Assembly: GCA_002189035.1 (NCBI GenBank) | Contig: NEEC01000017.1 | Coordinates: 2,232,001-2,296,000, forward strand | Direction of reading: 5' to 3' | DNA: 64,000 bases | DNA from: Utricularia gibba | Lineage: Eukaryota > Streptophyta > Magnoliopsida > Lamiales > Lentibulariaceae | Part shown: in pieces, positions 1 through 64,000 of the stretch | Layout: the number at the start of each line of letters is the position of its first letter | How positions within the stretch are numbered: the first letter of the stretch is position 1 | Program-made: the position numbers and the translations under genes | Notes under the pieces: generated by a model | Seen by the model: only the letters and a program-made list of their open reading frames with translations | Databases searched by the model: none | What the model was told of the DNA's origin: nothing

Positions 1-2061
1 AACTCCCGATGATAATGAATTGCTTTGAAGCTCATAATCTTCTATCATCTTCCCGCTGCATTCTCCAGTAGTGTTCTCCAAACACATCCCTGGATTTCCT
101 ACGAGGGCGGTGGGGAACCTTGTGAACCCTTGCCCAATCGGAACTACACCTGAAAGGCAGTTAAATGACAGATTCAAGAGCACCAAGGTTCCAAGGCTCA
201 GATTGTTGTCTTCAACAGGGCCAGAGAACAAATTGTGCGACAAATCAAGGAACCTAAGACTCTGCATCTTACTGAACTCCCCGGGAAGTCTTCCGGACAG
301 AAAGTTGTAAGACAGGTTCAGGTACTCGAGGCCTGGCCATCTCAAAAGTCCTGGAGGTATTTCACCGAACATCGAGTTATCAGAGATATCAACTCCGATT
401 ACAGTTGAGAGCTTGTAATTGAAGATCAGCTCATGTTCATCGGAGATGGTCACAGAAATCTGTATCTTTGAATCAGTAGAAGGGGGAAAGAGGCTAAATT
501 CATGAGCTCCGGAAATGTGGTTTAAGTTCTGAGACACATCGAAGTTGGTTGCTGGCAAGTACCCGGTGAAGTTGTTGGCTGAAAGATCGATTGTTTGGAG
601 GGATTCAAATGTGAAAAGCCAGCCAGGAACAGCCCCACTGAATTTGTTGTGTGAAAGAGAGAGTGACCGAAGTTTAGACCACTTCGTCACAGCGTCATTA
701 AGGGTGCCTGAGAGATTGTTAAAGCTCAAATCCACAACCTCCAGAGACTTGCATCCTGCAAAGGTGAGAGGGATCTCCCCTGAAATCTGGTTGTTACTCA
801 AGTCCAAGATTTGCAAACTATCCAGTGCATCAAGCTCCGGAGGAATCTCTGCCGACAGCTGGTTATTGTTCAGCTTCAACGCTAGCAACTGAAAGCAGCC
901 AACAATTGTTGAAGGTACAGAGCCTGATAATGAGTTGTATGAAAGATCAATCACTTGAAGATAGTTCATATTTCCAATCCCCTCTGGTATCACGCCCGTC
1001 AGATGATTATTTGACAGAAGCAAAGCTTCTAGACTCTTCAACTCTGTCAAACCTGAAGGAATATCACCTGTAAGCTGGTTGTTTGACAGGTCAAGGAGCA
1101 GAAGGCCGGATTTTTCAGGCGCCCCAACAAATGCTCTCGGAATTCTTCCTGTCAGGTGATTGAAACTCAAATCCAAGCCCAGCAATGTCTCCGAGAGCAC
1201 CAATCTCGGAGAAATACCGTATTCTAGCTCATTTCTTGACAAGTTGAGCAACCTCAAGGAACCGCACCTAGAAATGCAAGATGGGATTCCTCCCATGATG
1301 GAGTTATTCGCCAGATTGAGCACCGAAAGATGCTCCGACGATGCCTGGAAACATGGTAGCGTTCCAGATAATGCATTGGATTCAAGGTTCAGATGCACCA
1401 GAGGCTGATGAAAGTCACCTAGAATCCCAGTGATAAGATTGTGGGATAAATCCAAGAAACGTAGCGATGTGCCAGCATACAAGCTCACCGGAATCTGCCC
1501 ATAAAAGCCATTGAATCCCAGATTCAGTCTCTGAAGCTTCCTCGAGAAATCGCCAATCCAAGTAGGCACTTGTCCAGTAAGCTTGTTATGACCAAGATCA
1601 AGGTCTGTCAACTCGTCAAGTTTCAATATGGGATGTGGGAATTCACCTCCTATTGCATTGTAACTGAGGTCCAAGATTCTGAGGTTCCTCAGCTGAGTGA
1701 AGCACGACGGAAGGGAGCCATTGAAGGCGTTGTGCGATAAAATTAGGGTTTCGAGAAGGGAAAGTGTGCAAAGAGAGTCCCCGGAAATAGGGCCAGACAA
1801 GGCGAAAGCAGTGAGATTAAGAGCAACCACCCGGTTGTTAAGCGGCGAGAGTGTGACGCCCGCCCATTCTGCGGCGTCGTCGTCACGGTTCCAGCTCGAT
1901 AACGTGTGCAGAGGGTCCTGTAGATGAGATTTGAAGCTCCGAAGTGCCGCCTTCTCGTCTGGGTGAAGGCGAAAGCCTCTCACGAGACCCGTCTCAGACA
2001 GAGCAGCGGAAAAGGCTACGAGTGTCGAGAGGAGGGAAATGAGGGAGAATAATGGGTGCAT
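1..2061 (-). CDS. CLV2: CLAVATA2 receptor-like protein (3' part off the window)
   Basis: Leucine-rich-repeat receptor-like protein without a kinase domain. In Arabidopsis CLV2 works with the CORYNE pseudokinase at the plasma membrane to sense CLE peptides and limit meristem size. Seen here: one uninterrupted frame of 687 codons running off the left edge. It has an N-terminal hydrophobic signal peptide (MHPLFSLISLLSTLVAFSAA), a cap region with SSWN and AEWAGV, then about 20 plant-type LRRs (LxxLDLSxNxLxGxIP). An island near residues 520-560 interrupts the repeats (HEFSLFPPSTDSK and neighbours). The visible end has the cap GNPGMCLENTTGEC, which is CLV2-like. The membrane segment and short cytoplasmic tail should lie beyond position 1. 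Family genes are intronless and about 720 residues long, which agrees. The ATG at 2061 is chosen because the signal peptide follows at once. A generic RLP is the alternative. Confidence 0.9.
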   Translation of the reverse strand, partial: MHPLFSLISLLSTLVAFSAALSETGLVRGFRLHPDEKAALRSFKSHLQDPLHTLSSWNRDDDAAEWAGVTLSPLNNRVVALNLTAFALSGPISGDSLCTLSLLETLILSHNAFNGSLPSCFTQLRNLRILDLSYNAIGGEFPHPILKLDELTDLDLGHNKLTGQVPTWIGDFSRKLQRLNLGFNGFYGQIPVSLYAGTSLRFLDLSHNLITGILGDFHQPLVHLNLESNALSGTLPCFQASSEHLSVLNLANNSIMGGIPSCISRCGSLRLLNLSRNELEYGISPRLVLSETLLGLDLSFNHLTGRIPRAFVGAPEKSGLLLLDLSNNQLTGDIPSGLTELKSLEALLLSNNHLTGVIPEGIGNMNYLQVIDLSYNSLSGSVPSTIVGCFQLLALKLNNNQLSAEIPPELDALDSLQILDLSNNQISGEIPLTFAGCKSLEVVDLSFNNLSGTLNDAVTKWSKLRSLSLSHNKFSGAVPGWLFTFESLQTIDLSANNFTGYLPATNFDVSQNLNHISGAHEFSLFPPSTDSKIQISVTISDEHELIFNYKLSTVIGVDISDNSMFGEIPPGLLRWPGLEYLNLSYNFLSGRLPGEFSKMQSLRFLDLSHNLFSGPVEDNNLSLGTLVLLNLSFNCLSGVVPIGQGFTRFPTALVGNPGMCLENTTGECSGKMIEDYELQSNSLSSGV

Positions 2062-2807
2062 GGGTGTTGCTGTTTTCACGGAGGTTTAGGATGCAAAAAG
2101 TGTCTCATCGACGGATTAGAGGAGATGAAGAAGAAGAAGAAGGGAAACCCATTTCTTCCTTCTTCTCCGGCGAGGCGAGTGGCGGTCGCCGGCGGGTATA
2201 GCGTCCAAACAAAGCAGCTGGAGGCGGGGTACTGAAAAAAAGTTGAGCAACCAAGCAGCAAACAGAAGCCCAGGCTGCACGCTTTTTCGCGCGCTGCTAG
2301 TGTAACTCGCGCTCAAGGTTCACGTCGCTCGTCTCGGGCTGAATCAACTAAAAAAGTAGATGGTCATATACTAAAAATATTAGTAAATCTAAAGGAGATA
2401 CGTTTTTTGAAGTATTTGAAATTGAAGGTAAAGTCATATTGTTGTAATATAAAATACTTATCATCGTAATACAATATATTCCAATCTCAGGTAAATATCA
2501 CAATCAAACACACCCTCAATGCATATGTTTAATTGCAACTAAAATTACGACCAACATAACTTGGTTATTTATGACAAGATACACCAGCAATAAAACCAAA
2601 AACTTTGTTGGGTTCTACAATATGCACGCCACTCACGCATCTGCGTAAAGGAGCACTGATTCACCTTCATCAACATTGCTGCAGATGTGCATTTTCTGGT
2701 TTGGTATGAACACGCGTGCATACACAGATGAACATTTGTAGAGCAGAACCACTTACCTCTTGCATCTGGATTTGACTGGGGCTCGTGGTGGAGAGGTGTT
2801 GGGGGGG
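2062..2807. other. intergenic: CLV2 upstream region and CURT1B 3' region
   Basis: Holds the CLV2 5' leader (GA-rich on the + strand around 2100-2180) and promoter, then AT-rich DNA, then the downstream side of CURT1B. The short open frames here have no recognisable protein features. Confidence 0.5.
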
Positions 2808-4338
2808 TCATTCCAGCGGGCTGTTGTCCCCAATTATATCTCTGTATGTGCACTTGACCTTCTCTATCACCGCTTGCCTGTAAAATTTTCAAGCGGCCGT
2901 ATTCAGTGGTGGACAATCCATCCAAATGTGCGGTTAAATAACAGAATTGGATGGCAAGTCTCATGGTTGCGCACTGGACATATCACAGGAAGTGTTTCGG
3001 GTTCACCCCTTGTGATCTATCAGCAGGAAAAATGCAAGCGCAATCTAGTCTAGGAATGTGGTTTGGAAGAAAAGGAAAAATTTGTTACCTGTCATCTGTG
3101 AAGAACAGGTTCCTGTAGGCAAACCACTGCAATAAAATGCCGAATACAGTACACGTCAGGTGGTACGCTAATGAAAGGCACTGTGTGCGTGTGGAAAACC
3201 AGGTACTGCTACAGAGAAAACTTCGTCTAACAAAAAGGGAGAAAAGGTTTCATGATGCTCCATAGGATTGAGATACAAACCCTTTAATCTACTATGCTTG
3301 GCAAGTTCCAATTATGAAGAATGCATGACAAAAGTAGTATGCATGCAGCGTAAGTGAATTTATAGTTGGAAGGAATTTACCCCAGTATATCCAATTCCTA
3401 TGAGCTCCAAAACTCCAGGTACAAGCGGAAGCCTGTCAATAGCCTTGTGCCCAAGGAGAAAAAAAAAAGCAAACGAAAACCAAGCTTGATAAGAAGATGG
3501 CAACAAAAAAAAAAAAAAAATCACAGAAGAGACTGTACAGAGATATTATAGACAAATTACCCAACCAACAACTTTTTACAATCAGATCTATCTCAGCTGG
3601 CGCTGAAGAAGATGATGAATGGTTATACGCGATACCAAATCACTTACCGAGATCGTTCCAGCTGCCGCAACAAGGGCTACTACTGCGGCCACTCCCAGAC
3701 CAGTTACAGCATACTTGTCATCCAGCTTGTCCCACTGAAATAACGCAGCATTTCAATCAATCTCACTCGAGCACAAAGTTAGTGTCATAGGGCGGGTAGC
3801 ATCTACTCCTACGAGTATCCTTCTCAGATAATAAATACATGGAGATCAAACTAGTCAACATAGGAATCAACCAATGAATAATACACACAATAAGTATCAT
3901 TTAAAGTGAAATTTAACCCCAAATTCTTGCATTTTCGATACAGAATTGAGAGGTAGAGAAAAGTCTGAATATTAATCGCACATTTGAAATAGACTGAAGC
4001 AGTAAAAAGACGAAAGAGGGCAAAGCCAATAGTCTTACTGCTTCCCCTACTGTTTTGACAAATTCAGGCGTTTCACTGCTTCCGATCGCAACCACTTCCG
4101 TAGAAGCCTCTACATCAACAGCCATCCCGACCACATTCCGCGCATTCCTCCGGACTGAAACCAGAAATCTCTCTAAACAACAAATTCACGCTGCAGCATA
4201 ACGAAGGAAGCAAGAGTATTCACAGTAAAGAGTGGGCTTGAACACGAGAGCGCGCGACAGAGCAGCAGGTTGTAGACGAGACACGTTAGCATTGACGGAG
4301 GCGGAAACAGTGAGGGCGACGGCGGCTGCGGCGGCCAT
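2808..4338 (-). CDS. CURT1B: Thylakoid curvature protein CURT1B (TMP14-like)
   Basis: CURT1 proteins are small thylakoid proteins that oligomerise at grana margins and bend the membrane. Six exons give 162 residues: 4338-4224, 4154-4039, 3734-3648, 3443-3381, 3126-3089 and 2877-2808. All junctions are GT-AG and all phases agree. The N-terminus is Ala/Ser-rich and basic, like a chloroplast transit peptide. Then come an acidic stretch ending in ETPEFVKTVGEA, the helix WDKLDDKYAV, a first membrane segment (GLGVAAVVALVAAAG), the conserved AIDRLPLVPGVLELIGIGYTG, WFAYRNLFF, and a C-terminal amphipathic helix around AVIEKVKCTYRDIIG. The C-terminus is closest to my memory of Arabidopsis At2g46820 (CURT1B). 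A second paralogue, CURT1A, lies 46 kb away. The exact transit cleavage site cannot be seen. Confidence 0.88.
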
Positions 4339-5338
4339 AGCTTGTGAATCTCCGAATGGTTTTCCGCCGTAGACAGCAAATGGCTGTGGTTCAGTCGTTG
4401 TTTATCTGGATTTCAAATCTCAATGTCATGCGCTACGACGAAACCGATGTGCAGCACACCACTCGCTTGAGGGCCGGGGAGATGGGATCAGATAACGCAA
4501 CCACCCGACTCATAACCACCTCAAACGCATGCCACGTGGACCTCCAATTTTCTTTTCTTCCCCATGGGAATGGGCTGGGCCAGTTTCCCCCTCCGGGCCT
4601 ATATGGGCTACTTCTTTATAAGCCGGGCGGATATTGGATTATATTCTCTATGTTTTATTGGGCTTGGGTGGGTTCGATGGGCCTAGCTAGCTTTTTGCAG
4701 CTGGAGATGGATGGTCTGTCTTGAGTTGGATTTGGGCGGCTTGGCCTGTGCTGGGCTAGCGTTGCTCCTTGCGGTGCTTGTGCGCCTTGCTGGGAAAGAG
4801 AAGCAGATCGGCATGATGCATCCCAAATCAGGGAGGGAGGGATCTGTGAGAAGATGGGTGCATCGCTTTTCCGGTAAGCTCGCCGCGTCGGAGGCATCTA
4901 CTCTACTACACCAGGCATGTAAAGCCCAGTTTCTCATACAGTTCACAGCATGCAATGAAGAGCCAAAGAAGCTGGGAACGGTTCCCTTTCTGAATGCTGT
5001 TTGCTAGGCTTACATGAAGGTGGCAGGCAGTGTTCAAAAGAAGGGCGTACCGTAGAAACTGAAACTTGATTTGATGGTATGTGGATGCGATTCGGTGAGA
5101 AGAGAAAAAAAAGGCAGGAGGGGGGTGGTGTTGGGTGTCAATTGTTGGGAATGCATTAAACTCCCCCGAAGCCCAACCATTTGCTACATTTAATACGAGA
5201 AGGAAGCAATGGCGGAATCAAGCTCCCCGGCACAGCAGCTGCTATAATCAATCAGTCGCTGCCCTACACTCCTTTTCCAAACTCCCCTCCTTTCACTTCA
5301 CCCCCGCCACAAGTGAAACAACTCTCCGCCGCCGAGAA
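4339..5338. other. divergent intergenic region
   Basis: Separates CURT1B (leftward) from the Cys-rich peptide gene (rightward). It contains a G-box-like GCCACGTGG near 4532 and several TGGGCC/TGGGCT site-II-type motifs between about 4570 and 4690. Such motifs are common in promoters of photosynthetic and housekeeping genes. No coding exon is recognised. Confidence 0.4.
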
Positions 5339-5763
5339 ATGCGGGGGCTTGATTTCGGTGCCGGGATCCTCGCGCTGCTCCTGCTCCTGCTCCTGCCCGT
5401 GTCGTCCTCGATCGTGGGTTTTCTTGAAAATTTGATTTTGATTTTAGGGTTTGTCTGAGTTGGGTTGCGGATCTTGAGAATCGGGTCGATTTTTCGTTGC
5501 AGGGGAACGGGGAAGGGCTGGTGCCGGTTATGGAGCCGTGGAATGCGAAGATGGAGCCCGTTTTCGTGAACGACACGCGCCGTAGGCTGAGCAGTTTCCA
5601 GATTTGTTCACTCTGCACCTGCTGCGGCGGCGCCGGCACCGGAAGAAGCTACTGCCTGCCGTCGCCGTGTTGCTACGCTATCAATTGCAATATCCCCAAC
5701 AGGCCGTTCGGGTTCTGCTCTTTCACTCCCAAGACCTGCAACTGCTTCAACTGTCACATCTGA
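5339..5763 (+). CDS. Secreted cysteine-rich peptide (DUF7866-like)
   Basis: Two exons, 5339-5413 and 5503-5763, joined by a GT-AG intron in phase 0, encode 111 residues. Residues 1-25 form a strong signal peptide with a poly-Leu core. The mature part has 12 cysteines packed into the last 55 residues, with motifs CSLCTCCGG, CLPSPCCYAINC, PFGFCSFTPKTCNC and a terminal CHI. I recognise this as a small plant-conserved family that I believe is catalogued as DUF7866. No biochemical function is known to me. The even cysteine count and signal peptide imply a disulfide-bonded apoplastic peptide. The start is fixed by the signal peptide, since the upstream in-frame extension is not protein-like. It could be a signalling or antimicrobial peptide, but the sequence does not decide. 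Confidence 0.75.
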
Positions 5764-6297
5764 GTTTTCCATTCCTCCTCCTCCTTCCCTCCCTCCCCCT
5801 GCTATTCTTTTGGAGTGTTGTCTGGTGAAACGGAAAACGGCTACTTCCAGGTAAGTTTTTGCTATAGGCGCGCCCCATGATGTAGCTACAACGGCGTCCT
5901 GCTAGTAGCAAATTCTTATCTGGAAGCAGCGCTGGCACACTTGCACTATTACTACTACTACCTCCACTAATGTTATTGTTATCATTTCATCCCTTCACAG
6001 TCAAGCCCTGTTTCATCTCAGTGCTTCTGTGCCCAAACTTCATCTAATTAGCAAACTTGCACTTGTTCATATAATCGACTCCGGGTTCAGGGGATTTGTG
6101 GAAAACTAGTTTTGAATTGGTTATCATCATCTGCTTTCGAAGGTTGGCCACCCAAACGGGCCCCCTACTGCTGCTGTAGTGAGTGTAATGCATTGTTGGG
6201 TGTAATCGTACCTGTTCTCTGGTGTTTGCTGGTATTGTTGTAGCTACTGACTGACACCAGTAAAATATCACCTTCCAACACCTCTGTGGGACATCTG
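5764..6297. other. convergent 3' region between the Cys-rich peptide gene and CIPK9
   Basis: 3' untranslated and spacer DNA of two converging genes, with a pyrimidine-rich stretch just after the + strand stop. No coding exon is recognised. Confidence 0.4.
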
Positions 6298-9295
6298 TTA
6301 TCTGGTGGGTTTGGGGGACTCATGGAGGGATCGCTGGGGTCGTGCATGTGAGCAAGAAGATGATAGAATGAGAAGTAAGAAATGGGATGTGCATGGCAAG
6401 GATGAATAGCGGTCACCTGGTTTCACATCATGTGTTTCGGGAGTCCAGACGATGTCCTTGAGCTCCGATGAGAAGGACTTGTAGAACTGCGATTCAAGTA
6501 CAAGGTGTGAAATGGTTTGATGCTTCAAAGAAGTTAAGAGGGAAGACAGCAAATGCACAGGGTGTTAATCTGGTTGCCTTGTGGAACTCCAGTGTGTCCC
6601 CGCCCGTCTTGCGAAGCTCCACCATGTGCAATGAGGGAGCGACCTCAAAAACCTGAGTTCAAAGGCAAAGGAAGCAAATTAAATGTCAATTCAGCAGCAA
6701 CAAGTCCATAGGAGACAAGAGGAACGGAGGTTTTCAAGGCTAGCTATGTTGACTGCATTAAATACGTTGATCCCATGCATTCATTCATACCCCATAACGC
6801 ATTGATGGTATTACATCTAACTTGGAAATACAATCATGATAACAACGCCCGTTGTTCATCTCATGATAACAACGCCCGTTGTTCATCTCATGATAACAAC
6901 TCGTGTGATATTTACTTCTAGTCTACAAGGGCATGCAACCTGCACATGAACTATGTGGCACAAACAGACTGACACAGTTCCAACAACTTGTAGCACTTTT
7001 GGGCTACTAAACTGCACCTAGAAACCAATGAAGATGCAGTAGTGAATTGGGAGATTCATGATCTTCCAAACCTTTAGAGCCAGACAAGTCGTCACTAAAG
7101 CTCCTTTCTTACCAGGCAGGGATCCTACACTGATATAAAATGAAAACATGTTTAAGTTCAATATCCAAAGTATACCTCTGTTGCAACGGCAAGTTGTCCC
7201 TTTCTTCCTGCTTTGTCACCTTGTAGCTTCATCTGATATGATTGATAGAAACCAAGCAGTAGTACAGCAAACATGAAACATTTTGCATAGCAGCCGTGCG
7301 CAGCAAATTGTACTGGCTATTCAGTACCTTGTAGTTTTTCTTGTGAACATTAAAGCCCAAAGGTATAGCAGCCTCTTCAATTTTTGACAAGATTTCATTT
7401 GCTGGTTTTTTAGAAGTGAATTGTGTCTCTCTCTTCACTGTCCCCTGCATTTTTTTGCTTCCATGTGGTACATGCCTCATAAAATATCAACTACTATCAT
7501 TTATAACTTTATAGTAAAAATTGAGGCTGGATAAGGTATCATAAGATCCTGAAATAGGCCAAGACAAGAAATGGCATCTCAGATTCAGTGCAACATTTTC
7601 AGGCACATATCAATTGCTTGTCGAAAAGATTTTCGAGGCTGAGACTTTGAGACCTAGAAATAAGTTCAAAGGCATTCATGGACACCGGCTTTTCTCTACT
7701 CTCAGTGACAAGATGTTCCTGAAAAAGTGTATGGAAACCATTAATGCACACTTATGTGCCACATATACTGCAGGGTAGATGCTGAAACATTCTGATTGGA
7801 TCACATTAGACTCAGCAAAGACAGCGTCAATATCATCAAGATTATGTTCATCTGGCCCAAACTGGGGTGGCTGGTAACCAATCTTGAACCAGTCAGTTTC
7901 TATGATTTCAGGAATGGTAATGCGCTGCCAAGAAAGAGAGTCCGTGACTGACATTTGAGAGAATAAAATACTAAAATAGCTCACGGTGAAGGGGTTCGGA
8001 TCAAGGATGCGCTTAATCAACTTTTTAGCACTGGATGAAAACCATGCTGGAAACGAATAATCAGCCTTTTGAATCTAGGAAAAAAGGATAGGATCAATCA
8101 GCTTCTCCATGGGCAAATCAAGGCTTCATAATAGGCCAGAGGGGTTGCATGAAGGTAACTTTTCTGTATAATGCCATGAGATTGCGCTCATCAAAAGGCA
8201 AGTATCCAGCCATCAGAACAAAAAGAATAACACCGCAAGACCAAACATCTGATGCTGTTCCAACATAGCCTTTGCTGGTCAGCACCTGAGGAGAAAGGTA
8301 CATAAAATGGAAATGGATAGTTCACCATTCACATTCGAAACGCCATAGTGAGTCGTACCTCAGGTGCAACATAATTTGGAGTGCCGCATGCAGTGTGAAG
8401 CAACCCATTATCCTAAAACGGTGTAGATCATTACAAAGAACATCACCAGCATCTCTTAGCAAAATGAGTTAAGAACCCACTTGAGCTTGCTTTGAGCATG
8501 TACTCAACCCAAAGTCCGAAACCTTGAGAATACCATATGTGTCCAGTAGCAGATTTTCTGGCTGCAAGCTTTGACGAAATCACGAACATTTTAAAAGCAC
8601 GAGACAAAGGAAATGGAGACTTTAGTGGGCCTTATTCGACCTTCAAATCTCTGTGGCACACTCCTCTACTATGACAATAGTCCACAGCATTGATGAGCTG
8701 CTGAAAATATCTCCTGGCGTCATCTTCTTTAAGTTTGCCATATTTCGCCTATTATAAGCAGGAATGAATGAATATTCATGAGTCCCAATGGTGGCAATAC
8801 ACATGATTAAGAATCGAGAAATGGAACTCACAATTTTGTCAAATAGTTCACCACCATCAATGTATTCCAGTACTAAGTATATCTTCGTTTTGCTAGCCAT
8901 GACCTATTAAAATGCCAGAATGACTAATCGCAACCATTGGAGCAACTCAAACACATTACCTACAATCGAAGCACCTCAAACAATTTCAAAACATTAGGGT
9001 GCTTGATCATCTTCATTGTAGAAATTTCCCTTTTCATCTGCCGTAACATTAAAAAAAAAAAAACAGGTTTCTTCAACACGATGCATAAAAAAGAAAAAGG
9101 ATCAGAACATCAAGAACAGAAAATGACCTGATCAACCATCTTATGATGAAGAACACGATCGCGATCAATTATCTTGATAGCGACGTAGTCGCCATTCTGG
9201 GTGTTGATCGCGAATTTGACCTTGGCGTATGAGCCCTCGCCGAGGGTTCTCCCCAGCTCGTACTTGCCCACGCGCATCCTCGTTCCGCTCGGCAT
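6298..9295 (-). CDS. CIPK9: CBL-interacting protein kinase, CIPK9-like (SnRK3)
   Basis: Ser/Thr kinase activated by calcineurin-B-like Ca2+ sensors; CIPK9 acts in K+ and ion homeostasis. Fourteen exons, about 475 residues: 9295-9128, 9037-8975, 8903-8832, 8748-8641, 8561-8481, 8412-8359, 8285-8160, 8074-7985, 7924-7805, 7718-7611, 7444-7328, 7232-7176, 6652-6578, 6486-6298. Seen: P-loop GEGSYAKV, catalytic K41, HRDLK at 133-137, DFG at 153-155, APE at 180-182, NAF motif (MNAFELI) near 308-314, then the PPI region KRETQFTSK. Matches to CIPK9 include [27 protein letters not shown] and [14 protein letters not shown]. Oddities: intron 10 appears to start with AT and intron 13 with GC. The usual VYHRDLK is VCHRDLK. 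The last about 45 residues look unlike the family and may be intron read-through. The start is set by [15 protein letters not shown]. Confidence 0.9.
6834..6900. repeat. 27-bp tandem repeat (about 2.5 copies) in a CIPK9 intron
   Basis: Two perfect 27-bp units (6834-6860 and 6861-6887) and a 13-bp partial third copy lie in the intron between the last two PPI-region exons groups (6653-7175). Each full unit contains an inverted repeat, AACAACG-CC-CGTTGTT, with 7-bp arms. Confidence 0.95.
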
Positions 9296-9429
9296 TTCTA
9301 CATGAAATTGAAAAACAACGTCAACGTCAATGTCGACCGCGTACACCACCGTACAATTCACGTACATAACCTGGCGAGGGGGGGACGATGAACGGAACAC
9401 AAACAAATGTACGGTCAACGTCAACGAGG

Positions 9430-9453
9430 TATTTATAGCACGTTTTCCACGTG
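9430..9453 (-). promoter_or_regulatory. candidate CIPK9 core promoter: TATA-like box and G-box
   Basis: On the - strand, CTATAAATA (9430-9438) lies about 135 bp upstream of the CIPK9 start codon. A palindromic CACGTG (9448-9453) sits just upstream of it. The spacing suits a TATA promoter with a short leader. No transcription start was observed, so this is inference. Confidence 0.45.
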
Positions 9454-9793
9454 TCATAAACCTTGCATTCCACCAACTTTCCAACAATCTCCCCATATTA
9501 AAATTAAATTTCATAAAAACAAGTGATTTCGATAAATTACTAATTATCATATACCTTCGAATTGTAAAGTTAAATTTAATATACAAATTACCTTAATTTT
9601 ATATTCTATTTAAAACAATTTATATTTTAAAAATAATTTTATTATTATATACCAATGACTTAAAATTATATTTCAAACATTAATACATAAATTGATCGAG
9701 TACATGTGTATTGGGAGTGGGTAGCTTGTTATAGTATATTACGTCAGCATACTTGCATCGTCAATAGTTTGAGTACGGACTCTCTGATAAATC
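9454..9793. other. AT-rich spacer between CIPK9 promoter and ECA2 3' end
   Basis: Strongly AT-rich around 9480-9700, with no coding potential. It holds distal CIPK9 promoter and the ECA2 3' flank. Confidence 0.4.
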
Positions 9794-13275
<3,482 letters not shown>

Positions 13276-13828
13276 TCTAGAATCAAACACCCTTTTTCTC
13301 CAATATCACAGATTTTGTCTCCGCAACCTACTAAAACAGTGAAAAGAAAAAAAAAACTTCAATTACAGTATCCAAAACCAAGAGCATGAAGAAAAACAAA
13401 GGTCCCAAGCCTCTTTCGGGACAAATTGATTGTGACTTGATAACGTCACACGTCAACAGAAGCCATGAATGCTTCAAATTCACATCAACAATAACGACAG
13501 CTTTAGAAAAACGCAACCAAGACGATGATACCCCGGCGACATGTGAGCATACCCCAGCTATTAAAAATAGAAATGTGAACGGAGAAGATACTCATCGAAT
13601 CCAGTCCGATGGGCTGCAAAGCAAGGCAGCCCCACGTAGTGGGTATAAAGTAGCTAGCGACATGTATGATTTCTTCCTCTTCGGGGAAAGCCATGAACCG
13701 AGAATGGAGAGAAACTCAAAGACTAAATTCTCAAGTTGATGTGAATTGTGATGGCAACCAACGTCCCTCCCTCTTGCATTTAAAATACTAATATAAAATA
13801 AATACATTCAAACCGTTATATTTAAATT

Positions 13829-13832
<4 letters not shown>

Positions 13833-13865
<33 letters not shown>
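13833..13865. repeat. (AT)16 microsatellite
   Basis: Uninterrupted alternating AT run in AT-rich DNA upstream of ECA2. Read directly from the sequence. Confidence 0.97.
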
Positions 13866-13869
<4 letters not shown>

Positions 13870-14689
13870 TAAAAATCATTTATTTAATAAATATATATTT
13901 TAAAAACACAAATCAGAAAATATTAACATAATATTCTGCTCCCATTTCCATTTTTTTTTAAAAAAAATCTGAAAGCAAAGAGAATCGGAAAAAGGGACCA
14001 TGCTGTGATCTTTTAGTAAACAACAGTAGGTGCCATCACACTGCTGTCGCTTTACTTCTAAAGAAACCCTAGAAAACACCAGGCATCACCCAACACAGTA
14101 AACAAAGAAATGCAACCACTCCGGTCGCTAAAAGGGGAGAGAGGAGAAGGCGGAGCTCACCGGAAAACAGGGCCGATCTGCACCGGAAACGCACAGACGA
14201 GGAAACCAGAAGGCGGCGTCGCTGGAAGCTCCTCCAGCCGGACGTTGCCTCTGAAGCAGAGATGGATCGGTTTACCTTTAAATAAACAAGCATTCACTTG
14301 AGGACTTGAGAAGTTTCTTAGAAGGTTCTTTACCGGGTAGTTTCCCCGTACGAGGCCCCCCCGGTCGTCGCCAGTAAACGCAAAAAGGTAAAATAGAAAT
14401 TAAAATCTTTTGCAAATTGAGTTACTTTTTATTACTTATTTGATTAATAAATAAGAAATGTGACAAGATTAGAATTATTTCGTATTTTTTATCATTATAT
14501 CCATCTATTTTTATTTTTTTACAATTAAAAAGTTAAAAAGTATTTATAAACAGTGTTATAATAATTATCAAATAATATTACTTTAAAATAATGAATAGTT
14601 TTGTAAGGTTTACATACATATATACATGATCAAGTTAATGGAACCTTATTGTTTTCATTTTAGTCTCATTTATTTTTATGTTTATTTAT

Positions 14690-15180
14690 GGTGGGGTATA
14701 AATCTGATTAGGATAATCAGCCTCTGAAAAGCTGTCAAAAGGTGCTTTGACGGGATAACGTCGGCTGACAGACCGATATGTGTCAGAACAGTCTGAAAAG
14801 TGGCCGAATTACGATAGAGTAGACGATGATACGCTGAAAAGTAGGATCACACTACAGATGCAGAAAGCGATCGACAACTACAGAAGTTAGGATTTGATCA
14901 GATCGACTTCTGGAATAAATAGTAAAAATTCTGAAGAAAAACGGGTTCGACTCTGAGGCCTCCAACTTATATCTTTCCACACCATCTTCATCGAGTGAAG
15001 ATTTTTCCGACAAATCTCGATAGCTCCGTGGTTTTTCTGTACCCCAGCGATTTTCACGTAAAAAGTCTTACTCCACTTCTATTTTCATAACACGCACCAA
15101 ACCAAGCACAAAACTCACACTCGGGTTCAACGCCTGTAATGAACTCTATAACTCTAAAATCGGTATCGACCCCAGTGCCG
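14690..15180 (+). mobile_element. possible LTR-retrotransposon remnant
   Basis: The stretch has the look of a retrotransposon LTR. It is unlike flanking DNA in base composition. It has a TATA/poly-A-like centre (AATAAATAGTAAAA near 14917). It also has a downstream segment CTCCGTGGTTTTTCTGTACC ... TTTTCACGTAAAAA, which resembles the end of many plant LTRs. I found no clear TG...CA ends, target duplication, primer-binding site or coding domain. A degraded solo LTR is the best guess; unique DNA is the alternative. Confidence 0.3.
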
Positions 15181-15669
15181 ATTTTCAACCTTAACAATTT
15201 AGATTATCTACAATAATAAATTCCACTTTATTTTTATTACCACCACTAAATCGTGCTTATGACATTAAATATTCCGAAATATTTCTCACCACACACTTGG
15301 AACGGCAAAGAGTGTCTAAGGGGACTTACGCGTCGTGTTAGAGCGCGTGGCTTGTGTAATAATAAATAACGGCAACTGCCTTTATGAATGACGCCATTAA
15401 CCACAGGATAATTAATAGTAGCCGTTTGGAGCATGAATGTTTCCGTCATGTTAACTCCAGCCCCACTAACCATGGTTTGTTTCCGGGATGCATCTTGGGC
15501 TGCATAATTGGGCCGAAACAGGCCCATATTGGATTATGAGAATTCGAAATATGGGCCTATACCTGCCGGGGCCCGATATGCTACTATTCACTCAACAGGG
15601 AAGCAATTCGCCACCCATCGCGGCCGCGATTCTGCGCTCTCCGGTTCCTTTCGCGATCAGGCTTTCAGA

Positions 15670-16963
15670 ATGATGGGAAAACTCTATGTCAAGATGGTGC
15701 CGCCACCGGATCTGAACCGGAACACAGAGTGGTTCACGTATCCTGGGGTTTGGACCACTTACATATTGATTGTCTTTTTCTCTTGGCTCATTGTTCTCTC
15801 CGTCACCAACTGTACCCCCGGGATGGCCTGGACGATCGTCAATCTCTCACATTTTTTGGTAGATTTCAGTTCACTCGACTCGATGCTGGATTTCCCCTGT
15901 TCCTTTTTTTTTGTTGGTTTTTAATGCTTGTAATCAGCCTCTTTTCGATTTTTCGGCTTGCTATTTCTGAAATTCGGGCCCGGGCATCATCGAGTCATTG
16001 GATTGAGTTGGAATTTGTGACGATTGCTATGAGAAAAAAGGAATCCAGTCTTGATTTTTATCCTTGATGTCAAGGCCTTCCTCGCCTTGCGAATAATTTG
16101 TTCGTACTGTGCAATTGAGTGAGTTTTTTTGGTAATTTGCTATGGCCCCTATTAAAAGATTATTCATTTTTCGGCTTCTGTATGCAGAGCATGAATTTCC
16201 TGATACCCATACATGGTTCTTATAATCAATCTGTCATAATTAGATTAGTAGACAACCGATCAATGCATTTGCTGTTGTTGTGATTGCTCTGGCTTTGCCG
16301 AGTAAGGATCTTGGAGGGTTCGTGGTTCCTCGCAGTTTTGTCTGTCTTTCTTGTCATGAGTTTTGTTCATTTGTGTGATACATTGGGCTTGTAATCTGCA
16401 TGACATGGTTTGCTCTTATATACAGGTCACATACCATTTCTTCCACTGGAAGAAAGGAACCCCGTTTGGCGATGATCAGGGAATCTATAATGGGTTGACA
16501 TGGTGGGAACAGATAGACAATGGAAAGCAGCTTACTCGAAACAGGAAGTTTCTCACGGTTGTTCCTGTTGTACTGTAAGTTCACGGCTAACATTATGCAA
16601 ATTTTGATGATAATTTTGACATCCTGATTCATGAGGAAAGATCGGATTGTGAGATAGATAATTTATTTCTGATGCAGAATGCATTTAGTGTTTGATGCAT
16701 CAATATGACTTTCCAATGGGTGACATAGTGACGTATTTTATGTCAATGAATAAGCAAAAATTTCTCAATAAACTTATTACCAACACCCCATGCTGAAACC
16801 TGTCTCTATCGGTAACATTGACAGATATCTGATAGCTTCACATACAACTGATTACCAACACCCCATGCTCTTACTCAACACCCTCGCTGTGCTTGTGTTG
16901 GTCATTGCCAAATTCCCAAACATGCACAAAGTCCGTATCTTCGGCATCAATGGAGATCAGTGA
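15670..16963 (+). CDS. ORM1: ORM/ORMDL family protein
   Basis: ER-membrane regulator that binds and restrains serine palmitoyltransferase, the first enzyme of sphingolipid synthesis. Three exons, 15670-15858, 16426-16574 and 16825-16963, give 158 residues, all GT-AG. Seen: the family signature NRNTEWFTYPGVWTTYIL, SPGMAW-type CTPGMAWTIVNLSHF, YHFFHWKKGTPFGDDQG, LTWWEQIDNGKQLTRNRKF, HTTDYQHPML and the end FPNMHKVRIFGINGDQ. Four hydrophobic segments are visible, as expected. Two adjacent ATGs (15670 and 15673) precede GKLYVKMVPP; the second matches the family length. The symbol is approximate, since plants carry two or more ORMs. A 19-bp piece of exon 3 is also present in intron 2. Confidence 0.93.
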
Positions 16964-17625
16964 AACTGGAGCCTTCCTATGGAGAGCAGTCTCTTTGAAG
17001 AAGTTGATGGCTCGCCCTCCATGGAAGCTGGAACTGGGAAGTTAATCACGGTTAGCTATTATGCGAGCCTTCTTAATGACAACATAAATGTGGTGAGTTG
17101 TATCTGTACAGTAGGTATGTTGATATATTTGCATATTGAATGTTACTCTCGCTATTTCTGCAGAGCCTGTTCTCTGTTTTATCTTATTTTTCTTACAGTT
17201 CTCCACGGTAAAACTTTGTCTGATTTCATGTCAAGGAGCAAGAAGGAAAACGTTGGATGTTTTCACTAGCTCCATTTTGTAAAGTAACTTTGAGAAACAT
17301 AATGGAATTGAGAAAGTGACATTAGGTACCTATCATTCATTGATGATGCTCTCCTTGTGGATTTTTCTGCCATTCTTCCATTGGATGACATGCTTCAACC
17401 CTTTGCATATATTGCCCTGAACAATGAAACATCTCTGTTCATATTATTTGCTAGACAAAAACACTACAGTTGTAAATCATGATCTTGAATTCTTGACTGG
17501 CTCTGTAGTAGGGCATTCATATCTCGTACTGTTCTATGCATTGATTATCTTTATTTTGTATACATCTCTCAATGCTATCTTTATATTCATTAATTGTTTC
17601 AATGAATTCCATCATAAAATTCGAA
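16964..17625. other. convergent 3' spacer between ORM and the DUF688-like gene
   Basis: AT-rich 3' untranslated and spacer DNA of two converging genes. Open frames here have no recognisable features. Confidence 0.4.
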
Positions 17626-18234
17626 TTAAAAAGCCAAAAAAAAAAGAGAGGCTGTGCTGGAATAGTAGAAGCTGAACTGAAAGAATGAGCATGAGAAAGA
17701 ACTGACCAAGAGGTGACGAGGCCTGGTTTGTGGGATCATCAACCCCCTTTTCTTCTTCATCAGCTTATCGTCAGCGCAGGATGCACAGATTTCATCGCTC
17801 TCCCAGCTGCTATTGGATGGCGATGAAAACCGGAAGCTTCCACCCTTCTTCTTCCTGCCAGTGCCAAGAAACCCGTTGATGTAGTCGAAATCTGGACTGC
17901 CCCTTCCGCTGAGAAGCCGGAAGGAAGAGAACTTGCGGGGCACATCAAGAACGGAGGTAGGAGATGGTGTCTGTGGGAAAATCCTGCAGGGAGGAAGCTC
18001 CAGGCATCTGAGAGGGCGCTGGTGGTGGTTGATGGCAGTGAGTGTGAGACATGATCTTGGTACCCCCGGTTTCTCCTCCCATCTGAAGGGAACCGTTGCC
18101 GAGGTTTGCAGCGGCGAAGACGGTGTGTCGTGAAACCGCAGGGTGGAGGCAGCACGCAGACGGATTAAGGGAAGTGTGAAATGCAGCTGCTTTGATGCAG
18201 CAGCAGCAGCATCAACATCCTTTGGAGCAGCCAT
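17626..18234 (-). CDS. DUF688-like protein (At4g00950/MEE47-like)
   Basis: Single open frame of 202 residues. The recognisable core is SATVPFRWEEKPGVPRSC near residues 47-64. This VPFxWEExPGxP motif marks a plant family of unknown function, DUF688, which includes Arabidopsis At4g00950 (MEE47). The N-terminus is Ala-rich with LHFTLPLIRLR. The middle has two LPP/PSPT segments and a basic GRKKKGGSFRFSSPS stretch, and an acidic-Cys segment (ESDEICASCADDK) follows. The hydrophobic, Phe-rich last 30 residues look less constrained and may be read-through of a missed splice. The chosen ATG is the first in frame; only non-ATG codons extend it upstream. Its place in the window agrees with the At4g00-01 segment, which supports the assignment. 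Confidence 0.7.
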   Translation of the reverse strand: MAAPKDVDAAAAASKQLHFTLPLIRLRAASTLRFHDTPSSPLQTSATVPFRWEEKPGVPRSCLTLTAINHHQRPLRCLELPPCRIFPQTPSPTSVLDVPRKFSSFRLLSGRGSPDFDYINGFLGTGRKKKGGSFRFSSPSNSSWESDEICASCADDKLMKKKRGLMIPQTRPRHLLVSSFSCSFFQFSFYYSSTASLFFLAF

Positions 18235-20081
18235 TGGCTTGCAGAGTGGGAAGGAGGAGCGAGATGCGGAGGAGGCCAAATGGAGTGAGTTGGAGTTGGA
18301 GTTGGGGGAAGGGGAAATGGTAAGAAGGCGAGAAGCATGATAATGGAGGGGAGGGAGGCAAGGGATTGTTAGTTAATGGGTAAAATGGTGGCTGGCGGAG
18401 TTGGAGATTCTTTCCCCCGGGAGCAGTTGCTGCCTGCAGGGCCCCCACCCTCAATTGAACTCCATTCAAGTCACCACACAGTTGCACTGTACAAGTTCAA
18501 AACTTAGGAGTGGCTCTGAGCCGACCGAGCGTTGCCGGAGGGGAGCTGCCAAACGCCGAGGGGGCAGAAGAAGGAGACTGCAATTGCATGCAGACACCTC
18601 CCGCTGCCACCTTTTGTTTCATCGATGCCTTCTCCCTGGCGGAGGCAGCGTTGTTTTTGTCGACACCACATGGGCCCCGCGGGCTGTGTGTTTTTCTTTT
18701 CAGTTCATTTTATCAAAATTAATAAATACGTGTGATGAGATGGATAGATCGATCACCTACTAAATTTGAAATGTGAACTAGGGTTTCATATCATTTAATG
18801 GGGGAAAAAAATACCCTCCCCCGCCCCCTCGCCTGCGTGTGTGTGTGTGTGTGTGTGTGTATGTTCTCTACTATTTTAACCAATTAATTAATTAATCACA
18901 AAAGTAATTTAATTAATTGCTTGTAAGCCCTTCCCTTGGGTGGGGTCTACGCGCTTTGCCTTTGTTTTACAAACTCCACGTGAACCGAGAAATGGCCAGT
19001 GCGGTGGGGCCCACATGCCGAGTCAACCGGCGTGTGATGATGATGTCCTGACGTTGAAGCGCGAGCACGTGAACAGCGTGAGTCCAAATTTGGAAAAAAA
19101 AAAAATACAATTATTTAAAAATGGTGTTTTCTTTTCTTTTGTTTTTTTTTTATCATGAGAATAAACAAGAGCCTTATTTGATTTACCCAAAATAATTACA
19201 CCAAGCCACATAGAAGCAGTCATCCCCACCATCCAAGAAAGGTATCCATCTATTATACACCTGTGTCTGTTTTTTAATCTTAATTTCAAATTATATAGCA
19301 TATAATCAACTTTAATATTATAAAAATATTTTATAATATAATATAAAATTATATCCTATATTTTATTATACTAAATTATATATGATAAGATTTAATAAAT
19401 AAAATTATTATACAGTGATAATATATGAAAATAAATAATATAATTTTCTAATTAAACATATATTTAAAAATTTCTAAATTTAATTATAGAATCTCAATTT
19501 TTACAAAAAGAATTAATTTAAAAGATTTAGTTTAGGAAACATGTCTTATGTGATAATAAAACTTAAGTCTTAAATTCTGGAAAATAAAAGAATAGGATGC
19601 ATTGTGTGTGTTGTAATAAGATGATGTAATTGAAACTGTGAATCCAAATAATAAGATGCATTTATGGCCTTGCAATTTGTAAATGTGTGAATATTATTAA
19701 AGAAGAGACAAGCGATGAAAATGAAAGGAAAGTGGCAATTGCGAGACCTGCGTCGACGGACGGACGGAACGGACCGCTTCTTCTCTCTGCTGCCGACGCG
19801 GAAATCCCCAACGCAACTTCGCTTCTTCATATCTTCCACGCGCCAAGGAAAACCCCCTCGGTCACTCCCGGCGGCGGCGCCCTTGATTGAGTACCAGGAC
19901 GATGATGATGCACAGCATGGCTTCTGGGACTGGGTGGCTTGAGATCTGACTCCGGGGGTCGGTTTTTTTCTTTCTTCCAGAGGATGTAGGAATCGGGTTT
20001 CTGGGATGATTTGGGTTTGATTCTCAATTCGTTTTCAGTTTGCTTGGGGTTCGGATTACGCATATTTGGATTATTGGGTGG
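18235..20081. other. divergent intergenic region
   Basis: Between the DUF688-like gene and the bHLH gene. It contains a (GT)12 run, a very AT-rich core around 19290-19560, and a GC-richer segment from about 19740 that is probably the bHLH 5' leader. CACGTG-type motifs occur near 18977 and 19066. No coding exon is recognised. Confidence 0.4.
18837..18860. repeat. (GT)12 microsatellite
   Basis: Uninterrupted GT dinucleotide run, read directly. Confidence 0.95.
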
Positions 20082-21600
20082 ATGAGAGGTATGGGGATTG
20101 TTGGATGGAGTAATCAGGATTGCGCAGTGGCGGCTGCGGTTTTGGGTTCCAGGGCTTTCGAGTACTTGATGATGTCCAGTTCGATATCTGCTGAATGTGT
20201 TTCATTAATGGCTGTCGGGAACAATGAGAACTTGCACGATAAGCTCTCGGATCTCGTTGAGCCCCCCAATTCAACATCTTGTTGGAATTACGCCATCTTC
20301 TGGCAGCTCTCCAGATCAGGGACGGGAGAGCTTGTTCTCGTGTGGGGGACGGTTGCTGTAGAGAGCCTCGCGTCGATGAGGAATCCGACATGGCCCAGAT
20401 TCTCCGATTCGGAGCAGATGATGAATCGCAGCAGAGGATGAGGAAAGGCGTTCTCCAGAAGATTCATCAGACATTTGGAGGAGTTGATGATGACTGCTAC
20501 GCATTTGGGTTGGATAGAGTTACAGACACTGAGATGTTCTTCCTTGCATCCATGTACTTCTCCTTCCCCACAGGACAAGGGGCCCTGGAAGTTGCTTTCT
20601 GTCTAGAAAACATGTCTGGGTATCGAACGCCTTGTCCTCATCGTCGATGGAGTACTGCTTTCGGTCTGCACTGGTGAAGTCCGCCGGGATTCGAACCATT
20701 GTCTTGATCCCGACTGATGTTGGGGTCGTTGAGCTCGGTTCTGTCACGAGCTTACCTGAAAACATGGAGCTTCTGAAGTTGGTCGGATCCAGCTTCTCTT
20801 CATTTCCGACATTCCTCGGGAGGCAAGGTGTTGTCAAGGCAGTGGAAAACGATGAACACGATCCAACAAAAGGACGACGGTGCGCTCCCAAGATTTTCGG
20901 CCAGAATTTGGTGAAGGAGAAGCTTCTGAACAGGACGCAGAGGAGCAGTGACATGAAACCAGGGGGAGATGAGATTTACAGAGTGGACATCCAACAAAAG
21001 CCAGGATCGATGCAAATTGACTTTTCAAGATCCAGAACATCGAACCCGCAAGAGCTTCCTTCACATCCTGTGGTCGTTTCCTGCAAGAGGGAGGCATCAT
21101 CAGGTGTGTTAGAGGACAGGAGGCCTAAGAAGCGCGGAAGGAAGCCGGCAAATGGAAGAGATGAGCCTCTGAATCACGTGGAGGCTGAGAGGCAGCGGCG
21201 GGAGAAGCTCAACCAGCAGTTCTATGCCCTGAGAGCAGTTGTGCCGAATATTTCCAAAATGGACAAAGCATCGCTGCTGGGAGATGCAATCGCTTACATA
21301 ACCGAGCTTCAGAAGAAGTTGAGTGACCTTGAGCATGAGAAGCAGACCGGCAATGGAGCTGCATCTGCAGGAGTGGTGAGCATTGAGGTAGAAGGTGATG
21401 AGACAAGAGTCAAAGTTATCTCCCCATTGGATGCACACCCAGCATCAAGGCTGATAAATGCCATCCAAACCGCTAACGCAAGCATCCTGGAGGCAAAAAT
21501 GGCAGCTGGAACTGATAAAATGTTCCATACCTTTGTGATGAAGTCGCATGGATCCAGTCACCTGACCAAAGAGAAGCTGCTCGAATCCATGTCTCTGTAG
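20082..21600 (+). CDS. bHLH factor, JAM-type (bHLH3/13/17), two frame breaks
   Basis: JAM-type bHLH proteins are nuclear repressors of jasmonate responses that bind JAZ proteins. The single-exon gene reads as one protein of about 506 residues only across two one-base losses. Frame 1 covers 20082 to about 20343, with the MYC-N region ([23 protein letters not shown]). Frame 2 runs about 20349-20578 ([32 protein letters not shown]). Frame 3 runs about 20583-21600 ([34 protein letters not shown]). The bHLH domain is intact near residues 360-415: [35 protein letters not shown]. An ACT-like C-terminal region ends the protein. The breaks lie at G5 (20344-20348) and G4 (20579-20582), each one G short of the family frame. 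As written only a truncated protein could be made. Closest remembered relative is At1g01260. Start could also be the ATG at 20091. Confidence 0.82.
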
Positions 21601-22291
21601 CCATGGTGATCTTCCATCATCCCCTGTTTTGACTGCTTCTTGGAATAGAGGTTAGTTTCAGCTATAGATTTCATGGGAACAAAGGCTGATGTTTTGGCGA
21701 GAAGGTTCAAGTTCCACTTTTTGATTCATACCATACTTCTGAGTTCATCATCATCTGTAACCTTGATGATCTGAGTAACCTACATTATTTGAGAACTCAG
21801 ATGTGTTCATCATGTGTACAGCACAACAGACTTCATGGGGACAAACCCCTGAACCCCAAAATGCGAAGAAGATGATGTTTTTTTGAGTATCGTGTAAACT
21901 GCCTTAATTTTCTTTAGCCAATCGGGGTAGAGAGTGATGCAGTTATGGAGTAGCAGGCAAAAACCGAGAGCTTTAAAGGTTGGAGCGATGTCTTGCTCAG
22001 GGGATGAACCCAACAAGATCTTTCAGTATTCAGGTGGACAGCTTTATTTCATCTGAACAGGAGAACACAACCACCCACAGTGCTTCACAGGGAACCAAGC
22101 AGTTAGCGCTGTATGAGCGGGAAGAAAAGGGATATCAACAGTACGAAGACGACGACTCAACTACTCCACAGAGGGGACAATGTAAACGACCAACAGGCTG
22201 ACGGACGGACGCAGACAGCAGACAGCAGACAGATGGAATGGATTTGCATACATATACACACATTGTGTATGCAGTTCCATGAGAAATGAGG
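21601..22291. other. convergent 3' spacer between the bHLH gene and PI4K gamma
   Basis: 3' untranslated and spacer DNA. A short run of GACGGACGCAGACAGCAGAC-like repeats lies near 22200-22230. No gene is seen. Confidence 0.4.
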
Positions 22292-24145
22292 TCAGGGAGA
22301 ACCATCGAGACGACGGTCGATGATGCTAGAAACACACTCAAGGAAGGCAGCTTCACTTGATCCAGGGATCACGGAGGCATCTGCTTCTTGTAGGATCTCC
22401 TCAATGATGGAAGGCTTCTTGACTGTTTGTCTGCATATCATATTACCTATGATAAATGGGGTGAGCCCTTTTTCTGCTCCCTTCTTCAGAATCATGGTCG
22501 AGATGCGTAGCACACGAGCGCACTCCTTTGGAAGATCCCAACCATAAAACTTGAGAAGGTCTATATCTTTCTCAGCGTCCAACGATTTTATGTACTCAAG
22601 GGTATCTGAGGTGAAAGGCTGACGGGCTTGAGGCCAGTAAAGCCAGTCAAAAGTGCAGTCTTCGAACTACAAGGAAGAAATATGAATTTCAAAATTCAAA
22701 ACCATAACAACAAGACGCATTTTGAAACTCAAGAGCTTGTGCATATGGTGCAAGAATTTAAATACTAGAAGTTGGGCAGGAGAATGAGAAGTGAAACTTA
22801 CAGTGTATGGCAAGCAATACCCATGATCAATTGGGATAAGCACAATTTGGTCATCTTCACCTTTAGACACTAGTATATTCCCAGCATGCCTATCTGCATT
22901 AGCCATCCTTATATCCAACACGGCAATCTTGTGCACCTCATGAACCGGAAAAGCACTAGGGCCCATATCCTCACAGCTACCTTCATTCTCCATATACATT
23001 TGTAAGGACCCGGTTTTCACATGAACTTCTCTTGGATGATTGAATGCTTTGTGAAGACACTTCACATAAACAGTAGGAGGAACTCCAGAAAAGCCTCTGA
23101 CATCTCTTCGAAAATAACCTTGACCACTTTCAGGATGATCCAACAAATAGACAGCACACTCCCTGATTCCTCCTTCCCCAATTCTTGTCCCCTTCTTCAA
23201 TCCTTCTCCATCCTCTGATATCGGAAGTCCTCTGGGATTATTAATAGCCATTGGCTCCTCATCTATCGGCTTAAAAACAGATAGATATTTAGTTCCAGTT
23301 TCATTCATCATGAAGTATGCACCACCGGTTCCCTCAGTTGACCTAATAGGATTCTTCCCACTTTCCATCCCATAAAGTGTCATGTTAATCATAGAAATTA
23401 TTTCCGGAGGCAATTTGATGTCTGGGTTCACGACCACTGGTTCCAATAACGTTTCTCTAACTGGAAATTTCCCTAAAATCAAATTACACAAACTGGACTC
23501 TGTATCAACATTTGGCCTTTCTACATTCAACAATCTTGTGTCATTCTTCGGCTGTGTGGTTATAGATAACTCGTAGTTTTTCCCAACCGGACCAGCTCTG
23601 ATTTTAGCTGATTTCCTCACAAACAAATGAATCACAGCGTCTTTACAAATTTTGGGGAGGTCATCCACTAATCTTTGTTCCTCAACTGGTTTGCCATCAA
23701 GTAACACCTCATGGTCCTCACCATGTTCATGTTTCCTCCGTGCAACTTGGCGCTTAACATAACCAATATCCTGGCCCCTTTCCACGTGAAAAATGAAATC
23801 TTTCCCACAACAAGTACTAACATGAATTAGCAACAGGTCAGACAGACGAACAACCAAATGCACAACATTCCCATTCCTCACACCGTAGTCACGGACAAGG
23901 GAATTACTCTTCGCCAATTCCCTACCTCCATGCACCAATCGTTGGTTCCTCGTGAAAATACCCTTGCAAGACTGAATACGGAGCTTGACAGAGTCAATAG
24001 AATCCGACTCCAAAACCTGCATTGGAACCATTTTTTCCGGCATAGCTACGTATATGAGAATTCCGCCCGGACTTTGTTCAAGTGATGGGGGTAAGAAGCT
24101 CTCGTCGCGGAGCGGGGAAATCGAAATCAAACCAGCTGACGACAT
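22292..24145 (-). CDS. PI4KG4: Phosphatidylinositol 4-kinase gamma with tandem ubiquitin-like domains
   Basis: Member of the plant UbDK/PI4K gamma group. The family carries a PI3/4-kinase fold, but the better studied members act as protein kinases that phosphorylate proteasome-linked partners. Two exons, 24145-22802 and 22666-22292 (GT-AG, phase 0), give 572 residues. Seen: two ubiquitin-like domains (about 28-100 and 105-180), with VLESDSIDSVKLRIQ in the first and HVERGQDIGYVKRQ in the second. The kinase region follows from about 265, with STEGTGGAYFM, VFKPIDEEPMA, catalytic-loop DIRMANADRHAGNIL, metal-site PIDHGYCLP, then DWLYWPQARQPF and SLDAEKDIDLLKFYGW. The closest relative I recall is At2g46500 (gamma 4). 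The ATG at 24145 begins MSSAGL, as in relatives; an in-frame ATG at 24175 is a less likely start. Confidence 0.9.
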
Positions 24146-25505
24146 ATCGCCTGTGTATCTCAAATCCCGCACCAAAAAAAACTACGCCTTGCAACGCCGT
24201 CACAGCGCGATTACCAAATGTTTTCCCAGAAATCCATTCTGCTAATCTGCATCTACAAAATCATCAACAGATGATACCTGATTGGAGAAAAAAACGCCTC
24301 ACAAACCCAACAAGGATTTGTGATTGGTCGTAGACTCAATCAGGCGCACGGAAACACCTGAAAAACAAAAAAAAATAGCAAACGATCTTCAGTAATACAA
24401 ATTTCCACAGCTCAAGCCCTACGCAGAACCCCTAGAGCTACATCGAGACAATTCCTCACCAGAAAACAGGAACCGGAAAAATCGATCGCCTCCGGAAATA
24501 AATGTGAGGCCTGAGCCGAGGAGAAGGGAGACGAATCAGGGAGATCTTCACGCGGAGAGAGAAATTTCAATTTCGCTTCGTGAAGGAAAACAGGGCAAGA
24601 ATCATGGGGCGGAAACGGTATACGGTGGTTGACCAGCGACTTTCCCAAGGGAAAGGAAACAGCAATGGGCAGGCCAAGGCCCACCTAACGTTCGGGCCCG
24701 AAATACGCGTTTTTTGAGTTTTGAAAACTGACACGTGGGCCACGGTCCACGCGACTCCCGCTGACGTGTCGCGCGTCGCTTCTTCCTTCCTACACCCCAA
24801 CGGTAACCGTCCAACCCACTACTAATAAAAATATTGATTTTACATCATTTTTTTCGTTTGTTTTTTTTTTGTAAAAAAAAATAATCAATTTCTAGACTAA
24901 AATACAAAAATGTAGCTTGTTTTCGTAACACAAGACACCCCTTAAAGTTTGTCGAATTTCTGTTAACATGGTCGATTTATAGTCCAAAACAATTAATTCC
25001 AATTGTTTTTTAAACACCGTTGAAGTGTTCGATCGACAGTAAATGATGGTCTGGAATCTTGCAGTTGAGGGCGTTCATCGGCTAAAGAAAAAAAGAAGGG
25101 ATCAAGAGAGGGGAGGATGTTAACAGTTTTCTCATCAGCGCTTTCAAAAGGTACCGAGGGGAGGGGGGTGAATGAAGTTCAAAGCTCAACTCTAACAGAA
25201 TAAAGATGAAGTTCCTTGTGTATCTCTTGAAGAAGACTTGAGTGGCTGTGTGCAGCAGGCCGGAGAGGCTGGTGGAGGATCTGCAAGTTAAGAGGAGATC
25301 AGCACACAGCAAGAGGGAAAGACAAGATGGGGCTGTGTTCTTACAGGTGCTGGTCTGGCGGAGAATGCAGAGCACACACACACATCAAGCCTTTGAAAGT
25401 CGGTCCCCTGCCAAAGAAATCGATGGGCAAAAACTAGAGTGGGAGGAGCTGTCTGGGGGCATCCACTGAGCTGCTTCCATGAGGATTTGAAGCAAGAAAG
25501 TTGAC
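24146..25505. other. intergenic: PI4K gamma 5' region and REC-like 3' region
   Basis: Holds the PI4K gamma leader and promoter, probably with a leader intron. A CACGTG G-box lies at 24732-24737. The A/T-rich stretch around 24820-24990 is followed by the downstream side of the REC-like gene (25080-25505). Open frames here are not protein-like. Confidence 0.4.
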
Positions 25506-28500
25506 TCATGTAGCAGTGACTGCTGCTTGGGAATCGAAACTTCCAGCTCCTGGAAGTCCTGTTTCTCTTATGACTCTGGGATGAATTACTTTGAATGGTT
25601 GTGAACTGTATGGTCTTCGTAGCAAACTCAGCGGCATCCGCACCAACTGCTTGCGGTTCCGTCTACCTTTCACTAGAATACCAAAGGTTTTTTCGCCTTC
25701 GGTTGTCCACTGCCTTGCAAGATGATCATTGCAACTATGAGCTTCTTCATTTGGACCACCACTGCTGTTCAACAGGTTAATTGGAAAGTTGACACCATCA
25801 ATACTAGAATTATCACACAGACCAGCCTCCCCCAAATGAATGATCGCCTCACCTGAATCTGGAGCTGCATCTTCTTCTTTCTTGGTCTCATCAATAGTGT
25901 CAAGGTCAGCAGGTAAATGAGATGTCACACCTAAGTTCTCTGAGGTTACAGATAATTCCTTTTCATCCAAAACAGGCTGAGGAACTGATTCAACCACTGT
26001 AGGAGATGTGAATTCAACCATGTGACTGCCAGGCCAAATCCCATGGATGTACTCGGGTGCACCATCACATTGCCAGGAAAACTGGCTCTGGGGATGAAAA
26101 TGGTTACCGGCCAGATGAAAGCTGGTAGGGGGCATTGTCTGTGCCTGTGTGTAGGGTGGATACATCAACGGCATATGGATGATATTAGGAGTCAGTGGTG
26201 GCGACGGATAGTGGTGGTGAGGAGGGGAGGTTGGACTGGGTAAAATAGTGGCATGACCTGGATGAAGGCTAACGTTCATTGGCCAAGTGCCAATTGGTGG
26301 AACAGGAACCAGACCAGAAGAAAATGGCATGCTGATGGGCAATGGTGTTACCCGGGGAGAAACAAGTGATGGATTGTATGGAGCTGCTGATGCTGATAAC
26401 TTCTTGCTTGGAGCTTCTTTACAGTAACCAGACAGGTCCTTCATTCCTTCCTCAACCTCCTGAAAGATTGAATTTGATTCATCGCTTGGTTTAGAATCCA
26501 GTGCATCTTCAGTACAAGCAAGACCTTCTGTAGATAGGCCATAGTGTTCCACGTTCTCTGATGAGTCTTTCATTTCATCTGTCTCAGTTGGGTGAGGCAA
26601 AAGCAATGGGGCAACACTGTCAGAGACATCTACCATATCCTCAACATCTGTAACATGAACTGAAACTATCTCTTCCTTCCTATCCAAAGCTTCATTTGCA
26701 ACTGTCACTTCGGCAGGACTTTCATCTTTCATTTCGGAAACATCCTCTTCATCCTTACAACCCATATGCAGATCTTTTTCTAAATCTAGTGATACGAAAA
26801 CAGATTCCTCAGCAACTATGCTCTGCTGTACTTCTTCTAGTTCTCCTTTCTCATCGCTGATCAACATTGGAATGGTACCGGGAGGTGCTAGAGCAACTTC
26901 CTTGTATGAGGGAGATTTACCAAAATTCACTATTGAACTTCTCTTGGAAACTCTCCTGACCTCACTTGGTGGTGCTGATAAAGGCCTTGACTCTACTGCA
27001 CCAGTATTATCTTTCAACCTCTCAGCTCCAGCATCCAAGGTAGATGGAGAAGAAGACTTCACTCTGTAAGCAAGTGTCTTGACTAATTTTTTTCCAAATT
27101 TGGCTCCAGAAGATGTACTCTTTGCCACATAATACTCTGCGGTTCTTCCTGGAGATGATGATCGCTTCCTCAACACATAATACTTTCCACTTTGAAAATT
27201 ACGCTTCAGGACAGTATGATCTTCTTCAGTGACAACATCTTTTCTGTGATGATTCACCGTCTTACCCGCATACTGCCGCCTCTGAGCTTTTCGTCTTCCA
27301 AAAAATCCAGATGATCTTAGTCTTTGAACTGGCTGCCATCCTTCTTCTCCTTCAACATGTTTTCCAACATTCGAAGTAGGAACTGTTTCGGGAACAAGTA
27401 AAGGCTGCTCGGTTTGGACAGGCTTCTCTTCATTGGGCACTCCCGTTTCCTCGGGATGAACTTTAAGTGACGAAGATTCATGACTTTTCGAGGAGTCAGG
27501 ATCAGAAGAAGAATCTTGTTTTTCCTCCACAGCCTCCGTAAGAAGGGGTTCTGAGTCTGAGGCTGCTGGATTTTTCTGAAATAACATTTTTGCCTACAAG
27601 CAAGTAAAAGAAAAAAAAGACACCGTGTTATGAATTCATACATGTGGACACTTCACCGAATGAAAGTACCTTGGCTACAAGATTTCTTCTTTTGGATCCT
27701 GCTGCATCTTTCCCTTTAGCATCTTCACTTGGATTAATGTAGTCCAGCAAATCTGTCACACTGTAAAATAACAATCATAAGAACGTGTGAGTTAGATAAA
27801 TCAGCACTGTTCTGTTAAGTTTGATACTATTTTTAATAGAAAGCAATTTGTGACTATCAAACTAAACTCTAAACCCTAACATTAAAATAAAATACGACAA
27901 TATCATGCAGCATTGGACCAAATGTGTTTTAAACCGGGACATTGAAACAAAGAACATAAGCCACGGTACGAATTCCCTTTCAAACCAAACAGCAAAATTA
28001 GACCCTAATCATGACTGCAACTCTAAATTAAGTCAAACATTTCTGTTAAAACCCGAATAGGGAAGGCAAGTTTGAACTTGAAATTCAATTCAGGACCAAC
28101 CCATTTTCTCCACATTAAACGGAAGAATGTTATTCACCTTAGGTGGCCCTTGCTAGCAATAGATGCATCAGGTTTCCGGGTGCCATTTCGTGCAGCCTCT
28201 TGTTGCTCAAAAGCTTTTGATTCAAAATACTCAAGCCATGCTGCAGCATCCTGCAATACAATTTACACAAGGGTTGGAATTTAAATAACAACATAATGTT
28301 TTATTTTGAGGCTAAAATGTATACTTGTGTGCGAAGGTCATCTGGACCAAGCTTTGATCTAAGTATTTGTAAAGTTGTTTGTTCATGCTGAACACTCAAC
28401 GGGAATGCCTCCATCAACGAAAGGGCAATTGCAATGGCATGATAACTTGCTGCCGTCTGGAAAACATCAAATGCATTAGAAGTTACGACAAATCTGAATG

Positions 28501-31500
28501 GAAAATGCTAAAAGGGAAACTTGCTAAAAAAAGTATAAAGGAACCTGTATATGATCTGGCCCAAGAAGCCTTTGATTGCACTTGAGGGCTTTATGGAGAT
28601 ATCTAAGAGCAAGATGCACGTTACCAAGACCCTCTTCCATCATGGCCACATTTATGTATGTAGCAGCAGTGTTTGGGTGAGAAGGGCCACATGTGAGATG
28701 TAGGAGATAGAGTGCTCGTTTCACATATCTATATAGCATGAAATCAAGCCATTCATCAAAGGAGAACGAAGCAAAATAGAGCAGAAGACCCAAGCGAAAG
28801 AGACCACAGTTTGTAAATCTACATACTTGAGAGCTAATTCTGTGTGCTGTAGCCTGTAGTAGAAAACAGCAAGATCCCCGTAGCTTTTCATGGTATCGGG
28901 ATGATCAAGACCAAGTTCCCGCTCATTAATATCTAATGCTTTCTGCTGATATATTGTAGCCTGTACAAGGTGAACCACATCAACCTTGTGCATTTGGTAA
29001 TGCAAGTCTATAGAACACAGAGATATTTGTTTGGGACAAATACATTTATTAACTGGAAAGTGTTAATACTCCAGAAGACCATTGCTTCTAAATTTTCAAA
29101 TAAAAAAGCAATAAATAAAAAGTAAGTAGCACTATGTAGCTCCACTGCATCCAAACCTTTAACTTTTATACCTGGTTAAAATCTCCTGTGTGATACAAAA
29201 CAACAGCAAGAAGGCTGTAGGCACCGGCCGTCATCCGATGATAAGGACCACACACAGCCACCAACTTTGCAAGGGCCTATAAAAACACATAAAAATGTAG
29301 CTATTTACCAAAAAATAATCCCTCTAAATCAAAGTAAGTTTCAAGAACAAATCACTGAGAATGCTCACCTTTGTCCCATAGCTGACAGCTTCCTCAAGTC
29401 TCCCCTTGTCAAGCGCTGTTTTAGAAGACTCCAAGAGTTGCCGTCCATCCGCAGAAGAGCAAGCCGCTTGCTGAAGGTGCCCATAGACAGATTCTCAATC
29501 AGGAAAGCTTGTACATAAAAAATAGTAACCCGAGACACTTTATTTTTTGTAAGAACTATGCCAACCTTATGCACCGGAACGAGGGAGACTATGTCTTCCT
29601 TTTGAAAAGGATGGGCTGAGTCCATATCAAAGTCCCTAGGTACAAGTTCTATCCCCACCTACGCAAAGAGAGAAATCCTAATTAGTTTACACATACATAA
29701 AAGCAGAAAATGCTAGAGCGTTGATCCACTGCTGAAAACTTTAAAGCACACGTTCTACCATAATTTATACCTTATGACACAAGCCACGAAGAATTGCGAG
29801 TTTTCTCACACTACCATAGTTTGAAATGTTTAGCTGCCAATCATATCTCTTCCTTAAAAATACTTCAAGCCATTTATATACTAAAGGATGGATACCACAA
29901 GAGGGATCCAAATGAGCATCTTCAGGAACACCAAGCATCAAATTCAGTGCATCAGCAATAGCTGTAGCCATTTTCTCGGGTTTCTCAACAGCAGATATTG
30001 TTGCCTGTAAAATATGCTTAAAGGCTCGCACCATCATCTCATGGATGCAGAGAGATTGCACATGTGACAGCTTCTCCGAAAGTTTAACCTGTTTAACACA
30101 AAAATTGTTAAGCTAAGCAAGGTAGATCTAAAAAATTGGAGCTCTAGATAAGATGCATAATACACCAGATTCAAAGTAATTAAACTTAATTTCATGAAAC
30201 ATACAACTTGACCAAGGGAACGCATGCGAAGGCCTCGAGTGTGCATGAAATCTGTTAGTGTCCGGCCATCCACGGGTGACAATTCTAAGGATCCAAAATC
30301 TGCTACCTGCATTATCGGCTCATAAGATTTGAATAAGATCTCAACGCCATTGTGTAACAAGAAAGGAAAGCAGTAGTGGTACCAGCTTAGGCAGTGCAAC
30401 TTCATCATAATATTTCTTCGATAGCTCAACCAATTCTTCAAGAGACTGTAAGGAAATAAAATGATGACTCAGTAAATTGCACACCATATCATTCAAGAAA
30501 ATCAAAGCATGATTTTCTGTCGCAATTTATGTCCTAAAATTTTTTCAACTTTTTCCACACAATTGAGCTGCTGTGTGAAGTTTGTTAAATTTAAACAGCC
30601 TGGAACCTTACGGAACCTGGAACAATTTCTGCTCATGAAACAAACATTAAAAAAAAAACTCTGACAGCAAGAAATAAGTTACATGTGAACAGAAAGTAGC
30701 ATTATGAAATGAAAGGGTCATTTTTGCACTCTTTCATTTAAAATCTATGTTACCTTTCTATGAAGCCCAGTTCCTGATTCTTTTAACCGAGCGAAAGCGG
30801 CATCTGGGATCAACTTTTTGACCAAAAGCTCATCCTCATTAGCATCAGTATCAACCTTGGATTCAGTGACACTTGTGGTCCTTTTAGCCTCAATTTCGAC
30901 AATTTCTGAAGTAGAGGTAACATCTTCCTTTTTTGACTCTTCATTGCTTCCATCCAAATTCTTTTTCCTATTTCTAAGGGATTTCAGAGGCGTTCCTAGT
31001 CCCTCAACCTTCTTATCATTCTTGGTCTTCTCATTAGATGGTTTCTTCTCTTTTTCTGTCTTTTTCTGGTCTTGTAAATGTTGTATCCAGCAGGCCCCAA
31101 GTTCCCACCTTATAAAGGTGTCCATTTCAGATTTTTCTTCATTTAGCTTTGCAATACTTTCATCTAATACTTTCTCAACAAATACTTGAGGTGACCCCTC
31201 GAGTTCTGAATTTCTAGAAGTTGATATTGGTTTGCCATGGCAAGCATTTTCATGAAGAAGAAGCCTCAAACTGCAGATATAAAAATGAAATTATAAACCC
31301 ACTCAAAATAAACCAATGAAAGGAATGTAGGTTGTTCACCTATTGATATTTAGGGCATTAGCACCTCCATCTGGCTGCTCTATGACAATTTGGCTTTGTG
31401 GTGGAGCATCAACAGGGGCATCGGTAATCCCTTGAACTTTCACACTAGCAATATAACCACAGTACCGTACTGTCACAACACCAAGGGTAGCAATATCCTG

Positions 31501-33700
31501 AAAGAAAATAAATCCATCGGATTAGAGCACAAACCATCTGATCGAATCAATGTACACTTCTTCCGCAATACTTACATGGGCAGCAGTATTTTCATCTGCG
31601 GTAATACCCTTAAGCAAGTTTCTCTCACCCAATTTCTTAGTCTCCAATCCGATTGCTAACTGTCCATCAATCTTGGTATCAACTTTGAGACTAGCATTTG
31701 GAGCATCCTTGATGATAGAAACGTCCAGGTCCCCAACTTTCTCGGAGTAGATTATGTGACCATTAGGAATGGAGTGAGCCAAGTCCGGATTACCCATTAC
31801 ATGTCTCACAGCTGAGACAGCTCTGAAAATGGCAGCATCTACGAGTAAACTATGGAGAAGAAAAGCCTTGCGATCTCGAATTTGTCTCTCTTCAGCTGTT
31901 TTGCATGGCATCGAGGCCACGAACATAAGTTCATTTGCATAAGGCAGCACATCGCATTTCCCATCCCTGGCTGGACTTCCTCCATTGCCACCCCAGTTTC
32001 CATCCTCTGTCGGCAGAGGAGGAAATGTCGAGGGTGCATGTGCAGCGGTGGGTGGGATAAGCCAGGTATTTGCTCTGTAACCGAAGGGGAGGTTCCCAAA
32101 CTGCATTGAAATATGGTTACAAGATCATAACCACCTTCTAAAAATCCAAAAGGACGTGGATGAAAAAAAAAATGCAACAAGCTAATGAGATACAAACCTA
32201 CCTTATTTCTCTCCGAGAATGCTTTCATAAGCTCATCATAAGCCTGAAATGGAAAAATATTCTGATCACGAAAACAAAATGAAACAAAAAAAAAGGATTA
32301 ACAACGACAATGAAGTATTATGCTAACATTATCAAAGGGTCTGCTCAGTTGTCTCAATAGATCAACCAGATTGTGACAGAGAACTTGCTGTTTTCCACTA
32401 CAGTAGAAGCCTTTTCTTGAAGCTTCTACCAACACCACTTTTCCATTACACAATTTCACCTGCAGAAAGGCACAGCATATCACATATAGAACAATGAACT
32501 CAAGGTTATCCAGTTCATATCACAGGCTTCGGGTTTCTCACTTCGAGACTGAAAAGATGATCAGCACCACATTCTCCATCGCCGGTTTTCTTCGTTGCCC
32601 TCCTTATAACTGGCATTCAAACACAATTTACTGAGGATTTAGTTCCGAATCCGTCAGAATCGCTTCCAACAAGTGATCAGTAGTTAGAGTGGCTGCATTA
32701 CATTGAAGAGGCGGAGTGAGATGAGATAACGAGAAAAACTCGTAAAAACATCCGAGCTTCGGCGAGGTGTTCTCCATTTCTCCTTCACCATCGCCTCCCG
32801 AACCTTCCTTTCTTCCAGACGCCAGTTCCGAAGCCGGCGACGGCGGCGGTGAGGAATTATCTTTGCTGCTCTTCGCTCTCGGCGACCTTCCAGACTTCTT
32901 GCTACTTTTGCCATCCTGCGAACCGTTACCATCCTTGAGCACCGACGGTCCAAACGACGTGGTGCAGGCGACGATATCCAACAACCTCCTAACATGCGCT
33001 GCCGCGCTCTCCTCGTCGTAGTCCTCTGCGTTGCAATTACCCCTCGTTAGCAAGGGCAAAATAGGGTTTTCGTAGCACACCAGTCGTTAACTCACCTTCA
33101 ACGAGGGTCAGCGTACAGGGCTTGAGTGCGGTAACGTCCACCGTGTCCTTCAACCGTGGGCCCCGCACCTGTTCCAACCCCAGCAACGGATAATACATCC
33201 AAAATAATAATAATAAAAATCCCTCAGTTAAACTAAAATCCCCCTAATAAAACATATTTAATATTCATTAAAAATAAACAAATGTACGGTAATCAACCTC
33301 GTGGGATAGTGAGAAACTGGTGATGCTACACGTCAATGTGTTCACCCCAGCAATCTCCGGATGTCCAGAATCCGGTCCGTCGATATCCCCTGAAACGAAA
33401 CCGAATTCCACCATCACCATATGCAAAATCGAACCGTACGGAAAGGATTCCCGGTTCGGCCGTCGAACCAGGGCACCCACCTTCAACACGACATGAGTTT
33501 CGTCAGGGAGATTCACTTTGACATCCATCAGAACGGGAAGAGCTGCGAGGTGCGAGCATCGCACAAGGCCAAACACAGTCACAAGAAGAATCTTCAACCA
33601 ACGAATGAACGAAATGGAATGGAGTGGACGGACACGCACCTTTATCCTCTTTCTTCTTCTTCTCCCCCTTGCTCTTGCCGCGCCCATTCTTCGGAGCCAT
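25506..33700 (-). CDS. REC1: REC/TSS-family CLU protein (REC1-like)
   Basis: REDUCED CHLOROPLAST COVERAGE proteins are cytosolic/nuclear homologues of CLU/FRIENDLY that set chloroplast compartment size. Twenty-three exons, about 1858 residues: 33700-33640, 33542-33481, 33389-33298, 33168-33096, 33025-32702, 32609-32542, 32459-32328, 32243-32202, 32100-31576, 31497-31340, 31270-30754, 30445-30383, 30306-30208, 30088-29771, 29658-29566, 29470-29369, 29276-29172, 28960-28827, 28728-28545, 28456-28325, 28250-28138, 27760-27670, 27593-25506. Seen: Lys-rich start [21 protein letters not shown] region; CLU core (about 285-560) with [39 protein letters not shown]; TPRs at about 905-1100 ([20 protein letters not shown]). 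A 695-residue last exon has [14 protein letters not shown] and a Pro/His-rich tract. Exon 3 is 92 bases where phase needs 93: one base missing in the C4 run 33345-33348. Other junctions agree. Confidence 0.9.
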
Positions 33701-34652
33701 CTATCCGCCTCTCCTTCTTTCAACTGCTCCGGTCACTCAAGGGCAGCAGGAGGGCAATACGAGAGTCACGGGTGGCGGTGACTACTGCGGCATATAGAAT
33801 GCGATTGAAGTCGATCAGCGAATGGAACAGAGCGCTGCGGAATGAATCGTCGTCAATTTCGATCGGCGTGTGGAAGCTGTGAGCGTGAAGACGGTGGAGT
33901 TGGGAATGAGGGAGGAGTAGAAACAGAGGAGTTCGAATTGAAGAGACAAGATGAGATTTTGTGAGCCGAGTGCGATAAGGAAGGAAGGGCTGAGATTTAG
34001 TCTCCGCCTCCTGCACTGCACCACCTCTCTCTCCCTCCTCTTCCTCCTGCTCTAATTAATTAATTATTTTATTTTATTATCTTGTTCCATTTCAACAGAT
34101 TTTTCTCAGACTGTAAAAACAAAGTGTTAATGAACAGTATCTATTTATTCTAGATCTATGTTTGGCATATTTTATTAAAAATTTTTTTTGAAAATTAAAC
34201 TAGAATGGAGATTTTATATTTTCTTTAAAAATACAAAATATTTCCACATTTTTTAATTTTTTGAATTGAAAATAATTATATTTTAATAATAGAATTGTTT
34301 CTGAAAAAGTAAAAATAAATTAAATAAATTGATTTTTGTTACAATAAACAGAAGCATAAAATCGGATAAAATATATGAAAGTAAATGAATGTGAAGGAAT
34401 TGGGCCACGTCATCACCGCCCCCGATCTCATTTTCTAATCCAGCGGATGGCTGTGGTCTGTTTTCCTCCGATTGTATTGAAAATTCTATGTACTGAAATA
34501 GACAAGGATAGAACGCTTGCTTTTTAAGGTAAAAACCCAGACCCTGCTCAAGGGTATACCTTCTTGTTCGTAGCATTCTACATATGTGAACAGATCCCAA
34601 AGTATCAGTGGGACAGGAAGCTGAGATAACAAAAACAGTAGCAACGGCGACC
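33701..34652. other. REC-like 5' region and SDE2 3' spacer
   Basis: REC-like leader and promoter (33701 to about 34030, with short pyrimidine-rich tracts), then AT-rich spacer (34040-34400) and the SDE2 3' flank. No coding exon is recognised. Confidence 0.4.
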
Positions 34653-36355
34653 TCATTTCTTGGCAAACAGCTTCTTTGGAAGCTTCTCCAGGGGTGTGGT
34701 TTTCAGGAGAAAGAGCCTGGCCGCACGTTCTTGCAGGGTGCCACCGCACTTCAAACCCCGGCTCATAAGTTCTGACTTCAAACGCTCTAACCCAAGAACC
34801 TACATTGAAGATTGGCATGATGTGTAACAGACAAACCCACCATTGAAATTCAGTAATTGATATGGGAATGCTAAGTATGGAGAGGAAAATCAAGGCACAT
34901 ACCTCTAACTCTAGAGCTGAATTGTATTCATTCCAGTTCAAGGGTTGGGCAGATCTTCAGGCTTTTCGATAACATGAGATGGATCTTTGTGACCTGCATC
35001 AGGTATCACCAAGCTAGTACACGATTCAGCAGAGGAAGGGATTCCGCTTTTGCCCATTGAAGGTTGGGAATCCTGGGCCATTTCTGGAACAACTTCACTA
35101 CGGTCTTGGGCGAGCTGGTTTACGAGAGGAGTATCAACACAAGCCACATCACCGGCACCATCTTTGCTGCCAGAGGCTGCGGGGTTGTCTGAAACAATGT
35201 CTTCTACGGGTGTGCTGCCGCCGGAAACTTGACCAAGAGATTCATCATCGATTTTTCCACCAGTAACTGAATCCGAATCTTTGCTGGAATCAGAATGACT
35301 GCCGTTGTCTATTACAACTGACTTATCGTGTTCCTCCTCTTGCTGATCAATTTCATCCCCATCCGAGTCTTCACTGTCGCTATCATCCACCTTTCTCTTC
35401 CCAAACCTTTGACAAAAAGAATAACAGATGAATTAGAAACTACAACGAAGAATTCCTGCTAGGAATGTAGAGAACCTTAGGCAGGAAATGAAAAAATCAC
35501 ATCTTCATTCAAAATGACGAACAAAACCAAATTTTTAAAGATCAAGCAAAAAAGGATGCATGTCAACACAATGAATTTCAAAGGGGTTCCGAGAGAGTAC
35601 CAGATCTTCAGTCTCTTTGATGCAGATCCATTTTCCCCGCCCTCATCCTTTCTCTTCAAGCTTGATAACCCTTTTACAGACTGCTGAATCGCCTTTTCGA
35701 CCTTCTCGATACATAATTCCGAGTCCTCCCTATACTTTGCGACATACTTCTCAGCACTATCTGCTCCGGCAGTCTTTCCACTTTTCGAAACCTCTTTCAA
35801 CTTCTTTCGCAAAAAGTCATCAGCCATCTTCTCCAACTTTCTTTCCTCGGCCGCGGCCCTCCACTCTTCCAACTTCTTTTCAGCATTCACATGCCTTAGC
35901 CTCCGCCCACTCATATCCCGACAAGCATCAAAATTGTTGGTCTTCTTCTGCCCAGCTTTCGTCGCAGCACCTCTGAGAAGTGATCCAAACCCCCCTTTCC
36001 CTCCCCTAAGCCTGAGCGATAAATTCACAACAATAGGGAAATTTCCTGAAATATCGCCTTCAGCGATGGGAAAACTACATTGCACACGATTCTTCTCTCG
36101 GGCCAACTGGGAATCGCAATAAGCACCACTATTCTCAGGTTTCGTGTCAAGAATCAGAACTTGATCGCCGTGGAGAACCCTCGAGTTGTTAATTAGGAGC
36201 AACTGCTCACCTGCGGCTATGGAGGTAAGGTTTTGGATGTGGCGTTTTAGGTCAGCGACGGAGATTGTGGGAACGTCGAAATTTAACAATCTGTGCTTCC
36301 CATCGAGCAATTTCACGAGGACCTGACGGATTCTCGAGTCGGAAGATTCCATCAT
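34653..36355 (-). CDS. SDE2: SDE2 homologue, ubiquitin-fold splicing/genome-maintenance factor (one frame break)
   Basis: SDE2 is a nuclear protein. In yeast and humans its N-terminal ubiquitin fold is cleaved after a Gly-Gly, and the rest acts in splicing and replication stress. Exons 36355-35601, 35406-34903 and 34799-34653 would give about 468 residues. Seen: ubiquitin fold near 10-118, the processing motif [14 protein letters not shown] at 116-128, [17 protein letters not shown], a coiled Lys/Glu-rich helix, a nuclear-signal-like [14 protein letters not shown], an acidic Ser/Asp middle, and a C-terminal SAP-like domain ([24 protein letters not shown]) ending LPKKLFAKK. Exon 2 is one base short: the frame meets TGA at 34938-34940, while the conserved continuation [13 protein letters not shown] is in the next frame. 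The loss is probably in the C3 run at 34942-34944. At4g01000 is the relative I recall. Confidence 0.85.
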
Positions 36356-36666
36356 CAGGGACTGAGCGAAGCAATCAAAGCTATTCTCAACCGTCGAACC
36401 ACGACCCTGCGATCTGAGTTTCCAAAAGGGACGACGTTGTTTTGAATTTGGGGATTTTTTTTTTATTCAGTGAACGTCAATATGGGCTGGGCCTGAGAGA
36501 ATACGAGGCTTATTTGGGCCGGGTCGGGTTAGGTTTTATTATATTTAATTGGGCAATCTGGGAGATTCTCTCTCTCTCGCTCTCGCTCTCTCTCTCATAG
36601 CTTCACAAATTTCCAAGCCAAACAGTTGAAGTGAAGATTTTTTATGAACCAAGAGAGCAATCTGGG
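36356..36666. promoter_or_regulatory. bidirectional promoter between SDE2 and ATG6
   Basis: Only 311 bp separate the two divergent start codons. TGGGCT/TGGGCC site-II motifs occur at 36483, 36488 and 36515. A CT-rich tract (36567-36597) lies in the probable ATG6 leader. Such short divergent spacers with site-II elements are typical of constitutively expressed plant gene pairs. Confidence 0.55.
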
Positions 36667-36670
36667 ATGA
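36644..36670 (+). other. 8-codon uORF overlapping the ATG6 start codon
   Basis: An ATG at 36644 opens an 8-codon frame whose TGA overlaps the ATG6 ATG as ATGA (36667-36670). If it is in the mRNA, translation of ATG6 would depend on leaky scanning or reinitiation at the overlap. Confidence 0.5.
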
Positions 36671-39574
36671 AGAAGAACGCGAGCGGGAATAATATTGCAG
36701 ATAAGGGTCGGATCCTGCCAGAAGATCCGAATCTTCCTCGGTTCCTATGCCAAAACTGCCGGCAAAGTCTTTGCGTCGTCGGTGTTGAATCTTACGCCGG
36801 TATGTGTTTTCCTTCAAGATCAGTCATTTTTTGTCTTCTTAAGGAGACTTGATAGTTACGCCATAGAAATTGTAATGGTGACGTAGGAAAAAAATGTGAT
36901 TCTCTTTTTGCTCTCGTGATTTCGTGGTGTGTAGTCCATATAAGTTGGCTCAAGCCATAAGCCCATTTAGTGATCAAGTGTTAGAATGTTGGTTGTTCAC
37001 CTGAATCCAATAAAAAATTTAGCATTGCTGTTTTTGCGTTCTTATGTTGGTGATATGGTACTGCATGCAGGGATGCTAGGTTCTTCCGTCCTTGGAACTC
37101 TAGTGTTGTAGGCTCAACACGAATGGAAAATTCATTTGTCGTGTTGCCGAAACAAAGACCTCAGGTTCATGGAGCATCTTCTCGTCCCCCTAGTGGACCC
37201 CTGAATCCTGAAGCTACACGGACTAGGAAGGCAATAGATGAGTCGTTTGTTGTGTTACCACCACCAGCCGCCTCCGTGTATAAATGTGAACCTGTGGCTG
37301 ATGGAGGAGGTACCAGTCAGTCTTCCTCTGAGGATGGATCTAGCAGTCCTCTTCAACCGCAAAATCCAGGATTCCACACAACCATAACAGTCCTAAACAG
37401 AGCCTTCGAGATTGCTTCATCACAAACACAGGCATAACCTACCTACAGAACAGCAAGTCTGCATTTTTCCCCATGGGAAGCGTGAATGTTAATGTGTCAT
37501 GTTATGTCTAATCCTTTGCAGGTTGAACAACCATTATGCCTTGAGTGCATGCGAATACTATCTGATAAACTTGATAAGGAGGTAGAAGATGTTACCAGGG
37601 ACATAAAAGCATATGAGGCATGTCTTCAACGCATGGGAGAGGAATCAAATAATGTTCTTAGTGAAGCTGAATTTTTGAAGGAGAAATTGAAGGTTATTAG
37701 TTTACATGTTTGCTTAGAACTCCCATGAGTATAGTTTAATGTTGGGCCTACTTGTCATTTCTTCTGACCTGTCCTGATGGGGATTAAAAATTGTCAAATG
37801 AGATACTGGTCTCCATTTCCTCTACAAGTTGAATTCCTATTTTGGATCTTCATTTCCCCTTGCATTCACACTGTTTACAAGTCTGTATTTAATCTTCTCC
37901 TTGGCCTACAGTTTTCTTTTTTTTTTTTTATCTTTTGGAATGCCCAATGATCTCAGGGTTATTTTTTTTGGCATATCTGTGTCCATGAAGATAGAAGAAG
38001 AAGAAAGAAAGCTTGAAGCTGTCATTGCGGAAACAGAAAAGCAGTTTGCTGAAGTGAATGCTGAACTCAAGGAGCTGGAGCTGAAATCCAGTCGCTTCAA
38101 AGAATTAGAGGAACGGTAATTTCACAATTCTCTTGGTACCCACCTTAATGTTTTATCTTTTCATTCATTATAGCTTGCTTATTTTAACGGTTTGCTGTAC
38201 TGCTATTTGTCTAAAATTTAAACGTTTTCAGGTATTGGCTTGAGTTCAATAATTTTCAGTATCAGCTGATCTCGCATCAGGTTTTGTCCTTCGTCCCATT
38301 TGCATTAAGCAACCGGTCGTTCTTTTTTGCATCTATGTTATCATGTAAAAAACCACTAGCATTTTATCCTGCATGGCTTACAATTCAAGCTCAATAGGAA
38401 GAACGTGATGCAATTCTTGCCAAGATTGAAGTCTCACAAGCTCATCTGGATTTATTGAAACGCACAAATGTTTTAAATGATGCGTTCCCTATTTGGCACG
38501 ATGGTGAGTTCGGTACTATCAATAACTTCCGCCTTGGAAGACTTCCTAAAGTTCAGGTACTGAAAAAGATATCTTTGAACATCAGACTATTATGTGTTCA
38601 AGATTTCTGTTTCAGCGTTTGAGTATTCTCAGGTTGAATGGGATGAGATAAACGCTGCCTGGGGACAATCCTGTCTTCTCCTTCACACAATGGCTCAGTA
38701 TTTCAGGCCAAAGTTTCCGTATCCTTCTTATAAGTATTTGTATGATTTTGTTGTTTCTTATCACTCGATTTATTTCGAGCCGTTCCTTAGTTGTTGCCTC
38801 CAGATATCGCATCAAAATTCTTCCAATGGGAAGTTACCCTCGGATAATTGACACTAACAACAATACATATGAGCTGTAAGTTCTGCATCATATTTATTAT
38901 TTTTGTGCATTTCCCAAGTAGAAAACCATGTGATCCAACGTTGAAATAAAATCATATAAATCCCGTTGTCCATACTGTCTGTGGTTTTCGTTGTACAAAG
39001 AATCATAAATGCTGACATCTCTACTGCAGCAGGTTTGGTCCTGTAAATGTATTCTGGAGCACACGGTATGACAAAGCAATGACTCTGTTCCTAGCCTGCT
39101 TGAAGGATTTTGCCGAGTTTGCGCACTCGAAAGACAAGGAAAACAACATTCCTCCTGAGAAATACTTCAAGCTTCCATACAAGTTAGTTTTGATCTTCCC
39201 ATGACCTGTGGGCAATATTTGTTTCTTATCTCCTGACTCACCCGTTCAAGCCGCTGTGCACACTAACGAGCTGGTTCAATTTAATGAACCAAAGGTTTCA
39301 TAGATTCACTGATTTAGGAGTGAAGAAAGTCAGTTTACTTAACTATTGTTTGTTTGAATCCCTTTGCAGAATTGACAACGACAAAGTGGAAAATTACTCC
39401 ATCACCCAAAGTTTCAACAAACCGGAGAATTGGACGAAGGCTCTCAAGTACATGCTCTGCAATCTCAAATGGGCGCTCTACTGGTTTGTAGGGAACACCA
39501 ACTTCCAGCCACTCTCAGCTTCTGTTTCCCCACATTCAGAAGGGACAAGTTCAGGTTCCATGTCCAGTAAATAA
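36667..39574 (+). CDS. ATG6: Beclin-1/ATG6/VPS30 homologue (one frame break)
   Basis: Subunit of the class III phosphatidylinositol 3-kinase complex, needed for autophagosome nucleation, vacuolar sorting and pollen germination. Ten exons: 36667-36799, 37071-37431, 37522-37692, 37991-38115, 38232-38280, 38398-38556, 38633-38718, 38804-38875, 39033-39182 and 39370-39574; about 503 residues. Seen: zinc-like pair LCQNC, the BH3-region stretch [33 protein letters not shown], a coiled coil (about 180-270), and the BARA domain ([73 protein letters not shown]). Exon 2 is one base short. It enters as GMLGSSVLG and must change frame near 37097-37101 to reach SSVVGSTRM; unchanged, it stops at TAG 37109. 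Intron 2 begins with GC. The upstream intronic read-through CFPSRS also resembles family sequence, so alternative 5' splicing is possible. Confidence 0.9.
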
Positions 39575-40255
39575 GCTGGTTAGACATCATGTTATCATTT
39601 AGAGGTCTCGTTTGCCCTATTGAAGAAGTAAATGTCATAGCGTGGGCATGTAGATAAGGATACACACATAGGTTATTGTAACTCTCTTTCTTCTAATGAG
39701 AAGGTTTAAAAGTCTGTTCCTCGTTCCATGCTTGGCGTCATGCTTTGTCGAACCAATGGACCTTGGCAATTGCGTACCACAATTGCAGTAAAGAAGCTCG
39801 AGCTACACATGTGATTCTATCTGCATTCCTCTCCTTCCCAAGAGCTGCCATTGATCAACACTTTGACTGCTCGATATAATCATCTATATACCCGTAAGTT
39901 TTTTCTGTTGTTTGAGTTTGTTGAAGTATCACTCACTGGCTTCGTTGTGCGTACATGCAGGTTAGTGCGATGAAGCTCTGGTGGGATTTGCAGAGGAAGG
40001 AACTCAACATGCCACACAGATTTCAGTTGGTCCAATTACCCTCGTCTGCATCAGTAACTGAACAGTGAAATCTTGGATTTGCTTCTTGAACCAGCAAGGA
40101 AATTTAAATGTCAAATTAGACTACAACAGACAAGATGCATCAAATGAGACTACAATAAAATTTGGAGAGGAAAAATGAAACACCGCCTACACTGAACATG
40201 CTTTTCATCAGTGAGGATCTGGTGCTGATCATACTTCCTTGATGATAATTCTACC
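39575..40255. other. convergent 3' spacer between ATG6 and the unnamed conserved gene
   Basis: 3' untranslated regions and spacer. A stretch at 39960-40030 is flanked by a splice-acceptor-like TGCAG and could be a non-coding 3' exon. No coding match is recognised. Confidence 0.35.
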
Positions 40256-41833
40256 TCAGGATTTGGCTTCATCAGATGGTGGGGATTCCGCCGGAACAGG
40301 ATCAGAATCGACGAAAAACTCCTCGACTGAAATAAAAACCAGAACACATAAGAACCCAATAGGTAAAAAGTGAGTAAATTCCCTGTCCAGGTCTTACCTA
40401 TACCATCCTGTTCAGGAGAGTCAAGGAGGATGTCCGAATCAGAAGGCAAAAAGGGTGAACCAGGATAGTTTCCCAGAGCCCCTAAATCTGCAGAATCAGA
40501 ATGCTTTGAAGAGAGCGAAGCTAGAAAAAAATTGCATCAGAGCTAAACAACAACTTAACCTCCCAAATCGGCTGACAAGTCTGAGAGGCTGAAATTCCAT
40601 GGTATCTGAGACAGGGATCTTAGCGATTCTCTTGAATGTCCTATCCCATTATCAGATGTGAAAGCTGAGTCCAGTACAGAAGTATCAACTCCCATGCCTG
40701 AAATTTCTGAAGTGCTAAAGGGAAAGGGAGCGCTGGATGCAACCGATGTGGGACTAACAGGCATCGATGACATTGCATGGTTCGGAGGCACAACCGGAGA
40801 TACATCACTCGTGGAAGCATCCATCATCGCCCTGAAACCAAATGAGAACTTGCTCTCAGAAAAAAAAAAAAGGGTAGATCAAGATCAGGTATTAACCAAA
40901 CAATGCCTCACTCGTTTCCAGGATTTATTCGCATTGGTTGGAAATTTCCCGGAGCAGGAACTCCGTTGACTACGTGACATCCAGCTGAGTAGGCCATGGG
41001 ATCAATGTGAGGTTGCCCTGGAACAGCAACTGGAGGATGGTGCATGATGGGGTATCCCATTGGTAAATTATTGGCTGCACTGCAAAGAACCGGAGTTGAA
41101 GAATGTAAAAGGAGAACACAAGAAAGTAAACAAGACTAGGAAGTAGAGCCTACCAGCAATGGGATGCTGAAGTCCATTCTGCATTGGGGCTAAAGGAACT
41201 TTCGGGAGGGGCACTGAGTACTTCATCATCTGACACTGGTGCTCAAGTAGCTGGTTAAATAGGATGATTTGCTTCTTCAGCTTAAGCCGTATGTAGTACT
41301 CCCGGAAAAAATCAGCATTTTCTTCTTCTAGTTTCTGCCACACTAGCAAGGAAAGCATGGAATCAAGGAAACACATATGATCTCAAGCTGGTTTTTTTTA
41401 CTACAAACTAGAATACCTAAAGTTGTGAATCCAGGATCTATCCTGGCACGATTTAGTAAAGTCATTACAACCTCATCTCGGTTCATATATAACTGCAAAC
41501 ACCGTTCAATCAAATTCTGGACCTGCAACATATTTCAGGGAAATGAATTTATGGGGCAACGATGACGAAACATCTTAACATCAGGCAATGAAAAATATCA
41601 TATTCATACAAGTTCAATGTCCTCTCTTGACACTTTTCTGCTGTCATTGCTCGAGATCGAGCCTGCATCTGGTGCAGGGTTTGTATTCTTTAGATCAGCT
41701 TTAGAATCATTAGTGACAACAGTTGGCTTTACATCCTGAGAGCTTTGAGAATCCTGCAGAAGTCCAGCATTTAGAAGGAACCCCATTTCGAGTCTAGAAA
41801 GCAACCAGCACAACTAACCTGCGACTTCTTCAT
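40256..41833 (-). CDS. conserved plant protein of unknown function
   Basis: Eight exons give 349 residues: 41833-41819, 41753-41610, 41522-41417, 41342-41154, 41074-40912, 40831-40560, 40487-40398 and 40326-40256. All are GT-AG and all phases agree. I do not recognise a named family. Visible parts: a Ser/Asp-rich N-terminus; a helical core with QNLIERCLQLYMNRDEVV, LLNRARIDPGFTTLVWQKL and EENADFFREYYIRLKLKKQI; a Pro/Met-rich linker (NNLPMGYP, GQPHIDPM); a Ser-rich section with SGMGVDTSVLDSAFTSD; the motif QIPWNFSLSDLSADL; and an acidic end with SDSDILLDSPEQDG and EEFFVDSD. The pattern resembles a transcription-associated adaptor, with a helical domain plus acidic, hydrophobic activation-like segments, but that is inference. 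I recall close homologues in many angiosperms. The intron before exon 5 ends in a tandem acceptor (GCAGTGCAG); only the inner one keeps frame. Confidence 0.8.
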
Positions 41834-44800
41834 TTCAGCCAACAGATTGCAGAAGATGATTTCCCATTCAATTCCTTATACCAGACCTCACCAAACCGTA
41901 GCCCTGCTTAAACAAGCCCGACCATTTCGTCACCTTACAAAAAGAACGAGCAGCTTCAAAAGAATTAATCACAAACTGTGCATCTTAAAAGAGTATTAGC
42001 AAGATTTGTCCTTTCCAACTGCATCTCAAGCAATTCTTATGCTCAACACACAAAAGAACCATATGTTGACGTTTCTAACTCAACAATTCAGTGCAAAGTC
42101 ATCAAGAAAAACCAAAAAAAATGTCGGGAAAAAACTTGAGATCCAGTACAGATGGAGAAAAAGTTATGAAGATGGAAAAAAGAGAATACAGATAGAGAGA
42201 AAAAGGCTGCTTCAGGGATCAAAACATTATTGCAAATAGGACCACCCAGGGATCTGTAGCAATTTCCTGTTAGAAAAGGCACTGCCAACTTTTCAAGCCA
42301 TCTCCAATAATTCAAACATTCTCATCATAAAACGTGCACGCATTTAGCCTCTTTAATCCAACATCAATTCAACAAACACTCGGCTCAGTACAAATCAAGA
42401 AACCCCAAACATAGAATTTCTTAGTATTGGACAGAGCTCCACCCTAAATGGAGGTTGCGGGGTTAAAAGAAACACCTCTACAGCGAGCTGTTAACTTCTA
42501 TGGGGGCCCAAGTTTCCGACTTTCAACTTGACATATACTGCACCCAGAAGCAGATTTAAGGCTAGAGTTCCAGGAATCTACAAAAAAAAACCATGGGCAG
42601 TGAATAGAAAGATCTAGACGTCGAACCCTCGAACGAGACGAAACGAAAGGGGTTCAAGTAGGCCAGTACCATAGCACTGAACTACAAGTTGCAGAGAGAA
42701 TATTAACTCAAGGCTGGTCAAAACCCAGAAAAGTTCTCCATAGACGGAGGAGAAAGTGGGTGCGGTGCATCAGAATCCTGTGAGGGGTGGTTTTATTGGG
42801 CACAGTACATGAACCGTTGTGGGGTGAAAGTACAGCAGATTCAACAAAAGGAAATTTTGTACTAACAAACAAAAGGGCAGGTTGTCCTCTTGTCCGAAGA
42901 TCAGAATTCTAGACGAGATGAAGCGAAATAGAACACATCGTTGCGCTTTCGGTGATGGGATCCCGCCTTATCTCAACAAACGCGCTTCTTGAGTTTGATT
43001 GATACATGATATCTACCACATTTACAGCGACCATGATTGTCAACCTCCTGCATAAATCTTGGACACCATGGTTCGTCAGAGCAGCAAAGTTGGTGGGACA
43101 TACAAATTTTGAAAAAAATTGTGTACGTCTCCATAACCAGGCACGCGAAAATCGACCCTACCTGCATCACATTGGTTTGCGAACCAGATACTGCATGCAA
43201 AGACGAAGGGCAAGGATTCGTACATAGGGAGCGCATAAACAACATCCCATTTTTCTGTATTTTTCGACCCAAATAGCTCTCAATCCACAGTTGCCCACGA
43301 AACTGTGTGCGCGCTCTTCGGGAGAAAAGACTCCGGGGGGGCGGATGATGATGCGCACTTCTGGTATTCGTCAATGGGGAGTGCCGTACATGCACTGGAC
43401 GTTCACATGTGAGCTTTCTTGCATAACTTTTCATGGTGTCTGAAAGGAGCACCTTTGTCTCCATCCCCTCATCTTTATGTTTGTGCTACCAAGGTTCTCA
43501 CCAAAAAGTAGCTTTGTCTATGTTTTATAGGATTGAAAGTGGTTCAAAAAAAGTATATGTAGAATTATCATTTTTTTCATACAATATCTACCATGATTAT
43601 TTCTTTTTTAATTTGATTCGTATTTTATGTTTAAAATCGTTCAAATTATAAATTATTCGTACACATGATTTACATATTTTTTTTGCTATTTAAAACTTTG
43701 CTCAAAATACATACATGTAAAGAATATACATAGTTTTGAATAGGATGATATAAATTATATTTTTTATTTATAGATCAATATTTATAATCCTTTTTATACT
43801 AAAAAAAATTATCAAATACAATATTTTCCAAAGATTTTAGACGATGGGAATTGCTTATTTAAAAGTATAAAAAATCAAGGGGAGCGTGTTGTAAATAATT
43901 ATTAAGAAGGGGTCAAATTGATAATACGTGAAATGAGAGGATGTGAATTGTAATAAGAATTAAGAGGAGTTAGGGATCGGGGAGATCGTTGGGAAAGAGG
44001 TGGAAGGGGTGTGATCGTGGAAGTGGACGATTGGTAGGTTTTCTTGTACAGCTTCAATTTTTTTTTGTTGCGGAGATGCTCGATTATTCATACTCCTGCT
44101 CAGCTCGTCGGGTTGTAGGTAGTGTTTCGATGGTTTTGATTTGTTTTACGTGATCTGTTGTTGGAGACCTAAAATTCATGGCTGGTGATTTGAGTTGTAA
44201 AATGGTTTTGCTTATGGTGAATCGTGTACAGCCTCCTCAGAGTACTGTTTAGGTGTGTCAGAGATCGCTGACATTTTGTTGAATTATGCAAAGGAAGTTG
44301 TGGGTTTTTTGTTTTAGAAGTGCTGATTTGTGATAGTTATTCTCTCATCAAAAGCTATTTTCTGTAGGATCTTCTTGTGTTGGTTTGAATCATGTCTACT
44401 TTTTTACCACTCTCGTTTCAGTTGGTTTGATTTTTGGATATTTGGTGTCACTCTGGATTCATTTCGAAACCTGAGTGGCACGAAGGTTGAGCAGATACAC
44501 CGAAGATTCCCTGCGTTCTCTATTTTCCATCGAGGCGTTTGATAGTTGTTGTTTGTGATGTCTCTTCTTTCATGAATACTCAATGATGTAGGCTTTTCCT
44601 GTGTTCTTTGCGCTTTGAGTCCTCAGTGCTTAGTCTTGCTTCATCATGGAACCTGAGTGGTTACTCGTATCCAAGCATAGAGCGAAAAAATTGACGATAG
44701 GCTGTTTCTCTTTTCTTTTTCCATCTTTGAACTTATCATGCAAACTGCAAGCTCTATGCACATTTACCTGCTTTTCCACCACGCAAAAGGTTTGCAAGAA

Positions 44801-44878
44801 AACCAGTTGAAACTCGCTGCTATTTGATAAATTTACTCCAGAGTTGGAGATAACAGAGATCAGACAGCCGAAGGGAAG
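41834..44878. other. 3-kb divergent intergenic region
   Basis: Contains the 5' leader (likely with introns) of the unnamed gene on the left and that of the small membrane protein on the right. A very AT-rich core lies at about 43560-43900. From about 43980 the sequence becomes GT-rich on the + strand, consistent with a leader and leader introns of the 44.9-kb gene. No coding exon is recognised. Confidence 0.4.
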
Positions 44879-45132
44879 ATGATATACCGAAAATGGAGTC
44901 TCCTGACAGGCCCTGCCACCATCCTTGCCGGCATATGCGGCGCAGTCATTGTTGCTGACCTTCTGCTCATTGAAAACGTAAGCTCTCATGGTTTCATGAT
45001 TCCCTGATCCAGTCATCACTATCCTTTTTCCAATATGGGCTCTTCTTACACCGCAATGCATTGTTTTTTCTTCAGAATTGGCTGCGCAAGAGAGAGAACA
45101 AGCAGCCAAACCCTGTCCCTGCAACCAAATAG
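44879..45132 (+). CDS. 51-residue single-pass membrane protein
   Basis: Two exons, 44879-44977 and 45076-45132 (GT-AG, phase 0), encode a 51-residue protein. It starts MIYRKWSLLTGPATILAG and continues through a hydrophobic helix (about residues 8-31) into a basic, Pro/Asn-rich tail ending in PNPVPATK. The layout (short basic N-terminus, one helix, charged tail) is like small subunits of organelle membrane complexes. I do not recognise the family. The intron in phase with a sensible protein on both sides, and the leader-like DNA upstream, favour a real gene over chance. Confidence 0.6.
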
Positions 45133-46944
45133 ATCAAGTGCTGTCCCGAATGTGCCCCCACCCGTGGAATAAGTTGGTACGGACGCATGTCTTCACTGCA
45201 TCGACGCACCTCACTGCCCCTGCTCTTTACAGACATGTGTTTCATGTTTGAATAACATGGTTGGAGGGACTAACCTTGAGGCCCAATTAAGTAATTGGCA
45301 AGGAATGGGCCATGGCCCATTAAGCTCCACGCCGTGGGTAGACCCATTTCTTGCTCTCAAATGAAACTAAGGAAAATTAATATTTTTAATATATATGGTT
45401 TTATTGGTATAATTATAATTGCAATTTTTTTATAATTTGTATTATCAATAAAACGTATTAAGTAATAATTTATTTAAGATAATTTAGGAAAATTTATATT
45501 GGATTTTAATGTGTTGACTCTACGTGGCAGAGGGTGAGGGCTGGCGTCTGGTCCACGTGGCTCCAGCATAGGCATCTGCCACGTGGCCACTATCCACCGC
45601 AAAGGTTTCAATCGGCGCCGTCCATCCATCCCAGGGATCTTGACTTTGACTTGGCGCCAGCCGTTCCCTCGACAAAGGGGCAAGCAACTGCGCCGTACGG
45701 GTCCCACACGCCGCGATGACAGCCCGGCAACATCAACGTCATGAATTAAAGGAATTTTATTTTTAATTGCCACGTGGAGGGTAAGGCGTAGTTTCATCCA
45801 CGTGTACGGCGGGGATCGCGTGGGAGCTCAACACACCTGGACGGCCGAGATGCGCCGCCGCTCGCCTTTTCCATTTTTGTTTTGAAAGGAAACCCTAACA
45901 GAAGGGTTGAAGAATGGCGTTGAACCCACGTTCCGCATTTACGTCTGGGTTGGACACGTCGTTGGATGACGTGGGCAGTCCGCCTTGGCGTTGGCGATTC
46001 TCCTGCCTCCACATCCTCTGCGCTCTCTCCCCCCTCTCGCACAAAGAGAGAGAGACAATAAGAAAAACGAAAAGTAAAGAAACCAATTTCACCGTCTCCA
46101 AGCCCTTCCGTGGATTGACTTCTTCTTTCTAATTTTGTACTGGGTATGCTGAATTCGTCGCTTCATTGTCACTTTTTGCCTCGGATTCTTGTTTTCGGCC
46201 AATTTTTTTAATCCCCTTAAGCATGGTCGGTTTTCTTGTTTACGGAATGAAAGGCGGTTGAATCTGGAGGGAATTTTTTTCCCTTTAGAAAAAGTTTTGA
46301 TTTGAAGATGTGAATCTCAACTTCCGTTGTTGGGTTGTTAATTTGAAAGGATTGAGCAAATATTTCTTGCTTTTTGAAATTCTTTTCGTTTTTAGTGTAA
46401 TATGTGAAGAAAGTAATGTACTTGTTGGCAGAGGAGGTGCAGTCAATGTAATTAGCGTTGTGTTTTAGGCCCAGAGGTTTGTGTTGCGGCAGCGCAAGTC
46501 TCTCACGTGGAACTATTCCATGTTTGTGTCATTACTAGTCATTGGGTCAGTGTGACAGAATCTGGTTTTGTAGTGGTGATGAAACGACGATGATATCCTC
46601 TTCTGCTGTTTTCATCAATGTTTTAGCCGTGTTTGAGTTTTTGTTTTATGTGCCAACATAATCTTGTTATCAGATCGATGCCTTATGTGTTCGATCATAC
46701 ACAATTTATCTTGCTACTTGCACCACAAATCTAGTCTTGGTTTTTAACTAATGCATTCTGAGATAGCGGATTCATTGCCTCTATTACAACCCCAATTGTG
46801 TGGTAGTAACAAATTTCACATTTGATTCTTGCTTGTGTGCTTCTGTGGCCTGTGTTTCCTTAGAACACTTTCTAGTTAACTGTTCCTTTTATGGTGCAGC
46901 AGAGATTAAAGTGCTGTCTAGTCTTGAAGGGTTGAAAGTAAATC
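45133..46944. other. intergenic region and GBF leader
   Basis: The left part has site-II motifs around a palindromic TGGGCCATGGCCCA near 45308-45321. An AT-rich segment (45360-45500) follows, then the G-box cluster. The GBF leader probably begins near 46000, and a leader intron runs from about 46143 to about 46900, ending TGGTGCAGCAG. Confidence 0.45.
45522..45974. promoter_or_regulatory. G-box/ACGT cluster upstream of the GBF gene
   Basis: Four perfect CACGTG palindromes lie at 45554-45559, 45580-45585, 45771-45776 and 45799-45804. ACGTGG is at 45522-45527, GACACGTC at 45953-45960 and TGACGTGG at 45967-45974. That is seven ACGT-core elements in about 450 bp. W-box-like TTGAC repeats lie near 45642. 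The downstream gene encodes a G-box binding bZIP protein, so autoregulation is plausible. Confidence 0.65.
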
Positions 46945-48844
46945 ATGGAAAACTGTTCTCACGATGGAAAGCAAACCAAGAATGAAAAGCTACCTGTTCC
47001 GTCTACAGTGAGCATTCTCATATTTTCTGTTACATAAGCTCATATGGCCTGAGTTTTTATAGGATTGTTTTTATTCCTATTAAAATCTGAATATGTTTCT
47101 TTCAGCCTGATTCGAGTAGCTATCATGTTTATCCTGACTGGGCATCTCTACAGGTAATCATTTAAGCCTTGTTTTCTTTTTATTTTCATTCATATAATTT
47201 GTTGATGCAGAATTGCAACCGAATGCTCTGTAGGCCTGTTATGGTGCCCAGGTTGCAATGCTGCCATATTTGAACTCAGCGACTGCGCCATCTCCAGCTG
47301 CCCCTGCGTATATTTGGGCTCCTCCACAGGTCCGAAGGTTATTAAGGCAGTGAATTTGATTTGAAGTAAACAGTTTACTGACAAAGGGAACTTTTCATTC
47401 TCAGTCTATCATCACTCCTTATGGAGCTCATTATGCTGCATTCTATCCTCACTTTTCACATGCCGGGGTTCCAATGGTAACTTTCTCTAGGATTTCAAAT
47501 ATGGAGAGATAATTGCAACTTCATTCCTTTATTTGATATTTGCACGTCTTCTGGTGAAGGTTGGTGCTACTCCCAGCTTAGAATCACCTGTCAAGTCATC
47601 TGCAGTTTCTGATGAGGGAGTTGTGAAAAAGGATAAAGCATTTGATCATCTTGCAATGTCGATAGGAAACATAAATGCCCATAAGAGTGAATTTGCGAAT
47701 GAGCATCGAATGTCTGACAGGTGAATCTCCTGGTTTTTACAGTCTGAAGCCAGTTAGATGTATTGGAGCTCTTCTGATCTTCAATATATTGCTCTGATGT
47801 ACAGTGAAGCTACAAATGGTTCAAGTGATGTAAGCAATGGCATTTTACCAGGCGTAAGTGTTGCTCTCTCTTTTTATACCCGATTTCGTCGCTCAAAAAG
47901 TATGACTTACCATTTAAGTTTGTCATGTGAAGGCCGGGAAGAAGAGAAGCCTACAGGAATCTTCTAATGAAGGTCAGCTGCTCTTGAAGCTGTTGCTTGA
48001 TAAAGTAGCTTGTGCTTACTACATTTATGTGTGCTGACAGATCCCAAAGCTCAAAAGGGTGGCCGGATTTCTGCTTCCAAATTCCAGAAAGCTAACGATA
48101 ATTTGAAGAATGTAATTCTTCCTGATGATGCACCAGCAAAAAAGTTTGAGGACATCAGTAGTGGTCTTGATACGCAGAATGTGAACTCAAGTTTCTCATC
48201 ACAACTTCCTTCTGAAACTCGGGTACAGTTTTGTATAATCTGATGCAGTTTATCAATCTCAGGGTGTGTTACAAACACAATTTCTATTGCTATAGGATGA
48301 ACGAGAGCTGAAACGAGAGCGAAGGAAACAGTCGAACCGGGAATCCGCTCGGAGATCAAGACTGCGGAAGCAGGTATTCCACTGTATGCTTCTTCTTTTT
48401 CTTTCAAGGGCACGATTCAGTGAATGCTTGCTTGACACAGGCTGAGGCCGAGGGACTAGCTAGCAAGGTGCAAGCACTGTCTTATGATAACATGAACCTC
48501 AAATCCGAGATAACCAAACTTCTGGAAAACTCATCAGCACTGAAGCTCGAAAACGCTGCTCTAATAGTATTTCACTCTTCAATACTTAACCTTTTTCTTC
48601 ATACAAAGATCTCATGATCTTGTCACTGTGTCCATAGGCAAGGCTAAAAGATGCCCCGCTCAGAGAAACTGAGGATGATGGGAGGGTGAAGAAGCCGGTA
48701 ACTACAGTGAACCTCCTCGAAAGGGTGAACAATTCCTCAGGTGAGAACCAGGAGGAGGAGGCTTATGAGAGCCTAAGCCCCCCAGCCAAGCATCATCAGC
48801 TTCTTGATGCTGGCCCGAGAACAGATGCTGTGGCTGCTAGTTAA
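46945..48844 (+). CDS. G-box binding bZIP transcription factor (GBF2/GBF3-like)
   Basis: Nuclear group-G bZIP factor that binds CACGTG in light- and ABA-regulated promoters. Eleven exons give 373 residues: 46945-47007, 47106-47153, 47234-47329, 47405-47476, 47560-47720, 47805-47853, 47933-47972, 48041-48222, 48296-48373, 48441-48566 and 48638-48844. All are GT-AG and in phase. Seen: the N-terminal Pro-rich activation domain of the GBF family (YHVYPDWASLQ, YGAQVAMLPY, SIITPYGAHYAAFYPH), then AFDHLAMSIGNIN. The basic region is at 238-263 (ERELKRERRKQSNRESARRS) and is followed by a leucine zipper. The end HHQLLDAGPRTDAVAAS matches the family. The usual AYYG is ACYG. By synteny memory the relatives are At4g01120 (GBF2) and At2g46270 (GBF3). 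Confidence 0.92.
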
Positions 48845-49434
48845 GGGTATGGATGGCTTCCGTTAACAAGATGATTCAAGTGATTTTGGCGTAATTGCAA
48901 GTCCAAAGTTGCTTTTCTAACACTACTAGTAATATGTACAAGTAGTACTGAAGCACTGCTGCAATAGCCCGTAGAACAACTCCAGTTCTCACTGTGGTTA
49001 TTCGCCAGAGATGGCACTGGTGCACTGTTATCAGATGGTATGTGTATTGCTTTGGCCCTGAGTTAAGTTAACCATATAAGCTAACCCATCAATGGTCTGT
49101 ATGAGAAGATGAATTGCATAGGCACTTGGCAAAAGAGCACCCGGGAAAGCCAGCAATGTCTTTGTCTTGGTGCTCCACTGTTGTATGAAGTTTGAGTAAC
49201 CATCTACTAGCATGGCTGGGACGCCCAACATGTGTTTCGAATCAGAATCAATGAAAACAACAATGGTTTCATTTACAGGATCCCCATCCTCCTGTCTTGT
49301 TCCAGTTAAGAGATCTCAGGGTGATGGCTGATGAGTAGCACTGGTTCAAGAACAGCGGGGGGGAGCTGCAGAGTACAAGGAAAAAAGCACCAATGCGCAG
49401 TTGAAATGACTACAACAGAATCCAAGCACATTCA
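48845..49434. other. convergent 3' spacer between GBF and the AG-peptide gene
   Basis: 3' untranslated regions of two converging genes. No coding exon is recognised. Confidence 0.4.
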
Positions 49435-49766
49435 TCATGAGAAGAACTTGTAAGAAGCAGCATCGATGTCGAATGGGTGAATCAAGTAAGTGAGCACCAG
49501 GGCAATCAACATCAGAATGTACGCCACCCCAAGATCAATCGAAGTACCTTCACACAAAAAAACAATAAACAAAGAAATTCCATCTCAAGTCGCCTCGAAA
49601 TCAACCTGCATTGCCGTTAATCGAGAAAAAAATACATGAAAAGTCGTGGCGGAAGGTTACCGTCGTTAGCAGGGGCTGGTGCCGGAGCAGGCGGTTGCTG
49701 CGCGGCGACTCTGAAAACGAACGACAGTAGCGCCATTGCCGGCATCAGAGACCTCCCTACCGCCAT
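49435..49766 (-). CDS. Arabinogalactan peptide (AGP16/20/22/41-like)
   Basis: AG-peptides are tiny cell-surface proteoglycan cores. Two exons, 49766-49661 and 49547-49435 (GT-AG, phase 1), encode a 72-residue precursor. Seen: a signal peptide (MAVGRSLMPAMALLSFVFRV), then a mature peptide of only about 14 residues (QQPPAPAPAPANDG) whose Pro would be hydroxylated and glycosylated. A C-terminal hydrophobic GPI-anchor signal follows, with GVAYILMLIALVLTYLIHP and a tail ending ASYKFFS. The C-terminal signal is nearly identical in style to AGP16/20/41. It lies head-to-head with CURT1A. The upstream in-frame sequence beyond the ATG at 49766 is leader-like. Confidence 0.87.
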
Positions 49767-50120
49767 TAGAGCCCTCTCGCTCCTTCGCCACTGCAGAGAG
49801 ACAAGGGAGAGAGAAAGAGCGAGGGGAAAAGGAGGAAAGAACTGCATTTGTGAGTGGCAGACTACAATCGACGGTGGGGCCCTGTACATGTTTTGAAAAT
49901 TTACAGTGGACGACTTGTTTTCTTTTTCCAGTTTACTGTGGTGGTAACTTTGGCCGGCCGGCCGAGAATCGGGTAGATTATCCAGATAAGAAGACCGACC
50001 AATGAGGACACCTCCACCCGCCACGCGTCGCCGTCTGGTTGATCGGAGATTAGCCAGACTTCGACACAAGAGGACGGGGAGCCGCTTCCAGAAAGGAGCC
50101 TGTCCTTGAGTTTTGAATTG
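49767..50120. promoter_or_regulatory. bidirectional promoter between the AG-peptide gene and CURT1A
   Basis: 354 bp separate the two divergent start codons, so both core promoters and leaders must share this stretch. A GGCCGGCCGGCC palindromic run lies near 49951. No clear TATA box was recognised for either side. Confidence 0.45.
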
Positions 50121-50932
50121 ATGGCCGCTGCAGCTTCCACTTCCATGGCGGCCACCGCCGTATTGTTCAACACTCTGCCGGCTGGAAAGCCACTGGCTCC
50201 TTTCTGCCCAATGCCCCGACGCCCGTCTCCGTCCTTCACTCCTCTCAAGTTTTCGCAAGGTACATTCTCGTCGCTCCTATGTATCGTTGTAAAATTTGCG
50301 GTAATCTGAATTGGTGGCAACCGAATCAGAATTGAAGGCACCGTCGCAGTTCGCTGTCAAGGCTTCCTCTTCGGATGAGAGTCCTATTGATACCAGTGAA
50401 CTCCTTTCTGACCTCAAGGAGAAGGTGAATCGAATCCACGCAAAATCAGTAATACCTTGAACCTGTTCGATCATTTACCTCACCCGCCCATCATCTCGTG
50501 TCTTTGTAGTGGGATGCTGTTGAAAACAAGTCCACCGTACTTTTATACGGCGGTGGTGCGATTGTGGCTCTCTGGCTATCGTCAGTTGTCGTCGGTGCTG
50601 TCAACTCCGTCCCCTTGGTGAATCCTTCTACCTGCACCTAGAAATTGTTTCAGTTCACCCCAACAGTAGCATATAACTCACTGTGTTCTAACCCATTTCA
50701 GCTACCAAAGATTCTGGAGCTGGTTGGACTTGGATACACCGGATGGTTTGTCTACCGCTACCTCCTCTTCAAGGTACCGTCCTAAGTCCACATGTATTCA
50801 TTCCATTTGGGGTAGAAATAGCTTGTTTCATCAGTGTCCTGAAGTTGGGTTGCTTGTGTGCAGTCAAGTAGGAAGGAGCTGGCTGAGGAAATAGAAGCTT
50901 TGAAGAAGAAGGTTGCTGGAAATATCGAATAA
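50121..50932 (+). CDS. CURT1A: Thylakoid curvature protein CURT1A
   Basis: The main Arabidopsis grana-margin curvature protein. Five exons, 50121-50259, 50330-50424, 50510-50617, 50702-50773 and 50864-50932, encode 160 residues, all GT-AG. Seen: an Ala/Ser/Thr-rich chloroplast transit peptide (about 1-60), then ESPIDTSELLSDLKEKWDAV, the first membrane helix LLYGGGAIVALWLSSVVVGA, NSVPLLPKILELVGLGYTG, the second hydrophobic stretch WFVYRYLLFKSSRKEL and a C-terminal Lys-rich amphipathic helix ending KKKVAGNIE. The motifs ENKSTVL, YGGGAIVA and KSSRKELAE match my memory of At4g01150 (CURT1A) better than CURT1C or CURT1D. The paralogue CURT1B lies at the left of this window. Confidence 0.9.
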
Positions 50933-51228
50933 ACATGGCCGAATCCAAATGCATGCTTCATCTTTCTCAATCAAAATGTGAGACAATCTGATGTACAAGA
51001 GGGCTCTGCTGTTCTTACCAGTGCAACGTTTTCTTCTCATGTCCAAAGAAAATCTTCATGACTTTGGGGGTATCCCATGTTTTAAGTAAATACTGATGAA
51101 ATGCAGGAATTTATCAGTTGAATATCAGGTAGAAGAACAAAATCCAACTCTCATAACCTAAGCATGAAATCCCCACAACGTTTCTCATCCACCATCTACT
51201 TCCTGCGTTTTGATCCACTGAGCAGTAG

Positions 51229-51909
51229 TCAAACAGGCTCATATAGACCTACAACATGGCCATCAAGACATCTCATCGCTGCAACCTGAGAAACCGGAAT
51301 GCAATCATGCAGTGAACACTCCAACGAAAAGCATGCAGTTAAGCTTTTTCATGCAGTAAAACTCAGGGATGGTACCTTTCCATGGATTTCGTACTTGATC
51401 GGGCCATCCAATTCCGCACCCAGGGCCATGAGCTTCGATACGGTGCTATTCATGTCGATCACTGTAAACGACAGGAGGGATGAGTAACCCTTGCGCTCAA
51501 CATGATCACTGCAGAGGAAGGAGGCAGTGTAGATAATTCGGAGCCTTCCAATCAAGATACAAAAGCTAGATCACAGGAGCCTATATCAACAAGATCACTT
51601 CGAAAACGCATGTGGTCTGCGCTTCGCTATATTCATCTGAATCACACTAAATAGGAGAAACTTCGGAAGCTCAAATTTATACGTGCCTCGGGGGAAGGGA
51701 CCTCAATTAGGGTTCTCTTCGCATTCAATCGAAGAAGAAACGGACCTGGGAGAGTGCAAGAGCGCGAGCTTGAGAGGACCGGAATGGAGCTCCGCCCAGC
51801 GGAGAGTGCAAACATCAATGGTGAAACCCAGCCCCTCTGAGTAGAACCGCGCCGCTTTTGGCACATCCTTGTGCATCTGCACCAGGTACCTGAAGGCCGC
51901 GGCGGCCAT
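51229..51909 (-). CDS. VOC/glyoxalase-fold protein
   Basis: Small vicinal-oxygen-chelate (glyoxalase/bleomycin-resistance) domain protein. Three exons, 51909-51746, 51508-51376 and 51285-51229 (GT-AG, in phase), give 117 residues. Seen: the opening fold MAAAAFRYLVQMHKDVPKAA, RFYSEGLGFTI, WAELHSGPLKLALLHS, then FTVIDMNSTVSKLMALGAEL, DGPIKYEIHGKVA and the terminal CLDGHVVGLYEPV. This is one complete VOC module. The metal-binding His/Glu pattern (H in QMHKD, E in WAELHSG, E in LYEP) is consistent with the fold, but substrate cannot be inferred. An in-frame ATG at 51933 exists; the start at 51909 matches relatives. Confidence 0.85.
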
Positions 51910-52550
51910 GGGCTTACCTTCCTCCGGAACCACCCGCGCCGCGCCCGAGAACTACCATCGCATTCCCAAAGCGCAAAAGGATCCGGGCCCCATTGGGCCT
52001 ACCCGCTATTTACAGAGATCCGGCCCAACCCAAACGGACCGGATAACCGGATCCATGTTGCGCACGACTTTTCAAAGCATCGGTAAATCAGTCACTATCC
52101 CGAGTGGTCCGTGGGCCCACCTCATATCATGTAGTCATTAAAGTTCTCATGTGGGCCCACTGTTAGAACGGCCCATAAGTTTTAACAAAGCCTTGTGATG
52201 CTTGTCTAATGTAAGCATTCATTATTGTTTTGTATCTTTATATAATATTATTCATTTTGAATATTTAAATCTTATAATTTCAAGTTCTTTTTATAAAATT
52301 AAAGAAATTACTATATTTAAGTGTATTCTTTTTTTTTGTCCATAAGTAATATGGAATATCATGGTATATTTGACCTTCAAACTACACTTATGAAATTAAA
52401 ATATGACGTGTACGGAAAAAGAGAAAAATACTAAAAAATCCCATTTTTTTTGTTAATAATAATTGAATTTATGTCGATGGAGAAAATATGAGAATCTAAA
52501 GAATAAAAAGAGTCGTGGACAGTAGAAGAGTACATTCTGGAGAGGACGCA
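51910..52550. other. VOC gene upstream region and HWS 3' spacer
   Basis: Three TGGGCC elements near 51988, 52107 and 52152 (two inside a GTGGGCCCAC palindrome), then AT-rich spacer to the HWS stop. No coding exon is recognised. Confidence 0.4.
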
Positions 52551-53771
52551 TTAAGGTGCGATGTCGAGTCTGGGTTCGAAGCAGAAGCCGCTGAAGAGCT
52601 GAAGGGGAAACCTCTTGGTGACGGGGCATTTCTGCGACCACTTCCAGTGCTTCTGGTTCAAGTCGAAGACCAGAAGCGCCGGGCCGCCGTAGCTCTGTAT
52701 GTAGATCAGATCATCTGTGCCGCTGCTGGCGAACACGTCGTCGAACTCCCCGAATCCTTGGAAGAGCTTGTGCGGCATTCGGGCGATCTCCTCCCATTCC
52801 CTTCCGGCGAGGGCCCATATTCCGATCCCCTTGATCACGCCTGGCCGGTCCGGCTTCCCGATTCCTCCCACCAGCACTAGCTTGCCCTTTAGGTTCATCA
52901 GACGGCCGCAGGTGAGAGGGCATGGAACTGGGATGAAGCTCTCCATTAGGAGGGTGTCATTGGGTGTGCTCGTCAAGTCGTAGGTGATCAGGCCGTGCCT
53001 GTTGTAAGGGCCGCCGCCTCCGGTGGAGAAGATCAGAAAGTATAACGCACCATCACAGATGACACTCTCATCGCCCCCTCTCCACCCCGATACCACCTCC
53101 GTCAAGGTGGTTGCCCAGCTCCTGGTCCCGGAATCGTAGAGATGGATGGACAGCTCCCACTGGAAGAAATCCCCGGGAACCTGCTTCGATTGGACGATCG
53201 ACACAATGTAGCTGTTGGTTTCCAGATTCGCAGCCACAGCCAAGGCGCTGTAGTCTGCGAATTTGGGCCCTGGTGGCTCGTCCAGATCCTTGCAAGACCT
53301 GGTTATCGGATTGCAGATGTAGAGCTCACTCCTGCTGTCATTGTCCATGAAGCAGACCAGCCCTCCCGACGAAGCAATGAACCAGTTCGAGGTCTCGATG
53401 CAGGGCAGATCAATGTCGTACCATTTTTTGAGAAGAGGGTCGTAAGCATACCCAACTGGTTTGTCCGAACTGGTAAACATGAAGTACCATGGCTTCCTCG
53501 AGGAGACATGGTTTCTGTTCCAAAGGAAGCGTCTTGAGGCAACTATGTCGTGCCATCTTTTGCAGACGCAGCCTACTCGGAAGATGCTGGCGATCGGCAG
53601 ATAGGCTAATATTCTCTCCAGTAAGTCATCAGGAAGAATTGCATCCAGACAAACAGCTGAAACATCTCTGTATATATCATCGTGTAGATCAGAGAAGGAG
53701 CTGGACTCAAAGCTGCTGCCGCCTCTGAAGCTGTCCGTGCAGTGACTGGTCCAAGAGCTTTCCCCTTCCAT
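52551..53771 (-). CDS. HWS: F-box/kelch protein HAWAIIAN SKIRT-like
   Basis: Substrate receptor of an SCF ubiquitin ligase. In Arabidopsis HWS controls floral organ fusion and shedding and affects miRNA function. Single-exon frame of 406 residues. Seen: the F-box near 43-85 (LPDDLLERILAYLPIASIF, CKRWHDIV), then kelch-like repeats with RKPWYFMFTSSDKPVGYAYD, DLPCIETSNWFIASSGGLVC, QVPGDFFQWELSIHLYDS, SGWRGGDESVICDGALYF, FIPVPCPLTCGRLMNLKGK, VGGIGKPDRPGVIKGIGIW, FQGFGEFDDVFASSGTDDL and the invariant end FSGFCFEPRLDIAP. These match At3g61590 along the full length. The first ATG gives MEGESSWTSH, like the family. Regulation is not visible in the coding part; a long leader with introns probably extends rightward to about 55.2 kb. 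Confidence 0.94.
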   Translation of the reverse strand: MEGESSWTSHCTDSFRGGSSFESSSFSDLHDDIYRDVSAVCLDAILPDDLLERILAYLPIASIFRVGCVCKRWHDIVASRRFLWNRNHVSSRKPWYFMFTSSDKPVGYAYDPLLKKWYDIDLPCIETSNWFIASSGGLVCFMDNDSRSELYICNPITRSCKDLDEPPGPKFADYSALAVAANLETNSYIVSIVQSKQVPGDFFQWELSIHLYDSGTRSWATTLTEVVSGWRGGDESVICDGALYFLIFSTGGGGPYNRHGLITYDLTSTPNDTLLMESFIPVPCPLTCGRLMNLKGKLVLVGGIGKPDRPGVIKGIGIWALAGREWEEIARMPHKLFQGFGEFDDVFASSGTDDLIYIQSYGGPALLVFDLNQKHWKWSQKCPVTKRFPLQLFSGFCFEPRLDIAP

Positions 53772-55383
53772 GATCAGCAGTCTTCAAAACACAGGAAACA
53801 ATGCTACAATCAGATCTGTATTCACCACAAGATTTCAAAGCATAATCCAATCACAACAAATGCACCGTTTTTGTATGCATTTTTTTTACTTTTACGGGTA
53901 GGCAGCTGCTGCATCAAGCATTGAAACTTACTGCTTTTGCAGCATAAGCAGTAAGTAAATAAGAGTCACATTGTGAACGCATTGGGATTAGAAGCAGATC
54001 TCTATAGCATGAATCGCATTGAAAACATGTTCAGTGGGAAAAGGCTACTCCTGAAACAATAAATGTGCTGAATCGAGGAAATAATCACACTTCACCAATA
54101 TAAAACAAAAGGGAATCAGAATGCAGCTCCTGAACCAGAAGACAATGTGAAAACAATAGGATAACATCAGAACGGCCCCATTTCTTTGAAAGCATGGTGT
54201 GGAAGCATCTAGTAAAGGCAGAAAAGATGCATACAGACGAACAAAGAAAGTCATGGGGTGGAGGCAACATTTCAACTAATGTATGAACCAACAACCGTCC
54301 AAGTCCTAGGGAACACTTCCACAGAAGAAACATGGAATCTAGAGTACTTGGATGCCATTCATTTGTGAGTTCAACCACATCAAGAGCAAAAAAAAAAAAG
54401 GATAGCGAAGTGAGAGTAAGTTGTCGAGGATTCAGATCTCAGAAACAAGCTTTAAAATCCTCCATAAAAAAACAGGAAAAAATGGAACCGGGACGGACAT
54501 CAAACAATGGGTACTCCCAGAAGCTGAAAAAAAACTTAAGATTTGCAAATGAATTGCCAAAACACGGCATGGCATATGATAATAACAACAAAGGGTGCAT
54601 TTTTAACACTACCCAGGATGAAAAAACAACATTCATTGCAAAAGGCAATCGTAAAGGGCCAAATCATCAACCGAATAAGGAGTAGAGGAAGCATACGAGT
54701 TGGGTTTTCTGGCACTCATCCAATACTTATTTATACTGTCACCACCGATGTTCCCAGATACAAATACAGTAGTTCTCAGTTTCCTCCCCCCTTAACTCTC
54801 AAATGACGCAGGCTGAGCCCAAGGAAGGTGAAGAAAACAGAGAACCCAGGAAAGCCTAAAGACGGACAAGAGAAATTTCCCGTCAGAAATGTGGTGGTAT
54901 TCGAGAAACAAAATTGATGGGTTTATATGGAAATAAAAATGAGGGAAAGAAACAAAGAGCAGACAGACGGCAACACAGGACACGATGTTTTCTATTTCTC
55001 TACTCCCACATTTTTTTTCACTTTTTCATTTCTTCTGCTTATTCATTTTTGTTCCTGGACACTGGACAGAGATGGAAAAGGGAGACCACTAATCCTGTCT
55101 TCCTCATCCTTTCTCCCCAATCCATTCCATTGTCTGGAAGATGGGACCAGCGGTTTCGATCATACATGATGACTCTCCCTCACCCTTTAGATTACTTTCT
55201 GCTTCATCCCGCTTACCCAGTTTATTCCCATATCCATCTCTAATTTACAAAAATATATTATATTTTTTATGACATAGAAAAAATATAAATATATGTTATT
55301 TATTTTCTGGCTCTTACAAAACCTAGTCCCAATTCAGGGCCTGGCCTAGCTGTCGGCGATTCACAGTACTGGGTTGGCAGAAT

Positions 55384-55456
55384 TGGGCCTCATTGGGCTG
55401 ACCCTACATGATGGGCTGGCACATGGGCCCCATACACTGAACACGTGAAGTGGGCC
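55384..55456. promoter_or_regulatory. site-II (TGGGCC/T) cluster with G-box
   Basis: TGGGCC occurs at 55384, 55424 and 55451, TGGGCT at 55394 and 55412, and CACGTG at 55442-55447, all within 75 bp. Site-II motifs bind TCP factors in plant promoters. The cluster could serve HWS (leftward) or the glycosyltransferase (rightward). Confidence 0.5.
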
Positions 55457-55737
55457 CTACCTACTGGACGCGTGTCTATCTCCATCCTCCACGCGTGGAC
55501 TGCACAATCTTTAGTTTATTCAATTTTCAAATTGGAATGGGTAAAAATAAATATTCATTATATATTTCTTAAATAATATAATGATGTAAGCAAATCTTTT
55601 TTAAAATATAATTTTCATTTTTTATGTTTCTTTATAACTCATTAAATATTAATTATCATCAAATTTATATCAAAAAATGAAAATGAAGAGAGGTGAAATA
55701 AGGATTTAGGAGTAGGAATTATAAAATCAATGTCTTA

Positions 55738-55930
55738 AGGTCTGTTTTGTATCGCTTAAAAAAAAATGATTCTAGAAGTGCTTCAACATTTTTTTAGGGT
55801 TTAGCTTCAACATTTTTTTTAAGCAAAGATACCCCGACTTCTAAAAAAATAGAAGCACTTCATTATTTCAGTTTTATGTGAAATAGAATCAATATGTGTT
55901 TTGTCTGAAAATCATTTTAAAAATATTTAA
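55738..55930. mobile_element. possible MITE-like inverted-repeat element
   Basis: The inverted pair GAAGTGCTTC (55775-55784) and GAAGCACTTC (55852-55861) flanks a core. Inside the core a 16-bp direct repeat GCTTCAACATTTTTTT occurs twice (55780 and 55804). The 'gaagtgcttct' style is common in short non-autonomous plant elements. I could not define terminal repeats or a target-site duplication. Confidence 0.3.
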
Positions 55931-56880
55931 TTTAAAGTAAAATAAAAAATAAACAGAACTTTAATCTCGCTGGAATATATTAATTACCAATGAGAGAGAA
56001 AATGTAACACAAATAGAGGAGTAAGCTTAATTTTGTATGAAATTTTTTTTCCGAAAAAAAAACGTAATATTTGGAATATTAAAATATCATATAAAACAAA
56101 CACGGATCGACAAGGCATCGCATGTGACGCATTGGGTGGGATTCATCAAAGGAATTTACTTTTATATGAATTATTTCTATTTTATTGTAAGAATTTGTGG
56201 TGCTTTTACAAAAATAAAAAAAGGAATTAATTCTGGGCATCGAAATAAATGCTGATTTTGTAAATGCATTTATGAGTAATTAAAAGTAATTACTGGTCTT
56301 ATGGATTGGTTTTATTTGAGAAGAGAATGAATTGGCGTGGTGAATCATTGATGATGAAGATAATGGTGTGCGTGCATTAGGGGGGGAAGGAAGGTAGATG
56401 AACTTCTAAGAAAGGCACATTGGGCTGGCCACGTGATACCATTGCTGCTGGAACACTGCGCAGATGAATCGTCGCCTTTGGGTGGGGGAGACGGGTTTTG
56501 AGCTTGGGTGTTTTGGGTAAAGCGTTTGACTGTGAACCCAATTTTGACTTGTGGGTTGAGGTAAAACCCAGGTTTTTCGCTCCAACTCGGGGCTGTGTTT
56601 CCCGGGGTGTGTGTTGAGTGAAGGACGGGTTCGCTGATGGTGTACCATTCACGCGGTCCAGCTTCAAGAAGCTGCTTCTTTGGTTGTGGAGAAGTGGATT
56701 GGGAGTGATGTGTGAAACCCAATCCGGGAGAGGAACCGGCATTTGTGTTTGTAGTAACCGGGAGTTGGAGGAGCAGTGATTCGTCTTTGAAGCCTGTTTG
56801 GGGCATTGGTGCAGCTGCGTTTCTGGGTGCAATCTTGCAATGGATCGTCATTAAGATTGTGATTATCTGGGCTTTTTGTT

Positions 56881-56892
56881 ATGGAAGTGTAG
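56881..56892 (+). other. 3-codon uORF abutting the glycosyltransferase start
   Basis: ATGGAAGTGTAG ends exactly at the base before the main ATG (56893). If transcribed, ribosomes starting here terminate at the main start codon. The uORF is seen directly; its effect is inference. Confidence 0.5.
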
Positions 56893-59800
56893 ATGGGTTG
56901 TCTTGAAAACGGCGTTCCGGTGAACAGGGAGTCCCGATTCGGGCGTTCTTCGTCTATCGGGGGTTGTGAACAGTCCTGGGGCAGTTCTCCAGTTGCAGTT
57001 TCCGGTCCAAAGAACAGATCCAGAAGTGTGAATAGGATTTGTGCAAGGATTCGAGCTGTGCACCTCGCTTGCCTTTTCATTGCTGTATTTGTCTTCCTTT
57101 TTCTGCTTCAGGGGTACTTCTTGCCGGTTGTTGGGCCGGAGGAACCGCGAAAATCCAGCAGAGTTGCTCATTTCTTCTACAAGCGCGGTGGCGGCGGAAA
57201 TTTTCCGGATTTTCCGTTCTTGGATGACTTGGATTTCGGCGACGATGCAGATTTGGAACTTTTGAACACTTTGATCAAGTTTCAGAAGGAACCTAGAGAA
57301 ACTAACGACAGCTATAATGTCCGTAGATATGGATACGTTAAACCCAAGCTTGCGTTGGTAATTTCTATTTTGTTTGTCTCTTGGCTTCAATGTGTCTGGC
57401 ATTGCTTGCCATGTTTCCTGCAACTGGGTTGTTTATTGGGTTTTGAGTGATCATCTGCAATCATTAGTGTTTGCATGATTTATAACCGCTGGAAGGTTTT
57501 CTTTTGAATGCCCTTGCAGGTCTTTGCAGACTTGACAGTAGATCCACATCATATTCATATGTTCACAGTGGCTAAAGCGATACGAGATGTGGGTTATGAA
57601 ATTGAGGTGGTTCATTCTTACTTTATGCTTCATCAAGATATTGAGTCTGTACCATGGTTAATTCTTTGTTCATTTCAGGCTTTCTCTCTACAAGATGGCA
57701 CAGTGTCTGCAGTATGGAAAAAGTTCGGATATCCGGTGAACGTGATTACTGCAGATGAGAACATGAAGTTTTCCATAGACTGGCTAAAGTATGAACTACA
57801 CTAGTTAATGTGGGATGTTAATATTACCAATAAACTGCTAAAGTTTTCAATAGAATGAACGATGAACTGATATTTTACAGATACAACAGCAGCTTGTTTG
57901 ATCTCTAAAATGTTGTGTGATTGCAGCTATAATGGGATCTTAGTGAGCTCTTTGAAAGCTGCGGATGCCTTGTACAGGTCAGCAAGTTGGATTTATTGCA
58001 GTCACGAATCATTCTCTTCCATTCAAGCATATCTTTTAGCTTTGTTATAGAAATGAAGATTTTACTTGTGCAGTCTTATGCAGGAACCTTTTCGGGAAAT
58101 ACCTCTTATATGGACCATCCATGAAGAAGTGCTAGCCCGGAGATTGAGAGATTATGCTTCAAGAGGAGAAGTGGAGCTGATCGAGAGCTGGAAAAGAGTC
58201 TTCAGAAGAGCCACTGCTGTTGTCTTCCCCAACCAAATTCTTCCAGTAATTGCATACTTTCTTCCTCACAATAGCCACTCCTCATTCAAATTACATATCA
58301 TAGTCTTCCTCATTAATGCAACTTCAAGCTTTGTCAACTGTGCTTCATAATTTTGCTTCTTAAATTGCTCAGGTGGCCTACTCAACATGTGATCCTGCAA
58401 ACTTTTGTGTGATCCCTGGCTTCCCTATGGATGACATGGAAGTTAATGAGCACCTGGCTGATGGAAAGGATAATGTAAAAAATGAGTTTGTCATAGTGGT
58501 AGTTGGAAGCCGTTTGGTTTATAAAGCTCAGTGGCTGGAACATGCCCTTGTCTTACAAGCTCTGTATCCAGTTTTTAGAGGTTTCATTTCCACAAATTCT
58601 CATCTAAAAATCATTATCCTGATTGGAGCCTCAACACCAAACTACAGCAGTGCTTTTGAGGTAGAAATACAAGATGGCAATTTTCAGCTGAAATTTGACT
58701 CCTCTTCATTAGATGCTGAGGTTTTCTCTGCTTGGGTTTTATGCCACAGACAATAGCAAAAAACTTGAATTACCCCAATGGTACTGTGGAGTATGTTACT
58801 GATGATGCGGCTGGAGAGGATGCCCTTCAAGTTGCTGATCTTGTGATATACGGCTCCTTCCGTGAAGAGCCTGCATTTCCAGTCATTTTGCAAAAAGCCA
58901 TGCTTTTGGGGAAACCTGTAGTTGCCCCAGATATGGCGATGATTCGTAACTATGTGCGTTTCACCATTATCTTTTCCTGTCCAAAAGCATTATATGGCCC
59001 ATGAATATATTTGGGATTCAGCAAATGTCTGTGATCACACATCTATTCTCACCATGTTATTTATTGGTAATCCTTATATGAGCTGTTAAACCTTAGCCAT
59101 TGACTGTGATGACACTTTTTTTCAGGTTTCTGACTGGATGAATGGTTTCCTCTTTTCAAAGGACAAAGTTTCAGTTCTTACCGACATACTCTTTCAACTG
59201 ATTGACAATGGAACACTCTCAGTTTTAGCTCAGAGTGTTGCATTAAGAGGAAAGGCCACATCCAGAAACTTCATGGTCACAGAATGTATAGAAGGTTATG
59301 CTTCACTTTTGGAAAATGTTCTCAAGCTTCCATCTGAAGTTGCGGCTTCCAAGCCTGCTAAAGAGATTCCCAAAGAGTTAAAAACTGAATGGGGATGGCG
59401 CCATTTTGAAGATATTCATGAAAATTCTTCAACCAGATATGATACAACAGATGATTTTTTGAATAAGTTTGAGAAGCTATTAAGCTCTTCAAGCAAGGAT
59501 AGCAGTGTCAACCTTTCTGCAACAGATGATAATTCATTTCTTTATACCATATGGAGGACCAAAAGTTAGCTGACATGGCTTTCATGCGGAAAAAACGAGA
59601 AGATGATGAGGTAGTTGAAAGTTGGTGCTCTCTTTCTTTTTGTGTTTTCGTTTTTTTAATTGTTGCTATTTATTTTGATGTAGTTGAAGGATCGAACAAA
59701 TCAGCCTCAGGGAACATGGGATGAAATATACAGAAATGTTCGGAGACCTGATCGTGTTTTACATGAGAGGGATGATGGTGAGCTCGAGAGAACTGCACAA

Positions 59801-61331
59801 CCACTGTGTATCTATGAACCTTACTATGGACAAGGGACCTGGCCTTTTTTGCACAATTCATCACTTTACCGTGGAGTTGGGTTGGTGAGCATGCCAAAAA
59901 CTATCTCTGGTTTCCTGGAACTTCGAAATTGACAGATGAATGCCTTTATTTTAGCTGAGCAGAGGTCGAAGACCAGGAGCAGATGATGTGGATGCAGCTT
60001 CTCGTCTCCAAATATTGAGCAATGCTTACTTTAGAGATGTCTTAGGAGAATATGGTGCCTATTTTGCAATCGCTAACCGGATAGATCGTATCCATAAAAA
60101 TGCTTGGATAGGATTTCAGTCATGGCGGGCTACAGCAAGAAAGGTGTGCCATCACTTCTACTTCTATAAAGAATTCTTCCAGTGTTTCACTTACATTTGA
60201 ATGTGCGGTTTCACAGGTATCGTTGTCATCAGCTGCTGAAAGATCATTGCAGGATGCTATTGAAGGTAAAAGGCATGGAGATGCACTTTATTTCTGGGTT
60301 GGAATGGATACTGACCCGAGAAGCCAGCCAAAGCAAGACTTCTGGTCATTCTGCGATGCTATAAATGCAGGGAATTGCCAGTAAGAACACAATGCTTAAT
60401 CAGATTGTTTCATTATATTGGAAACGTGTTGGAGAATATGGTGTAGAGATTATTGTATACCTTCATGTACTAGGCTTGCTTTCGGTGAGGCTCTGAAGAA
60501 GATGTATGGATTAAAATCTGACCTAGCTTCTCTTCCTCCCATGCCTCATGATGATGGCACTTGGTCTGTAATGCATTGCTGGGCCTTACCAACTCGCTCT
60601 TTTCTTGAGTTTGCTATGTTTTCAAGGTTGGAATCAGCACCCCCTTTTCATTTCATATCACCCTTCATGTGAAAGATAGCATTTTGATGTTGTTTCTTGT
60701 GAACCTAAAGGATTTTTGTTGATGCATTGGATGCCCAGTTCTCCGATGAACACCGTAGAACAGGCTGGTGTCACTTGAACCTGTCCAAGGTGATTGTCAC
60801 TCGGAGCTAATCCAATTTCACACCCTCATACCGTTTTCTCTTTTTCATTGTATGATGTTTTTGAGTTATTTGCAGGATAAGCACTGCTACTCCCGTATGC
60901 TGGAGCTGCTGGTGAACGTTTGGGCGTACCACAGTGGAAGGCGCATGGTGTATGTACAGCCTGAGACAGGTTCTATGCAGGAGCAGCACCAGCTGAGGAC
61001 CCGCAGAGGCCACATGTGGATCAAATGGTTCCAGTTTTCGGTTCTGAAGAGCATGGACGAGGAACTCGCCGAGGAGTTCGACTCGGACCGGGCTGCAGGA
61101 TGGTCATTGTGGTCTGCCACCGGTGAAGTATTCTGGCAGGGCATCTACGAGAAGGAGAAGAGCCAGAGGATCAAGGAGAAGGAAAGGAGGAAGCAGCAGA
61201 GCAGAGATAAGATTCATAGGATGAAGAACAAGTCTCGTCAGAAGGTTCTGGGGAAATACATCAAGCCTGCAGACGAGGAGAACGAGAATATTACTACTAC
61301 TACGACTACTACTACAGCAGTAACCCCATGA
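56893..61331 (+). CDS. GT4-like glycosyltransferase, type II membrane protein (At4g01210-like; one frame break)
   Basis: Large plant family-1/GT4-fold glycosyltransferase of unknown acceptor, probably Golgi. Fourteen exons, about 1034 residues: 56893-57357, 57520-57606, 57679-57788, 57927-57977, 58074-58245, 58373-58660, 58750-58953, 59126-59610, 59684-59884, 59955-60143, 60217-60380, 60474-60626, 60711-60789, 60876-61331. Seen: a basic N-terminus and one signal-anchor helix at about 55-73; Rossmann parts LALVFADLTVDPHHIH and LIWTIHEEVLARRL; VVVGSRLVYKAQWLEHALVL; the sugar-nucleotide site DLVIYGSFREEPAFPVILQK and LGKPVVAPD. A conserved C-terminal half follows (GTWDEIYRN, PLCIYEPYYGQGTW, WIGFQSWRATARK, WSFCDAINAGNC, YSRMLELLVNVWAYHSGRR), with a Lys-rich and Thr-rich tail. 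Exon 8 is 485 bases where phase needs 486: a G is missing at TGG|GAGGACC (59553-59557), so the frame as written stops at 59567-59569. Confidence 0.9.
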
Positions 61332-62264
61332 TCAACTACTGGCCTCACACCCCAATTTTTGATCCATTTTTCATTTCCAGGAACACGTGTAAATTCTCTA
61401 ACTGTACCCATTATATTGATCTTTCCTTTCTTTCACGTGAATAAGCAATATGAATGGTTGGTAATGCCAAGAGCACTGCTGATCATGGAGTGTTTTCAAG
61501 AATGAAACAGTACTGAGCTACTGATGAAACAAGTAGACCCAGATTGGGTTTTTCCAAGGAGACATGGTAGGCTTCTGTTGATGACTCGAGTGTCTGATTT
61601 GGAGCAAGCAGATATGCGATGTGTTAGGTGTTTGATGGGAATGAAATGAATGTGTTAAGACCACTTTTTTTACTTAGTCTAAAAGCGTGAGGTGTCGACT
61701 TTAATTTAACCAAACAACTTTATCTTACTTTGAGGCTGTTCCGAAGACTAACTTAAAACTGCCATGTTTCTGGTTTCTTGCGTTCTGATAAACTGCATAA
61801 AACTCCAATCCATGTGTGCTTCAAGATGGTTACTATTATGAAGTAAACATGGCTACAATGGTAACAAGACCAGTAGGATAAAAAGCATGTGTATCAACAT
61901 CAGCAGCTGAAGAGCACCACAGAACTACACTTTTTTAACAGTGCTGGAATGGAAATGGTCTGGAACATTAGAAACAGCATACATTGAAGATAATATATGG
62001 CTGAACATTCGCATGTCTCATCAGAATCTGAAAGGGGCCACAGGAAAACGTTCTGTTGTGAATAACTTTACCGAATTGTTGTTGGATTTTCTCACAACAT
62101 CCCATGTGATGATGTTGAAAAATGATTGTTCTGGGCTCACAACTTTGAGAATCAAAGTGCTCCATATATAGAGGGGAACTTATCCCCCCCTCGGCTCATT
62201 CCATCTCTAGGACCAATACCTTCTTTCTCATCTTCTCCAGACAAAGACCTTTGTCATCTTCTCC
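61332..62264. other. intergenic: glycosyltransferase 3' flank and MAKR-like promoter
   Basis: 3' untranslated region of the glycosyltransferase, then promoter DNA. A TATA-like CCATATATAG lies at 62162-62171, about 95 bp before the MAKR-like ATG. No coding exon is recognised. Confidence 0.45.
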
Positions 62265-63028
62265 ATGGATAGAGCATCTACTGATCTTGCAACCGAGAGC
62301 TTTTCATACAGCTGGTTGATCGAAGGAGAGCGAGAGTTTACCATGAGCTTGAATGAACCGGGGCAAAGTTTTGATTTTGATCTCCCTTTCCAAGCATCAG
62401 ACAGTGGATTTGCTCTGGCTGACGAGATTTTCTCAGATGGGAGAATCGTGTCTGTTTACACGGAGAAGCCCAAGGTTGAAACCTTGAATAGTTTGACAGC
62501 CTCTGCGTGTTTCTCTCCTGTTTCTTCATGTTCATTATCAACGACAAAGGCCTGCAAGAACCAAAAATGGAAATGGAGGCAGTCTTCCAGTAAACTTTTG
62601 CAGGAGTGCCTCAGACTAGTGAAGCCTTTGATGGGGTGGAAGAGAAAGAGCAGCAGGGTTGATGATCTTGAACGCAAGGCTTCCGAAGTTGGGAGCTTGC
62701 ACTCCCACGAAGCATCACCAAGGGTAAGCTCGGCCTATTCAGTTCAAGACTTTTGCCATGTAAGGAAAGCAGCTGATAGAGCAGATCTCCATTCTGCGCT
62801 ACGGAAGGTCAGAAGTTGGAACAAATCTTCACAAGAACAGCCTCGTTTAAGCCCTTCTCGCCCAAGTTATTCTTGTTGGGATGATGAGAAATCAATCAGT
62901 GAAGCGATCCTCTACTGTAAAAGATCAATAGGTAACTGAATATTGTTTTCTTTTTCCACTCAGAATGTCTTCGTTTTATAATGATCATGGGCTAATTTTC
63001 CATCGTTCAATAATTTCCAGAGAAATGA
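62265..63028 (+). CDS. membrane-associated kinase regulator (MAKR)-like protein
   Basis: MAKR/BKI1-type proteins dock to the plasma membrane through basic patches and modulate receptor kinases. Exon 1 (62265-62931, phase 1) and an 8-base coding remnant of exon 2 (63021-63028) give 224 residues ending RSIEK. If the 89-base intron is retained, the frame ends RSIGN at 62939, with the same length. Seen: N-terminal ESFSYSWLIEGEREF, the FDFDLPF and ALADEIFSDGRIV motifs that are family hallmarks, and a basic region KNQKWKWRQSSSKLLQECLR plus GWKRKSSR. The conserved C-terminal Ser-rich motif is SPSRPSYSCWDDEKSISEAI. The symbol is left open because several MAKRs are similar. An upstream TATA-like box supports the start. 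Confidence 0.8.
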
Positions 63029-64000
63029 GAGACCAGGATGAAGAACCAGAGCTATAGCTGTTCTAACTTCAGAGATCTCTCTCCCTCATGGTACATACAG
63101 GCTACCTGATCCAGAGAAGTAGATTTACAGGAACTGATTTGCATGGTATCATCTGTGTATGGTGTAAATTCGTGTAGTTAGAAGAACTGAGTTGAATGAA
63201 CTTCTTTTGTACTTCAGAGTTCCTTTCCTTTCCTGCTTCGAGGAAGAGGCAGCTTCACTTTAAGGCCTCTGGCAATTCCGAACATTTTGATCCATCCTGC
63301 TGCAGGTTTCCAAGCATCAGAATTCACAAACAGAGCTTTCAGAGCAAAAAATACATGCGAAAGGATAAGATAATCAAGGAAGCATATTCATTGAACATTA
63401 TACCATTTCAAATGGACGCAATCCGATGCATTCTTCACATTGGATCATCGCAATTTTTTTTTCCAGAGTATGAGCAAATTCGAAAGCAGCATGATAACAC
63501 CAGTGTGAAAGAGGCCACGTTACAGACATGGCCCACATAGAAATATGCTGTCTGATAAAGGTCATTAAATTCCAATGCAACTGCCCATTCCTTCTTTTTC
63601 AACTTTGGTTCCATTCACAACTAAGGTTAAGCTACACCCTCCCATATGAACACTACACCTCTGGCTAATTTCTATCGAAAATGCACAGGACAGCATACAG
63701 CCAAAACTAAAGCAAACCATTATTACATACCTCAAATCAAAACCATACATTTTATTCAAGTGGGCACGGCCATGGATCCAATGGCATGTCTGGGTGAACC
63801 ATCACATTTATGCCTTGGACTTGGGGTCCGGTATCAAGGGGCAAAAGTAAGCCAGTTGGGTCATGTTTGGAACTTCTCCTTGTGCAGATCACCAGAATTG
63901 ATATTGACACTGCAGAGATTGCTGAACCTGAATGGGCATTATCGCTAGACACAACAAGGACGACACACGGCATGAAGAAACTCATAAAACACTTCGAAGA
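63029..64000. other. right-hand flank without a recognised gene
   Basis: MAKR-like 3' region, then DNA of intermediate composition. A - strand frame near 63752-63985 could be the last exon or 3' region of a gene entering from the right, but nothing in it is recognisable. Confidence 0.3.

Follow-up and report, generated by a model that had tools for sequence, protein, structure and literature searches.

Six single-base frame breaks in five conserved genes of a Utricularia gibba contig very probably reflect consensus errors at homopolymers

The stretch of DNA that was analyzed, referred to here as the window, comprises 64,000 nucleotides (contig C328:2232001–2296000) of an assembly of 100 Mb in 516 contigs. 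Translation, with each place read in all frames, revealed six frame breaks in the given sequence, which affect a bHLH gene (two sites), a REC/CLU-like gene, an SDE2-like gene, ATG6 and a GT4-like gene, at a density of about one break per 4 kb over roughly 26 kb of coding sequence (the coding total is our own estimate). By this frame reading, the disabling changes in the window were one-base losses only (6/6 sites, five genes). No break was found in the conserved window genes PI4K gamma, CURT1-like, F-box, ORMDL and a 695-aa gene, and the other conserved genes read contain no break of the insertion type; as reference proteins covered part of these genes, a break could have been missed. An ECA-type Ca-ATPase gene (9794–13305, reverse strand) provided an intact control; its frame switches were considered as additional breaks and rejected, as the split frames correspond to GT-AG introns.

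The bHLH gene is of the MYC type (20091–21600, forward strand) and contains the Pfam domains bHLH-MYC_N and HLH. Its first break is located in a G5 run at 20344–20348, inside the bHLH-MYC_N domain (WG^DGCCREPR, with the caret marking the break), and its second in a G4 run at 20579–20582 (GQG^PG), both on the forward strand and each net one base short. Three frames share the bHLH-MYC_N domain between them, covering the adjoining profile positions 1–39, 34–116 and 108–181. In an alignment with the duplicate on contig C505, the duplicate is a single open frame across both sites, whereas the window copy is net −1 at each. Downstream of both breaks, comparison with this duplicate gave a pN of 0.24 and a pS of 0.65, with a third-position excess. 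The loss of coding constraint that should follow a disabling change in a pseudogene was therefore not found for the bHLH gene, although a very recent loss is still compatible with these values.

The duplicate lies in a collinear block at about 1176945–1244630 of C505, which also contains a REC duplicate. Window 15667–53772 is collinear with C505:1176945–1244630 at about 68–90% identity through ORMDL, bHLH, the 695-aa gene, REC, a gene at 40260–41738 and F-box, whereas SDE2, ATG6 and PI4K are found on the window side only. Judged from sequence, the arrangement resembles a whole-genome duplicate from which genes have since been lost. The REC/CLU-like break is in exon 2, at a G4 run on the coding strand (33345–33348, reverse strand; RRLLG^VNTLTC); the C505 exon is one frame, and the window exon is net −1 relative to it at the shared site. 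A dN/dS estimate for REC was discarded because non-coding frames were mixed in. As bHLH and REC are in frame on C505 at all three comparable sites, the direction of the change is confirmed as a loss on the window side. The C505 duplicate of the 40260–41738 gene is net −1 relative to the window copy at about 1213720–1213726 (L050), indicating that losses of this type affect the C505 side too. Since bHLH and REC each have a second copy whose frame is open at the sites concerned, loss could be tolerable, which, together with the double breakage of bHLH, favors real pseudogenes, in which redundant copies decay by true mutations after whole-genome duplication. However, a mixture of disabling changes, including stops, gains and larger deletions, is expected of pseudogenes, whereas the five genes carry one-base losses only.

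In the SDE2-like gene, the frame reading requires one base around 34941–34950 (reverse strand; LPNP^LNWNEY), where C3 is one option and the exact base is not resolvable. The GT4-like gene breaks at a GG at 59553–59554 (forward strand; IW^EDQKLADM), and its remaining exons are in frame. In addition to frame continuity, these two calls draw on the sequences conserved in the respective families. In the C505 collinear block, no duplicate of the GT4-like gene and no match to SDE2 or ATG6 was found. A profile search for SDE2 (PF13019) returned no match anywhere and likewise none for the controls, and is hence uninformative. The ATG6 break zone extends over about 37072–37107 (forward strand), and an acceptor (TTGTAG followed by GCTCA, with the AG at 37110–37111) joins the first exon in frame. 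The ATG6 break is probably a one-base loss, but is the weakest of the six sites because this acceptor restores the frame after exon 1. ATG6 has a single match in the whole assembly, which may itself be incomplete; this argues against the decay of a redundant copy. On the basis of existing knowledge of the two genes, loss of a sole copy of ATG6 or SDE2 would be improbable.

The in-frame ATG6 acceptor, 40 bases downstream, also raises the question of whether gene structure, in the form of introns or alternative acceptors, imitates the frame breaks, as introns indeed do in the ECA gene and in two GRAS genes (L066 and L068) of the assembly. At the other five sites, however, one frame overlaps or directly adjoins the next inside conserved sequence, so that no space is left for an intron, and this explanation is extremely unlikely. 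Programmed frameshifting or RNA editing that restores the product was considered solely because the flanking frames are conserved. Nothing was found in its favor, and since such a mechanism would need to operate in numerous unrelated genes whose duplicates read straight through, its likelihood is practically negligible.

The original prediction of six one-base losses without gains in five conserved genes was thus borne out on translation, with ATG6 as the weaker case; the accompanying statement that each frame needs exactly one extra base applies clearly to five of the six sites (both in bHLH, and those in REC/CLU, SDE2 and GT4-like) and is ambiguous for ATG6, where the downstream acceptor could bypass the break. 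The sites were also described as lying mostly in G/C runs. Three of the six adjoin a G/C run of at least four, compared with 0.53 expected from random positions, which agrees with this description; however, the runs are short, and the losses at the GT4 GG and the SDE2 CCC fall outside long runs. Furthermore, the window retains G/C runs as long as 7 and A/T runs as long as 16, so that any under-calling is partial. G/C run lengths (up to 7) are not sharply truncated in the spectra, which therefore give no proof of under-calling and no refutation of it.

A wider sample was obtained from the GRAS genes of the same assembly. These genes are mostly intronless, which makes a frame break easy to spot. 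Of the GRAS genes that are not fragments, about 41 by our tally, 14 have frame breaks, and the broken genes are spread over at least ten contigs. Shifts were scored by aligning the genes, with frameshifts allowed, to a profile built from 15 intact GRAS proteins of the same genome, and L066, L068 and L075, in which introns explain or may explain the breaks, were left out of the counts. Outside these three genes, 19 of the 20 shift events were negative and one was positive. Nine of the 19 negative shifts were at G/C runs of at least four, compared with 1.8 expected from random positions in the same genes, whereas one was at an A/T run of at least four, compared with 2.4 expected. In five paralogues (on C244, C375, C142, C2 and C1), the break falls at the same codons of the conserved motif ALAxRPGGPPxxRITG; these codons are G/C-rich and form runs. 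The nominal p for clustering at this motif is 0.0005, without correction for its post hoc choice. Independent pseudogenes are not expected to pick one site, and the shared spot therefore speaks against them, as does the restriction of all shifts except one to losses. Three GRAS copies (L076, L077 and L069) may nevertheless be true pseudogenes.

An internal replicate is provided by small contigs that are nearly identical to parts of large ones, namely C333 relative to C328 (L037/L038, L043/L044 and L093/L094) and C249 relative to C244 (L015/L016), and that appear to be redundant contigs left in the assembly. C333 is a 39-kb contig that duplicates a portion of C328, on which the window lies. The comparison took in the parts where both have the same sequence (C333:24924–27500 and 33566–37318, about 6.3 kb); the region upstream of C333:24924, a duplicated gene region with many substitutions, was omitted. 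Over this length there were no substitutions and five one-base differences, all in homopolymers and four of them shorter in C333. This combination makes it unlikely that C333 and C328 represent two true alleles. As the length differences include A/T runs, the error is not exclusive to G/C. Between C249 and C244, three mismatches and ten gapped positions occur over 2.8 kb, with the small contig usually the shorter of the two, and these differences could include allelic change. The sizes of five other contigs, C1 (8500000), C2 (6192500), C505 (3452500), C409 (2492500) and C507 (642500), are multiples of 2,500, as if scaffolding or the correction of misjoins had divided them at fixed intervals.

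Losses thus exceed gains, are concentrated at homopolymers and are spread across the assembly, and copies differ in run length without substitutions, as expected of consensus error. A G/C run of at least four is lacking at half of the GRAS events and at three of the six window sites, which counts against an error tied to such runs. On balance, the six breaks are very probably assembly errors in the consensus caused by under-calling of homopolymers, chiefly G/C runs, and the five genes are most likely intact in the living plant. The preference of the original prediction for a systematic under-call over five pseudogenes is thereby upheld, with support from the GRAS breaks and from the run-length-only differences between C333 and C328; real pseudogenes are very unlikely as the explanation. 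There is a slim chance that one or two breaks, most likely those in the bHLH duplicate with its two breaks, are genuine null mutations of recent origin among assembly errors. The reads, probably long, error-prone and not fully polished with accurate reads, would have under-counted short homopolymers, above all G/C, and the consensus would thereby have dropped single bases and left conserved frames that look broken. The sequences themselves show the breaks, their direction, their recurrence across the genome and the homopolymer-only differences between redundant contigs, whereas the type of sequencing and the true base count at each site are inferred.

Long-read assemblies are known to contain erroneous deletions that follow homopolymers, mostly those of four to five identical bases, and that make genes look like pseudogenes (Kastor, PMC12007338), and systematic homopolymer indels survive polishing (Homopolish, PMC8011154). 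The breaks described here resemble these cases in being single-base, deletion-dominated and homopolymer-linked, with shifted frames in genes that should be intact and inflated pseudogene counts. However, the Kastor example is richer in A/T, whereas the excess here is at G/C runs, and both studies used reads or references and small genomes, whereas the present reading is derived from assembled sequence alone. Duplicate-gene pseudogenes that follow whole-genome duplication are similar in that two of the five genes have a C505 duplicate, but differ in the shared direction and context of the breaks, their recurrence at one motif across GRAS paralogues and the retained downstream coding constraint.

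As consensus errors, the six breaks would not be a biological feature, and the locus is ordinary as biology. They are, rather, a quality warning for users of annotation built on this assembly, in which about one in three of the GRAS genes surveyed, including some DELLA-like ones, would be labeled as truncated or pseudogenic. Polishing should precede any claim, based on this assembly, that genes were lost, duplicates retained or sequences under selection. The GRAS RPGGPP codons are a convenient marker, since failure of the same codons in several paralogues of one genome signals consensus error without reads.

The window also contains two dispersed repeats. The one at 14671–15200 is about 510 bp long, with at least 30 copies at 68–82% identity, and none of four copies checked contained an ORF of 130 aa. 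The other, at 55812–55925, is short, spanning about 100 bp, and its copies, of which there are more than 20, show 72–87% identity.
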